The translations under genes were made by a program, and so were the position numbers. Under the pieces are notes generated by a model that made no database searches, had not been told where the DNA came from, and saw nothing but the letters and a program-made list of their open reading frames with translations. Of a stretch of DNA of 64,000 bases, positions 1 through 64,000 are shown piece by piece (the stretch's first letter is position 1; every line of letters begins with the position of its first letter). The DNA is taken from contig NC_088297.1 of the NCBI RefSeq assembly GCF_032854445.1, positions 12,112,163-12,176,162 of the forward strand. Direction: 5' to 3'. The stretch comes from Liolophura sinensis (lineage: Eukaryota; Mollusca; Polyplacophora; Chitonida; Chitonidae).

Positions 1-150
1 GGCATATGCCAAGCTGGTTTTCAATTTCAAGGCTTTTCCGTCTATGTTCAACTTCAAAAATACTGATTTTCAAGGTTTTTCGATGCCTGGAAAAGTCTCC
101 TTCAATGTCTAGGCTTTTCAATGTTTTCCAGGCTCCAGACGAATCCTCGT

Positions 151-807
151 CTACATGGCGCCCTGTTGACGGGCCTGACGGTTCCTGGACGCTTTCTCCA
201 ATTTCCTCTCCAGCCGTTCCCTGGTTTCCCGTCTCTTAGATTCCTCACCCTCTGCCTTCTTGAGAACGACCTGTCGTTGTCTGGCAGACGCGATTCGCGC
301 CTTCCTCGTCACAGATGCCAACTGCTCTTTCCGCAGGTTGGTGGCCTTGGACATGCGGTTATTCAAGTCAGCCTGTATTTTGTCCTGCTGTGGTTTGAGA
401 TCTATGGGATCAAGCAGCCTTGGTTTTCCAGACGGGTAGGCGTTTCCGTCAAAGGAGAGATAAAATGCCACGCTTCCGTTGGCTGTTTCTCGTAGGGTTT
501 CCGATTTGAGAAGACCATCCTGTCGGAGCTGTGTACGGATGTCTTCATCGGTGTCCCGTTTTCGGGCTATTGCCAGCGCGGGTTGCAGCTCCAGTGGTAA
601 GTATATGGCCTCCACCACTGTAACCCCGTCGTCCACTGGCTGCTGTCTTGCACAGTGGGATTTAACCTTCTTCTTCTTTCTTTGGCAGGTCATGCATCCC
701 ATGCATGACGCCACGGCAACCATTAAAACACTTCGTAAAAATCTCCTGACGCAAGCCATGTCTTTGACAATACTGTTGTCATCAACACAATAAGTGTGAA
801 GAATCAC
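151..807 (-). CDS. Stathmin-domain protein (STMND1-like), copy 1
   Basis: Single-exon open frame of 218 codons. The C-terminal ~110 residues are highly charged, rich in Lys/Arg/Glu/Gln and predicted helical, without Pro or Gly breaks (SKATNLRKEQLAS, RRETRERLERKLEKASRNRQ). They follow a short beta-like segment (SVAFYLSFD). This is the layout of a stathmin-like domain, which binds tubulin dimers. The middle part (DEDIRTQLRQDGLL) resembles the linker of stathmin domain-containing protein 1 as I remember it. Possible starts are codon 1, Met17 (gives a hydrophobic FLRSVLMVAVASCMG segment) or Met36 at 702. The last gives MGCMTCQRKKKK, a myristoylation/palmitoylation plus polybasic start like that of STMND1, and I favour it. 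Membrane anchoring and tubulin binding are inferred. No similarity search was possible. Confidence 0.6.
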   Translation of the reverse strand: MILHTYCVDDNSIVKDMACVRRFLRSVLMVAVASCMGCMTCQRKKKKVKSHCARQQPVDDGVTVVEAIYLPLELQPALAIARKRDTDEDIRTQLRQDGLLKSETLRETANGSVAFYLSFDGNAYPSGKPRLLDPIDLKPQQDKIQADLNNRMSKATNLRKEQLASVTRKARIASARQRQVVLKKAEGEESKRRETRERLERKLEKASRNRQARQQGAM

Positions 808-826
808 GTCATGCTATTGTCTACTG

Positions 827-960
827 TGACGTCACGTTGCTGAGTCACGTGAGAGTGACGCATACATTAGATTATTAGAATACGCCGCCTAACGTCACCA
901 ACAAACGTGACAATGGAGATGCGGCGATCGCCCGGCTCAACGTGCATCTGACGCCATCTT
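827..960 (-). promoter_or_regulatory. Likely promoter of stathmin-like copy 1
   Basis: Just upstream of the frame lie a perfect palindromic CRE (TGACGTCA, 827-834), an AP-1-type site (TGAGTCA, 841-847) overlapping an E-box (CACGTG, 846-851), further TGACG half-sites, and AAGATGGCGT on the minus strand (951-960), which looks like a YY1 initiator. The motifs are read directly; their use is inferred. Confidence 0.55.
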
Positions 961-1010
961 GATTTCTTTCCCCAGCTCATCATAATGACGCGACATTAAC
1001 GACAGACTGC

Positions 1011-1240
1011 TTCGGTGGGCTGATGTGTCTAGCGCGTCCGCCTCAAAGTCGGGAGACCTGAGATCAAACCCGGGTCGTGTCATAGAGTATAAACCTTAAA
1101 AAAAATTGCACTTGCTGCTATCTCCCTTGCCGCTCAGGCGTGAGATGCTATTAGAAGGGAACATGATTGGTTAGGTCAATTTCAGGATTATGTCACCGGG
1201 TGGGGTGTCGTTGTTATTGTCAGTTTTAGTGGTCTTATCG
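1011..1240 (+). mobile_element. tRNA-headed SINE-like element in unit 1
   Basis: The stretch 1013-1085 reads like a degenerate tRNA: an A-box-like tgtgtctagcgcgtcc and a B-box-like gagatcaaaccc, followed by a non-tRNA body. Copies lie at 6191-6420 and 11065-11290. Because all three sit at the same place in each unit, insertion preceded the amplification. The 3' limit is uncertain. Confidence 0.4.
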
Positions 1241-3585
1241 TGTATCACATTTGTCAACTTTTCGTGCATGCTCAACTACAGAAACTATTGCTCAAATCAC
1301 ATTTTCCAGACTCCTTGGAATGCCGTAATGTTATACAGTTATGCAAACTTTAAGCAATGTGAAATGGTTTATTTTTAACATATATATGGCAGTGCATCAA
1401 CCAATTTCAGATATCCTGGATAGAAAGCTTGTTCAAAAGAATCTCAAACATGATATAGTATCTGAAGCTGGTTCAGTAGCATGTTTTCAGATCAAACTAT
1501 ATACATATGTTTACCCAGCTGGTATTTAATTTCAAGGCTTTTTCGTGAAGGTCCAACTACACAAATGTCTAAACCTGTATCTTATTTTAACCTGCCCAGG
1601 TGAAAAGAGCTCTACAGGATTTTGGCGATCCCGAAAATCTGGGCGCATTTGCCCAAGCAAAAGCCTGACATTTCGCCTGACACCTGCCATGTTTAGTGAT
1701 AGTGTTTTACTGAAGCAACCTCCTTACCACACGTAAGCAATTTGCATAATTTGCTCAAGTCTTGTGTAGGGTTTGACTTATGCTTTTTCGAGAAAAACTC
1801 CATGTTAGACTTAAGCAAAATACTACCGACTTAAGCAATTTACTGAACTTCAGAACCCTTGTGAAACCGCGCCCAAATCTATTACGGACTTTATCCAAAG
1901 CTAAACTGAACGTTGCTACCGTAACGCACCACTTCGGTCATATAGACTTCCGCGCATGACCGTGCCGCGAAGATGAAGAAAAAAAAAATTCCAAACATGG
2001 TAGATGTTGATTTGAGTAATCTGATTCGAAAGTTTAAACGTCTGGATTACTCTTGAAAGATGGTTTACCAATGCCGGCTTTGACGTATTACATTTCGGGC
2101 GTTTTAAGGTATCGGTTGATAGCAAATATAATGTAGGGTTCGAACTGGGGTCGAACAAGTGCCATAGAAAAGAGTATGCATTTCCTTGCATGTACATGCC
2201 ATAAAATATTCTTATATATACCTCAAGTTGATAAATTATAAATAAATTCAGCACCAAAATATACTGTGGGCGACTCCATTTTGCCTAAGACCTAGTCCTG
2301 AGGTCTTTATGTGTTAGGGGGAGAATTTCCGTCGGAAACCGCCTAAGTGCAGTTCGTACATTTTTGGTAGAACTTCCCTTGCTGGCTTCAGTACACTACC
2401 GCTGGGCATCAAATAATTTGTCTGTCCGTAGTCACGGTCGTCTCAGTTATCAATTCCAGGTATGTGTTCCCACTTGTCATCACTAGTAAATCCACACAAC
2501 CAAGCATGAAACTATAGTGGAAACTGGATAAATTCCAACTCCAGCTGCCATGTTTGAATGCATACTCAACACAGCCCATACAAGGAAGATAACTAAAGAC
2601 AATTCTAACTTATTTTGTACTTGTTCATTTTTGTACTTTTGTACTCTAGGTCATTACTCGTGAGACTGATCCTAAACAATTAGCCAGAATGCATGCCAAG
2701 GTCTAACTTGCCCAACAGCGGCAGTGGTAATTGTATACATGATTCCCCTCACTGTGAGCAGTATGCATTTAAACATGGCGGTTGGAGTTGCAATTTATCC
2801 AGTTTCTACACTAATTTCATTCTTGTGTGGGTTTACTAGTGATGACACATGAAAACACCTACCTGGAATTGATAGATGAGACGACTGAGACTAGAGACAG
2901 ATACATTATTTGGTGCCCTGCAGTAGTAAACTGAAGCCAGCAAGGGAAGTACAGAGGTGTTCAATGTAAGCTTATGGAACAAGACAGGGCTGTGATGGTA
3001 TACGTAATCACACCCCACAGAGCTAACCTTTCCGATGTTTAACTTGGCATCGTCAGTGAGTGAATGAATTTCGATAATTGGTGATTTAGAAGAAACTTGG
3101 CATCACCTGTACCCCCTCTATTTCCAAATGAGCAGCCCCCACCGGGAATCCACGGCAGCACCACACTGGGTATATAACGAGCTGGATGCTCAATTCATCC
3201 CTTTAAGTGGTCTCAAGGGGTCCGTTGGCCAACTACTTAATTCCTGCTCACCTAAAGAATTTCATTTGATTACCTTATGTTATTCCCACTAGAGGGTGAA
3301 GAGTGAGCCGTTCTTGACCATTTTCGTATCATACTTATTGTCTTGCAGGCTGAGAGGTAGTTTACAAACTACCAAAGCTGTGATATTACAAAATGCGAAT
3401 ATCAGTTTTGATCGTTGGTTTCACTGAGTGCACGAAAGGCATATATCGTTTTTCCAAAGTTATGATTTAGTGTCAGGCAGACCGGGGCCAATTTTTGTAA
3501 TGTTGCTTCATTAACCAACGTTATTGAGATATCACAGCATTATTGACATATTTGTTACCGGAAACAAAGTCTATTCTCCTCAGTT
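1240..3585. other. Unclassified noncoding part of the amplified unit
   Basis: No supportable gene. Short open frames here are not kept between copies. The sequence is AT-rich and matched by about 6420-8745 in copy 2. Confidence 0.5.
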
Positions 3586-3960
3586 TAGGCAGGAGAGAGA
3601 GAGAGGGAGTGCTTGGGTTTTAACGTCGTACTTAACTATTTTTCACTCATATGACGACGAAGGAATCCTTAGAGTGCATGTAATGTGCTTCCTTGTTGCA
3701 GGACGGAATTCCACCGCTCTTTTATCTGGTACTGCTTCAATGGGATGATTTACCGAAGGCAGGTAAGCCTCCCCGCCTCAGCCATTATGCTGATACGGGT
3801 CAACCAGTCGTTGCACTGTCCCCTTAATACTGAACGCCAAGCGAGGAAGCTACAATTTCCTCTTTTAAAGTCTTAGTTGTGACCCAACCCAGGATTGACC
3901 CTGGATCTACCGTTCCCGAAGCGGTGGCTCTACCAAATATGCTATCAAGACCGGTAGTTT
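3586..3960 (+). mobile_element. Family B dispersed repeat
   Basis: Begins in a (GAGA)n/(GTGA)n tract followed by ttgggttttaacgtcgtact and catatgacgacgaaggaatcc, and ends near the tRNA-like ggatctaccgttcccgaagc. The same element occurs at 8745, 30510, 33345, 36921 and, inverted and short, 61204. A tRNA-like segment at the right end suggests a SINE transcribed from the minus strand. Confidence 0.65.
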
Positions 3961-4159
3961 AAGCTGGATATCACATCCCGGCGTACACACACTTTATATG
4001 TGGAGCTGAATTTAAAACACCCAAAATCGGTAACAATTTACCTCATATACTGAGTATAAGTTATTACATGGCGAGGCATATTATGTTTGTGATGAATTAG
4101 GGATGTTAGTTCCTCTTCGAAATATCAAGATAAGAAGTAGTCGTACAAACACTTTTTAT

Positions 4160-4495
4160 GTGACTTTGTCCGAATAGACAAACGAGCACTTTTCAACTAA
4201 CTTTGTCCGGGTAAACAAACAAACACTTGACTCTTGACTAATTTGTCCGGGTAGACAAACGAACAATTGACTTTTAACTACCTTTGTCCGGGTAGACAAG
4301 AGAAAAACTGACGCTTAACTTACTTTGTCCTACAGTCAATCCAACATCTGACTTTTAATTAACTATTTCCAAGTAGACAAATGAACACTTTTTAACTAAT
4401 TTTGTTTGGGTAGACAAACTAACACTCTTTAAAACTTTGTCCGGGTAGAGAAACGAACATTTTTTAACTAACATTGTCCGGGCAGACAAACGCAA
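4160..4495. repeat. Minisatellite in unit 1
   Basis: About nine imperfect copies of a roughly 35-40 bp unit built on ctttgtccgggtagacaaac and gaacactttttaacta. Copy 2 of the segmental duplication keeps only about five (9130-9365). Confidence 0.8.
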
Positions 4496-4497
4496 TT

Positions 4498-4595
4498 AAT
4501 TTCTTTATTTATTTATTTGATTGGTGTTTTACGCCGTACTCAAGAATATTTCATTTATACGACGGCGGTCAGCACTATGGTGGGTGGAAACGCAA
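4498..4595 (-). mobile_element. Family A SINE, 3' fragment
   Basis: Only the conserved 3' end is present: (TTTA)n tail, gattggtgttttacgccgta and the attatggtgggtgga block. It is repeated at 9367-9466 in the second unit. Confidence 0.8.
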
Positions 4596-5330
4596 TTAAT
4601 GATATATACAAAGAGCGACGTTGTCATTCACACATTCTGTATAGAATGTATTTTATTTCAAAAATGGCCACATTGTAATATAGAACAAAATTGTTTATCG
4701 CATGGAAGAGTAGGCTATAGGTCTACTTATTGTCATTTTCACCGTTACACAAATTGCTGGGATTTGCCAGTGTAGGCGGTCATAAGAAATATAATCTAGA
4801 TAAGAGGCAGAACCGAAGGACACCTAATAACTGTGCATCCTTGGGTTAGCAAGAATGATGCCAAGATATAACCCATGTACGCATAGATCTCAACAACAGC
4901 AATACAAATCCAGGTATACGTACGTGTACATGCATGTAGAGGGAAGTATCAGTAGGAAGTGCTGGATGTCTAGAGCTCATATACATGACTAAACGAGACA
5001 AAGCTCTCAGATATTTAAAACTCATTATCCTAAAACTGAATTATATCACATTTTCAAGGCCACTTGGAGCAAATATTCTACAGCTTATAAGCTATACAAG
5101 CTTATAAAGCAATCTAAAATTTCCATATATAGGCTGAACTTTCACATATACATGGAATGGTAAACTAGAAGGTGTATGTAGGCATATGCCAAGCTGGTTT
5201 TCAATTTCAAGGCTTTTCCGTCTATGTTCAAATACAAAAATACTGATTTTCAAGGTTTTTCGATGCCTGGAAAAGTCTCCTTCAATGTCTAGGCTTTTCA
5301 ATGTTTTCCAGGCTCCAGACGAATCCTCGT

Positions 5331-5987
5331 CTACATGGCGCCCTGTTGACGGGCCTGACGGTTCCTGGACGCTTTCTCCAATTTCCTCTCCAGCCGTTCC
5401 CTGGTTTCCCGTCTCTTAGATTCCTCACCCTCTGCCTTCTTGAGAACGACCTGTCGTTGTCTGGCAGACGCGATTCGCGCCTTCCTCTTCACAGATGCCA
5501 ACTGCTCTTTCCGCAGGTTGGTGGCCTTGGACATGCGGTTATTCAAGTCAGCCTGTATTTTGTCCTGCTGTGGTTTGGGATCTATGGGATCAAGCAGCCT
5601 TGGTTTTCCAGACGGGTAGGCGTTTCCGTCAAAGGAGAGGTAAAATGCCACGCTTCCGTTGGCTGTTTCTCGTAGGGTTTCCGATTTGAGAAGACCATCC
5701 TGTCGGAGCTGTGTACGGATGTCTTCATCGGTGTCCCGTTTTCGGGCTATTGCCAGCGCGGGTTGCAGCTCCAGTGGTAAGTATATGGCCTCCACCACTG
5801 TAACCCGGTCGTCCACTGGCTGCTGTCTTGCACAGTGGGATTTAACCTTCTTCTTCTTCCTTTGGCAGGTCATGCATCCCATGCATGACGCCACGGCAAC
5901 CATTAAAACACTTCGTAAAAATCTCCTGACGCAAGCCATGTCTTTGACAATACTGTTGTCATCAACACAATAAGTGTGAAGAATCAC
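5331..5987 (-). CDS. Stathmin-domain protein (STMND1-like), copy 2
   Basis: Second intact 218-codon copy, nearly identical to copy 1. Visible changes include Gly to Arg in the VDDG motif, Leu to Pro after DPID, and Thr to Lys in the ASVTRK segment. The MGC start candidate is at 5882. No stop or frameshift is seen, although the noncoding part of the same unit has deletions. The promoter block upstream (6007-6031) is the same as in copy 1. Confidence 0.6.
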   Translation of the reverse strand: MILHTYCVDDNSIVKDMACVRRFLRSVLMVAVASCMGCMTCQRKKKKVKSHCARQQPVDDRVTVVEAIYLPLELQPALAIARKRDTDEDIRTQLRQDGLLKSETLRETANGSVAFYLSFDGNAYPSGKPRLLDPIDPKPQQDKIQADLNNRMSKATNLRKEQLASVKRKARIASARQRQVVLKKAEGEESKRRETRERLERKLEKASRNRQARQQGAM

Positions 5988-6006
5988 GTCATGCTATTGT
6001 CTACTG

Positions 6007-6140
6007 TGACGTCACGTTGCTGAGTCACGTGAGAGTGACGCATACATTAGATTATTAGAATACGCCGCCTAACGTCACCAACAAACGTGACAATGGAGAT
6101 GCGGCGATCGCCCAGCTCAACGTGCGTCTGACGCCATCTT
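6007..6140 (-). promoter_or_regulatory. Likely promoter of stathmin-like copy 2
   Basis: Same motif set as in copy 1 at the same spacing: CRE 6007-6014, AP-1 6021-6027, E-box 6026-6031, YY1-like near 6131-6140. Confidence 0.55.
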
Positions 6141-8744
6141 GATTTCTTTCCCCAGCTCATCATAATGACGCGACATTAACGACAGACTGCTTCGGTGGGC
6201 TGATGTGTCTAGCGCGTCCGCCTCAAAGTCGGGAGACCTGAGATTACACCCGGGTCGTGTCATAGAGTATAAACCTTAAAATAAATTGCACTTGCTGCTA
6301 TCTCCCTTGCTGCTCAGGCGTGAGATGCTATTAGAAGGGAACATGATTGGTTAGGTCAATTTCAGGATTATGTCACCGGGTGGGGTGTCGTTGTTATTGT
6401 CAGTTTTAGTGGTCTTATCGTGTATCACATTTGTCAACTTTTCGTGCATGCTCACCTATAGAAACTATTGCTCAAATCACATTTTCCAGACTCCTTGGAT
6501 TACCGTAATGTTATACAGTTATGTAAACTTTAAGCAATGTGAAATGGTTTATTTTTCACATATATATGGCAGTGCATCACCCAATTTCAGATATCCTGGA
6601 TAGAAAGCTTGTTCAAAAGAATCTCAAACATGATATAGTATGTGAAGCTGGTTCAGTGGCCTGTTTTCAGATCAAACTATATACATATGTTTACCCAGCT
6701 GGTATTTAATTTCAAGGCTTTTCCGTGAAGATCCAACTACACAAATGTCTAAACCTGTATCTTATTTTAACCTGCCCAGGTGAAAAGAACTCTACAGGGT
6801 TTTGGCGATCCCGAAAATCTGGGCGCATTTGCCCAAGCAAAAGCCTGACATTTCGCCTGACACCTGCCATGTTTAGTGATAGTGTTTTACTGAAGCAACC
6901 TCCTTACCACACGTAAGCAATTTGCATAATTTGCTCAAGTCTTGTGTAGGGTTTGACTTATGCTTTTTCGAGAAAAACTCCATGTTAGACTTAAGCAAAA
7001 TACTACTGACTTAAGCAATTTACTGAACTTCAGAACCCTTGTGAAACCGCGCCCAAATCTATTACGGACTTTATCCAAAGCTAAACTGAACGTTGCTACC
7101 GTAACGCACAACTTCGGTCATATAGACTTCCGCGCATGACCGTGCCGCGAAGATGAAGAAAAAAAAATTCCAAACATGGTAGATGTTGATTTGAGTAATC
7201 TGATTCGAAAGTTTAAACGTCTGGATTACTCTTGAAAGATGGTTTACCAATGCTGGCTTTGACGTATTACATTTCGGGCGTTTTAAGGTATCGGTTGATA
7301 GCAAATATAATGTAGGGTTCGAGCTGGGGTCGAACAAGTGCCAAAGAAAAGAGTATGCATTTCCTTGCATGTACATGCCATAAAATATTCTCATATATAC
7401 CTCAAGTTGATAAATTACAAATAAATTCAGCACCAAAATATACTGTGGGCGACTCCATTTTGCCTAAGACCTAGTCCTGAGGTCTTTATGTGTTAGGGGG
7501 AGAATTTCCGTCGGAAACCGCCTAAGTGCAGTTCGTACATTTCCGGCAGAACTTCCCTTGCTGGCTTCAGTACACTACCGCTGGGCATCAAATAATTTGT
7601 CTGTCCGTAGTCACGGTCGTCTCAGTTATCAATTCCAGGTATGTGTTCCCACTTGTCCTCAATAGTAAATCCACACAGCCAAGCATGAAACTATAGTGGA
7701 AACTGGATAAATTCCAACTCCAGCTGCCATGTTTGAATGCATACTCATCACAGCCCATACAAGGAAGATAACTAAACACAATTCTAACTTATTTTGTACT
7801 TGTTCATTTTTTTACTTTTGTACTCTAGGTCATTACTCGTGAGACTGATCCTAAACAATTAGCCAGAATGCATGCCAAGGTCTAACTTGCCCAATAGCGG
7901 CAGTGGTAATTGTGTACATGATTCCACTCACTGTGAGCAGTATGCATTTAAACATGGCGGTTGGAGTTGGAATTTATCCAGTTTCTACACTAGTTTCATT
8001 CTTGTGTGGGTTTACTAGTGATGACACATGAAAACACCTACCTGGAATTGATAGATGAGACGACTGGGGCGACGGACAGATACATTATTTGGTGCCCGTC
8101 AGTAGTAAACTGAAGCCAGCAAGGGGAGTACAGAGGTGTTCAAGGTAAGCTTATGAAACAAGACAGGGCTGCGATAGTATACGTAATCACACCCCACAGA
8201 GCTAACCTTTGCGATGTTTAACTTGGCATCGTCAGTGAGTGAATGAATTTCGATAATTGATGTTTAAGAAGAAATTTGGCATCACCTGTGCCCCCTCTAT
8301 TTCCAAATGAGCAGCGCCCACTGGGTATATAACGAGCTGGATGCTCAATTGATCCCTTTAAGTGGTCTCAAGGGGTCCGTTGGCCAACTACTTAATTCCT
8401 GCTCATCTAAAGTATTTCATTTGATTACCTTATGTTATTCCCACTAGGGGTGAAGTGTGGGCCGTTCTTGACCATTTTCGTATCATACTTATTGTCTTGC
8501 AGGCTGAGAGGTAGTTTACAAACTGCCAAAGCTGTGATATTACAAAATGCGAATATCAGTTTTGATCGTTTTTCACTTAATCCACGAAAGGCATATATCG
8601 TTTTTCCAAAGTTATGATTTAGTGTCAGGCAGACCGGGGCCAATTTTTGTAATGTTGCTTCATTCACCAACGTTATTGATATATCAGCATTATTGACATA
8701 TTTGTTACCGGAAACAAAGTCTGTTCTCCTCAGTTTAGGCAGGA

Positions 8745-8940
8745 GAGAGAGAAAGAGAGAGAGTGAGTGCTTGGGGTTTAACGTCGTACTTCTCTATTTT
8801 TCACTCATATGACGACGAAGGAATCCTTAGAGTGCATGTAATGTGCTTCCTTGTTGCAGGACGGAATTCCACCACTCTTTTCTACCGTTTCCGAAGCGGT
8901 GGCTCTACCAAATATGCTGTCAGGACCGGTAGTTTAAGCT
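8745..8940 (+). mobile_element. Family B repeat, internally deleted
   Basis: Copy 2 counterpart of the element at 3586. About 180 bp of its middle is missing, so the left part (to ccaccactcttt) joins directly to ctaccgtttccgaagcggtg. Confidence 0.65.
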
Positions 8941-9129
8941 GGATATCACGCCCGGCGTACATACACTTTAAATGTGGAGCTGAATTTAAAACACGAAAAT
9001 TCGGTAACAATTTACCTCATATACTGAGTATAAGTTATTACATGCCGAGGCATATTATGTTTGTGATGAATTAAGGATGTTAGTTCGTCTTCGAAATATC
9101 AAGATAAGAAGTAGTCGTACAAACACTTT

Positions 9130-9365
9130 TTATGTGACTTTGTCCGGGTAAACAAACAAACATTTTTCAACTAACTTTGACCGGGCAAACAAACAAACAC
9201 TTGACTCTTGACGAACATCTGACTTTTAATTAACTATTTCCGGGTAGATAAATGAACACTTTTTAACTAATTTTGTTGGGGTAGACAAACTTACACTCTT
9301 TAAAACTTTGTCCGGGTAGAGAAACGAACATTTTTTAACTAACATTGTCCGGGCAGACAAACGCA
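9130..9365. repeat. Minisatellite in unit 2, contracted
   Basis: Same repeat unit as at 4160-4495 with several copies lost, showing that the array changed length after the segmental duplication. Confidence 0.8.
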
Positions 9366-9366
9366 A

Positions 9367-9466
9367 TTGATTTCTTTATTTATTTATTTGATTGGTGTTT
9401 TACGCCATACTCAAGAATATTTCACTTATACGACGGCGGTCCGCATTATGGTGGGTGCAAACGCAA
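9367..9466 (-). mobile_element. Family A SINE, 3' fragment
   Basis: Counterpart of 4498-4595 in segmental copy 2. Confidence 0.8.
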
Positions 9467-10206
9467 TTAATGATATATACAAAGAGCGACTTTGTCATTC
9501 ACACATTCTGCATAGAATATATTTTATTTCAAAAATGCCCACATTGTAATATAGAACAAAATTGTTTATCGCATGGAAGAGTAGGCTATAGGTCTACTTA
9601 TTGTCATTTTCACCGTTACACAAATTGCTGGGATTTGCCAGTGTAGGCGGTCATAAGAAATATAATCTAGATAAGAGGCAGAACCGAAGGACACCTAACA
9701 ACTGTGCATCCTTGGGTTAGCAGGAATGATGCCAAGAAATAACCCATGTACGCACAGATCTCAACAACAGGAATACAAATCCAGGTATACGTACGTGTAC
9801 ATGCATGTAGAGGGAAGTATCAGTAGGAAGTGCTGGATATCTAGAGCTCATATACATGACTAAACGAGCCAAAGCTCTCAGATATTAAAAATCATTATCC
9901 TAAAACTGAATTATATCACATTTTCAAGGCCACTTGGAACAAATATTCTACAGCTTATAAGCTATACAAGCTTATAAAGCAATCTAAAATTACCATATAT
10001 AGGCTGAACTTTCACATATACATGGAATGGTAGCCTAAACTAGAAGGTGTATGTAGGCATATGCCAAGCTGGTTTTCAATTTCAAGGCTTTTCCGTCTAT
10101 GTTCAACTACAAAAAATACTGATTTTCAAGGTTTTTCGATGCCTGGAAAAGTCTCCTTCAATGTCTAGGCTTTTCAATGTTTTCCAGGCTCCAGACGAAG
10201 CCTCGT

Positions 10207-10863
10207 CTACATGGCGCCCTGTTGACGGGCCTGACGGTTCCTGGACGCTTTCTCCAATTTCCTCTCCAGCCGTTCCCTGGTTTCCCGTCTCTTAAATTCC
10301 TCACCCTCTGCCTTCTTGAGAACGACCTGTCGTTGTCTGGCAGACGCGATTCGCGCCTTCCTCTTCACAGATGCCAACTGCTCTTTCCGCAGGTTGGTGG
10401 CCTTGGACATGCGGTTATTCAAGTCAGCCTGTATTTTGTCCTGCTGTGGTTTGAGATCTATGGGATCAAGCAGCCTTGGTTTTCCAGACGGGTAGGCGTT
10501 TCCGTCAAAGGAAAGGTAAAATGCCACGCTTCCGTTGGCTGTTTCTCGTAGGGTTTCCGATTTGAGAAGACCATCCTGTCGGAGCTGTGTACGGACGTCT
10601 TCATCGGTGTCCCGTTTTCGGGCTATTGCCAGCGCGGGTTGCAGCTCCAGTGGTAAGTATATGGCCTCCACCACTGTAACCCCGTCGTCCGCCGGCTGCT
10701 GTCTTGCACAGTGGGATTTAACCTTCTTCTTCTTCCTTTGGCAGGTCATGCATCCCATGCATGACGCCACGGCAACCATTAAAACACTTCGTAAAAATCT
10801 CCTGACGCAGGCCATGTCTTTGACAATACGGTTGTCATCAACACAATAAGTGTGAAGAATCAC
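10207..10863 (-). CDS. Stathmin-domain protein (STMND1-like), copy 3
   Basis: Third intact 218-codon copy. It differs from copies 1 and 2 by a few substitutions (for example Ser to Arg near the N terminus, Val to Ala in QQPVDD, Ile to Val in DEDI, Ser to Phe in GEES). The MGC start candidate is at 10758. The frame stays open even though this copy's flanks are the most diverged, which fits selection on the protein or recent gene conversion. Confidence 0.6.
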   Translation of the reverse strand: MILHTYCVDDNRIVKDMACVRRFLRSVLMVAVASCMGCMTCQRKKKKVKSHCARQQPADDGVTVVEAIYLPLELQPALAIARKRDTDEDVRTQLRQDGLLKSETLRETANGSVAFYLSFDGNAYPSGKPRLLDPIDLKPQQDKIQADLNNRMSKATNLRKEQLASVKRKARIASARQRQVVLKKAEGEEFKRRETRERLERKLEKASRNRQARQQGAM

Positions 10864-10882
10864 TTGATGCTATTGCCTACTG

Positions 10883-11017
10883 TGACGTCACGTTGCTGAG
10901 TCACGTGAGAGTGACGCATACATTAGCTGATTAGAATACGCCGCCTAACGTCACCAACAAACGTGACAATGGAGATGCGGCGATCGCCCGGCTCAACGTG
11001 CATCTGACGCCATCTTG
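10883..11017 (-). promoter_or_regulatory. Likely promoter of stathmin-like copy 3
   Basis: CRE 10883-10890, AP-1 10897-10903 and E-box 10902-10907 are all unchanged, although sequence around them has substitutions (for example at 10864 and 10926). Confidence 0.5.
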
Positions 11018-12118
11018 ATTTCTTTCCCCAGCTCATCATAATGACGCGACATTAACGACAGACTGCTTCGGTGGGCTGATGTGTCTAACGCGTCCGCCTC
11101 AAGTCGGGAGACCTGAGATCAAACCCGGGTCGTGTCATAGAGTATAAACTTTTAAAAAATGGTACTTGTTGCTATCTCCCTTGCCGCTCAGGCGTGAGAT
11201 GCTATTAGAAGGGAACATGATTGGTAAGGTCAATTTCAGGATTATGTCACCGGGTGGGGTGTCGTTGTTATTATCAATTTTAGTGGTCTTATCATGTATT
11301 GCATTTGTCAAGTTTTCGTGCATGCTCACCTATAGAAACTATTGCTCAAATCACATTTTCCAGACTCCTTGGAATGCGGTAATATTATACAGTTATACAA
11401 ACTTTAAGCGATGTAAAATGGTATATTTTTCACATATATATGGCAGTGCATCAACGAATTTCAGATATCCTGGATAGAAAACTTGCTCAAAAGAATCTCA
11501 AACATGATATAGTATCTCAAGCTGGTTCAGTAGCATGTTTTCATTATCAAACTATATACATATGTATGCCCAGATGGCATTTAATTTCAAGGCTTTTTCG
11601 TGAAGGTCCAACTACACAAATGTCTAAACCTGTATCTTATTTAAACCTGCCCAGGTGAAAAGATCTCTACAGGATTATGGTGATCCCGAAAAACTGGGCG
11701 CATTTGCCCAAGCAAAAGCCTGACATTTCGCCTGACACCTGCCATGTTTAGTGATAGTGTTTTACTAAATCAACCTCATTACCATACGTAAGCAATTTAC
11801 ATAATTTGCTCAAGTCTTGTGTAGGGATTGTCTTTCGAGAAACATTCCATGTTAGACTTAAGCAAAATACTACCGACTTAAGCAATTTACTGAACTTAAG
11901 AAGCCTTGTGAAACCGCGCCCAGATCTATTATGGACTTTGCCCAAAGCCAAACTGAAAGTTCCTACCGTAACGCACATTGTAAGATACACTTTGGCGCAT
12001 CGTCGACCCGCGAAGATTCTATTTTGCCGAAGAACTGGTCCTGAAGTCTTTATGTGTTAGGAGGAGAATTTCCGTCGAAAACCACCGAAGTGCAGTTCGT
12101 ACATTTCCGGTAGAACTC

Positions 12119-12253
12119 TTTTTTCCGCTTGACGATGGGGAAACCGGAAACTTAGACGTTGGTTCCCAGTTTACACGAACACACCGGCAGTTTTAACGGC
12201 TCTCATTGGCTGAGAGGGAACACTTCCCCAGCATTAATTACAGGGTGTTCAAG
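12119..12253 (+). promoter_or_regulatory. Candidate promoter with ETS and CCAAT sites
   Basis: An ETS-type core (accggaaac, near 12141) and an inverted CCAAT box (cattggctgag, near 12204) stand 110 and 50 bp before the ATG at 12254. This spacing is typical of TATA-less animal promoters. Use is inferred. Confidence 0.35.
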
Positions 12254-12361
12254 ATGGAGGACACGATGGACTCAGCAATTTATATCATCTTTGCCGTTTT
12301 TATCCTTTACGTGTTTGGCGAGGAAAAATCGCAAAATTATGCATCAGGTACCACCAGATAG
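12254..12361 (+). CDS. Candidate single-pass micropeptide or first exon
   Basis: The ATG lies in an AAGATGG context. It opens a 35-codon frame with an acidic N terminus (MEDTMDSA), a strongly hydrophobic segment (IYIIFAVFILYVF, residues 9-21) and a polar tail (GEEKSQNYAS). It ends at TAG 12359-12361. A good donor (CAG/GTACC, GT at 12348) could instead make 12254-12347 a first coding exon, but I found no convincing partner exon downstream. The promoter motifs upstream are the main reason for calling it. I do not recognise the family. Confidence 0.35.
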   Translation: MEDTMDSAIYIIFAVFILYVFGEEKSQNYASGTTR

Positions 12362-13392
12362 AAAAATGTATGCTCTTTTGCAGCCTATAGTGCCATTTTA
12401 CACACTTTCTTCTCCTTTAAAGAAATAGAGTCAAACTGGCCATGGTACACAATCTTCGATATTAGTCCTCCATGAAGGAAAAAAGCACAGACGTACTTGT
12501 CTAGTAACGTGTTGCCATAAGCATTTATTTATAGCAGCAGGAAAATACAGTGTGATTTTTGTCCAAGATTTTCGCTATGTATAACAACACTTTAGCACTT
12601 GTGATATCTATTTATAGAACACAGAACAACAAAACACAATCCAAATGTTTGACATTGTGCTTAAAAACAGGTTAATTTCTTTAAATTTCTTTCAGTGACG
12701 AGCCCTTATTTGAATGCTGTACGTTTCAAAATTACCACAAAAAAATGCTTTATTTGTGGCACAATAAAATTTATAAAGCATCTGTAGAATGTCTTTTCCA
12801 CAAACAAACCCAAAACTAAACATAAATATGATAGATTGAGAAGTGTTTGTCTTCCCTTTAATTTGGGCAAAAATTGGCAACTTTCAGCCCGAATTTTAAC
12901 ATTACCGTCTGTACAATATACGTACATTCGAGTTGCCAAGAATTCATTACAATCTAAGTCTCAATAATTTTGTAAATTTAACCCAATAATTTTGTAAATT
13001 GTCTACATTTTTCGCAATTTGGGTATTTTCTTTTTATTCACTATGATATTAGTCATAAGAATAACTAATCTGGCATCCCTATATCCAAAACAGTAAGTGT
13101 TTCACATGTTTGTTCTATTCTTCAGGAATTACTCCCCTTGCTTAATACTACCCATACAGTATTGTAACATGTACGGTTCTCTCATCACACTACAAGGCGT
13201 TACAGATACCTTCTACACAGCAAAAAATAAGTTCATTTCATTGTCATAAATTATAAAATTTGAAGAAAAAAAAGGCAGGTTTGCCTTTAAAACATGGGAT
13301 GTGACCCTCTTAATGCTCAATTTTATCTGCAGCTGATGAACGCGCATGTTCACAAATACGTTCCCATCTGAAACTCACCACCCCCACCCCTG
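12362..13392. other. AT-rich intergenic stretch
   Basis: Nothing coding supported. A plus-strand AATAAA occurs near 12763 and could end a transcript from 12254. Confidence 0.4.
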
Positions 13393-13460
13393 TTACATGT
13401 CAACGTCTTTCGTTTTCCATAAAGTTGCCAATATGCTAGTGTCCTTATTATCAATAACAA
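13393..13460 (-). CDS. 96-aa gene, exon 2
   Basis: Acceptor TTTCAG at 13461-13466; stop TAA at 13393-13395. Confidence 0.48.
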
Positions 13461-13758
13461 CTGAAATAATTTAATGGCATTTTAAATTATTATTATTATT
13501 TTTAATTATAAATTTAATCAATAATTGCCACTTACCATCTCCCAAATCCCTCGGCATTTTTGTATCTTTTGGTACTTCTATGCTGATGCCACATGTAGCC
13601 TGCTGGTGCAATTCTGTGAGGATGATGCAGCCACGGTGTTTAATAATGGCTGTATCCAAACATGTCAGCACAGTTTGTGGTATGCATCTGTACTCAGTCA
13701 GTGAAAACAGTTCTAGCACAATGTCCTCAATCTGTTTCAACCTATTTCTGTTTTCCAT
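13393..13758 (-). CDS. Unrecognised small two-exon gene (96 aa)
   Basis: Exon 1 (13536-13758) starts MENRNRLKQIEDIVLELF and runs 74 codons plus one base to a strong donor (GATG/GTAAGT). Exon 2 (13393-13460) follows a TTATTTCAG acceptor and continues in phase to TAA at 13393-13395 (KDTSILATLWKTKDVDM). The spliced length of 291 nt is an exact multiple of three with no internal stop, and both splice sites match consensus. The protein is soluble-looking, with a helical acidic/hydrophobic N terminus, a middle containing HRGCIILTELHQQ and four Cys overall. No family is recognised. An upstream coding exon cannot be excluded. It lies 3' of CAND1 on the same strand, about 1.7 kb past its stop. Confidence 0.5.
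13536..13758 (-). CDS. 96-aa gene, exon 1
   Basis: Start ATG at 13758-13756; donor GTAAGT at 13535. Confidence 0.5.
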
Positions 13759-14919
13759 GTTCGAATTATTAACATCTAATGTTTTAGTCAAATTTCATTC
13801 CTTTCTTACGGGGCCTGGATACAAGATTATGGCTCCTGCGAAATATCTAGCACAATATAAGCTGAAGTTCAACACGATAACCATGAAATAAAAAAAAAAC
13901 ATCAAACAAGCGCAGACTCCAATGTGTGAACGCTTTGTCACAATTTCCTAATCTGGAGGACAACAGAACGCAGTGTTTCGTTTTCACATTAAGAGCACAA
14001 TCAATCATAATCAAAATTATCCAGATATATTTATACAGTAGTCGGGTAGTTTTGACAATAACTAGAATAAGATTCCAATACATTAAACTGAAAAATGCTG
14101 TCGAACAAATATTGTACAAGCTACATTTATACAAATTAATTAATATCTGGAGTTATTCAATCAAATATAAAAATCATACAGAACAGTGTATTCAGCATTT
14201 CCTGGGTTAATTTCACTCAGCATTCAACATCATACAACTTATGCTCAGCTTTACGTAGTAAAGAGCTGAAGGAAGTAAGAAACACTTTTACTTACAAAAC
14301 AGTTTGTGCGCTGAAGAGAAGTAATTCTTGAGGAAAAGGAGGTAAAAATAAACCTGACATAAGACCCCACACTAACCACACCTCTTCCTGCGCGATGATA
14401 AAGCCTCATTAGGCAACGCCAACTTTAATTTTTGTTTTACAGGCAAAAAATCCAGAAACAGAATAAAAATAAATCTGAAAAACCACCTATTTATCAATTC
14501 TCAATATATCTATGTTCCTGTTTGTTTAGGCTCTCCGATCAGCTATATATGTATTCAACTGGAAAACCTTTCCAGCATGCATGTAGTCCACATTTTACAC
14601 AAATGATTTTCAAGTTTTCATTTTTATACCATCCTCCCACAAAATAATTTTACTCTGCCAGTAAACAACAATTAAAACTGATGTGGCCTTAATTATTAGA
14701 AATAATTTGGTTCTTTTCTTCTTTTTCACTTCCTTTCCATGAATCTTTTTCTCGTCAACTGGAATTGGGAACTCTGGCCTCTGACGACAACCCAATCCCA
14801 AGCCATGAATACACGTATTGTTGCTCTGCTACGCACATTATATTTACTCTTAAACACGCCTAGTGGAACCACAAGAATGACAGGATAAGCGATATGTCAC
14901 GTCCCAGGGTGTGCCACAT
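13759..14919. other. Intergenic, no gene seen
   Basis: AT-rich, with short frames only on both strands. It probably includes part of the CAND1 3' flank. No clear polyadenylation signal for CAND1 was identified. Confidence 0.4.
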
Positions 14920-15215
14920 GCCACAGCTATTATGTGGCACATGACACAGGGCGTTCCACATGTTATACCCAATATGTGGCACATGCCACAGGGGGTTCCA
15001 CATGTTATACCCAATATGTGGCACATGCCACAGGGGGTTCCACATGTTATACCCAATATGTGTCACATGCCACAGGGGGTTCCACATGTTATACCCAATA
15101 TGTGGCACATGCCACAGGGGGTTCCACATGTTATACCCAATATGTGGCACATGCCACAGGGGGTTCCACATGCCACAGCCAATATGTGTCACATGCCCCA
15201 GGGTATTTCACATGT
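14920..15215. repeat. 42-bp minisatellite, hairpin-rich
   Basis: About seven units built on ccacatgttatacccaatat and gtggcacatgccacaggggg. Each unit contains near-palindromes (ccacatg...tatgtgg; gtggcacatgccac), so the array can fold strongly. Because 42 is a multiple of three, it is open in several frames, which explains the long but meaningless frames here. It lies 200-500 bp past the CAND1 stop, possibly inside the 3' UTR. Confidence 0.9.
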
Positions 15216-15413
15216 TTCAGTGTATGCCACATGCCATAATACGTGCCACAAGTCCCATGAAACCCAACAATCACAAACAGTGTCAGCATGATGAAGGCCC
15301 ATTTTGTTTAGTTTCTGTATCCCAAAAAAGAAAAGAAAAAAAAAAAACAGATAGAGAGAGAGAGAGGCAAAAAGGCCATCAAAACAACTGGAATTAGACA
15401 GTGGAATATTCCA

Positions 15414-15640
15414 CTACTTATGCCACCCCTTGAAGCCGAATCCCTCTGAATAATTCACTGGGAGTGAGCCAGTGGAATCGAGGAGCATGTTTGACGGAGA
15501 TTTCTCTGATTGGCTGGTGTCCATAAGAGAGCTGTCTGATGAGGTCATCATAGTGTCCTTCTGTACACTCTCAAACATACTGGCCAGCTCAGCATTAGAC
15601 TTGATCTGGGTCAGGAACTCATTCATCTGTGGATTCTTGT
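15414..15640 (-). CDS. CAND1: CAND1 exon 32 (last)
   Basis: Residues 1195-1269 ([18 protein letters not shown]). The usual end motif MDTS is followed by 32 further residues ([15 protein letters not shown] to KGWHK) before TAG at 15416-15414. Confidence 0.94.
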
Positions 15641-18600
15641 CTGTAAAACCACAGAAATAAAAAAAAAAAGATATCTTTATGATATCCATACTAACAAAGT
15701 CATATCTCATGTATAATGGGTCAAACCTAGCACAAAAGTGCATTTTTAGAGGCAAATAACTACCATAAAATATCATTTTTGGAGCTGACACATACATTTT
15801 TCCAGCAGGATATCGTAATACCTTCCAAACCAGCCTTAAAACATTTTTCCAGAGTCATTAGAATTCTCAGAATACGGTACATTGAGCAAGATAGTCATGG
15901 ACGGAATTTGGGGTCATTTGGGGTCATTCACATGTACCTTTATAATACCCTTACTAACAATGTCATTACTCATGCTCACAAGGGTCAAAATTAACCAGGA
16001 AATGTCACTGGCCAATAGGATCAGTCATTTATTTATTTGTTTGTTTGATTGATGTTTTACACCGTACTCAAGACTATTTCACTTATACCATAGCAGCCAG
16101 CATTATGTTGGGAGGAAACCAGGCAGAGCCCGATGGAAACCAACGACCATCCCCAGGTTGCTGCAGACCTTCCCAGCCGGAGAGAAGCACTCTTCTAGAA
16201 TCATTAAAATTCTCAGAATATGGTAAATTGAGCAAGTATTTCATGGACGAAATTTGGGGTCATTTAGGGTAATTTACATGTACCTTTATAATACCTTTAC
16301 TAACAAAGTCATTACTCACAAGGGTCAAAATTATAGGATCAGTGACCTATAAGACATACTGGCCCTTCTTGATATTATCAGCTGGTCCTCCAGTTAAATA
16401 CCATAATTCTTCAATTTTTTTGCACGTTTGCGAGGTGTTCATTCAAGCATATTCCCAAAGTAGACTAATAAAATTATACTTTTTGTAAAGCACTGATATG
16501 GGCCAATCCAATTAATGTAGCTCTGTCTCCAAAATGTAATCGTAAATAAGCATAAATTGCACTGAAAACTGCTCTTTTATATGCGAAAAGGTTGAGGAAT
16601 AAGGGCGCAGGACAACCTAATAAAACTGTTCTACCATTTATTTTCATGCCAGAGGTACAGCATCTTGCACCATGCCTGAATTCAGATGATTGTTTTTAAA
16701 AGTAGGAGGATAAAAAAAAATATTTATAAATCACAGATGTATTGGACAAGTGCTTGTCCTCTAAATGCCAGACCAGCAGAGCAGTGTTAATTTTCAAGGT
16801 CAAAGGCATGAAAGCAGAAGGAGCATAGGGTAGCAAAGTAGGGGACTCCCCATACACACCAGCATTAAGTGTACAGAACAGTGTTGATAAGACAGCTGTA
16901 CCAGATTTGTGAGCTCTTTCAACAGATTATTATTATTTATTTGATTGATGTTTTATGCCATACTCAAGAATATTTCATTTATGACATTCTCACGTAGTGG
17001 CCGGAGGGGAAGCCAGCTTGAGCCGAAACTTGCACTCAGCAGAGATTATAGAAGGAAGGCTAGAAGCATGATTCAGAGAGAAGAGTATGTTTGTAAATGT
17101 AGGTAGTCAACAATAGCTTAACAAAGACTTATACATTATATGTCAGACAAGTGCTAGTTAATCTCTAAAGGTACATGCCCATGTTAATTTTCCAGGCCCG
17201 TGGGCATGACAGAGGAAAAAGGGGCAAAGTAAGGGATTCAGTGCACGTACCTGCATCAAGTATGGACAGCAGAGCTGTGACAGCCCTCATGGCTGAGCGC
17301 TTTAACTCGTCCTGTTTCTCAAACTCCTGCTTGACAGAGTGAGCCTTGACCTTCGTGGTACAGGTAGATCTGAGCGGTTCAACCAAACGGTCCAGCCCTG
17401 GGGGGTAGGGGGGAAAAAAGAAATATACTCTAGTGATTTATGACTGAATTACTGATGGACCGGTGACGAACATCAAAAATTTTTCACTTATATGACAGTG
17501 GTCAGCATTAATGTAAGGAGGAAAATGGGAGTGTCTGGGTTAAACCATCATACTTTGGCAAATTAGTTACGAACTTTCCCACACGTCCTACGCACATCAG
17601 CTTGGCAGAAGACAAGGGGTCTTCAGTAAACAATGGATGGCCACACAATCATCCTCTTCCAGTATTTATTTATTTATTTGATTGGTGTTTTAAGCCGTAT
17701 TCAAGAATATTTCACTCATATTACGGCAGCCAGCATTAAGGCGGGAGGAAACTGGGCACAGATCGGGGGGAAACCCACGACCATTCGCAGGTTGCTGGCA
17801 GACCAGAAGAGGAAACCAGCATGAACTGGACCTGAATTCACAGCGACCACATTGGTGAGAGGCTCGTGGGTCATGCGCTGCGTTAGAGTGTTAACCAACT
17901 GAGCCACAGAGGTCCCCACCTCCAGTAACTGAAGAGGACTACAAAATGCCAGTCCAAGGTTGGGATTGAACCCTCCCCTGATTATGATTATTACTTACTC
18001 TGTAGTACAGCATTAGGACAGAGGGTGGCGAGCCTCACTAATGTCAGGTACATCAACATTTTAATATCATAATGATCCTTTAATCCGTCCTCCACATGGT
18101 TCAAGAACTCAAAGATGTCCAGCCGGTCCAAGCACGAATCCAACAAGGTATACATGCACTCAAACGCTGCCTGTGAAGTAAAAAGCATAAAAAGATTGTG
18201 ATCACCGATTCATCTTGTACATGTTCTATCAACTATATAATGAAATGGAAATATGCAATATTGTTTAAATAATGAACTTTGTATGCAATTGAGCCGGCAA
18301 TTGCCGTTTTTCATTTAGTTAGACAAAAATGGTGTATTAAATCAAAGTGTGATTTAGGCCACAAAAATAGGCAATATAATAAATGGAGCCAGCTTAGTTT
18401 GGGTTACCAGTTTTCTTGCTAGTATAAATGTCCAAGCCTGCCCTGAGCAGGCCTTTTGTCACCAATTTTTCCTAATGTAACGACAGTTATGGGCATTTAA
18501 TGTGATAACAATCTGATGGGAGACACAAAGAAGTCTATGTGGGAATCCACCTCGCCTCACTAATACACTACCAAGCTTCATTGCTGAAGAAAACTTCAGC

Positions 18601-21600
18601 TGATCAGCATAAATGAGATTTACTTTGTTTGTAGAACCTCAAACTTGTTGGCTTGCCTTGAATTTGCCTGTTTTGATACATTTGTTTAGTTAAATTTTGG
18701 TATGTGTTTAATGCCATAACCACAGACATTTCACATCTAGGCAACACCGATCTTATTTTATGTTTTATGGAAACATTTTAAGCAAACACAAAAACTCCAA
18801 AAATTCAATAAAAATTAAAGCTGTTATCCAACAGAGTTGCTGGGTCCATGCAACTATACTTTTACCACTTCTTGTAGCCTGATGTCTATAAAGTTCATGA
18901 CAATCGTAAAAAACACGAAAACATGTAAAGGAATGTACTGGATTTGAACCCTACTCTGCCAAGCATCATTTACAATTGGCCAAGTACTGATGACTAGAAC
19001 AGAGATTAGGCGGCTTTGATCTTCTACTGATACCCCACGACAAAAGACAAAAAGAATGCATTGTTGTGAAGTTGGCGCCAGAGAGCAGAAGACACCAATG
19101 CAGAGCTTATGACCATTACCACGGTAAACTGCAGTCAATGGTTTCATGCAATCTAGCACGAAGTTCCATTGTTATTTACATAGGACAGTTTGGTCAAGTT
19201 TTTGTTGGTTTTTTGGTCGAAAAATATGAAAAAAACACCAAGTATAAAAATAATTCTTGCAGATTTGGAATTATGAAGTCAATGGGCACCAGATAGTGTG
19301 TTTGTTTAATAATTTTAAGCGGTTATAAAAATTGACCTACTTTTGAGCCAAGTTCATTGGTCAGCTTTGACCTTACTTGCATACCAAACTAAAAGTTTTT
19401 ACACAACGGGTAGAGCGATTCACCTAAAAACTATGAACAGAAAGTTTATCTTGACAGGTTTCACCATTTTGGAGAAGAAGACTTTTTTCGGTAATCAATA
19501 AAATTCCAAATGGCCGCTAAAAATCACGTGACTGGTAAAACAGCACAAAACGTCAAAAGTTGCTTCATATGTTCCTCATTAGGAATCCAAGGTTTGGTTT
19601 TTCTACCTTTACCAGTTTTGACTAAGAGCTGACTAAGAATAATAATAATAACCCAAACGATTTCAAGAGGTTTCCCTCTATGATACTAGCGTGGACTCTT
19701 AATAATCATCCAAATGATTACGATTGTCCTGCTAGAATACCGGCGTGAACCCCTAATAAAACTGAAAATCCACCTTTTCATTTCATTCAATCTTCATGCT
19801 TCTTCTGATTTCCATTTTTCAACACTTTCCAATCATGTCTTTAACAAGAAAATTTGCTGGGACAGTCCACATGTTCCACAAATTAAATGATTTGCAAGTT
19901 TTATCTTTACTGCTATACCCTCCTCTGAGGATGAAAAAAATTGACTCTGCCTGTAAAACAACAGTTTAAATTGGTGTGGTTCTAAGACAGCTTCCAGGCT
20001 GTTTGGAGATGTGAAGCTTGCTTGTAATCCATGGATGTCTTACCTTTCTGATATCCAAACCATCATCTACTGTGTGCTTGAACGGACCCATTTCTACTTC
20101 TTTAATTAAGTCTTTCTGCAAATATAGAATTACACATTAGTAAACAAAGGCAAAATACGAGGTGGGGGGTCGGGGAATAGTAGTTCTTAAACTGTCCATG
20201 TGAGGTCATAAAATGTTGAACTGCTGAAAGTCTCACCTGAATAATATCTGAAACGTGCTCCAAAACTAGAGTGTTCCTCAATACATTTGTTTGGTCTTCC
20301 AATTATTAAAAGACAATTGGTGTTTAACGTCCTATTCACAGATGTTTAATGTCCTATTCACAGATGTTTAATGTCATATTCACAGATGTTTAATGTCCTA
20401 TTCACAGATGTTTCACTTGTATAGTTTATGGTTGGGTTTTTAGGGAAAAGGGCACTGAAACCTCCTCTCCTCACCAAGTACCCATCGAACATTTGAAATT
20501 ACTATAAAGTTGTCGCACATCTATTTACAGGTATGTTCTAGCCTCTTACCTCATCAGTTAAGGGCCTGATGAGCTTTGTAAGTAAGCACAGCACTAACTC
20601 AAATGAGACTTCAATACATTTCTGCGAAGTAATAAGTATTTTTTTTCTAGATGATTCAGGAGATCATGTACTAACTTGCCGTAACTTTGGCTTCCTTTTC
20701 CACATATTAATTTACCCTAACTTTGGCTTCGTTGTTCCCATATTAATTTACCCTAACTTTGGCTTCGTTGTTCCCATATTAACTTACCCTAACTTTGGCT
20801 TCGTTGTTCCCATATTAATTTACCCTAATTTTGGCTTCGTTGTTCCCGTATTAATTTACCTTAACTTTGGCTTCGTTGTTCCCATATTTACTTACCCTAA
20901 CTTTGGCTTCATTGTCCACATATTAACTTACCCTAATCTTGGCTTCGTTGTTCCCGTATTAACTTACCCTAATTTTGGCTTCGTTGTTCCCGTATTAACT
21001 TACCCTAACTTTGGTTTCGCTGTAAAGGTGTGGTAAAACCAGTTCTATGAGATCATGTATTAACTTACCCTAACTTTGGTTTCGCTGTAAAGGTGTGGTA
21101 AAACCAGTTCTATGAGATCATGTATTAACTTACCCTAACTTTGGTTTCGCTGTAAAGGTGTGGTAAAACCAGTTCTATGAGATCATGTATTAACTTACCC
21201 TAACTTTGGTTTCGTTGTAGAGATGTGGTAGAACCAGCTCTAGAAGATCACGTATTAACGAGGGTTTGTTGTGAGCTGCCGAGTTGAACGTTACCAAGGC
21301 AACCCGCCGCACATTGAGGTCAGGGTCTTGTAAAGTCCGCAGGAAGTCTCCGATGCAGCTCCTCAATAGAGAGTCGATGCCTTGAGGCTTGGTGGAACAA
21401 GCAGACAAAGTTTATGAAAGCAACAATGGTTTTTTTTTTTTTTTTTTTGGTATTTTAACGAACAATCCCATTATTAGTTAGAATTAGTTTGAACATGGTT
21501 TATGGCTGTTAATGAAGCTTCCATGAGAGTAATTTCATGCATAAACACATTTTATATACATGCACTAAAAATTCGCCCAAATAATGCTTCAGAAAAATAT

Positions 21601-24600
21601 CAATTCCTTGCTGAAGTTTACAAATTATTTTGCCCGTGGTTTTTTGTTTTCTTTTACTACAGAACTAGTTAAGAGTCACAATCATTAAAATAAGCACCCT
21701 ACATACGCATAGGACCATGTCTTGGTTTAATAATGCCTCAATTTAGGCCAATCAAATAATCCCGTGCTTAACATGGCCTTACAATGATTTACCCACAAAA
21801 ACACAGCAATCAAGCTAAAAACCCACAAAACACAATAGTCGCTCCCAAAATGGCTCACACTTATCTTGCTTGTAGATGTATATGTAATAAGCACCTTAAG
21901 AGGAATGTAAGTGTCTGCTTTATTTTTCTTTGTTACTTTCTACCAATAAGGTAATGTGAGATATTTTGATTAAATCCAATTCATTGGCTGTGAATATCAT
22001 CAACAGAAAACCTTCCCATTGGCATGTGGATATATACATGAAATGGACAGACAGAAAAATGGGCAACAATTGCCATACAATCTCTGTTAAAGTTTACAAA
22101 CTGCTACTGTTTTACCACGTATCACCCATCTCACCTGATCTGTGATAGTGAATTTGACCGCTGTCACCACAGTACATCTCGTTAAGGCTGATGGAGAGTC
22201 CAAGTACTTCTTAAGCCGGGGGAGTAAGGTGGAGGGGTCAATGAGAGTCAGTTTTCCCAGACATTCAGCCACTACGTTCCTTGTGCCTTCCTCAGGGAAC
22301 TCACAGTGGTCAAACAATAAGCCCCTGAGATGAAAAAGAAAAAAAAAAAAAAAAAAAGAACACCATGGATAAAACCACTGATGGAATTTAAAATATCAAA
22401 ACATTGCATATCCCCTATGTGTACCTGTAGTAGTCAAAATAAGAGAACAAAAACAGAAATAAGGCCTCACAGCACCCATACGAGACCAGTCTTTCCTAGA
22501 GGTAATGTGCAGATATGATTTCCATATTGGCGGGAGGGTTAGACCGTGCAATAGGTCACATGACTGCTGTTAACCGTTTACTGTCCAGCGCCGATGTCCT
22601 GGACAAAGCTGGGATTGAACCCACACCTAGACAGTGGGAAAATGTCATTACTCTCAATACCAAAGTACCTGTGCAAAAAATTGCCATTTGCATCTATTCT
22701 AAATGCACAAAAATAAAGTGCAATGAACCAAAAGTAGTTAACCTTACACGAAATTTCACATGCAAGTAGTCACAGTTAATCACTGCGGTTGTTTAAATTC
22801 CACAACGCTGGTACTTGTAAATGCTAACTACATTGGATATTTGAACCGATGCTTACTGCTAAGGGAGATAAATCTTTGAACATCACTCACCAGATGGACT
22901 GTACATAGGGTTTGAGCGTTTCCACACCTTTACTGCTTGCTGATTCACAGCTGATGATCTGAGAAGGAAAAAAATATATTGGTTGAAACAATCATAGCAG
23001 CAATGGACTGAATCCACAAAGCCGTTTCTGACTTAAGTCCAAATTTAATAACTCCTTACAATGCTTAGTTCTGGTATTGAAGTTGCAATCTGAACACATT
23101 TTTCTTAAGACAACATTGATGAGGGGGACAAAATTTTAATTAGTAATGCCCATCAATAAGCTTTACAACTGTAATTCAAACTTCGACTTAAGTCAGAAAT
23201 GGTTTTGCCAAATTGGCCTCAGATCTAGAATCTAGATTGTGGAATCAGTAAAATATACCAATTTCACAAAGCCGCTTCTCTCTTAAGTCTCTCTTAATTA
23301 AAATCTTGCCATAATGCTTAGTTTTTGGTACTTGGAAGTAAAACTTATGAAAAATAACACAAATGACATTGTCAAAAGGTTGATTCATATATTCCAAAAA
23401 ATATATTTTGATTCATATATTCCTCTTGGAGCAGTGAATGCAAATGATTTTAGAACAACTGAAGCTTCCGTTATGAGCCTGATTATAAGATCAAACCATC
23501 TGACTGAGAAAGGTTGAGGCTTATGTTAAATACTGGAATGAGTATTTGCCACAAAACATTGACAGCAAATTCAAAACAAACACACCATTAATTAAAGAAT
23601 CAAAACTTAAAACTTACACACCCTATGTATATTTGACTTAACTGATTGGCGTTTTATGCCGTACTCAAGAATATTTCACTTATATAACAGCGACCAGCAT
23701 TTTGGTGGAAGGAAACCAGGCAGAGTCTAGGGGAAATCCAGGATCTTCCCCTGGTTGCTGGCAGACCTTCCCACATACGACCAGAGGAGAAGCCCAATGT
23801 GTACTTGATTTGTACTTAAGTTTTACGCCATATTCACAACTATTCCATACAATGGCGGCCAGTAATATGGTGGGAGGAAACCAGTGAGAGCCTGGGGCCG
23901 GTTTCATGAAGCTCACTTAGCTAAGTAAGCCCTTAACTACCATGGCAACATATGTTGTAGATATATCAAGTGCACTTAGCTAAGGGCAACTTAACACCTG
24001 GTGGTAACCCACGACCATCCACAATTTGATGGCAGACCTTCCTATGTATGACGGGAGAGGGACCTTAGTCAGTTAGCCCGCTAGTGGAGGGTAATGACCC
24101 AGGAGCCTCTCACCAATGCGCTCGCTGTGAGTTCAAGTCCAGCTCATGCTGGGTTTCTCTCCAACCGTAAGTGGGAAGGTCTGTCGGCAACCTGCGGTTT
24201 CCGCCTGTCTCTGCCCGGTTTCCTCCCACCACGACGCTGGCCGCCGTCGTATAAGTGAAATATTCTTGAGTATGCCGTAAAACACCAATCAAATAAATAA
24301 ATCAATTAATAAATATGACAAGTGAGGAAGCTCAACGTCTATTTTGAAACAGGACAGGTTGCACATTTGATTTATTTATTTATTTGATTGGTGTTATACG
24401 CTGAGGGAAACCCATGACCATCTGCAGGTTGCTGGAAGACCTTACCACATACGGGTTACACATTTGACTCACCTCCTTCAGAGAATGCAGAAGTAGATAC
24501 TGACGTTTTGGTTGGTTTTCTATCTCCTTCAGCACAAATGGAAGGAATTTTGGAAGATTTCCTACACTGACGTTTCCTGAAAAACAAGTTAAAAAATTTT

Positions 24601-27600
24601 ACACTATGGCTTGGCTTTTACTGACTTGCAACGACACAGACCAACTGCTGACAAGGCACCTGTGCGGTTAGAAACACTACAACTACATTTTACAACTGAG
24701 AACACATGAAACTCACATGCTGAACGCAAAAGGTGTATTAATGACAGAGATATTATATGCACTTTTAGAGGAATAAGATATTTCTGCAATTTTGTTTATT
24801 TATTTGTTTGACTGGTGTTTTACGCAGTACACAACCATTCTTCACTTTTATGAACTGCCAGCACCATTATGGTGGGAGAAAACCGGGCTAGACAAAGGAG
24901 AAACCCACGCATAACAGAGAGCCAGCAAAAGCTGGACTTGAACTCACAGAAATCACCTTTATGAGAGGCTCCTGGGTCATTGTGTTGCACTAGCACACTA
25001 ACCACTAGGCCATGGAGGCCCCATTCTGCCAGTTTGAGACATTCAGATCATCCCCTCTGTTAGTACTGTTGACCATCTTACCTAAAGCATACGAGGCTGC
25101 GGCCTTGACCTCCTCATTGTGGGAGGAGAATGACTCGATTATCACTGCCTGGATCTCACCCTGGGGACTGAGGTCTCTGAAAGAGCAACACCAACAATCA
25201 CGAGTAATACAAACTGTGAAACAACAACAACTGTAAACTAATGCAAACAATGAGGAACAACAACAACCAGGTGTGGGTCATGGGTGTGGAACCAGTGTGC
25301 CCGGTGTAAACCACTGACCTTCGGTGAGTTCCTGACAATCATTCCCACGTGCGATATATGCAGTACTCGTGGAAGGAAAGTGGACTTCAGTGAATGTCAC
25401 GCGATATATATATATATATATATATATATGTATTACTTCACAAAACAAGCTTTCCCCAGGAGGCTACAAAACTGCTACTGGTTGGCTAACAATCTGAATG
25501 AAGTTGGTTTATGATATAAACACATGTAAGTGTATACTCACGCATGTTTACCGATCTCTCCCAGTGCGAGTAAGGCAAACAACCGGATTGAGTCTGATGA
25601 CTTTGCATTCTGGAAATGAGAAATTTGAACGAGATGCCACAACAATACGGACGTTTCCAGACATTATGGTGATGTCCGTATGTTCTGTGGCCTCGTCGTT
25701 TTATGGCAAATCAGTGAATTTAAACAAAGCCGGCATAGACAAAAATAAACATTATTCACAAAATATGACTTCAATTTCCTCACTCCAAACTCCACTAAAT
25801 CAAGTATCTTTTATTGATGACTTTAGCCTAATTCCTCAACCTTCTCGCATGTGAAAGAGCACGCTTATAATTCAATTTTGGAGACAAAACTCCATTGGTT
25901 GGATTGGCCAGTTTCAGGGCTTCACAAAAAGTATAATTTTATCGGTCTGCACAGAATAACGCCTTTGGAACATGCGAAAAGGCTGAAGAATTACTGTACA
26001 CGTATATACGTGCATTTTGTGGTGCATCAATGTGCCCTACTGTGACCTAAAAGAAGAAGTTTGAGCACAAAAGATATAATGTTAACACAACATTGTTCAT
26101 GTCTTACATGTACGCAGATTTCAGAAACTGTAATTCTTCAACCGTTTCGCACGTTTGCAAGATGTTTATTCAAGCATATTCAGAAGGCAGTATTCTGTGT
26201 TGACTGATAACATTATACTTTTTGTGAAGCCCTGAAACTGGCCAATCCAAACCAATGTGGTTTTGTCTTTAAAATCAAATTTATTTATTTATTTGATTGG
26301 TGTTTTACGCCGTACCCAAGAATATTTCACTTATACGACGGCAGCCAGCATTATGGTGGGTGGAAATCAGGCAGAGCCCGGGGCAAACCCACGACCAAAA
26401 TCAAATTAAAAATTGTGCATAAATTGCACTGAAAGTTGATATTGCATATGTGAAAGGTTGAGGAATTAGGTTTTCTAAACCCACCAAGTTAACGCCAAGT
26501 TATGCGTGTACCATGAATCAGGGGAAAATGGTTCAATTTGCTATACAAGTGTAGAGATGACACACCACGAAAATGTTCATGGTGAACGTCAAACAGCATA
26601 AACACTGTATAGTTTGACATGATGTAAAGTCTAACGCCAAGTACTATGACAGCCAGCCTTGAATTCTCAACAACTTGGACAGTAACCCAGTGCCTCATCA
26701 CCGACAACTATATTGATACGAGTGCGTCTTAGTTTGAAATGTAACTGAGTTGTGTCATCAAGTTCTTCTAGAATACTATTATATTTCCAGTGCTGTCAGT
26801 ACTTGTAAACACAACTTCAATCTTCATAATCCCACCCAAATGGCCAGAGAAAAGATGGAGTGGGCTAAAATTTGTTCTTGTTGTCACACTTACCTTTATG
26901 TCACTCACAAATTGATTGACAACCACAGACCCTTCCCCTTGGCTGATAATCGTCAGGGCAGCCACGCACTTTGCTATTGAATGAAACGCCTACAACAGGA
27001 AATAAAGGACAAGTCCAAGTATAAAATATCTTCCAAAACAAAGCCTAAGTGAAAACCTGCATACTTGTGATTCTATGTTTCTGCCATGTGCAAATGGTCC
27101 TCTAAATTGCAATTCTTGAGAAACTATTTTTCATTACTATTTTTCAGATCACTTTATATCCCTTAATAAAGCCTCCACTTTGTTAGTATGCATATTTTCC
27201 GTCCATGGTCGGGAATATTCAGAAATGATGTCATCGATAAACACACTGGGAACACCAGACCAGCTTATGGCCCCTAGTTCCGCCTCTCCTCTTGACAAAG
27301 TCTGGACGGTTATCAATGTTAGTGTCACCACAGCAGGCTACTCCATATTAAGAAAATAGAAACCAAGCATTTCATGTATGCTTCACACGATGTAGTGGAC
27401 GGGGTAATCAGTGCCTTCAGGGTACAATCTTACCTGTTTGTGAACTGCTAGCACCCCCTGGGGAAGCTGACCTGGGTTATAGATGGGCATGATTAACATC
27501 TGTGAAGAGAAGAAAAAGGAAATTAGTCATTGTAGCTTTCTGCTGTCTAAACCACAGCAATGATTTAATGTGTAATTAATAAAATAATGGCATCTTGTGT

Positions 27601-30600
27601 ATTTTGGAGGAATTTTCCTCGTCGATTCATTACATTACTCCAAGCCATAATATTTTTTTCCTCTCAAATTAGTAAAACCACGCAAGAATACCAAACTTAC
27701 CGGCAAAACTTTTAAAATAGTTTGATTTCTTTGTTTCAGTTTAAACAATACAAAGAAACTGTGTGAAACGCATTCATTCTGAACAAAAAGAAAAAAAAAA
27801 AAAACAAAAAACAACAACAAAGCAAACCTGTGACAAATCTTTAAATCCCAGCTTAGGCAAGTTGGATTTGACAACTGCCTGAAAAAATTCTAGCATGGCA
27901 TTTAGAGCGCCCCCTTGTAGCAAAGGGGAGCGAAGCAGAACCAGAATCTGTGGTAAGATTTCCTGCTGGATGTTTGACAATGAAGAGTTGTGGATCTTTG
28001 ATATGGAGGTTAGCAAGTTCAAGGTCAACTGAAAGATAAAATTTGACAGATCAATTGTAGTACACCACTTTAAAAAAAATCTATGATCTACATGTAGCCA
28101 ATTTATCCTGTAGTCCATACCCCTGAATATTATGCTTTTATAACTAACAAATCTTACCCTAAATGACCTAAAATTACGACCACAAAAGTGCATTTTTAAG
28201 GTAATTAAACGTAATAAAATTTAAACTTTGGTACTTTTTTTTAGTACATCTTCAACTTTTTCAAACACTGAAGCACCTTTTAAAATTTAAATGTACAATT
28301 ACTATGAAAGCGACGCTAAAAATGACTCGTTTGTGACACTTAGGATGCAAGCATCATAAAACTGTGCAAATTATTTCTTACACCCTATATTTCTTTCAGA
28401 AAGATTCAAAATATTGGTTGCATAGGTGGTTGAAAAGGTTGAGGACTTAGGGTATACTTTCCCAGAAGAAAATCCAAACAAACCTTTTAACAACTTTCTA
28501 AAATCAATACAAATCTCAGAATCTAAAATCTGTCATTTCATGGACAGCATTTTAGGTCTCTTAGGGTAGTACAAAATCCCATTCCCGTTTCATAACATCT
28601 TGAAACTTGTTACCATGGTCTAACCAATTCGCTGAGGTAGCATTACGCCATAATCATTCATTAATCTAAATTAAGGGCGTGCACGTGATTATAAAGTCGT
28701 CATAAAGGTGTCATTTCATTCTAACGGCTCGATGTTATTCTAACTGCCCTGATCAACAGTCAATCACCCATAATCATCAGATGATGTCACCAAGAACAAG
28801 TCCAAAATTTCACACATGTATACAAAGACAAACTGAATACAGTCAATAAATTTTAACCAATGCTCAGAAAAAAAATACTTATTTACTTATTATAAATAAA
28901 TCTGATTGCTGTATTCAAGAAAACATATTTTAATTCTTTGAATATACTTCGCAAGCTACAAAACAGATTTGTTCTGAAGTGTCTTGTCGTTTGTAATGAC
29001 TGTACGACTGTAATATAGTGTAGCACAGTATAATATAGCCATAGTAACGCTCAATTATTCCCACAATGCACCACATAATTTTATCTCCCTAAGCTCTGCC
29101 TACCTGTGAGACGTGGAGGTCGTTCTCGTGTATAAGGGGTGGCATTTCCTTCATCACGTCTCCTATCATAGCACGGGTCAAACCAGCACCTGTCCCGGAG
29201 GGAGGAGAAAAACAGAGATACACCATCAGAGTGAGGGGAAAATAATTTGATTCATTTTTTTTATTTATTTGATTGGAAGTTTACGCTGTATTTAAGGATA
29301 TTTCCTTCATACCAGCAGCTTTATGGTGGGATGAAAACCGAACACAGCTCGGGAAAACCCCACGACCATCAGCAGTTTGCTGACAGACCTTCCCATGTAT
29401 GACCAAAAGAGGGAGCCAGTTGGAACTAAACTTATAACAATTGCATTGGTGAGAGGCTCCTGGGTTACTGTACTGTGCCAGCATGCTAATCACCAGGCCG
29501 AAAATGCTGAGATCTTCACGCACAAAATACATTGACACTTCTGAGAAACTTCTGAGGACTGTTGGCAGGTGGAATTAACAACATTGTTATTAACATTGCT
29601 TGTGGCAGCTCGATCTTTCAAGAACACAGAATTCTTGTTGAATGCCTGCTTGAGACAAAGCCCATTAAAGCCAGCTGAATGTTTAGGTAAGCCACATTTA
29701 TTTAAGCTTGACCAAGGCTGAAAGTATTATCACCACAATCAGCCAATCAGCGTCAATTCTGTATCTCTCGAATGTGCTGCTTGAGTGAAACACCATGCAT
29801 GCACCAAAACAAAGCATGCACAAAACATGCTGAAGAGACATGTCGTCCCATCCAAACATACACCACAGACGCTTGGCTGGCAATTGCAAACTCAACAAAA
29901 TATGGATGTGTGAACTGCCAATTGCAGTAGAAAGGTACAAATCATACTTTTTTTTCTACTTTGCTACAATACATCTACAGTATGAGAAAAAAATCGGACT
30001 GGATGAAATGTGAATCGATTTTAGTGGAAAGATACAAACTGCATGAAATAGTTTGACCTGTTTTACATCAACAAATCAAATAATGAATCTGTACAATGTC
30101 AATGCTTCAAGTTCTACTCAAAAATCCCACTGAAAATGTCTGTAAAGCAGACAAATGGCAGAAAATGTCTGTAAAGCAGACAAATGGCAGAAAATGTCTG
30201 TAAACCAGACAACATGGCAGAAAATGTCTGTAAACCAGACAACATGGCAGAAAACTTTCATGTCCAGTTCATATAACTCTGTACAACCTACCGTAATTTT
30301 TAACAAGAACATCGAGACAGGCAAGGGTGCTGAGTTTTAATGCTCGGTGATTCTTCCTCAGAAAAGAGGCTAAGATTGGCACTCCTTCTCCCTGAAAATA
30401 AACAGAAAACATTAACATACAAGGGGGTCAATTGTTGGTTTTGTAATTTACGACCATTTCATATGCACACAGGGCATTAAAAATAGAACAACGACCTTGT
30501 ATTATTGTGTGTGAGTGAGTGAGTGAGTGAGTGAGTGCTTGGAGTTTAACATTATACTCATCAATTTTTCAGTCATATGACGACGAAGGAATCCTTAGGC

Positions 30601-33600
30601 TGCATGTACGTGTAATGTGCCTCCTTGTTGCAGGACGGATTTCCACTGCTCTTTTATTTAGTGCTGCTTTACTGAAACGCCTTACTGAAGGCAAGTAAGG
30701 TGCCCCGCCCGAACCATTATACTGCACTATCCCCTTCATGCTGATCGCCAAGATACAACTTGAAAGTCTATCAATTAAAATCATTAAAAACATTCACAAA
30801 GCCTATAAAACTAAAACCAATAAAACAGTTCAACCTTCCATCAGCTAGCCCTTTGTAGATGTAGGCAAAAAGAAATATAAAAAAAAACAACCCAAAAAAA
30901 TAACTCTCTATCACTGTATGCTGGAGATCCATGTACGAGTTAAAAAAACAAAAAGCTTAACCTTCCATCCGAGAGTGTGCATTTACACACCATACTTTAG
31001 ACTGGAGAGCTAAACAAATAAGCTTACCCTTCGATCAATGAATGAGAGCCCATTATACATGCATAGGAGCTAAAAGAAAAAGCTTAACCTTCAATCCACG
31101 TATGACAGCCCATCATACAGGAGCTAAAAAAAAAGAGCTTAACTGGACACCAACACTGACACCTCAGCTGACACTGCCACTTTCCCCCTGCTTAGAACAC
31201 CTCACCTTACTTCGTACAGGCCAGCCAAAAGTGACAGATCTAACTTAACTGATAGCTTTTACAGATTACACACAAGTGATTTACTTGCAGTTGTGGTATA
31301 CCGGTCATAAAATGCAATGATAATGTATGCTCAACTGGTTTGATTAAGATAACTTCTGTCACATGGAATAAGACCAGAAACTGAAAACCTTCATGGACAG
31401 TACATGTCCAATCTTATTCATAAATTAAAAAAAAAATAAAAATAAAAAAAAGACACTTTTTTTCAGAACTTACCAATATTGGTGTTAAATCTATCTTCAA
31501 AGGAGATCTGCAACATGTCATAGAAAATGTTTAAAGATATGTGTAAATAATATGATAGTTAAACAGTAACGATGCCATGGGCAATGACAAAGTTCTCAAA
31601 GCTCCACAAATTAAGAAATTATAAACACAGACTCAGAAATTTTTTTCCCCATGTGGCACCAATGACTAAGAACAAGGTTAACTGATGATATCATTGCATA
31701 TATAAAGCTTTAAAATTTACACACATTACATTTACACACACCCAGGTGGTAATTTCAATCTAAGGCACCATGGTGAACACACCTAAAATGGAGACACACC
31801 ATCAAACACATCATCCAGACATTGGATATGACACCACATATATTACATTTACACACACCCAGATGGTAATTTCAATCCAAACCATTATGCTAAACACACC
31901 TAAAAAGGTGACACACCATCAAACACATCATCCAGACATTGGACATGACACCACATACATTACATTTACACACACCCAGGTGGTAATTTCAATTCAAATC
32001 ATCATGGTGAACACACCTAAAAAGGAGACACACCGCCAAACACATGATCCAGACATTCGATACACACGCCAACCCAACATCCACTATGACATTTTCTACT
32101 GCCACATTATCCATATACTAGGCAGAACACATCAAATCGCACTGTTCAGACAACTGTAACAGCCAACTGTAACAGCCACATCATCCATATACATGTACTA
32201 GGCAGAACACATCAAATCACACTGTTCAGACAACTGTAACAGCCACATCATCCATATACATGTACTAGGCAGGACACATCAAATCACACTGTTCAGACAA
32301 CCGTAACAGCCACAACATCCATATACATGTACTAGGCAGAACACATCAAATCGCACTGTTCAGACAACCGTAACAGCCACATTATCCATATATTAGGCAG
32401 AACACATCAAATCGCACTGTTCAGACAACCGTAACAGCCACATTATCCATATATTAGGCAGAACACATCAAATCGCACTGTTCAGACAACCGTAACAGCC
32501 ACATCATCCATATACATGTACTAGGCAGGACACATCAAATCACACTGTTCAGACAACCATAACAGCCACATCATCCATATACATGTACTAGGTAGGACAC
32601 ATCAAATCGCACTGTTCAGACAACTGTAACAGCCACATCATTCATATACATGTACTAGGCAGAACACATCGAATCGCACTGTTCAGACAACCGTAACAGC
32701 CACATCATCCATATACATGTACTAGGTAGGACACATCAAATCGCACTGTTCAGACAACCATAGCAGCCAGATCATCCATATACATGTACTAGGCAGAACA
32801 CATCAAATCACATTGTTCAGACAACCATAACAGCCACATCATCCATATACATGTACTAGGCAGAACACATCAAATCACACTGTTCAGACAACCGTAACAG
32901 CCACATCATCCATATACATGTACTAGGCAGGACACATCAAATCACACTGTTCAGACAACCATAGCAGCCAGATCATAACGAAACACAATACAAAGTGATA
33001 CACAGGATGAGAATTTCTCACGGCTGCATGGCCCAGAAACCACCAAGGTTAGGTACTACAGGTGCAAATCATGCCTTACCCAGCTATCATGGAGAGAGCT
33101 TTCACTGTCGTTAATCGTGTGATTTCATTCTTCAGCCGATCAAGGAATATAGGTAAACAAACTCTCAGGTCATTGGTCAGTCTGTCACCAAGGTTACAGA
33201 TGATCTGTCCCCTGAGAAAATATTTAGTTGTTTATTTATTTATTTGATAGGTGGTTTAAGCAGTACATGCATATATATATATATTTCACTTATACGATGG
33301 AATCCAGCATTATGGTGGGAAGAAACCCTGCAGAGCCTGGGGAAGTGAGTGAGTGAGTGAGCGCTTGGGGTTTAACGTTGTACTTAACAATTATTCAGTC
33401 ATATGACGACGAAGGGATCCTTAGGGTGCATGTATGTGTAATGTGCCTCCACCCCTCTTTTATCTAGTGCTGCTTCACTGAGACGACTTACCGAAGGCAA
33501 GTAAACTCCCCCGCCTGAGCCATCATACTGACACAGGTCAACCAGTCGCTGCACTATCCCCTTCGTGCTGAACGCCATGCGAGGAAGTTACAACTTCCTC

Positions 33601-36600
33601 TTTTAAGGTCTTAGGTGTGACTCGACCCAGGATTGACCCTGGATCTACCGCTCCTGAAGCAGTGTAACTATTTGAAAGCTGGGGACTTGTTCACATGCTG
33701 ATGCCTTTGTTGGTCACTGACCCACTTCTTAGATGCTGATTTTGAAGAGAAGATTCTTCAATGAACCTAGTCTTTACAACTAAAATGTGTTTGTTTTATT
33801 ACATACGCAAGAAAGTACACAATGTACATGTAGTTACTTACGACCGAATTATCTTCTTTTTTTCTTATTTGATAGGAAGTTCATATTTCAATAGCTTATT
33901 TATTTCACTGGTGTTTTAACGCGGTACTTCATTTTCACGTGTACATAAATTGAGGTCAAGTTTATGGGTAGAGGAGGAAACTGAGTAGTCAGAGAAGGAA
34001 ACCAAGTAGCCAGTGAAGAAAACAATTTGCCAGTGAAGGCCATCACAAGACATCTGAGAAACCTTATCCCATATTTATCTGACTTATTTGATTGGTGTTT
34101 TATGCCGTACTCAAGAATAGTTTCACTTATACGAGGTAGCCAGCATTGTGGTGGGAGGAAACTGGGCAGAGCCCGGGGGAAACCCACGATCATCCGCAAG
34201 TTGCTGAAAGACCTTCCTACTTACGGCTGGAGAGGAAGCCAGCATGAGAACTCACAACAACCGCACTGGCGTGAGGCTTCTGGGTCATTACGCTACCTTA
34301 GCACGCTAACCAACTGAGCCACGTAGGCCCCCCATCATCCCATAATGCCACAATAAAACAAACGGTTGGAAGCTTAACACTTAACCTCACCAGACACTGG
34401 CTACAATCTTTTTGAGGTGAATATTTTAGCAGGGCAAAAAACTTGAAGGCTCTTGTCCCAAGCTTTGCGAAAGGGTGAAAGTGAAAAAAGAAGTTTTTAA
34501 AATGAAACTAAAAAGTTATCTAATTTTCAAGTCTTTTAAGTTTTTAAGTGTACTAAACTAGACTTTCTTTCATATTAGTGGTAAACCATCCTTTCTTTGT
34601 TAAATTTTCTTGTTACATGTAGTTTTCATACAGCTTGATTATTCTGCGAAATGTTTTCCGGAACAAATATGGCTATAGATATGGCTCTGTTTTTTAAATA
34701 GGGGTGTACATTTTCTAAAACACCTCATGTGCTATTTGTAACAGATAATAGTGAAGGTTTTTGATATAAAAGGTGAGCCTTCAGTCAACTTTGTCATCAG
34801 GTAAAATATGACATGTGCTTGGAAAGCATCACCAGGCTCTAAAATTTGTTCTAACATACTTCGAAGGATCATGTATTTATTTATTTGATGGGTGTTTGAT
34901 AATATTTTACTTATACGACGGTGGTCAGCATAATGAGTTCAGGAAACCAGGTAGAGCGGGAAGGAAACCCAAGACCATCTACAGGTTGCTGGCAACCTAC
35001 CTACCCACGATATCAAGCTGTTGAAAGTTTGGGAAAAGCGAATGGGCTAAAGATAATGTTTAAAGATTATGCCTACCTCTACAGAGATATTTCCATAAAC
35101 GGTTAACCCCGACTGAGGTAAAAGGCAAAAGGTTGGACTTCATCTGATTTGTGTGACCATTTGCCAATGATCACAATGCCATCCTTGCTCTGGTTTTATG
35201 CTGTAATCTTCTATAACCTAACCTGGCCGTAAGTTGGAAGGTCTGTCAGCAACCTGCAGATGGTCATGTGTTTCCCTCGGCCTCTGCTCGGCTTTCTCCC
35301 ACCATGATGCTGGCCGCCGTTGTACAAGTGAAACATTCTTGAGTACGGCGTAAAACACCAATAAAATAAATGAATAAATAAATCTATAACATAACAGTAA
35401 TCCTTCTAATCAAATAACCTGGAATGAAGTGAAAATTTCCATGTACTCACATACAAGCTATGGCTCGTTCCTTCACTTCCTGGTCTATATCTGCTGCCTT
35501 GAGACGACTCAAGCAAGCTGTGTACAAATTCTTCACATACGGTTCAAAATCAAACGACGCTGAACCATCTGTAAACGAAAAACAGAACTTTAAATTTAAC
35601 TTTTGGTTCGGGAAGAATCTTTTCTTAAAGTTTGCTGGAGAGCATAAAAATAAAACTGAATACCTATCTAATTGGTTGTAAAGGTGGACTGTCTTGACAA
35701 TTGCTCCTCATTTAAACCATATATTGACCTGCTGATGGTCATGGGTTTCCCCAGAGCCCAGTTTCCATCCACTATAATGCTGGTCATCGTGGTATAAGAG
35801 AAATACTCAAGTATGGCTTGAACCTCCAATCAAATTTATTTATTTATTAATCTGATTGGTGTTTTAAGCCGTACTCAAGAATATTTCACTTATGGCCGCT
35901 GCCAGAATTATGGTACGACGAAAACGGGCAGGGTCTGGGGAAAACCCACGACCATCAGCAAGTTGCTGGTAGACCTTCCCACTTCAGGCCGGAGAGGAAG
36001 CCAGCATGAGCTACACTTGAACTCACAGTGACTGCATTGGTGAGAGGCTCCTGGGTCATTACACTGCGCTAGTGCGCTAACCCAATGAACCACGGAGGCC
36101 CCTCCATACAAATACAAAAATAAATCTGCATGTTGCTGGCAGGTCTTCTCACGTATGACATTATAAGAAGGCAGCATAAGCTATACCTGAACTCACGATG
36201 AACACACTGGAGATTAAGACTAATGGGTCATTGTGCTGTGGTAGCACATTAACCACTTGGCCATGGAGGCCCCGCAAGAAAACCTGTACCCTAATTTTTC
36301 CACGTTTTCAACCACCTCTGCAACCACTATTTTGAAACATTCTGAGAAAACTATTGGGCGTAGAGAAATAATTTCCATAATCTTATGAAGCTTGCATCTT
36401 TTTTGACAAACAAATCCTTTTTAGTGTCGTGTTCAAGTAAATAATTATATGCGTAAAAACCTTCCACTGAAAAAAGCGCTTTAATGGTTGGAAAGGGTTG
36501 AAGATTAACAGTAATGATAATCAAATCAGGGTGTATGGATGTCACTTTTAAAACCACAGTGGCTTTAACCACTGCAGAGTTAACACACAGGACTGACCTA

Positions 36601-39600
36601 TGGGTCGTATGACCTTGACGAGCTGTTGTGTGACCAGCAGAGCCTCTGATGTGATCTTGTAGAACGGATCTTCCACAGCATGCACAATCGGCTGAAACAG
36701 ACAAGGTGCGGCAAGTCGAGCATATCACTTTCAGACGTGTTAAGAGTGAACAGATAATTTATTTACTTATTTGAACTATCAGCTAAATAAAGAAAGTTCT
36801 GTGTCAAAGTAAATATGTCCCTCTTGGACATGTTAGAGAGAACAGCTACTTTTTTAAATTATTTGCACTTATAGGCCAAAAGAAACGAAAGAGTGTGTCA
36901 AATCAAGTATGTCACAGATGAGTGAGTGAGTGAGTGATTGGGGTTTAACTTCGTACTTAACAATTTTTCAGTCATATGGCGACGAAGTAATCCTTTGAGT
37001 GCATGTAATATGCCTCCTTGTCGCAGGACGGATTTTCACCGCTCTTTTATCTAGTGATGCTTAACTGAGACACCTTCTGAAGGCTAGCAAGCCTCCCCGC
37101 CCAAGCCATGATGCTGATAGGAGTCAACCAGTCGTTGCAGTATCCCCTTAATGCTGAATGCCAAGGGAGGAAGTTACAACTTCCTCTTTTAAGGTCTTAC
37201 GTGTGCCTCAGCTTAGGATTGACCCTGGATCTACTGTATTATCATACTGACACTATTGGTTGAAACAAACAAGTCAAATCAAGCATGTCATTCCTAAGCC
37301 TAGCTTACATGTACCCTAAACGACCTAAAAATTTAACCTCAAAAGAGCATTTCTGGAGGCAAATAAATGTCAAGAGATATTACATCTGGTGCTAAAATTT
37401 ACGTTTTCTCAGTAGAAAATCATTCTACCTTCCAAACACTTCCCAACACACTTTTCTTAAGTCAACAGAACTCCCAGAATGTGGAAAAAAGAGAGACTTA
37501 GTCCTGTATGAAATTTTAGGTCATATAGTCACAGTGGCGTCCCGTCAGAACTTGCTGTAATCGGGTCTGGGTGCGTCGGTGATCAGTGAGTGATCAGTTG
37601 TGTCTACCAATGTGACAAGTGCGCTTTATTCGTCCATTGGCAACTGGTAAGGGCCAGTTTCTGTTAGTAGGTCGTGTTCTACTTTCATCGATCAGTTGGA
37701 GCTATCTCTAATTAGTTCCTCACGCAACATTAGCGCTCTAGCGATTGACTCACAGCTGGTTCTGTACAAGTACATGTAATGGAGTGTAAAAATAACACGA
37801 TTACTCAGCTGGACTTTTACCGCGCCATTTTGGAACAATGACATGGTGATCATGTGTCCTAAAATGACAGAAAATTGGTGATATGAGTGCTCTCTTATGA
37901 CTGCGATGAACTACTACCTGTCAGTTGTGTCCTGTTTCCAATGTGCGCCACTGTGAGAGACATAAACCTCCAGTTACAGTTTAGCGCAGACAACATACGC
38001 CAGGCTTTAGGTGTGTTAAAGACAATCACTTATTTGAGACAGGTGATCTGTGAATTAATGTCAACAAAAGTTACCTAACACTTCTATCACATCACGTTAA
38101 CATTTTTTAATTCCTCCCACCGTAATGACTGCCGCCGTTATATAAGTGAAATATTCTTGAGCACATTGCAAAACACTAATCAAATAAATAAAGATTATCT
38201 TTTCCATCTTTACCAAACAAAAGAGTTAAACTCAAAACTCCCCTATTCATCTTGGATTTTTTTTTTTTTTTTACTGGTGTCTTACGCCGTACTCAGAATA
38301 TTTCACTTATACGACAGCGGCCAGCATTATAGTGGGTGGAAACCGGGCTGAGCCCGGGGGAAACCCACAACCATTAGCAGGTTGCAGGCAGACCTTCCCA
38401 CATACTACCAGAGAGGAAGCCAGCATGAGCTGGACTTGAACTCACAGCAACCACATATTCATCTTGGAGCCGAGTAACGGAAACCCATGTCTGGAAACAG
38501 CTCAGTATGACAATTACCGGTACCAAAACCCTGATGTGAGGATGGAACACTGAGGGACTGTGATGAATGAAGATACAGTTCAGGAATGACACTTACCGGT
38601 ACCAAAACCCTAATGTGAGGATGGAACACTGAGGGACTGTGATGAATGAACAGACAGTTCAGGAATGACACTTACCGGTACCAAAACCCTCATGTGAGGA
38701 TGGAACACTGAGGGACTGTGATGAATGAAGAGACAGTTCAGGAATGACACTTACCAGTACCAAAATCCTGATGTGAGGATGGAACACTGAGTGACTGTGA
38801 TGAATGAAGAGACAGTTCAGGAATGACACTTACCGGTACCAAAACCCTGATGTGAGGATGGAACACTGAGGGACTGTGATGAATGAAGATACAGTTCAGG
38901 AATGACACTTACCAGTACCAAAACCCTGATGTGAGGATGGAACACTGAGTGACTGTGATGAATGAAGAGACAGTTCAGGAATGACACTTACCGGTACCAA
39001 AACATGGATGTGAGGATGGAACACTGAGTGACTGTGATGAATGAAGAGACAGTTCAGGAATGACACTTACCAGTACCAAAACATGGATGTGAGGATGGAA
39101 CACTGAGTGACTGTGATGAATGAAGAGACAGTTCAGGAATGACACTTACCGGTACCAAAACCCTGATGTGAGGATGGAACACTGAGTGACTGTGATGAAT
39201 GAAGAGACAGTTCAGGAATGACACTTACCGGTACCAGAACACAGATGTGAGGATGGAACACTGAGGGACTGTGATTAATGAAGAGACAGTTCAGGAATGA
39301 CACTTACCAGTACCAAAACCCTCATGTGAGGATGGAACACTGAGTGACTGTGATGAATGAAGAGACAGTTCAGGAATGACACTTACCGGTACCAAAACCC
39401 TGATGTGAGGATGGAACACTGAGTGACTGTGATGAATGAACAGACAGTTCAGGAATGACACTTACCGGTACCAAAACCCTCATGTGAGGATGGAACACTG
39501 AGTGACTGTGATGAATGAAGATACAGTTCAGGAATGACACTTACCAGTACCAAAACCCTGATGTGAGGATGGAACACTGAGTGACTGTGATGAATGAAGA

Positions 39601-42600
39601 TACAGTTCAGGAATGACACTTACCGGAACCAAAACATGGATGTGAGGATGGAACACTGAGTGACTGTGATGAATGAAGATACAGTTCAGGAATGACACTT
39701 ACCAGTACCAAAACCCTGATGTGAGGATGGAACACTGAGTGACTGTGATGAATGAAGAGACATTTCAGGAATGACACTTATCGGTACCAAAACCCTGATG
39801 TGAGGACGGAACACTGAGTGACTGTGATGAATGAAGAGACAGTTCAGGAATGACACTTACCGGTACCAGAACACAGATGTGAGGATGGAACACTGAGGGA
39901 CTGTGATGAATGAAGATACAGTTCAGGAATGACACTTACCGGTACCAAAACCCTGATGTGAGGATGGAACACTGAGGGACTATGATGAATGAACAGACAG
40001 TTCAGGAATGACACTTACCGGTACCAAAACCCTGATGTGAGGATGGAACACTGAGGGACTATGATGAATGAAGATACAGTTCAGGAATGACACTTACCGG
40101 TACCAAAACCCTGATGTGAGGATGGAACACTGAGGGACTATGATGAATGAAGATACAGTTCAGGAATGACACTTAACGGTACCAAAACCCTGATGTGAGG
40201 ATGGAACACTGAGTGACTGTGATGAATGAAGATACAGTTCAGGAATGACACTTACCGGTACCAAAACCCTGATGTGAGGATGGAACACTGTGGGACTATG
40301 ATGAATGAAGATACAGTTCAGGAATGACAGCGTGTCGATCTTCATGTTCGAGCTCGAATTTTTGTCTCTGAAAACGAGAGCAAAAATAATCATTTTTAAT
40401 AATAGTTTAAATATAAAAACTTCACAAGAAAACTGTTACATGGTCCTATAATGTGGATGACTCGAACAGCGTCCAATAATATGTGTCCACTAAAAAACCT
40501 TCAGGTGCAAAAGAGTAACTGCTCTAGAGCACTAACAGTACTACAAAAATGGTGAATGGTGAAAATGGTGAAAAATCACCTTAACTTATATGTGATTTAT
40601 AATTACTCATATAAATCTCACACTATTTTTTTCACCAGCTTAGCACTGGAGGGTCAGGAGTTGGTGATGAATTTGATGCAATTTTGGGTGATTTATCAAA
40701 TTAATGCAGTTTTTCCATGAAAAATTTGATACGTGTATGTTCTAAAACACAAACGTTTCTAAACATTTCAAATGAAGTCGGTTGCGTGCAAAACAGCTCC
40801 TTTTAGACCACAAAGCCATTGGCAATAACGAAAACAGCCACTGTTGAAAAAAAAAAGACACTACAGTACGGAGAGATAAAAAAAATACAGAAGTATTGAC
40901 AGCCTTGTGTCAGTTTACCTCAGTCAGTGTTTTATATTACCTGTCCATGTATAAATGCTTAAACAGTACTGTTGCTACTTAGCAAATTACACGCATATGC
41001 AAAGATGTCAATTGCAATTTATTATATGTCCTTGAAATGACAAAAAGTTCTCGCCTTACCCCAGGGAGTACTGTATGCCTGGGACTAAGGCAGGTATATG
41101 ATCTGTCAGCGCCCCAGGTAACACCAACACCATCTCTGTCAGCAAACTAAAACAGCCCTGTCTCGTTTTTACGCTTTTTTCTCTTAACTGCTTGTTCACT
41201 GCCTTCACGATTGATGGGATCTGGCCCTGTAGCATGGAAACAGGCCTGAAACAGAGCACAGAGTAATAAGAGATTGATGGGATTTGGCCCTGCAGCATGG
41301 AGACAGGCCTGCAGTATGGAAACAGGCCTGAAACAGAACACAGAGTAATAAGAGATTGATGGGATCTGGCCCTGCAGCATGGAAACAGGCCTGAAACAGA
41401 ACACAGAGTCATAAGAGATTGATGGGATCTGGCCCTGCAGCATGGAAACAGGCCTGAAACAGAACACAGAGTAATAAGAGATTTATGGGATTTGGCCCTG
41501 CAGCACGGAAAACAGGCCTGAAACAGAACATAGTGTAATAAGAGATTGATGGAATGTGGCCCTGCAGCATGGAAACAGGCCTGAAACAGAGCACAGGGTA
41601 ATAAGAGATTGATGGAATCTGGCCCTGCAGCATGGAAAACAGGCCTGAAACAGAACACAGAGTAATAAGAGATTGATGGAATCTGGCCCTACAGCATGGA
41701 AACAGGCCTGAAACAGAACGCAGGGTAATAAGAGATTGATGGGATCTGGCCTTGCAGCATGGAGACAGGCCTGAAACAGAACATAGTGTAATAAGAGATT
41801 GATGGGATCTGGCCCTGCAGCATGGAAACAGGCCTGAAACAGAACAGAGTAATAAGAGATTGATGGGATCTGGCCCTGTAGCATGGAAACAGGCCTGAAA
41901 CAGAACACAGAGTAATAAGAGATTGACTGAATCTGGCCCTGTAGTTTGGAAGCAGGGCTGAAAACAAAAAGATTGTGTTGTCAGAGATTGATGAATCTGA
42001 CCCTGCAGCATGGAAAGGGGCCTGAAAGCAGAAAATTTACTAACAATCATAGTGCAAATGACTGACCAATTTGACTGCCAGCTATTCCGAAATCATAAAC
42101 GGTATGAACAAATCTTGTATGTTTAGGTTATCTGGATATCTGGCTGATTCTAGACCCATGACAGGAGGCAGCAGGGACACAAGTCTAGGCTTTCAGTAGC
42201 CAAGGATCTCAGCTGTGATCTTTTTATTATGGGGTTAGGCGTAGATCACAGCCGAGGAGTCTTCCAGGTTAAAATAGTGGTATTCAAGAACAGCGTTGTG
42301 CAGAGTTAAAAAATCCATGCCAAATAAACCCATACATGCATTAATAGGGCAAACCTCCAATACATTATGTTCACTAAGTCATTCTCTCTTCCTCTGCCAA
42401 TATTTTCCACATTCTGTAGCCTTTACGACCAGTAAATCCATGATAATTCACAGTTGTGACCAATGCTCAAGTGCTGTGTCAACCTCGTGACCTAATAAAT
42501 AGGGTCGATGCTCCCCACGCATGCATGGTTGATATTTCGTGACATCACTATGTTTTGATCAGCTGCTCAAACCCCTCTACTCTTGGCCACTGGAGACCGT

Positions 42601-45600
42601 TTGTGACCAGCATGAATTATACCACAATCCCTGGGCACTAAAGTCACATGACTGTCACATGTCATAACACAATATAGAGACATAAACCTTCGGCACGACT
42701 GTCTGCTGAAGATTGTTAAAATACAGTCATTTCTTGTTCCCTTGGATGCAGCCTTATCATCCCCCTGAACATGAATGGACTCACCCTTCCTCCTGTTCCA
42801 TGGAATCAGGGTCTGTTGTTACTGTTGGGCGAGTCTGTTTTAGCAAGGTGATGTAGGCATGGAATATGTCCACCTTCACATTTTCCTCTCTCTCTGCAAA
42901 CACAATACAAAACCAGTGCGAAAAATCCGAACCCATTCACTAACAGACACAGAAGGCAAAACACTTTGCAAAACAACTTCATGATGAGCCTGACATGTTT
43001 AATTATGCACATTCGGTCATATATTTGTGAAAATTAAATTAAATTAAGTTTATGATACAGATTTGACTTATTTTGATTTAAGATTTTTTTTTCTTTCACG
43101 ATGGCTTCGTGGTCTAAAATGAGCTGTTTTGGAGGCAACCAACTTCATTTGATAGGCGCTCGTGTTTTAGAACATATCAAATTTTTCATTCTTTTTTCTT
43201 AAACTCAGCTGAGTTAGTGAAAAAAATTCGCCAACGAACGAAATGTAAATATTTTCAACATGAGCCTTCAGTAAACTTTTTCACCACAGAGTAAATTCTG
43301 ACATGTGCTTGGAAAACATCATCAGGCTCAAAAAACTTAAAACATGAATGCTCTTATACACAAAATTAAGTATTTTCTCATTTTCAAAGAATGGAATCAT
43401 AAGGTTGTCTTATAGAAATTCTCTACATGTAAATTTCAGAAAATTTTAACCAGTAATTTACCAGCGATTATACAGTGAGATGTTGCCTTATAACCGTTCT
43501 TAATTCTAAAGGGAGATAACTAAGAGATTAAAATACTGATGAACTCTAATCTAACAAAACAGAAAGCATCCTGTGTTTGATCGTCCTTCGAGTTTAGTTC
43601 ACATTTAGCAGGTGTGTTCCTAAGACACGACAGAAGAGCATTGGATATACAAATTAGTCTATGGTTTTTGTCATGAACTAGCACAGCACTAGCCAATCTC
43701 TTTTCTCAGACGATCACATTTCTCACCTTTGAACCGTGCAATAAGAGCTGGTGACACAATCCTGTAGAATTCCATCAGCATCTCGTGCCGTGTGGCGATG
43801 ATGGCGTCAAGACATTTGGCCGCAGCACGTCTGACTTTCCAGCTCATGTCATCGTCATCACTATATTCCTCCTCACTCTCTCTGTCAACAGAAACGGTGA
43901 TCAGCTAGATTGGGTGTCAACAGAAAAGGTGATCAGCTAGATTGGGTGTCAACAGAAACGGTGATCAGGTAAACAGGGTGTCAACAGAAAAGGTGATCAG
44001 CTAGATTGGGTGTCAATAGAAATGGTGATCAGCTAAACAGGGCGTCAACAGAAAAGGTGATCAGCTACACTGAGTGTCAACAGAAACTGTGATCAGCTAG
44101 ATTGGGTGTCAATAGAAATGGTGATCAGCTAAACAGGGTGTCAACAGAAAAATGATCAGCTACATTGGGTGTCAACAGAAACTGTGATCAGCTAGATTGG
44201 GCGTCAGCAGATACAGTGATCAGCTAAACAGTGTGTCAACAGAAAAGGTGATCACCTAGATTGGGTGTCAACAGAAACGGTGATCAGCTTAACAGGATGC
44301 CAACAGAAAAGGTGACTGGCTAAACAGGGTGTCAACAAAAATGGTGATCAGTTAAACAGGGTGTCAACATAAAAGATGATGAGATAAACATGATGTCAAC
44401 AGAAAGGGGTTCAGCTGAATAAAGTGTCAACAGAAAAGGTGATCGGCTAAACATGGTGTTAAGAGAAAAGAGCTTGTCTGTAGGGGACACATGAAGGCAA
44501 AACTTCACCCCAATACATGAAGTACTGAAATCGTGAATTTGGTAATTTCAGTGATTGAACATCCCTCTCGTGCCATTGCGTTTTATATGCACAATATACA
44601 GGACAAAGGACAATATACAGTCTGTACTTTTTTAGATACAATCCCAAACATTTTGTTTAAAATTGCTTTTCATGTTATTGGACGCAGATCCTCATGGTAC
44701 AACATTAGTTATGCCTGTACTTTGTACTTTCTAAAAATATACGTGTTAACAGTTTTAGCAACTCAGCTAAACTTGCCAATAAAAGCAAATCACCAATAAG
44801 CAGTGAAGTCCTGAAAAACAATGAAAGCATATTCCACTTTCATTTTATTATTACATCACAACATGTGTTACACTTTAAACCTTATTTTTCCTGTTACAAA
44901 AAGTTCAAGTTTCACTTTCACTTTTGAGTTATGATTGACACTGAGCGGCCTGTGTTATACTTGCTCACCCTTCATCTTCATCTTCCATCTCTGTATCCAT
45001 GGAGCTCTCATCATCATCATCATCATAGTTGTAATTTGGATCATAACAAATGTACTCCAGGCAAATGTGGATAATCTGTCAGAGGCAGAAAAAGAATTAT
45101 CCTTACTATTTTTTTTTTTCCCCCTAAAACCTCATCTCTGATAGCATTACTCATTTTGCATTGTACTAAGTTACATTAATCTTCAATAAGGTGCTCTAAG
45201 GTCACCTGTGCCTTCTGCACCAAAAGGAAAAAACAGGACTACTGTGATGTCAGCAGAACCTGTGGTGCTCTCGGGTTATAGAAATAACTCTGGCCTGATT
45301 AGTTATCAGCTGATAACATGCCAGTGCCTTTTATTGTCTCACTTTGGGCGAATTTGTTTAATCTTAGTGTACAATATTTCCACTGGAGAAGCCTGACAAC
45401 AACAAAATTCGGGAAATTTGAAAGCATTATTGGCAGTTCAGCTTTAAACTGGGTATTATCTCCCATGATTTACCACACTGCTGGGCTCATCACTTACATC
45501 AGTCACGAACGGCGTCACCTCTTTCGGACACTTCCTAACAAACGACTCAAACGCCTGGATACAGTACTCCCTCAACTCATCGTCTTCTATTTTACAGAAT

Positions 45601-48600
45601 TTCACCACTAGAGGGACTATACGGTCCAAATGTTCCCCAATACGATGTCCCGCCTGCCGGCTAAAAATACAAAACATTGTGCTATAAATTCATATGTAGT
45701 ACTTTTTCAAAGAATTTCAAACTACATTACAAGGAGGTGTATGGATCAATGGCATATTTCATCCCCAATGCAATATTATCTACAAAATGATGTGCAAACT
45801 TTGCAACTCTACCCACTGACACTATTAAAGCTCTTCACAGAGGAAAGGCAGGCATACATCTACTGATATACCTACTTGGATGGTATTTCAACTACAACCT
45901 TCACCAATGTAACTAAATCTACAATCGTCACACTGTGGAAAACTCCTAGCATTTTTTCTAATTCAATCGTTGGATTTACATTAAAATTAGCAGTGATTTA
46001 GTATACCTTATTTCTTCTAAAATTTGCGACACCTGCTTTGCTCCGTTGAGCCCATATATATGTAATTCTAACAGTAATATGGAGTTTCTTTTTTTTTTTC
46101 TCACATGGTTAGACCAGAACAACATACTCATAAGTTTACTTTTCCAAGAGGCTGATAAAGAAATGTAATATTCTAATTTCAAAACTACTAGTATCTGTTC
46201 CAAATTTTACCGTCTTTTGCAAGCTAAAGGAGCACCACTTGTCGCTGATAAAGGGAGACAATTCTGTTTGCAAGAATTGATGTGTCTAAAAGAGTCGGCC
46301 ATGTCCGATTAAATGTGCATCAGTTCGTCTGAGAAACCAGTCTTACACACAAAAGACAAGCATAGCTTTAGAAACACCTGTCTTCCATGTTGATCGGTTA
46401 AGACCTGATTCCTCACCTGATTGCCCCGAGACACTGGATATAGGTCCGGGTGGTGGACGTTGATGAATTCTTGCTGAGTTCAGATAACAGGAATTCTATC
46501 AGCTCCACGAACAGTGTGTTGTTACAGCTCATCACCAGGTGGCCAATGGCTATTATCGCACGTTTGCGCACGGCGAGACGCGGGCTAGATAACTGGGGAA
46601 GAAGTGCCTGCATGATGGAGTGATGGAAGCTTATCAGCAGGCCTGTGTGGAATAACAATAACACATGGGGATTAGAATCATTTACTGTTTGAATAAAAGG
46701 GAAAAAAATCAGTATTGTCTTCATTAATGGATTCAGCATTCGGAGTAATTCTATATCAGTGACGTAGCGGCCTCCATGGCTCAGTTGGTTAGCGCGTTAG
46801 CATAGCGCTGTGAGTTCATGCAGTCGCTGTGAGTTCAAGTCCAGCTCATGCTGGCTTCCTCTACCGTATGTGAGAAGGTCTGCAGCAACCTATGAATGGT
46901 TGTGGGTTTTCCCCGGTGCCCTGCCTGGTTTCCTCTCACCATAATGCTGGCCGCCGTCGTATAAGTGAAATATTCTTGAGTACGCCGTAAAACACCAATC
47001 AAATAAATATATCAGTGACGTCTAATATATTGCAATTAACATCACTGTATTTTTTTCTTCTTTTTTTACCTAATTCTGCTTAAAGGAGAAACCCAACGCC
47101 TTTATTTTCATCCTAAATGTTCTTTACACACATTATATTCACTATGTTAGTATGTAAACTGCATTTTAAAAAATATTATTTTAACTAGTTCCACTTTAAA
47201 AAAAACCATTTAAGTTGGACTGTTTGCTGATCTCGTCGGCCACGCAGCCCTGTTCGGGTGATGTCATGGCGTGAATACCTGTCAGAATTATGTAATGAAC
47301 AGCCCTGCAAAGCACAGCCGAATCCATGCATTTGGCCCTACCTACCGAGTGCTTTTCCCGACACTACCTTAATTTATTATTACCCCTCCATGTACACCTC
47401 TTAATTAACACCTTGAAAATCATTTACATGTATGTAAAACAGTTTTACAACAAATATTTTGAAAGATACCTCAGTTGTATTAGATCCTAGATAAGCATGC
47501 TGGCCTACAACATAGCGACTGAGCGATCAATGGCCGATTTTTACCCACCTTACCGGCCACCATAGATTATGCAAACGTGCTCCAGTCTGATTTGAATTGG
47601 ACGTTCATTAAATTAAGGTAATACCCGTGGAAAATTTGGTGTGGATCATTATTTTTTCGAGCGATAGGCCTACTGGCTGCGACAAGAGGATCTAAGCAGT
47701 AGGGCCAGCTGTTTGTGAGTTGCAGTGACGAGAAATTTGTTTTGTTTTAAAAAAGTAAAAATCAGGAAAAGCTTGAATGATACTGAAGGGAAACCGTGAT
47801 TAGTTAACACATAGAAATGCAAATTAAAGGTATGGCACGTGATGGAGTATCACACGCGCACAGCGGCCTGTAGGCCAGGTGTGAACTGAGCTGGAGGGCT
47901 GCCCTGTAGTCTTGTGGCCATTGCAGGGCAAACGTTAGCGGTTCTTACAGTTTGTGCTCTACCTGCTGTTTCAAACAAGCAAGTACTGAACATCTTAATT
48001 CTGCATTCGGGGAGTGAAAATCTGGGCTTCTTTTCTTTTTTGTTTGGCTTTTGTGTGTGTAAGGTGGGGGGGGGGGAGATATAAGCCTCGTCCATTGGCC
48101 TTTTATTTTAGTAAGCATGGCTGAATTAGCAAGTCTCATACGACTACAATCGAGCCTGCGTAATCAAAGGTGTTTTTGATGAGATCTGGTCCATATTTTC
48201 TCAATCTGTGGCGTTTTACAGTATTCTGCATTGTGTTACTCCAGTCACAAAGCCACAGTTGGGCATGGAATAATCATGAAATTGGTAGGAAAACGTATAC
48301 AGATCGTCCTCCCGTGGTCTGTGCTGTACACAGAGAAGCCTCACATGCCTGCAGGGAATGCACCGGCGTGACATCACAAGGTCAACAGTGGCTTCATCGT
48401 AACGTAGTAGATTTTCTGATGTTCAATCAGCAAAGATCAACCCATTTTTCCTCCGTTTTCAACATTTCAATCGATCGGAATGGATTCAGGGAATATGAAA
48501 GCATCTATTCACAATTTGAAAGGGTCCAGCACTGGAGTTCTACTTAGCCGTAGTGCTATTGGGTGAGTTACTTGCTAATATTCCAATGCGGTCGCTGTGA

Positions 48601-51600
48601 GTTCAAGTCCACTCATGCTGGCTTCCTCTCCGGCCATATGTGGGAAGGTTTGTCAGCAACCTGCGGAAGGTCGTGGTGTTTCCCCCCCGAGCTGTGCCCG
48701 GTTTCCACCCACCAAAATGCTGGCCGCAGTCGTATAAGAGAAATATTCTTGAGTACGGCGTAAAACACCAATGAAAATAAATAAATAAATAAACTTGCTA
48801 ATATTAAAGGATTTGCATAAACAGTTGGAGTGAAACCCTGACTGGACTAACGAAGAGGTTACGTTTGACCATTTGTCAACGATCACACTCTTCATGTTCA
48901 ATGTTCTTGTTGGTTCGTGACTTTCTGATCTACTCACCTCCAAACCTGCTGAGCAGATCTCCGAGTATGTCCAGAGCTTCCAGCTGAACGGAAACATCTT
49001 CTTGCTGTCAGGAGAATCAGATACATGAAGAATTATAAAAAATAGCGGGCTGCATTCTACATTCCAAGAACACATTAGAAAGCTATATTCTACTGGATAT
49101 TCCAAGAACACACTGGCAAGCTACATTCTACTGTATATTCTGAGAACACAGTGACAAGCTACATGTACATTCTGAGAACACACTGGAAAGAAACACTGGA
49201 AAGAAACATTCTACTGTATATTCTGAGAACATTGGAAAGCTACATTCTACATTCCAAAAACACATTAGAAAGCTATATTCTACTGTATATTCTGAGAACA
49301 CACTGGCAAGCTATATTCTACTGTATATTCTGAGAACACAGTGACAAGCTACATGTACATGCCACTGTATATTCTGAGAACACTGGAAAGCTACATTCTT
49401 CATTCCAAGAACACACTGGCATGCAGCACTCTTTATGCCCAAAAAAATTTGGGGAGGTTAAATTCTTTACCAAGAACACGCAGACTGGCTACATTTACTT
49501 TTCCAAGAACTCCTGGGCTGGCTACATTAGGTATTTCAAAAACACATCAACTGGCTACATTAGGTGTTCCAAGAACAGATAGATAGGCTACATTAAGTAT
49601 TCCAAGAACACATAGGCTGGCTACATTAGCTATTCCAAGAACACATTCAAGGACAGACTATGTTCTATATTGCTTCATTCATTCATTTTTTGCTATTTTA
49701 CTTTATTCAAATGCACTTGACTCCTTACCTTAGCAATGGCACTTGTTAGTCGGCCGGTGATTTTCTTACAAATGCTGGCCGCTAACGCCGTAGAGGAAGG
49801 CGGTAACTCACTTATCACAGTCTTCAGGCCTGCAAATAGAACCAAGGCAAATCTTAAACTGAACTTTACTAGAAATATTACTAGATTTTTTTTTCTTTCT
49901 ACTTTGCTTGATTGATCATGTTTTATAATGAGTTAAATAACATGTCACTCTAAAACAGGCAAAATTACCCATTAATCAGCATTCCTAACTTTTCAGTTTG
50001 ACTTTATTTCACTGACTTTTCCCTCATGCCAAAAACCTACGATGCTTCACTTATACAACAGCTATCTTTTTTGTGTGTGTGTGTTTTAACCGTTTGTGAA
50101 TTTCCAGCATGTATGTGAATGCCATTATAACTGCCATATCGTAGAACGGCAAGTGAAACTTCATGCAAGCCCATCTAAATTATATCCACAACAGCTCTGT
50201 CAAGCCACCAAGATCCTAGGGCCGACTTTCACAAAACCCTCTTAACGTTAAGAGGGGCCCAGACCAGTAGGAGGCAAATCTTACAACCCAAGAACAGAGC
50301 ACAATCTACCTATGCCCCATGAGCCTCATTCATATTTAGCCAATTCCCAAGTGTCCGTCCAAATCGGGGACTGATTAAGCACTATATAAACTTTCCACAT
50401 ACATGTATTCTTATCTCTCTTTCCCTATTTCAACAGAGGGTGTAAAGTATACTACGGGAAGAACTCACACTGTTCACCAGCTTTATATTTCCCGAGGCAA
50501 GCACGGACACATTCACTGAGGCAATAACTGAAAGTTACTTGTCACCAGGGGCCTCCGTGGCTCAGTCGGTTAGCACACAAGTGCAGCATATTGACCGAGG
50601 AGTCTCTCACCAATGCGAACGCTGTGAGTTCAAGTCCAGCTCATGCTGGCTTCCTCTCTGGTCGTATGTGGGAAGGTCTGCCAGCAACCTGCGGGATGGT
50701 TGTGGATTTCCCCGGCTCTGCATGGTTTCCACCCACCATAACGCTGGACACCGTCGTATAAGTGAAATATTCTCGAGTACGGCGTAAAACACCAATCAAA
50801 TAAATAAATAAATACTTGTCACTAAAATCTTTCTCTATTCATTGGCGATAAATATGATGTACTGTTTCCTGCTTCTGAGTCAATTAAAACTCACCAATAC
50901 TGGGAAATATCTCTGAGCTGTTCCTTATCAGATAACATGTTACTGCACAATGTGTCCACGATGGTCTCCACTTGAAATTCTTTGACTTTGTTCACCAGGG
51001 GGCCGAGACTGAAACAGGCAAAAAAACAAGACTTGATAACAAAAAAAAACGCCAAACTGGGCCTTACTTACACAAATAACTCCCCAAAATAATCCGATAA
51101 TGAAATCTGTTCATTCCACAAAAATGATTCATCTCCTGAAACTGGAAAAAATCTTGTAACCATACATGTTAGACGAGAACAAGCCAGTTCATTTATATGG
51201 AGCTAGATTATCAACTCAATACATGAATCAATTTTGTCTATATCTCTGATGTGGCACAATTGTCCCACTCTATGTGAATTGAGTGACAGCCATATGAATT
51301 TCAAAGTAGACCTAAAAAATCCCTCCACTTTTCCTACTTTTTTTGTTTCATTTATCTACTTTTTATTTCCTACTGATTTTTATTTGCAACAACAAACTGT
51401 TATATCTGATCACAGTCACCTAGAATGCTGGTGTGCCAGTGATGGAAATTACTGATTGATTTATTTATCTCATTGGTGTTTTACACCGTAATCAAGACTA
51501 CTTCACTTATGCAATGGCAGTTGGAATTATGATGGGAGGAAACTGGGTAGAGCCCTGGGGAAACCCCGAAATATCTACATCTTGCTACCAGACCATCCCA

Positions 51601-53864
51601 CGTACAACAGGAGTGGAGGTCAGCATGATTTGGGCTTGAACTCACAGCGATCGCATTGGTGTGAAGTTCTGGAGTAATTGTGTTGCGCTAGCACACTAAC
51701 CACTTGGCCACGGAGGCCACCCCAGCAGGCTTAATTGACTTACCACTTGACAGCCAGATTCTGCACCTCCCCGTTTTTGTCTTCCAACAGCTTCAGCAGC
51801 ATTTTTACCACCTGGTAATTCGTAGGAAAAACAACAAATCATCCAATGGTAAAATTAATCAGTAAAATATGACTAGTACATGTATGTTTTGGTCTTGAAT
51901 TCTGAATGCAGGGAAAGCCCAGGACTATTAAAATATGCCACAAGTCAGTTGAATTTAAGAGCTTTCATGTTTCAGTCCAGCTTACATGAAGTATAGCATG
52001 TAGGCACGCAGCAACTGCTTACCTTGCGCTCACTGTCCTCATCTAGCTTGATGGAATCTTTCTGAAGCTCCGCCATCAAGTCATTTGTGGCCATGAATCT
52101 AAAATCTTTATCGCTGGACGTCATCTGAAACAGAAATAGAGAGAGATTTTAGCATGCTTCTCAAATTATAACTTCAAAGAACAATAGACCACCATGCTCT
52201 CGGAGTCATGTGATCAAAACTGGTTGGACACACAGTGGAGATAAACCGTTGGCATTCTGCTTCAGTCTGGTCAAAGAAATGGACTACTCAAGACTTATAT
52301 TTTTGGATATATGTAACTCAAAATGTGCATAAATTTAACCAGCCGAAAGCAGCAAATGGAGATTGACACAGTATTTATAAATTTATCTGATTGGCATTTT
52401 ATGCTGTACTCAAGAATATTTCACTTATATGACAGCGGCCAGAAATATGGTGAGAGGAAACTGGGCCAAAAACCCATGAACATTCGCAGGTTGCTTCAGA
52501 CTTTCCCACATACAGCCTGAGAGGAAACCAACATGAGCTCGACTCGAACTCACAGCGACCACATTGGAGAGAAGCTCCTGGGTCACTGCGCCGCGCTGGC
52601 ACGATAAGCACCCTGGGTCTTCAAGGCCCCCGGATTGATAAAGTAAGCATTAGTTTGTAAAATTAATGTACAAGAGATCAAGGAGCTGGATTAAAAGTTA
52701 CATGGCTGACTCTGACTGACTCTTGAATCTGGCGATTCGAAGTATGGTAGTCAGAGAGTACTGACTGTTGGTCGAGAAATAGTTGGACGCGCCATATACA
52801 TGGCTGCTCAACCACAGTCAGAGTCAAGCATGTTTGTCTCAATGGTGTGTGGCACGGCTAACAGCCAGATAACCATTCCACCTACCTCTAGCTGCTCAAA
52901 TCCCACATTGTAACATATATGCCTTTCCAACTGCCAAGCAAAATTTTGTAATGATAATCCAATAAAGTATTGTTTCCTGTGTAAAATGCCTCCAGGCAAT
53001 ACTGTCATCAGTTGAACATAACCACCCTTTTGCCTCGTTGCCTGACAGGGTCACGTGAAAAACTTGAATCGTTACCAACAGTCGAACTCCGAGACTCCAT
53101 AATTCATAGTTGACTTAATTTAAGATAGTACAAATTATGATACTATATATTACCCAATTCCCAAAAATTTAAAATGACATTTACCAAAAATATTTCACAA
53201 GGCTAAGGTAATCACTGTTAAAAAAAAAATAAAATAAAAAGTCCGCTCTTGGAAAGATTCCTAAAATTGTATTCTCCCAGCAGCTGTGTTGAAAACACGA
53301 AGGTACCACATGGCCTGGAGTCATTTTACCCGTGAAGTGACCCTTTATTGGGTTACTATTACAAAATGCTGTGTGTCACATGGAAGGGTACATGTATATA
53401 TTACAACGGTGATTTCAGCAGCTAGAGGTAGGTAGAGTGGTTATTGGCCCCGCTACCCATGCCCACATCATTGAGACAAACTTGTTCGACTCTAACTGTG
53501 GTTGAGCAGCCATGAATATGGAGTACCCAAACATTTCCCCCACCAACAGTCAGTGTACTTGGACTAAGAGTACGGAAGTTCCAGACAGAGTTCTTGATCA
53601 GATCAGAATATCACCTCGATCAGAATATCACCTCGATCAGAATAAATCTATGCATTGTTGTCAAAGATTAGCGGTAAGACACAATACCGTAGTCTCTAAA
53701 AAGGCATAGATGAGTTTACATCTGCGGTAACTGATTTGATACGGGACGATGAGACAGACATATTTCACGTTGCTGTTGTTGTTGTTGAGACATGAAAGAT
53801 GCATTTCTCTGACATCACTTACCTTGTCCAGAAGATGGGCGATGTGATACGACACGCTCGCCAT
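15414..53864 (-). CDS. CAND1: CAND1, cullin-associated NEDD8-dissociated protein 1 (32 exons)
   Basis: CAND1 binds unneddylated cullin-RBX1 and exchanges substrate-receptor modules of SCF-type ubiquitin ligases in cytosol and nucleus. I traced 32 coding exons whose phases join without a break, giving 1269 residues; vertebrate CAND1 has about 1230. The whole protein is an all-helical HEAT-repeat solenoid. Recognisable blocks in order are [14 protein letters not shown] (start), [18 protein letters not shown], the acidic loop (residues ~305-345, [20 protein letters not shown]), [66 protein letters not shown] and [15 protein letters not shown]. Two oddities: an extra base in exon 4 (G-run 50902-50904) shifts the frame after residue ~105, and 32 residues extend past the usual MDTS end. 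Introns carry many SINEs and minisatellites derived from the gene's own splice junctions. Identity is secure; function rests on the family. Confidence 0.97.
15685..16345. repeat. Dispersed family D repeat, locally duplicated around a SINE
   Basis: The block at about 15838-16023 recurs at 16191-16345 (tagaattctcagaatac and the ggggtcatttggggt region), with SINE 16026-16190 between them. Related blocks occur at 28140-28575 and 37300-37530. Confidence 0.55.
16026..16190 (-). mobile_element. Family A SINE, partial
   Basis: 3' two thirds, with (TTTA/TTTG)n tail; the tRNA head is absent. Confidence 0.85.
16398..16640. repeat. Family C dispersed repeat
   Basis: Shares a long block (ttcttcaa...ttgcacgtttgcgag, gccaatccaattaatgtagc, cactgaaaactgctctttta) with 25795-26050, 26128-26470, 58865-59095 and 61165-61460. 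No coding content. Class unknown, probably a non-autonomous transposon. Confidence 0.55.
16929..17035 (-). mobile_element. Family A SINE, fragment
   Basis: Tail and part of the body, with a central deletion. Confidence 0.7.
17251..17397 (-). CDS. CAND1: CAND1 exon 31
   Basis: Residues 1146-1195 ([36 protein letters not shown]); acceptor CCCCCCAG. Confidence 0.96.
17664..17918 (-). mobile_element. Family A SINE, full length
   Basis: Complete from (TTTA)n tail to the tRNA-like head (tgagccacagaggtcccc at the right end). Confidence 0.9.
17999..18170 (-). CDS. CAND1: CAND1 exon 30
   Basis: Residues 1089-1146 ([35 protein letters not shown]). The donor is placed after CAGA (GTAAGT) to complete the Arg codon. 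Confidence 0.96.
20044..20115 (-). CDS. CAND1: CAND1 exon 29
   Basis: Residues 1065-1088 ([19 protein letters not shown]). Confidence 0.95.
20325..20412. repeat. 22-26 bp minisatellite
   Basis: Four units of atgtttaatgtcctattcac in CAND1 intron 28. Confidence 0.85.
20675..21005 (-). repeat. CAND1: 36-bp array of the exon 28 donor
   Basis: About nine units. On the minus strand each reads CCAAAGTTAGGGTAAGTTAA or a close variant (some GTAAAT). Each therefore carries the last codons of exon 28 and its 5' splice site. Confidence 0.9.
21006..21198 (-). repeat. CAND1: 65-bp array of the exon 28 3' end plus donor
   Basis: Three extra units at 21006, 21071 and 21136, followed by the real exon end at 21201. 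Each encodes [17 protein letters not shown] followed by GTAAGT, a close copy of the exon's [17 protein letters not shown]. Confidence 0.92.
21199..21387 (-). CDS. CAND1: CAND1 exon 28
   Basis: Residues 1002-1064 ([30 protein letters not shown]). The exon's 3' end and donor GTAAGTTAATA are the founder of the 65-bp and 36-bp arrays downstream. Confidence 0.95.
22135..22324 (-). CDS. CAND1: CAND1 exon 27
   Basis: Residues 938-1001 ([32 protein letters not shown]). Confidence 0.96.
22891..22958 (-). CDS. CAND1: CAND1 exon 26
   Basis: Residues 916-938 ([18 protein letters not shown]). Confidence 0.93.
23011..23220. mobile_element. MITE-like element
   Basis: About 205 bp with inverted ends (cacaaagccgtttctgactt against aagtcagaaatggttttgc). 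A related, more diverged copy starts at 23262. No coding capacity. Confidence 0.5.
23262..23520. mobile_element. MITE-like element, diverged
   Basis: Starts caatttcacaaagccgcttc and ends near ctgactgagaaaggttgagg; second member of the 23011 family. Confidence 0.4.
23640..23800 (-). mobile_element. Family A SINE, partial
   Basis: 3' domain and body up to the agaggagaagccc region; the head is lost. Confidence 0.8.
23815..24061 (-). mobile_element. Family A SINE with nested insertion
   Basis: Body sequence runs to gagagcctggg, is broken by a foreign piece (23893-24000) and resumes with taacccacgaccatccac. Confidence 0.7.
23893..24000. mobile_element. Small MITE-like element nested in a SINE
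   Basis: About 105 bp (ccggtttcatgaagctcact ... cttagctaagggcaactt) with inverted cttagctaag-type motifs inside. Confidence 0.5.
24065..24310 (+). mobile_element. Family A SINE, near full length
   Basis: B-box-like gagttcaagtcc present, AAATAAATAAA tail; the first bases of the head are degraded. Opposite orientation to the SINEs on its left. Confidence 0.85.
24369..24452 (-). mobile_element. Family A SINE, deleted
   Basis: Tail joined directly to the cccatgaccatctgcaggtt segment; about 60 bp of conserved 3' domain missing. Confidence 0.7.
24473..24576 (-). CDS. CAND1: CAND1 exon 25
   Basis: Residues 881-915 ([25 protein letters not shown]). A deleted SINE lies 20 bp downstream of the donor. 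Confidence 0.95.
24793..25022 (-). mobile_element. Family A SINE, near full length
   Basis: From tttatttatttgtttgactg to the head end (ccatggaggcccc), with a short internal deletion after gaaacccacgca. Confidence 0.85.
25082..25176 (-). CDS. CAND1: CAND1 exon 24
   Basis: Residues 849-881 ([18 protein letters not shown]). A SINE ends 60 bp downstream of the donor. Confidence 0.95.
25404..25430. repeat. (AT)n microsatellite
   Basis: About 13 AT dinucleotides in CAND1 intron 23. Confidence 0.9.
25542..25609 (-). CDS. CAND1: CAND1 exon 23
   Basis: Residues 827-849 ([19 protein letters not shown]). Confidence 0.94.
25795..26050. repeat. Family C dispersed repeat
   Basis: Contains tcctcaaccttctcgcatgt and the gacaaaactccattggttgg block. 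Confidence 0.55.
26128..26470. repeat. Family C repeat interrupted by a SINE
   Basis: Block seen at 26128-26280 and continued at 26399-26470; SINE 26281-26398 sits inside. Confidence 0.55.
26281..26398 (-). mobile_element. Family A SINE, 3' part
   Basis: Tail to the cccacgacc block; inserted inside a family C element, so it is the younger insertion. Confidence 0.85.
26894..26989 (-). CDS. CAND1: CAND1 exon 22
   Basis: Residues 795-826 ([27 protein letters not shown]). Confidence 0.94.
27434..27499 (-). CDS. CAND1: CAND1 exon 21
   Basis: Residues 773-794 ([14 protein letters not shown]). Confidence 0.92.
27828..28028 (-). CDS. CAND1: CAND1 exon 20
   Basis: Residues 706-772 ([31 protein letters not shown]). 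The donor GTTTGC is weak and lies next to an A-rich run on the plus strand. Confidence 0.93.
29104..29189 (-). CDS. CAND1: CAND1 exon 19
   Basis: Residues 677-705 ([15 protein letters not shown]). Confidence 0.94.
29258..29500 (-). mobile_element. Family A SINE, diverged
   Basis: Tail altered to (TTTA) with gattggaagtttacgctgta; head recognisable (ctaatcaccaggccg). Confidence 0.75.
30125..30252. repeat. 29-bp minisatellite near exon 18 donor
   Basis: Four to five units of gcagaaaatgtctgtaaa plus gcagacaaatg, starting about 40 bp downstream of the CAND1 exon 18 donor. Confidence 0.9.
30292..30391 (-). CDS. CAND1: CAND1 exon 18
   Basis: Residues 644-677 ([28 protein letters not shown]); donor GTAGGT. 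Confidence 0.95.
30510..30780 (+). mobile_element. Family B repeat
   Basis: (GTGA)n start, atgacgacgaaggaatcctt and tgtaatgtgcctccttgttg blocks; right end degraded. Confidence 0.7.
31474..31507 (-). CDS. CAND1: CAND1 exon 17 (34-nt microexon)
   Basis: Residues 632-643 ([12 protein letters not shown]); acceptor GTTGCAG, donor GTAAGT. Very short, but required for phase and for the conserved sequence. Confidence 0.92.
31727..32060. repeat. ~117-bp tandem repeat, 3 units
   Basis: Units start near ttacatttacacacacccag; located in CAND1 intron 16. Confidence 0.9.
32090..32978. repeat. ~67-bp satellite-like array
   Basis: About 13 units of agccacatcatccatataca, ctaggcagaacacatcaaat and cactgttcagacaac. 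Two adjacent units (near 32380 and 32445) share the same short deletion, a sign of recent unit copying. It ends about 100 bp from the exon 16 donor. Confidence 0.92.
33080..33211 (-). CDS. CAND1: CAND1 exon 16
   Basis: Residues 588-632 ([31 protein letters not shown]). Confidence 0.95.
33228..33342 (-). mobile_element. Family A SINE, 3' part
   Basis: Starts 17 bp upstream of the CAND1 exon 16 acceptor (exon edge 33211), with an inserted (TA)n run; joined directly to a family B repeat on its right. Confidence 0.8.
33345..33672 (+). mobile_element. Family B repeat, near full length
   Basis: Runs from (GTGA)n through gacgacgaagggatccttag to the tRNA-like ggatctaccgctcctgaagc. Confidence 0.75.
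34082..34332 (-). mobile_element. Family A SINE, full length
   Basis: From gacttatttgattggtgttt to the head ending in aactgagccacgtaggcccc. Confidence 0.88.
34430..34850. repeat. Family E dispersed repeat
   Basis: Shares gagccttcagt...ctttgtcatcaggtaaaata and atgacatgtgcttggaaagc with 43060-43340; a related piece lies inverted at 40660-40830. Confidence 0.45.
34873..35012 (-). mobile_element. Family A SINE, partial
   Basis: Tail and body; the gccgtactcaaga segment is deleted and the head is lost. Confidence 0.75.
35222..35386 (+). mobile_element. Family A SINE, 3' part
   Basis: Starts at the ggccgtaagttggaaggtct block and ends in an ATAAATGAATAAATAAAT tail; it lies 65 bp downstream of the exon 15 donor. 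Confidence 0.8.
35451..35568 (-). CDS. CAND1: CAND1 exon 15
   Basis: Residues 549-588 ([19 protein letters not shown]). Confidence 0.95.
35725..36275. mobile_element. Cluster of three family A SINE pieces
   Basis: 35725-35835 (plus, 3' part), 35836-36102 (minus, full length, tail to tail with the first) and 36124-36275 (minus, head part only, ending ggccatggaggcccc). The first two form an inverted pair. Confidence 0.8.
36598..36691 (-). CDS. CAND1: CAND1 exon 14
   Basis: Residues 518-549 ([18 protein letters not shown]). The donor is GTCAGT, weaker than its neighbours. Confidence 0.95.
36921..37240 (+). mobile_element. Family B repeat, near full length
   Basis: (GAGT)n start, catatggcgacgaagtaatcc, right end ggatctactgtatt. 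Confidence 0.75.
37300..38110. other. Family D repeat plus unclassified intron sequence
   Basis: 37300-37530 matches the family D blocks at 15685 and 28140. 37530-38110 shows no gene or recognisable repeat. Confidence 0.4.
38112..38456. mobile_element. Two family A SINE pieces, opposed
   Basis: 38112-38195 (plus, last 80 bp with tail) and 38270-38456 (minus, poly-T tail, body up to gaactcacagcaaccacat). The second abuts the 79-bp donor array. Confidence 0.8.
38490..40255 (-). repeat. CAND1: 79-bp array of exon 13 3' end plus donor (about 22 extra units)
   Basis: On the minus strand each unit is 66 nt of exon 13 sequence (22 codons, [20 protein letters not shown]...) followed by GTAAGTGTCATTC. 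Most units keep the GGTACCG/GTAAGTG junction (plus strand cacttaccggtacc). A few have cacttaccagtacc, and one has cttaacggtacc, which destroys the GT. Confidence 0.95.
40256..40367 (-). CDS. CAND1: CAND1 exon 13
   Basis: Residues 480-517 ([32 protein letters not shown]). Its last 66 nt and donor GTAAGTG are repeated about 22 more times downstream. The donor chosen here is the first full-consensus one after the exon. Confidence 0.92.
41060..41245 (-). CDS. CAND1: CAND1 exon 12
   Basis: Residues 418-480 ([50 protein letters not shown]). The acceptor and first 36 nt are repeated about 12 times upstream in the intron. Confidence 0.95.
41246..42030 (-). repeat. CAND1: 63-bp array of exon 12 acceptor plus exon start (about 12 units)
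   Basis: Each unit on the minus strand has a pyrimidine-rich tract ending TTCTGTTTCAG, followed by the first 36 nt of exon 12 (encoding [12 protein letters not shown]). Since 63 is a multiple of three and no unit adds a stop in the exon frame, the array stays open across many units. Confidence 0.95.
42785..42893 (-). CDS. CAND1: CAND1 exon 11
   Basis: Residues 382-418 ([19 protein letters not shown]); acceptor GTTTGCAG, donor GTGAGT. Confidence 0.95.
43060..43340. repeat. Family E dispersed repeat
   Basis: Contains gatggcttcgtggtctaaaa and gacatgtgcttggaaaacat; counterpart of 34430-34850. Confidence 0.45.
43727..43881 (-). CDS. CAND1: CAND1 exon 10 (acidic loop, second part)
   Basis: Residues 330-382 ([35 protein letters not shown]). 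Its acceptor TTTCTGTTGACAG is the first unit of a 32-bp minisatellite. Confidence 0.96.
43882..44470 (-). repeat. CAND1: 32-bp array at the exon 10 acceptor (about 18 units)
   Basis: Units of tgtcaacagaaaaggtgatc plus agctaaacaggg. The unit touching exon 10 supplies the real acceptor (TTTCTGTTGACAG). The other units read TTGACACC, so the AG is missing and they are not usable acceptors at that position. Confidence 0.92.
44969..45075 (-). CDS. CAND1: CAND1 exon 9 (acidic loop, first part)
   Basis: Residues 295-330. It encodes [15 protein letters not shown] followed by an acidic stretch, matching the acidic insert known in CAND1. A (CAT)n run on the plus strand codes the Asp tract. Confidence 0.95.
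45498..45660 (-). CDS. CAND1: CAND1 exon 8
   Basis: Residues 240-294 ([36 protein letters not shown]). Confidence 0.96.
46417..46642 (-). CDS. CAND1: CAND1 exon 7
   Basis: Residues 165-240, two HEAT repeats ([40 protein letters not shown]). Confidence 0.96.
46768..47012 (+). mobile_element. Family A SINE, full length
   Basis: Head cggcctccatggctcagttg, two B-box-like gtgagttcaa stretches in partial duplication, AAATAAATAT tail. Confidence 0.9.
47040..48580. other. Unclassified 1.5 kb of intron 6, possibly an inserted element
   Basis: Base composition is richer in GC than the neighbouring introns. A plus-strand frame of 125 codons (48170-48547) begins with a hydrophobic stretch, but its codons match no family I know. 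I see no terminal repeats with confidence. Confidence 0.3.
48590..48795 (+). mobile_element. Family A SINE lacking its 5' head
   Basis: Starts at gcggtcgctgtgagttcaag (B box) and ends in an AAATAAATAAATAAA tail. Confidence 0.85.
48938..49004 (-). CDS. CAND1: CAND1 exon 6
   Basis: Residues 143-165 ([16 protein letters not shown]); donor GTGAGT. A 38-bp minisatellite starts about 40 bp upstream of its acceptor. Confidence 0.94.
49045..49665. repeat. ~38-bp minisatellite in intron 5
   Basis: About 16 imperfect units of tattctgagaacacactgg plus aaagctacattctactg. The right third has diverged to ggctacattaggtattcc. Confidence 0.9.
49729..49829 (-). CDS. CAND1: CAND1 exon 5
   Basis: Residues ~109-142 ([27 protein letters not shown]). 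The reading frame fits exon 4 only after the one-base correction there. Confidence 0.95.
50548..50812 (+). mobile_element. Family A SINE, full length
   Basis: Head gggcctccgtggctcagtcg, B box gagttcaagtcc, AAATAAATAAATA tail; 80 bp from the CAND1 exon 4 donor. Confidence 0.92.
50895..51008 (-). CDS. CAND1: CAND1 exon 4 (with apparent 1-bp insertion)
   Basis: Residues 71-109 ([17 protein letters not shown]). Near the 3' end the family motif RDISSIG is broken: a three-base G run (50902-50904, plus strand) in place of two gives RDISQYW and then a stop beyond the donor. Removing one base restores the phase into exon 5. Confidence 0.93.
51465..51721 (-). mobile_element. Family A SINE, full length
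   Basis: Head end cttggccacggaggccac; 20 bp downstream of the exon 3 donor. Confidence 0.9.
51744..51811 (-). CDS. CAND1: CAND1 exon 3
   Basis: Residues 49-71 ([16 protein letters not shown]). The donor GTAAGTC splits the Cys codon. Confidence 0.95.
52023..52124 (-). CDS. CAND1: CAND1 exon 2
   Basis: Residues 15-48, starting [17 protein letters not shown]; acceptor CTGTTTCAG, donor GTAAGC, both in phase 0. Confidence 0.95.
52376..52632 (-). mobile_element. Family A SINE, full length, diverged
   Basis: Tail reduced to ataaatttatctgattggc; head end tcttcaaggcccc. Confidence 0.8.
52690..53610. mobile_element. Fold-back element with long inverted arms
   Basis: Left arm about 52740-53060 matches the reverse complement of right arm about 53290-53575 (for example tggctgctcaaccacagt against ctgtggttgagcagcca, gacaaac...caatg, cctacctctagctgct). 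The spacer is about 200 bp. No coding capacity. It lies in CAND1 intron 1. Confidence 0.7.
53604..53645. repeat. 17-bp direct repeat, 3 units
   Basis: gatcagaatatcacctc repeated at the right edge of the fold-back element. Confidence 0.85.
53823..53864 (-). CDS. CAND1: CAND1 exon 1
   Basis: Residues 1-14 ([14 protein letters not shown]). The start ATG is at 53864-53862 in a GAAATGG context; donor GTAAGTG. Confidence 0.95.
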
Positions 53865-54742
53865 TTCCACGCTCCTTACTGACGAAGCACTCGGAGAAGA
53901 CTTTCTTCAAACAAACAGAAACGGGTGAAAATAATTTTCACGGCATGTACAAGACGCAAACAAACCATCACACGCGCAGCTTTCGCCGGGACGAACGAAA
54001 TAGCAGAAAGGCGTCACCTATGGGATGACATAAGGGAGATAACTCCTGCGAGCACTATCCCAAACATTTTGGCTGAATTCTGTCCGTTTGTCTCAAAACA
54101 CTGGAATGGGAAGCACATACAACACGCTTCACTTTCTCGAATCAGTCACAAAATCAGCCTTACTTGTGCAAGTACCTATGCAATTATATGCAGCGGACTT
54201 AAAAGTTAATAAAGGATTTCTTATATTTTAGATTGGAAAACATTTTAGTAATTTAGCATTTCTTAAACAGCTGTCAAAATTTAGGCTAAAACTACAGTAC
54301 TTGTTGTTGTTTACCTTTGAATAATGACTTATTAACCTAATAGAGAATAGACAAACCAAAAGCTTACTATAAAATCTACAAGAGGCTATATATCGGTTGG
54401 ACATATAAAAACGGGCCGTAATCTTTGATGCTGCATTGCTCCATTATCCTTTGTTCAAACCCTTTCAAACTTTAGACATTCAAATGGCATGATTTTGTTA
54501 ATATATTGACCAATTTTCAAGGTCATAGCTTGATTAGTGTGTTACAGGGTTGAAATTAAAACATAACCTCAAAAACGCACGTTCCGGTAACCCATATTGT
54601 ATCACCTATCAGGTGTCATGAGTAGAGCGCGCGCTGCACCTGTGTGACACGCGTCAATCAAGTGTCGTCTGGAAAAATTGTCTAGGGTCCTAGTGTGAGA
54701 GAGACCCTTCTGCCAGAGAGGCACAAGTTTTGCTGAATCAAG

Positions 54743-54795
54743 ATGGTTTTCTCTGAGGTGGACAAGGAATTGATCACCTTTTTAAATAAAACAAG
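54743..54795 (+). CDS. Weak candidate first coding exon
   Basis: An ATG in a CAAGATGG context opens MVFSEVDKELITFLNKT and runs to AG/GTAGAA at 54796; unspliced it stops at the TAG there. No continuing exon was identified and the family is not recognised. Confidence 0.18.
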
Positions 54796-55719
54796 GTAGA
54801 ACATTATTTTGAAATGTCCGAATATGTGGTTTTGACTCTATTTTGATTTTGGTCCCATGAACAGAGATCTCAAAGGATGAAATTGGAATTTGGTCTGTAT
54901 ACTTAAAACATGATGGCTTTTGAGTGTGTAAATTGTTAGAAGCTGACGTAAGAGGGCTTCGGAGATATTGAGTGTTGAAGTGCGGCCCATTTTTTTTATA
55001 CCCACCGGATATAAACATGTATACAGGCCTACCGGAGATTACTTTTAGCAAAAAAAATACATATTCGATAATCAAGTAAATTTTATGTATTTACCAATAA
55101 TAGCTCATGCAATTTAAAATTACTGCCTTTCCGTAAATATCAGACTCGTACTTGTGCTATTTATAGTGTTAAAATAATTCCGATGTTTGAAAAAGTTTAT
55201 AATATTAAGGCGACCTTGTTTTATAAATTTTAGAAACTTTATTAGGCCTACCGATTTTGAATGGTTACACGTGCATAGATGAGGTTGATATTGTGTATAC
55301 TTTGTATAGGAAAAACTCGTTTGGATTTGCGCTGATCGATTTATTGCCAAAAATATCCATTATATAACCTCTAAATATTGAATCATGTAGGCCTATCGCC
55401 TTGCGTCTAAGTAGCCTACTAAAATTTGCCTCGCGCCGATCATCGTGTGCATCGACTCTAAGCTCAGTGATACGCTGACGCCGGCCCGTCGATAAACATC
55501 CCATGCATTTTGCTGTCTTCAATATAAAAAGATCAACGGCTCGAATCCAGCTCTCGCTGGTCTATCGTCTATGACATCTGTAAAGGTCTAAAAGAAAAGG
55601 TACACAATTTTCAGTTCAACTTTATTTGCATCCTAGATTACTCACATTTATCGCAAACAGCTTTGGACAACGCCAAACGGAAAAATTCATTGCATGATGC
55701 ATGTATATATGTCTATATG

Positions 55720-55980
55720 GGGGCCTCCGTGGCTCAGTTGGTTAGCACGCTAGCGCAGCGTGATGACTCAACAGTCTCTCACCAATGCGGTCACTCTGAG
55801 TTCAAGTCCAGCTCATATTGGCTTCCCTACGTGGGAAGGTCTGCCAGCAATCTGCGGATGGTCGTGGGTTTCCCCCGGGCTTTGCCCGGTATTCCACCCA
55901 CCATAATGCTGGCCGCCGTCGTATTCGTGAAATATTCTTGAGTACGGCGTAGAACACCAATCAAATAAATAAATCAAATA
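55720..55980 (+). mobile_element. Family A SINE, full length
   Basis: Head gggcctccgtggctcagttg, AAATAAATAAATC tail; short deletion in the middle (after gcttcc). Confidence 0.92.
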
Positions 55981-56307
55981 TGTCTATATGTGTCTTTTAG
56001 CGTCATAATATGTACATTTGTGTTCCTCAATAAAATATTGTATCGTTATTTTACTGTATTGTATTGCGTTGATTGTAACATGCTTTTCAAGTGCGTGCTT
56101 GATTGTTTAACACACTGGTTCGTTAATAGATTCAGTGCCCAATATCCAGTACAAAAAGAACTGATCAATCACATTAAGTTAATACATGAATGATTGAATC
56201 ACTGGTCTAACCAGTCGTTGATTTGACTGATTGGTTGAGTGAAGATGCTGGGAACATAAAAAAATGCAGTCGGGTATAGGCATATGCATGCAAGTATACA
56301 GCTGGAT

Positions 56308-56460
56308 GTATTTATTTATTTATTTGATTGGTGTTTTACACCGTACTCAAGAATATTTCATTTATACGACGGCGGCCAGCATTATGGTGGGAGGAAACAT
56401 GACGACCATCCGAAGGTTGCTGGAAGACCTTCCCACGTACGACCGGAGAGGTTGTACAGG
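56308..56460 (-). mobile_element. Family A SINE, 3' part
   Basis: (TTTA)n tail to cgaccggagagg; lacks the head and has a 20-bp internal deletion. Confidence 0.85.
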
Positions 56461-57002
56461 TTGGAAGTAGTTAATATTTCATAAAAGTATAGGCCTATAT
56501 TAACTGAAAAATATTTTACAGGCCAATATATGTAGGCCAATATGTAGATGTACACGCACCCCATACATGTACAATGTATAAAGGGGTTTATAAATAGTAG
56601 CCTACGGTGAGGGAAAACATATGCCTACAGGTATATATTTATGACACCTTGAGTCAACTTCCGTCTTACTCACCTGTCACAACTTGCCATGCGCGATACC
56701 AAGTTGCTTTGCTTTGTACTAAATGTGAAATGTATACAAATACAAACATCCGAGTATTTACGTACAATAAATCTCTTAATCTGAATCAAAAGTTTTGACA
56801 ACTTGATAATAAATAGGCCTGTACATGTTTTCCTAAATTCGCACTTTATTACAAATTTCAAAACGCGCAGTTTACTTGTATCCCGACTCAAAGTAGGTCA
56901 CCAAACCTAATGCATACCTTATCCCCCCCTCTACCTGCGCGTGTGTAAACTTAGACTAGTCCATCTTCAGGTGAACTAAACAGTCAAACGAAGCATTCCA
57001 AG

Positions 57003-57283
57003 ATGGCGTCCAGCGTGGCAAAACAAGCGAAGGGAATGAAATGGCTGTTTTGGACGGGCTTTTTCTGCTCCGTTCTGGCTTTCCTGAGCCTCTTCGTGGC
57101 GTTTGCTACCCCCTATTGGATCCAGTCCTGGCGGCGAGTCCACAGTCCCCTGGCTAACACCGGTTATGGGAGATCTGTCTGTCGGGTTACATCAAACCGC
57201 GGACCCGACACTGGCCGCTTATGTCGGCTGTTGGTGGATCCATACCACAATCTTCCATGACATCGCCAAGGACATCATGCCGC
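57003..57283 (+). CDS. Claudin-like exon 1 (two apparent 1-bp deletions)
   Basis: The ATG lies in an AAGATGGCG context and codes MASSVAKQAKGMKW plus TM1. The family motif LWEICLSGY appears one frame over (from 57164), and YVGCWWIHTTIF plus the splice-compatible end (MPR, donor CGC/GTAAGA) appear in the third frame. Each shift equals one missing base. Confidence 0.7.
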
Positions 57284-60200
57284 GTAAGAATTTGTGTCTA
57301 ACTTTATGTAAAAACTTCATGATTAATTATGATTACTGAATGTCAATTCTGCAAGTTAAAACACCTGTGGATTACAACCAGATGAGTTCAGTTGGTTTTG
57401 CTTTTAGCTGGACAACCTCACCTCTCACCTTTTCTACATTACTTGCACGTACGCCTTCATCCCCTGCCTTTATTGTTACCAGTTTCCAGTTCTCAGTTCT
57501 TCCATATAAGCTACTTCATCCCATTGTCCCATATATCAACTCCATCAGTCAGTCATCATACGGTTAAAACTCCATCTTCATTTCTCCCATATACCCCACT
57601 CTCATTACTTCCATACTCCACCATCATTACTCCCATACCCCACCATCATTACTCCCATATGGTTTACCCCACCCATCATTTCTGCCACCCCACCATCATT
57701 ACTCCCAAATTCCACCCTCATTACTCCTATACCACCCTCATTACTCCCACATGACACCCCTCATTACTCCCCACATGACACCCTCAATACTCTTATACCC
57801 CACTCTCATTACTCTCATACTGCACCTTCATTACCCCCTTACCCTGACATCATTACTCCCATACCCAACCATCATTACTCTCCCACACCCCAACCCACAT
57901 TATTTCCACACCCCACCCTTCATTACTCCCACACCTCACCACCATTACTCCTGTACCCCACCCTCATTACTTCCACCCCACCCACTTTACTTCCACACCC
58001 CACCCTTATTACTTGATACCCCACCCTCATACTCCCATACCCCATCTTCATTAGTCCCATAAACCACCCTCATTACAACCTACCATCCACCCTGATTGCT
58101 CGATGCTCCACCGTCATTAAATCCTTTTTAATAAGAAGCACCCTGTTGGAAGGTGTTGATTGTTGAAGTTTTCATTGAACCCATGTCCCTGACACCCTGC
58201 ATTCATTGACAGACTGACTTGGCGACTGTCTCACTAATTACCCTGATCTTACCTGTTCTGACCTGATTTGCGGTTGCAGCATGGTTCCGTCTTGTGCAGG
58301 CGTTCACCATCATCAGTATGCTGTTCCTCATCGTGGTCTCCATCCTGCTGGGTCTGTTCAGGCCAGAAGACACCCGAGACAGCTTGTACAAGAAAAACCA
58401 ACACAGGCTGATGTTTGGGAATGCTGCCTTCCTTCTACTAACAGGTAACTAATGACTGTATTTCACCTTTAGTTTGGCAGGTAAAAATGCGCTTTCAGGT
58501 GCCCATCAGAAGGTAACGATTTACATTGTTGTTTTTAAAAATGAAAAGAAAAAAAATTTAAAACTGTGTATTTTGTTGGAAATGTGGACTCTCCCAGCAA
58601 TTTTTTTCTGCTAAAGATATATTTGTTTGATTAGAAAGCCCTCTAAAACAAGCAAATAAAGACATAAAAATATCGAGAAAAAGAACAAAATAAGAAGGAA
58701 CCTTGTCTGTTTTATTGTTCTTGAAACAGTTAAAGTACATGAGTTTCATTTTAAGATTTTCAAGACCTAGAAAGTCCTTGAAAGTGTTATTTTGAGATAA
58801 ATCCTCGAAAGTAATTATTTTTGTGAAGGAAATATCATATAACATATGATTTGGAATGGACCTGCTACCGTAGTTCCTTAACCTTTTCCCATATGAAAGA
58901 GCAACTTTCAGTGCAGTTTATACACATATATAATTACATGTTTTCAGACAAAACTATATTGGTGGAGTGGTTTCATGCTTCACAAAGGCATAATTTTATC
59001 AGTCAACACAGAATAATAATGTCTTGAAAAAATGCTTGAACATACACCTTGCAAACACGCAAAACAGTCGAAGAATTAAAGTAAATAAACCACCAAAATA
59101 GTATCAGTTACTTTCCCTTGAATGTCCGCACAAAGTCATGTGGTTAAGCTGGAAAGGAAACACTGGTGTGAAGAACATGTCAGAAGAAAGACCTTCAACC
59201 ACGGTCCGTAAGCATAGGTTTGTTTTTTTTTTTAGAATTTTTTGAACATAGTGAAATGCATTTGCAACTTATAGTGACGTCACATCAGATTTTTGCCACC
59301 ACATCAGATTTTTGCCACCACATCAGGATTTTTGCCACCACATCAGACACTTATCACACACAGACTGCTAGATTGCATTATTCAGAATTCATGTACATAT
59401 AGATTCATGAATACATTCTTATGATACCCTCTTTGTCACCACCAGACCAGCATAAAATATGATTTATAAAACCATTTCATTTGTTTAGACAAATTGTAGA
59501 AAGTAAAACTATTTTCCTGTAGTCTGTCATTTGGTATGTATACTTGATTTCATTGTTTTCTTTGCCTTTAAGCTAAAAAGGAAACTGGGTGGTGCTTAAA
59601 GTTGCTGGAATGGTCGTGGGTTTACCCCTGGGCTCTGCCCAGTTTCCCCACATCATAATGATGACCGCTGTCGTATAAGTGAAATATTCTTGAGTGCGGC
59701 ATAAAACATCAGTTAGATAAATACGTAAAAATAAAACTTTTGGAAATGTTGAAAATTACGGCCTTGAAAGCTAGTCATTGAAAAATTTCCTGATTTTTTT
59801 TTTTTTTTTTTTGATTTTTTTTATGGGTAGGAACATTATTGTCGGTGGCAGATACACCCAGTGGAAACCCGATAAAATCCTTCACTTGAACGAACTAATG
59901 TTGAAAGTGATGTGAAGAAAAAACAAAGAAATTCATTTCAGCAATGATATCCACTCAGTGGCTTTTTCTTTAGTAAGTGAAAAGTAAAATGTATTCTTTA
60001 GTGCAGATGTGCTAACCAGTTGCATGTCAATCAGTGATCACATGTTCCCTTGTTCTCGCCCACAGCTGCCATGATCTTCATTGATTCGCTGGTGTTTGCC
60101 ATGGAGACTAAAGACCCTTACTGGATGCCCCGCCCACATCTCAACTACCTGTCCTGGTCATATGGATTCAATGTTGTGGCTGGATTTTGCGCAGCGTTTG

Positions 60201-62294
60201 CAGGAATCTGTGTGACCCTGATGGCACTGATCCTGAAGGAAACGAAGGACAACGCTAATATGCCGTGGCAACCAAAGGTGGAGGCAACCAAACCGATGTC
60301 ACACGCACCTCCTCCACCATCGGAGACCAGCTCCAAGTCATATGGCACAGCAAGTCAGGTATGGTTGTACTGCTTGGGAAGTTCTGTCAGCAACCTGCTG
60401 ATGGTTGAAGGTTTCCCATGAACTGAGCGCAGTTTCTTCCCCGCCATAATGCTGGTCACCGCGTACAAGTTAAATGTTCTTGAGTACAGTGTGGGAAGGT
60501 CTGTCAGCAATGTGCGGATGGTTGAAGGTTTCCCATGAACTGAGCGCGGTTTCTTCCCGCCATAATGCTGGTCACCGTCGTACAAGTTAAATGTTCTTGA
60601 GTACAGTGTGGGAAGGTCTGTCAGCAATGTGCGGATGGTTGAAGGTTTCCCATGAACTGAGCGCGGTTTCTTCCCGCCATAATGCTGGTCACCGTCGTAC
60701 AAGTTAAATGTTCTTGAGTACGACGTAAAACACCAATCAAATAAATAAATAAACGGTTTTTACTGTATTTATCATGGTCTAAAATGAAGCATATATCAAA
60801 TGAAAAACTCATCAATTACTGTCCAGGAAAATAGTTACATTTATTTGTTAAGAATTTTTCCAGCAGGGTATCACATTCTACACTTATCTGTGGTAACGCA
60901 GAAGGTTCCAGTGACATCGCAACCATATTGTTTACTTGTTTAGTTTGTTCCAAGGTGTTTTCAATGAATGCTGTCATAGGTCCGTATGCACTGTAGGATC
61001 CAAGGTTTCCAATGCATTTTACTAGGTTAAAAAAAAATAATACAAACTATTTTTATGGACAGTGTTATGTGGTCTTTCATCAGAATCATACCTCAGGTTG
61101 TGTTTTTCTTTAGTTTCCTTTTAACGTAAAACTTTCAAATAACATTGATGTTTTGTGTTTAACTGTATAATCCTTGAACCGCTTTGCATGTGAAAAAGTC
61201 GTCATCATATGACTGAAAAATTATTAAGTACGACGTTAAACCCAAAACACTCACTCACTCACATAAACAAGGATCAAACAACTTTCAGTGTGATTTACAA
61301 ATGCACCTTAAAATTTGATCTTGAAAACAAAACTACAATGGTTGGATCCCTTGGGTCAATTTCAGGGCTTCAGAAAAAGTATAAGTTTTATCAGTCTACA
61401 TAGAATAATGCTGTCATAATATTCTTGTATAAACATCTTACAGATAGCAAATAAGGTTGAGGAGTTCCATGGTATGTTGTGGTTGGTTTACGGCAGACAC
61501 AAATATTTTCCTCCCCACACGTAACAATGACTGTCCTCATATAAATGTAAAATTTCTTGAGCAAAATTCTTAACAAAAATTATACATATCGTGTCATTAT
61601 ATGTCATTGCTTTTAAATCCCCAGCTTTGTCGGATACCTGCGACAAAGGCCAATGGTTTTCTCCTGGCTTTCATTTTCCTCCTGCACTCATTTTCCTCCT
61701 GCCACTCATTTTCCTCCTGCACTCATTTTCCTCCTGCCACTCATTTTCCTCCTGCACTCATTTTCCTCCTGCAATCATTTTTCCTCCTGCACTTATTTTC
61801 CTCCACCTGTAAACTTGAACGCCATGATACAGTATTAAGTGAAATATTCAGCAAAACCAGTAAGCATCATTCAAATAAATTTATTTATTTATTAATGATT
61901 TTTCCCCATTTCTAAACATAAAGAATGCCTTAAATTTGTCTCCTCCAATTGTTACCAGATGTCCCAGTCTTATGCCCCGCAGCGACCTCAGGTCGCCCAA
62001 TACTACCCGACATCTTCGCCCATCGACAAAGAGAAACCTCCACATCGACCGATGACAGAGAAACCCTACGTGCCCCAATACTACCCATCATCAGCACCCA
62101 TTGATCGCTCCAAACCACAGGATGACTACGCCCCAAGGAAGCCATATGTCCAGCCGTACAAACCAAGCCAACCCCCCATTGACCAGACGCCACGGTCACA
62201 CTATTCAACATCATACCAGCCTGTATACTCTGTGGCAGTCAAGCGAACACCCAAGGGATCCAGCAATGAGGACACTAAGGAATCTGACGTTTGA
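57003..62294 (+). CDS. Claudin/PMP22-type four-transmembrane protein (4 exons)
   Basis: Exons 57003-57283, 58280-58444, 60066-60358 and 61959-62294. TM1 (WTGFFCSVLAFLSLFVAF) is in exon 1, followed by the extracellular loop with LWEICLSGY and YVGCWWI. TM2 (FTIISMLFLIVVSILLG) is in exon 2, TM3 (FLLLTAAMIFIDSLVFAM) across exons 2-3 and TM4 (FNVVAGFCAAFAGICVTL) in exon 3. The W-x-C motif and CWW loop fit the PMP22/claudin superfamily, probably an invertebrate septate-junction relative. The tail holds three imperfect YYPxSxPIDxxKP repeats and ends ESDV, a class I PDZ-ligand pattern. The three exon junctions agree in phase. Exon 1 needs two single-base insertions (near 57163 and 57195) to read from the ATG to the splice site, giving 358 residues if corrected. 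Junction role is inferred. Confidence 0.75.
57560..58080. repeat. Pyrimidine-rich minisatellite in claudin-like intron 1
   Basis: Some 25 imperfect units of about 22 bp built on cattactcccataccccacc. The plus strand is almost free of G. Confidence 0.9.
58280..58444 (+). CDS. Claudin-like exon 2
   Basis: Acceptor GGTTGCAG, donor GTAACT. Codes PWFRLVQAFTIIS, TM2 and LYKKNQHRLMFGNAAF. Confidence 0.8.
58865..59095. repeat. Family C dispersed repeat
   Basis: Contains ttccttaaccttttcccata and gacaaaactatattggtgga, matching the CAND1 intron copies. Confidence 0.55.
59283..59345. repeat. 19-bp repeat, 3-4 units
   Basis: Units of cacatcagatttttgccac. Confidence 0.88.
59590..59735 (+). mobile_element. 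Family A SINE, 3' part
   Basis: Starts near gttgctggaatggtcgtggg and ends in a short, altered A-rich tail. Confidence 0.8.
60066..60358 (+). CDS. Claudin-like exon 3
   Basis: Acceptor CGCCCACAG; codes the rest of TM3, PHLNYLSWSYGF and TM4, and a cytoplasmic HAPPPPSETSS. The donor CAG/GTATGG in phase 0 abuts SINE-derived tandem repeats. Confidence 0.82.
60364..60755 (+). mobile_element. Family A SINE 3' part in tandem triplicate
   Basis: Three copies of a ~115-bp piece (gggaaggtctgtcagcaatg ... gttaaatgttcttgagtac). Only the last has the gtaaaacaccaatcaaataa tail. The first begins about 10 bp after the exon 3 donor. Confidence 0.9.
61165..61460. repeat. Family C repeat with a family B remnant
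   Basis: Family C block (aaccgctttgcatgtgaaaa ... cagggcttcagaaaaagtat) with an inverted family B end at 61204-61265 (cataatatgactgaaaaatt-like through actcactcactcac) inserted. Confidence 0.5.
61665..61805. repeat. ~18-bp pyrimidine-rich minisatellite
   Basis: Eight units of ttttcctcctgcactca, about 150 bp before the exon 4 acceptor. Confidence 0.9.
61959..62294 (+). CDS. Claudin-like exon 4
   Basis: Acceptor TTACCAG in phase 0; codes the proline/tyrosine-rich tail and the C terminus NEDTKESDV, stop TGA. Confidence 0.8.
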   Translation: MSQSYAPQRPQVAQYYPTSSPIDKEKPPHRPMTEKPYVPQYYPSSAPIDRSKPQDDYAPRKPYVQPYKPSQPPIDQTPRSHYSTSYQPVYSVAVKRTPKGSSNEDTKESDV

Positions 62295-63073
62295 GGTTAT
62301 GATCTGCGTGCTTCTTTTCTGTGTTGGTAAGGGTTAATTGCAATTTTTCAATGCAAGGTGACAGTAAATTGGGCCCAAATTAGAAGTACTGTATGTCACC
62401 TAAAGTGTAGCTTTTTTTAATTGCCAGATTTTGCCAGATTCAGATTGATTTTGATCGATTTTGATATTAATCTCATAGGGCCAAGGGAAAGTTTTTTGTG
62501 AAGTTTGAAGTATCCCTTATGGGAAAAATTTAAGTTTCAGCATGAAAAATATGATTTTATAGCCTTTATGTGCCTTTGCAAGTCTATTGTTACAGACCAA
62601 ATTTTAGGTTAAAAACTCTTTGTATTATCATGATCATTTTGCACTGACAAAGTTATATGAAGGGATCAGATATGTCACTTTGTCATAGTGTTTCACCTAA
62701 AGTTTGGTATGAAAAAATAGAATTTCAGAGGCATGTAAAAAAAACTTAAAATGACACTTTTGATTCCATCTCATGTTTTTCTGATGACACATGAATCAAA
62801 CTCCACGAAATCATTCTTAAGGTGCCCTTTAAGGTGGATGGACCAATCAGAATCGCGAAACATGAGTACATGAGCCTATTTTTCATAACTTGCCTTTTCA
62901 TAAATCATGTCACCAAACTGGTCGTCATATGCGAAAAGAAAGTTATATAAAGTCTGACCTATGACTAAGGTTTGTGAAAATGAGTTTCCAGTTTGGAGAA
63001 ATCACCAGCTGAGGTATCCTTTTGATTCAGCTGAAGTTTTGTTTAAGCAAAGTATGAATAATACTACAAGAGC

Positions 63074-63212
63074 ATCTGTGGGAAGGTCTGCCAGCAACCT
63101 GCGGATGATCGTAGGTTTTCCCTTGGCTCTACCCGGTTTTCTGCCACCATAACGATGGTTGTATAAGTGAAATATTCTTGAGTACGGCACGAAACACCAA
63201 TCAAATAAATAC
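63074..63212 (+). mobile_element. Family A SINE, 3' part
   Basis: From tgtgggaaggtctgccagca to caatcaaataaatacaagg. Confidence 0.85.
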
Positions 63213-63254
63213 AAGGGCTTCTGTACAAATTGATGATGTAAAATGTTTTTAAAA

Positions 63255-63465
63255 ATCTTACATGAGCTGTTCTACAATGACAGTTGAAACACACCTGTTA
63301 GTTTGGACAAGTTTGGACGTGAACTAAAAACAAAAGAGAGACAGATTATAGCATCTCCAGATACCATGCTATAATCTGTCTCTCTTTTGTTTTTAGTTCA
63401 GGTGCAAACTTGTCCAAACTAACAGGTGTATTTCGACTGTCATTGTAGAAGAGCTCATGTAAGAT
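63255..63465. repeat. 211-bp near-perfect palindrome
   Basis: Two arms of about 100 bp with a loop of about 10-14 bp near 63353-63366. Left arm: atcttacatgagct ... gagacagattatagcat; right arm: atgctataatctgtctctc ... agctcatgtaagat. A few mismatches and a short insertion. Confidence 0.95.
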
Positions 63466-63565
63466 GGAGACCTTCTTTGGACAGTGTCATGTGAATACTT
63501 TATCCATCCATAAACTTGACTTTCATCGTATAATAAAAAAAATGTAGAATATGCTATGTAATACT

Positions 63566-63836
63566 ATTTATTTATTTATTTATTTGATTCGTGTTTTACG
63601 CCGTACTCAAGAATATTTCACTTATACGACGGCGGCCAGCATTATGGTGGGAGGAAACCGGGCAGAGCCCGGGGGAAACCCACGACCATCCGCAGGTTGC
63701 TGGCAGACCTTCCCACGTACGGCCGGAGAGGAAGCCAGCATGAGCTGGACTTGAACTCACAGCGACTGCATTGGTGAGAGGCTCCTGGGTCATTACGCTG
63801 CACTAGCGCGCTAACCGACTTAGCCACGGAGGCCCC
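63566..63836 (-). mobile_element. Family A SINE, full length, best-preserved copy
   Basis: Read on the minus strand: tRNA-like head (ggggcctccgtggctaagtc; A-box-like tggctaagtcgg), B box gagttcaagtcc, conserved body (ccaccataatgctggccgcc, gtataagtgaaatattcttg) and an (AAATA)n tail. A duplicated tatgtaatacta flanks it (63553 and 63836), a likely target-site duplication. Confidence 0.95.
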
Positions 63837-63896
63837 TATGTAATACTAAGTAACCCAACTAATAAATTAATAAATACTTTATATTTCTTCTAACAG

Positions 63897-63959
63897 GATA
63901 AGAACACTGGATATTTAGATGACCACCATGCAGTGGGGCCCTCCTTTGATGAAAGATGA
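63897..63959 (+). CDS. Possible alternative last exon of the claudin-like gene
   Basis: The acceptor TTCTTCTAACAG is followed by a phase-0 frame of 20 codons (DKNTGYLDDHHA ...) and TGA. Exon 3 also ends in phase 0, so direct splicing would replace the PDZ-type tail. It could equally be 3' UTR. Confidence 0.3.
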   Translation, partial: DKNTGYLDDHHAVGPSFDER

Positions 63960-64000
63960 ATGTTTGTTTTATCCTCTGCTTCAGATGCCACATAAAGTTT

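Follow-up and report, generated by a model that had tools for sequence, protein, structure and literature searches.

Tandem arrays at splice junctions of the CAND1 gene of the chiton Liolophura sinensis: probably ordinary minisatellites that arose by chance at exon edges

The window analysed here, a stretch of 64,000 nucleotides from the chiton Liolophura sinensis (contig NC_088297.1, positions 12,112,163 to 12,176,162), carries on its minus strand a gene that is, by its sequence, CAND1. Its exons were located by tblastn with an approximate human CAND1 guide, and its splice junctions were taken directly from the sequence. The PF08623 (TIP120) profile matches three exons within the window, and for two exons the PDB yields CAND1 chains as matches (E 1e-30 and 2e-17). 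The gene, four of its exons and the arrays at their edges are as follows.

15513..53864, minus strand: CAND1 (TIP120) gene, with 31 anchored exons running from the ATG (53864) through the final coding exon
43883..44470, minus strand: 32-bp intronic array, 18 copies, the last of which provides the exon 10 acceptor with its polypyrimidine tract and AG
43727..43881, minus strand: CAND1 exon 10 (tblastn and junction reading)
41226..42033, minus strand: 63-bp acceptor array, about 11.5 copies, each of about 27 bp of the end of intron 11 (polypyrimidine tract, AG) and about 36 bp of the start of exon 12
41060..41245, minus strand: CAND1 exon 12 (tblastn, junction reading and PDB match)
40256..40367, minus strand: CAND1 exon 13, donor GT at 40255 (tblastn and junction reading)
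38507..40329, minus strand: 79-bp donor array, 23 copies, each joining the last 67 bp or so of exon 13 to about 12 bp of intron that carry the 5' splice site
21199..21390, minus strand: CAND1 exon 27 (tblastn and junction reading; upstream edge approximate)
20992..21259, minus strand: 65-bp donor array, about 4 copies, each joining the last 53 bp or so of exon 27 to about 12 bp of donor-bearing intron
20672..21023, minus strand: 36-bp array continuing the 65-bp array, in whose unit AAAGTTAGG, the exon end, is retained together with either the donor or its variant GTAAAT

Beside CAND1 the window also holds a repeated unit of about 5 kb: three near-identical open frames of 220 amino acids, about 5 kb apart (154-813, 5334-5993 and 10210-10869, minus strand), each have a stathmin-family match above the Pfam cut-off.

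An earlier, sequence-only reading of this DNA held that four arrays overlap exon edges, two at donors and two at acceptors. The positions, both donor arrays and one acceptor array stand, but the 32-bp array, read base by base, terminates at the intron AG and holds no exon base; a junction of CAND1 is spanned by three arrays and abutted by this one. Its upstream copies displayed have GACAC, GACGC or similar where the last has GACAG. In the 79-bp array, base-by-base reading places copy 0 at the genuine end of exon 13, and among the 22 further copies, all intronic, the GT is intact in 20 and GTRAG in 19. The 65-bp array adds three further copies of the exon 27 end, donor included, before giving way to the 36-bp array; over both (20672-21259) the exact sequence GGGTAAGT occurs eight times, counting the genuine one. 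The final copy of the 63-bp array is the genuine start of exon 12, and the array holds 12 TTYAGG acceptors, again counting the genuine one. Both boundary types are duplicated in CAND1, the 5' boundary in two arrays and the 3' boundary in one, and the reading of the units bears out the proposal that exons 12 and 13 are bracketed by an acceptor array on one side and a donor array on the other.

Recurrent birth within one gene, also proposed from the letters, was upheld: the arrays sit at different junctions, have different units and differ in the divergence between their copies, and so arose more than once. The 65-bp copies are identical to one another and differ from exon 27 at 8 of 53 sites (2, 2 and 4 by codon position), whereas the 79-bp copies differ from their consensus by about 4% on average in the exon part (0.037) and by 0.015 in the 12-bp intron part; this unlike divergence indicates that the arrays differ in age. 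The corresponding row for the chaperonin gene CCT_a was discarded from the comparison of copies, as its ungapped register was lost after a few copies. In the exon part of the intronic 79-bp copies the differences are spread evenly over the codon positions (18, 19 and 17), which argues that these copies are free of coding selection. Each of the two donor units in CAND1 is bounded by a short direct repeat, TGTCATT (7 bp) or GTTAATAC (8 bp), with one copy in the exon and the other just within the intron. In these two cases the flanking repeats would be the trace expected from slippage or repair between short repeats.

Selection for a role, such as the tuning of splice choice or transcript decay, might have kept or expanded the ladders, and the 19 intact GTRAG donors of the 79-bp array and the 12 TTYAGG sites retained by the 63-bp array would fit this. 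We consider such a role very unlikely, however, given that the copies are young and alike throughout, with the 12-bp intron part too short to reveal special conservation, that the intronic 79-bp copies lack any codon-position bias, and that splicing to the closest upstream acceptor of exon 12, which lies 82 bp away, would put the protein out of frame. A conserved CAND1-like protein is read only from the exon-proximal copy, and splicing presumably uses that copy.

The accessible text of the assembly report gives 632 scaffolds and about 609.5 Mb from PacBio HiFi reads (PMC11068029); the assembly was first published as Liolophura japonica, and a later correction renames the species L. sinensis. 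Repeats collapsed or inflated in assembly, or errors in the reads, could in principle account for the arrays, since long arrays of near-identical units assemble poorly and coverage was only 14x in the same text (PMC11068029). The HiFi reads nevertheless average 8,347 bp there (PMC11068029) against a longest array of 1.8 kb, and many scattered substitutions distinguish the units; we hold an artefact to be the least probable of the explanations considered and extremely improbable in itself. The copy numbers may be inaccurate in the assembly, and it looks unlikely, judged from the published read length, that the arrays would vanish with better reads. Elsewhere in the assembly, one strand of contig C99 (108,685 bp) carries seven COX1 matches, one partial, spaced about 15.5 kb apart, and C99 is, on this reading, a head-to-tail mitochondrial contig; another COX1 match lies on C632. 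COX1 gives a sensible translation when AGA is decoded as serine and AAA as lysine, one of the grounds on which amphioxus was rejected as the source of the DNA; a search for the GFP family gave no match, a weak negative since its controls gave none either.

CAND1 had drawn attention by its arrays, and other genes were therefore sampled without regard to arrays: nine chaperonin (PF00118), eight adaptin (PF01602) and six aldehyde dehydrogenase (PF00171) genes, with 2-10 exons located in each and several others missed. For PF00118, 67 of 76 matches were used, omitting two intron-poor genes, three lone matches and the three extra tandem CCT_a copies, which constitute the array; for PF01602, 49 of 59 were used, the 10 omitted lying in intron-poor or lone places; and six of eight aldehyde dehydrogenase places were used. 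Edges lacking a clear splice signal were placed at the end of the profile or alignment, and edge 582 of CCT_e was dropped as a junction mark (the profile match there extends into a 27-bp array). The 23 genes comprise 227,667 bp with 78 arrays, and 127 donors and 127 acceptors were tested. Two observations were made along the way. A plain Pfam search of C1:72038002-72038324 (CCT_a, minus strand) gives three extra tandem copies of an exon end at 109-bp spacing, an example of how family match tables can be mined for junction-spanning arrays. At the aldehyde dehydrogenase locus L047, an array of three 79-bp copies (8357-8594 in gene orientation) overlaps the end of the last matched exon by 12 bp; this exon end is not among the splice edges tested.

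Two nulls were used. The first takes units with the lengths seen in the data and lets each arise at a random place outside exons; the second places whole arrays at random with none swallowing an exon. An array born beside an exon is pushed away from it rather than laid over it, and whole-array placement was therefore kept as an upper bound; unit birth, which gives the lower expectations, is the fairer null. Of the 254 edges tested in the 23 genes, 5 are spanned, four donors (CCT_a, CCT_e twice, AP_c) and one acceptor (AP_g), against 3.7 expected under unit birth (P = 0.32) and 10.3 under whole-array placement. In the CAND1 stretch (15001-54000), with 16 array complexes and 60 exon edges tested, three edges are spanned against 1.06 expected under unit birth (P = 0.09) and 2.94 under whole-array placement (P = 0.59). 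The argument that random placement would rarely hit exon edges so often is not supported by these counts, and neither is the need for a mechanism acting on splice junctions, the frequency in the 23 genes being compatible with random unit birth. Across the sampled genes there are 94 arrays in 266,667 bp; where arrays are this dense and exons many, matches at exon edges are to be expected and alone do not point to a splice-linked mechanism. Spanned introns number 5 of the 127 sampled in the 23 conserved genes, and junction-spanning arrays are probably common in this chiton genome: should introns at large behave alike, this rate would amount to thousands of such arrays per genome.

A rival reading is that units arise preferentially at 5' splice sites, for example through R-loops, stalled transcription or donor repair, at about 2-3 times the rate elsewhere, with acceptors at background. 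Four donors are spanned in the 23 genes against 1.87 expected under unit birth and CAND1 has two donor arrays, yet this donor count in the independent sample is not significant (P = 0.12); for acceptors one is observed against 1.87 expected (P = 0.85). With the first 17 genes alone the donor count had given P = 0.036, and the six aldehyde dehydrogenase genes added later contributed no spanned edge. Over all 24 genes six donors are spanned against 2.40 expected (P = 0.035), a figure that includes CAND1, which was chosen for its arrays. No sign of a hidden donor origin was seen in the remaining intronic arrays: among the 83 that lie off annotated edges, donor-like units are not over-represented (two sense and one antisense at a score of at least 5).

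Motif counts over the whole genome bear on the same question. A triple was defined as three motifs in a row with gaps of 20-50. The donor motif MAGGTRAGT forms 1400 triples from 33,605 single occurrences, compared with 395 from 24,368 for the motif backwards, 432 from 27,920 for a GT-swapped control and 649 from 30,802 for that control backwards; per single motif, donor triples are 2.0 to 2.7 times as frequent as in the three controls. The acceptor motif TTTTYCAGR forms 388 triples from 55,350 singles, and backwards 70 from 25,847, a 2.6-fold difference. Such counts weigh against reading the arrays as purely random, and the donor excess would agree with a bias to donors, but the acceptor excess is equally large and a donor-only bias leaves it unaccounted for. 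The matches listed contained 15 clusters of the donor motif, 14 of the swapped control and 28 of the acceptor motif; they are not strand-complete, and densities drawn from them are rough. When the 5' ends of the donor clusters were inspected, 4 of the 15 among the matches listed had a coding exon ending at the start of the array.

Donor-cluster exon 1: ankyrin protein (Pfam)
Donor-cluster exon 2: SNF2-like protein (Pfam; top PDB match 'Helicase-like protein'), which we take to be Mot1/BTAF1
Donor-cluster exon 3: iron-hydrogenase-like protein (Pfam)
Donor-cluster exon 4: 2-oxoglutarate dehydrogenase (PDB; Pfam E1_dh match under the cut-off)

A possible fifth, L038, has an open exon-like stretch that gave no Pfam match. 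Were true donors the source of the motif excess, some 54-72% of the triples should, by arithmetic from the counts, lie there, more than the 4-5 of 15 recognised, although non-coding exons would escape recognition. With only 4-5 coding exons among these 15 clusters and no donor-like excess in the 83 arrays, the motif excess is unaccounted for. These data neither establish a modest donor bias nor speak decisively against one. A bias to donors on the scale set out above seems to us unlikely, and we would give as little credence to its stronger form, in which transcription or splicing (for example through R-loops) biases birth at least two- to three-fold to 5' splice sites and thousands of arrays feed new splice sites and introns.

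We propose instead that the arrays are ordinary minisatellites that originated by chance where an exon meets an intron, an explanation that we think likely, though with real room for error. A segment of tens of bases would be tandemly duplicated at a random place, perhaps through slippage or short-homology repair, and the array would grow through further duplication. Where a junction happened to fall within the segment, the copy attached to the exon body would preserve the reading frame and the remainder would become intron, so that selection could tolerate the event, while duplications within an exon would mostly be lost. The outcome would be donor ladders running into the intron 3' of an exon and acceptor ladders 5' of one. 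In favour of chance birth we count the make-up of the units, recurrence in independent genes, the frequency of spanned edges, the density of arrays, the lack of a donor-like excess in the 83 arrays off annotated edges, the even codon-position differences and the short direct repeats bounding the donor units; against it stand the excess of both donor and acceptor motif triples and the preponderance of donors over acceptors (four against one outside CAND1). In the gene sample spanned edges are about as frequent as random births in a repeat-rich genome would make them, and a special splice-site mechanism is not needed there. The analysis also supplies a usable null for judging arrays at exon edges. 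Near-identical donors or acceptors lined up beside one exon amount to a natural experiment on which copy the spliceosome chooses, and junction-spanning arrays are raw material for intron gain.

Related structures are known from other systems. Intron gain in the potato RdRp gene reportedly proceeded by tandem genomic duplication of a segment bearing AG and GT. The chiton arrays resemble that case in that tandem duplication copies splice signals within a gene, and differ from it in that no new intron or exon is evident, the extra copies staying in an existing intron. The human interferon-induced gene 6-16 (IFI6) carries a minisatellite with a short unit that repeats a sequence like the donor consensus at an exon end. 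It and the chiton donor arrays are alike in having donor-like repeats at the end of an exon, but the IFI6 unit is short and the case is confined to one human gene.

The closest likeness is to the 'mirages' of amphioxus, for which Canestro et al. in 2002 are said to have given the first report. The accessible text of a paper on amphioxus globins describes mirages as minisatellite-like duplications of intron-exon boundaries, found in the globin genes BflGb6 and BflGb9 and previously known from Adh3; they affect 5' and 3' boundaries alike, and RT-PCR shows that splicing stays regular (PMC3087553). That of a second paper adds troponin C and likens repeats in PGBD5 to mirages (PMC3902484). The structure in CAND1 had been taken to be undescribed; these two texts already describe it in lancelets. 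The 79-bp, 65/36-bp and 63-bp arrays have the unit of a mirage, exon and intron joined across a splice site, and the 32-bp array does not. The chiton arrays are therefore a known kind in a new phylum, and what is new is the mollusc and the probable scale; searches of the open-licence literature for mirages or splice-site minisatellites outside lancelets yielded no mollusc case, which leaves their absence unproven. As in the lancelet genes described in those texts, the chiton units span the intron-exon boundary, 5' and 3', and keep the splice signals in many copies. For the lancelet mirages, the same texts offer regular splicing by RT-PCR and haplotype differences in copy number, whereas the chiton arrays are known from the DNA of one assembly alone. 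Unlike the lancelet mirages, those of the chiton belong to a mollusc, reach 23 copies, occur as three arrays in one gene and have had their frequency tested against random birth. Mirages are thereby extended from single lancelet genes to a mollusc, and can be common.
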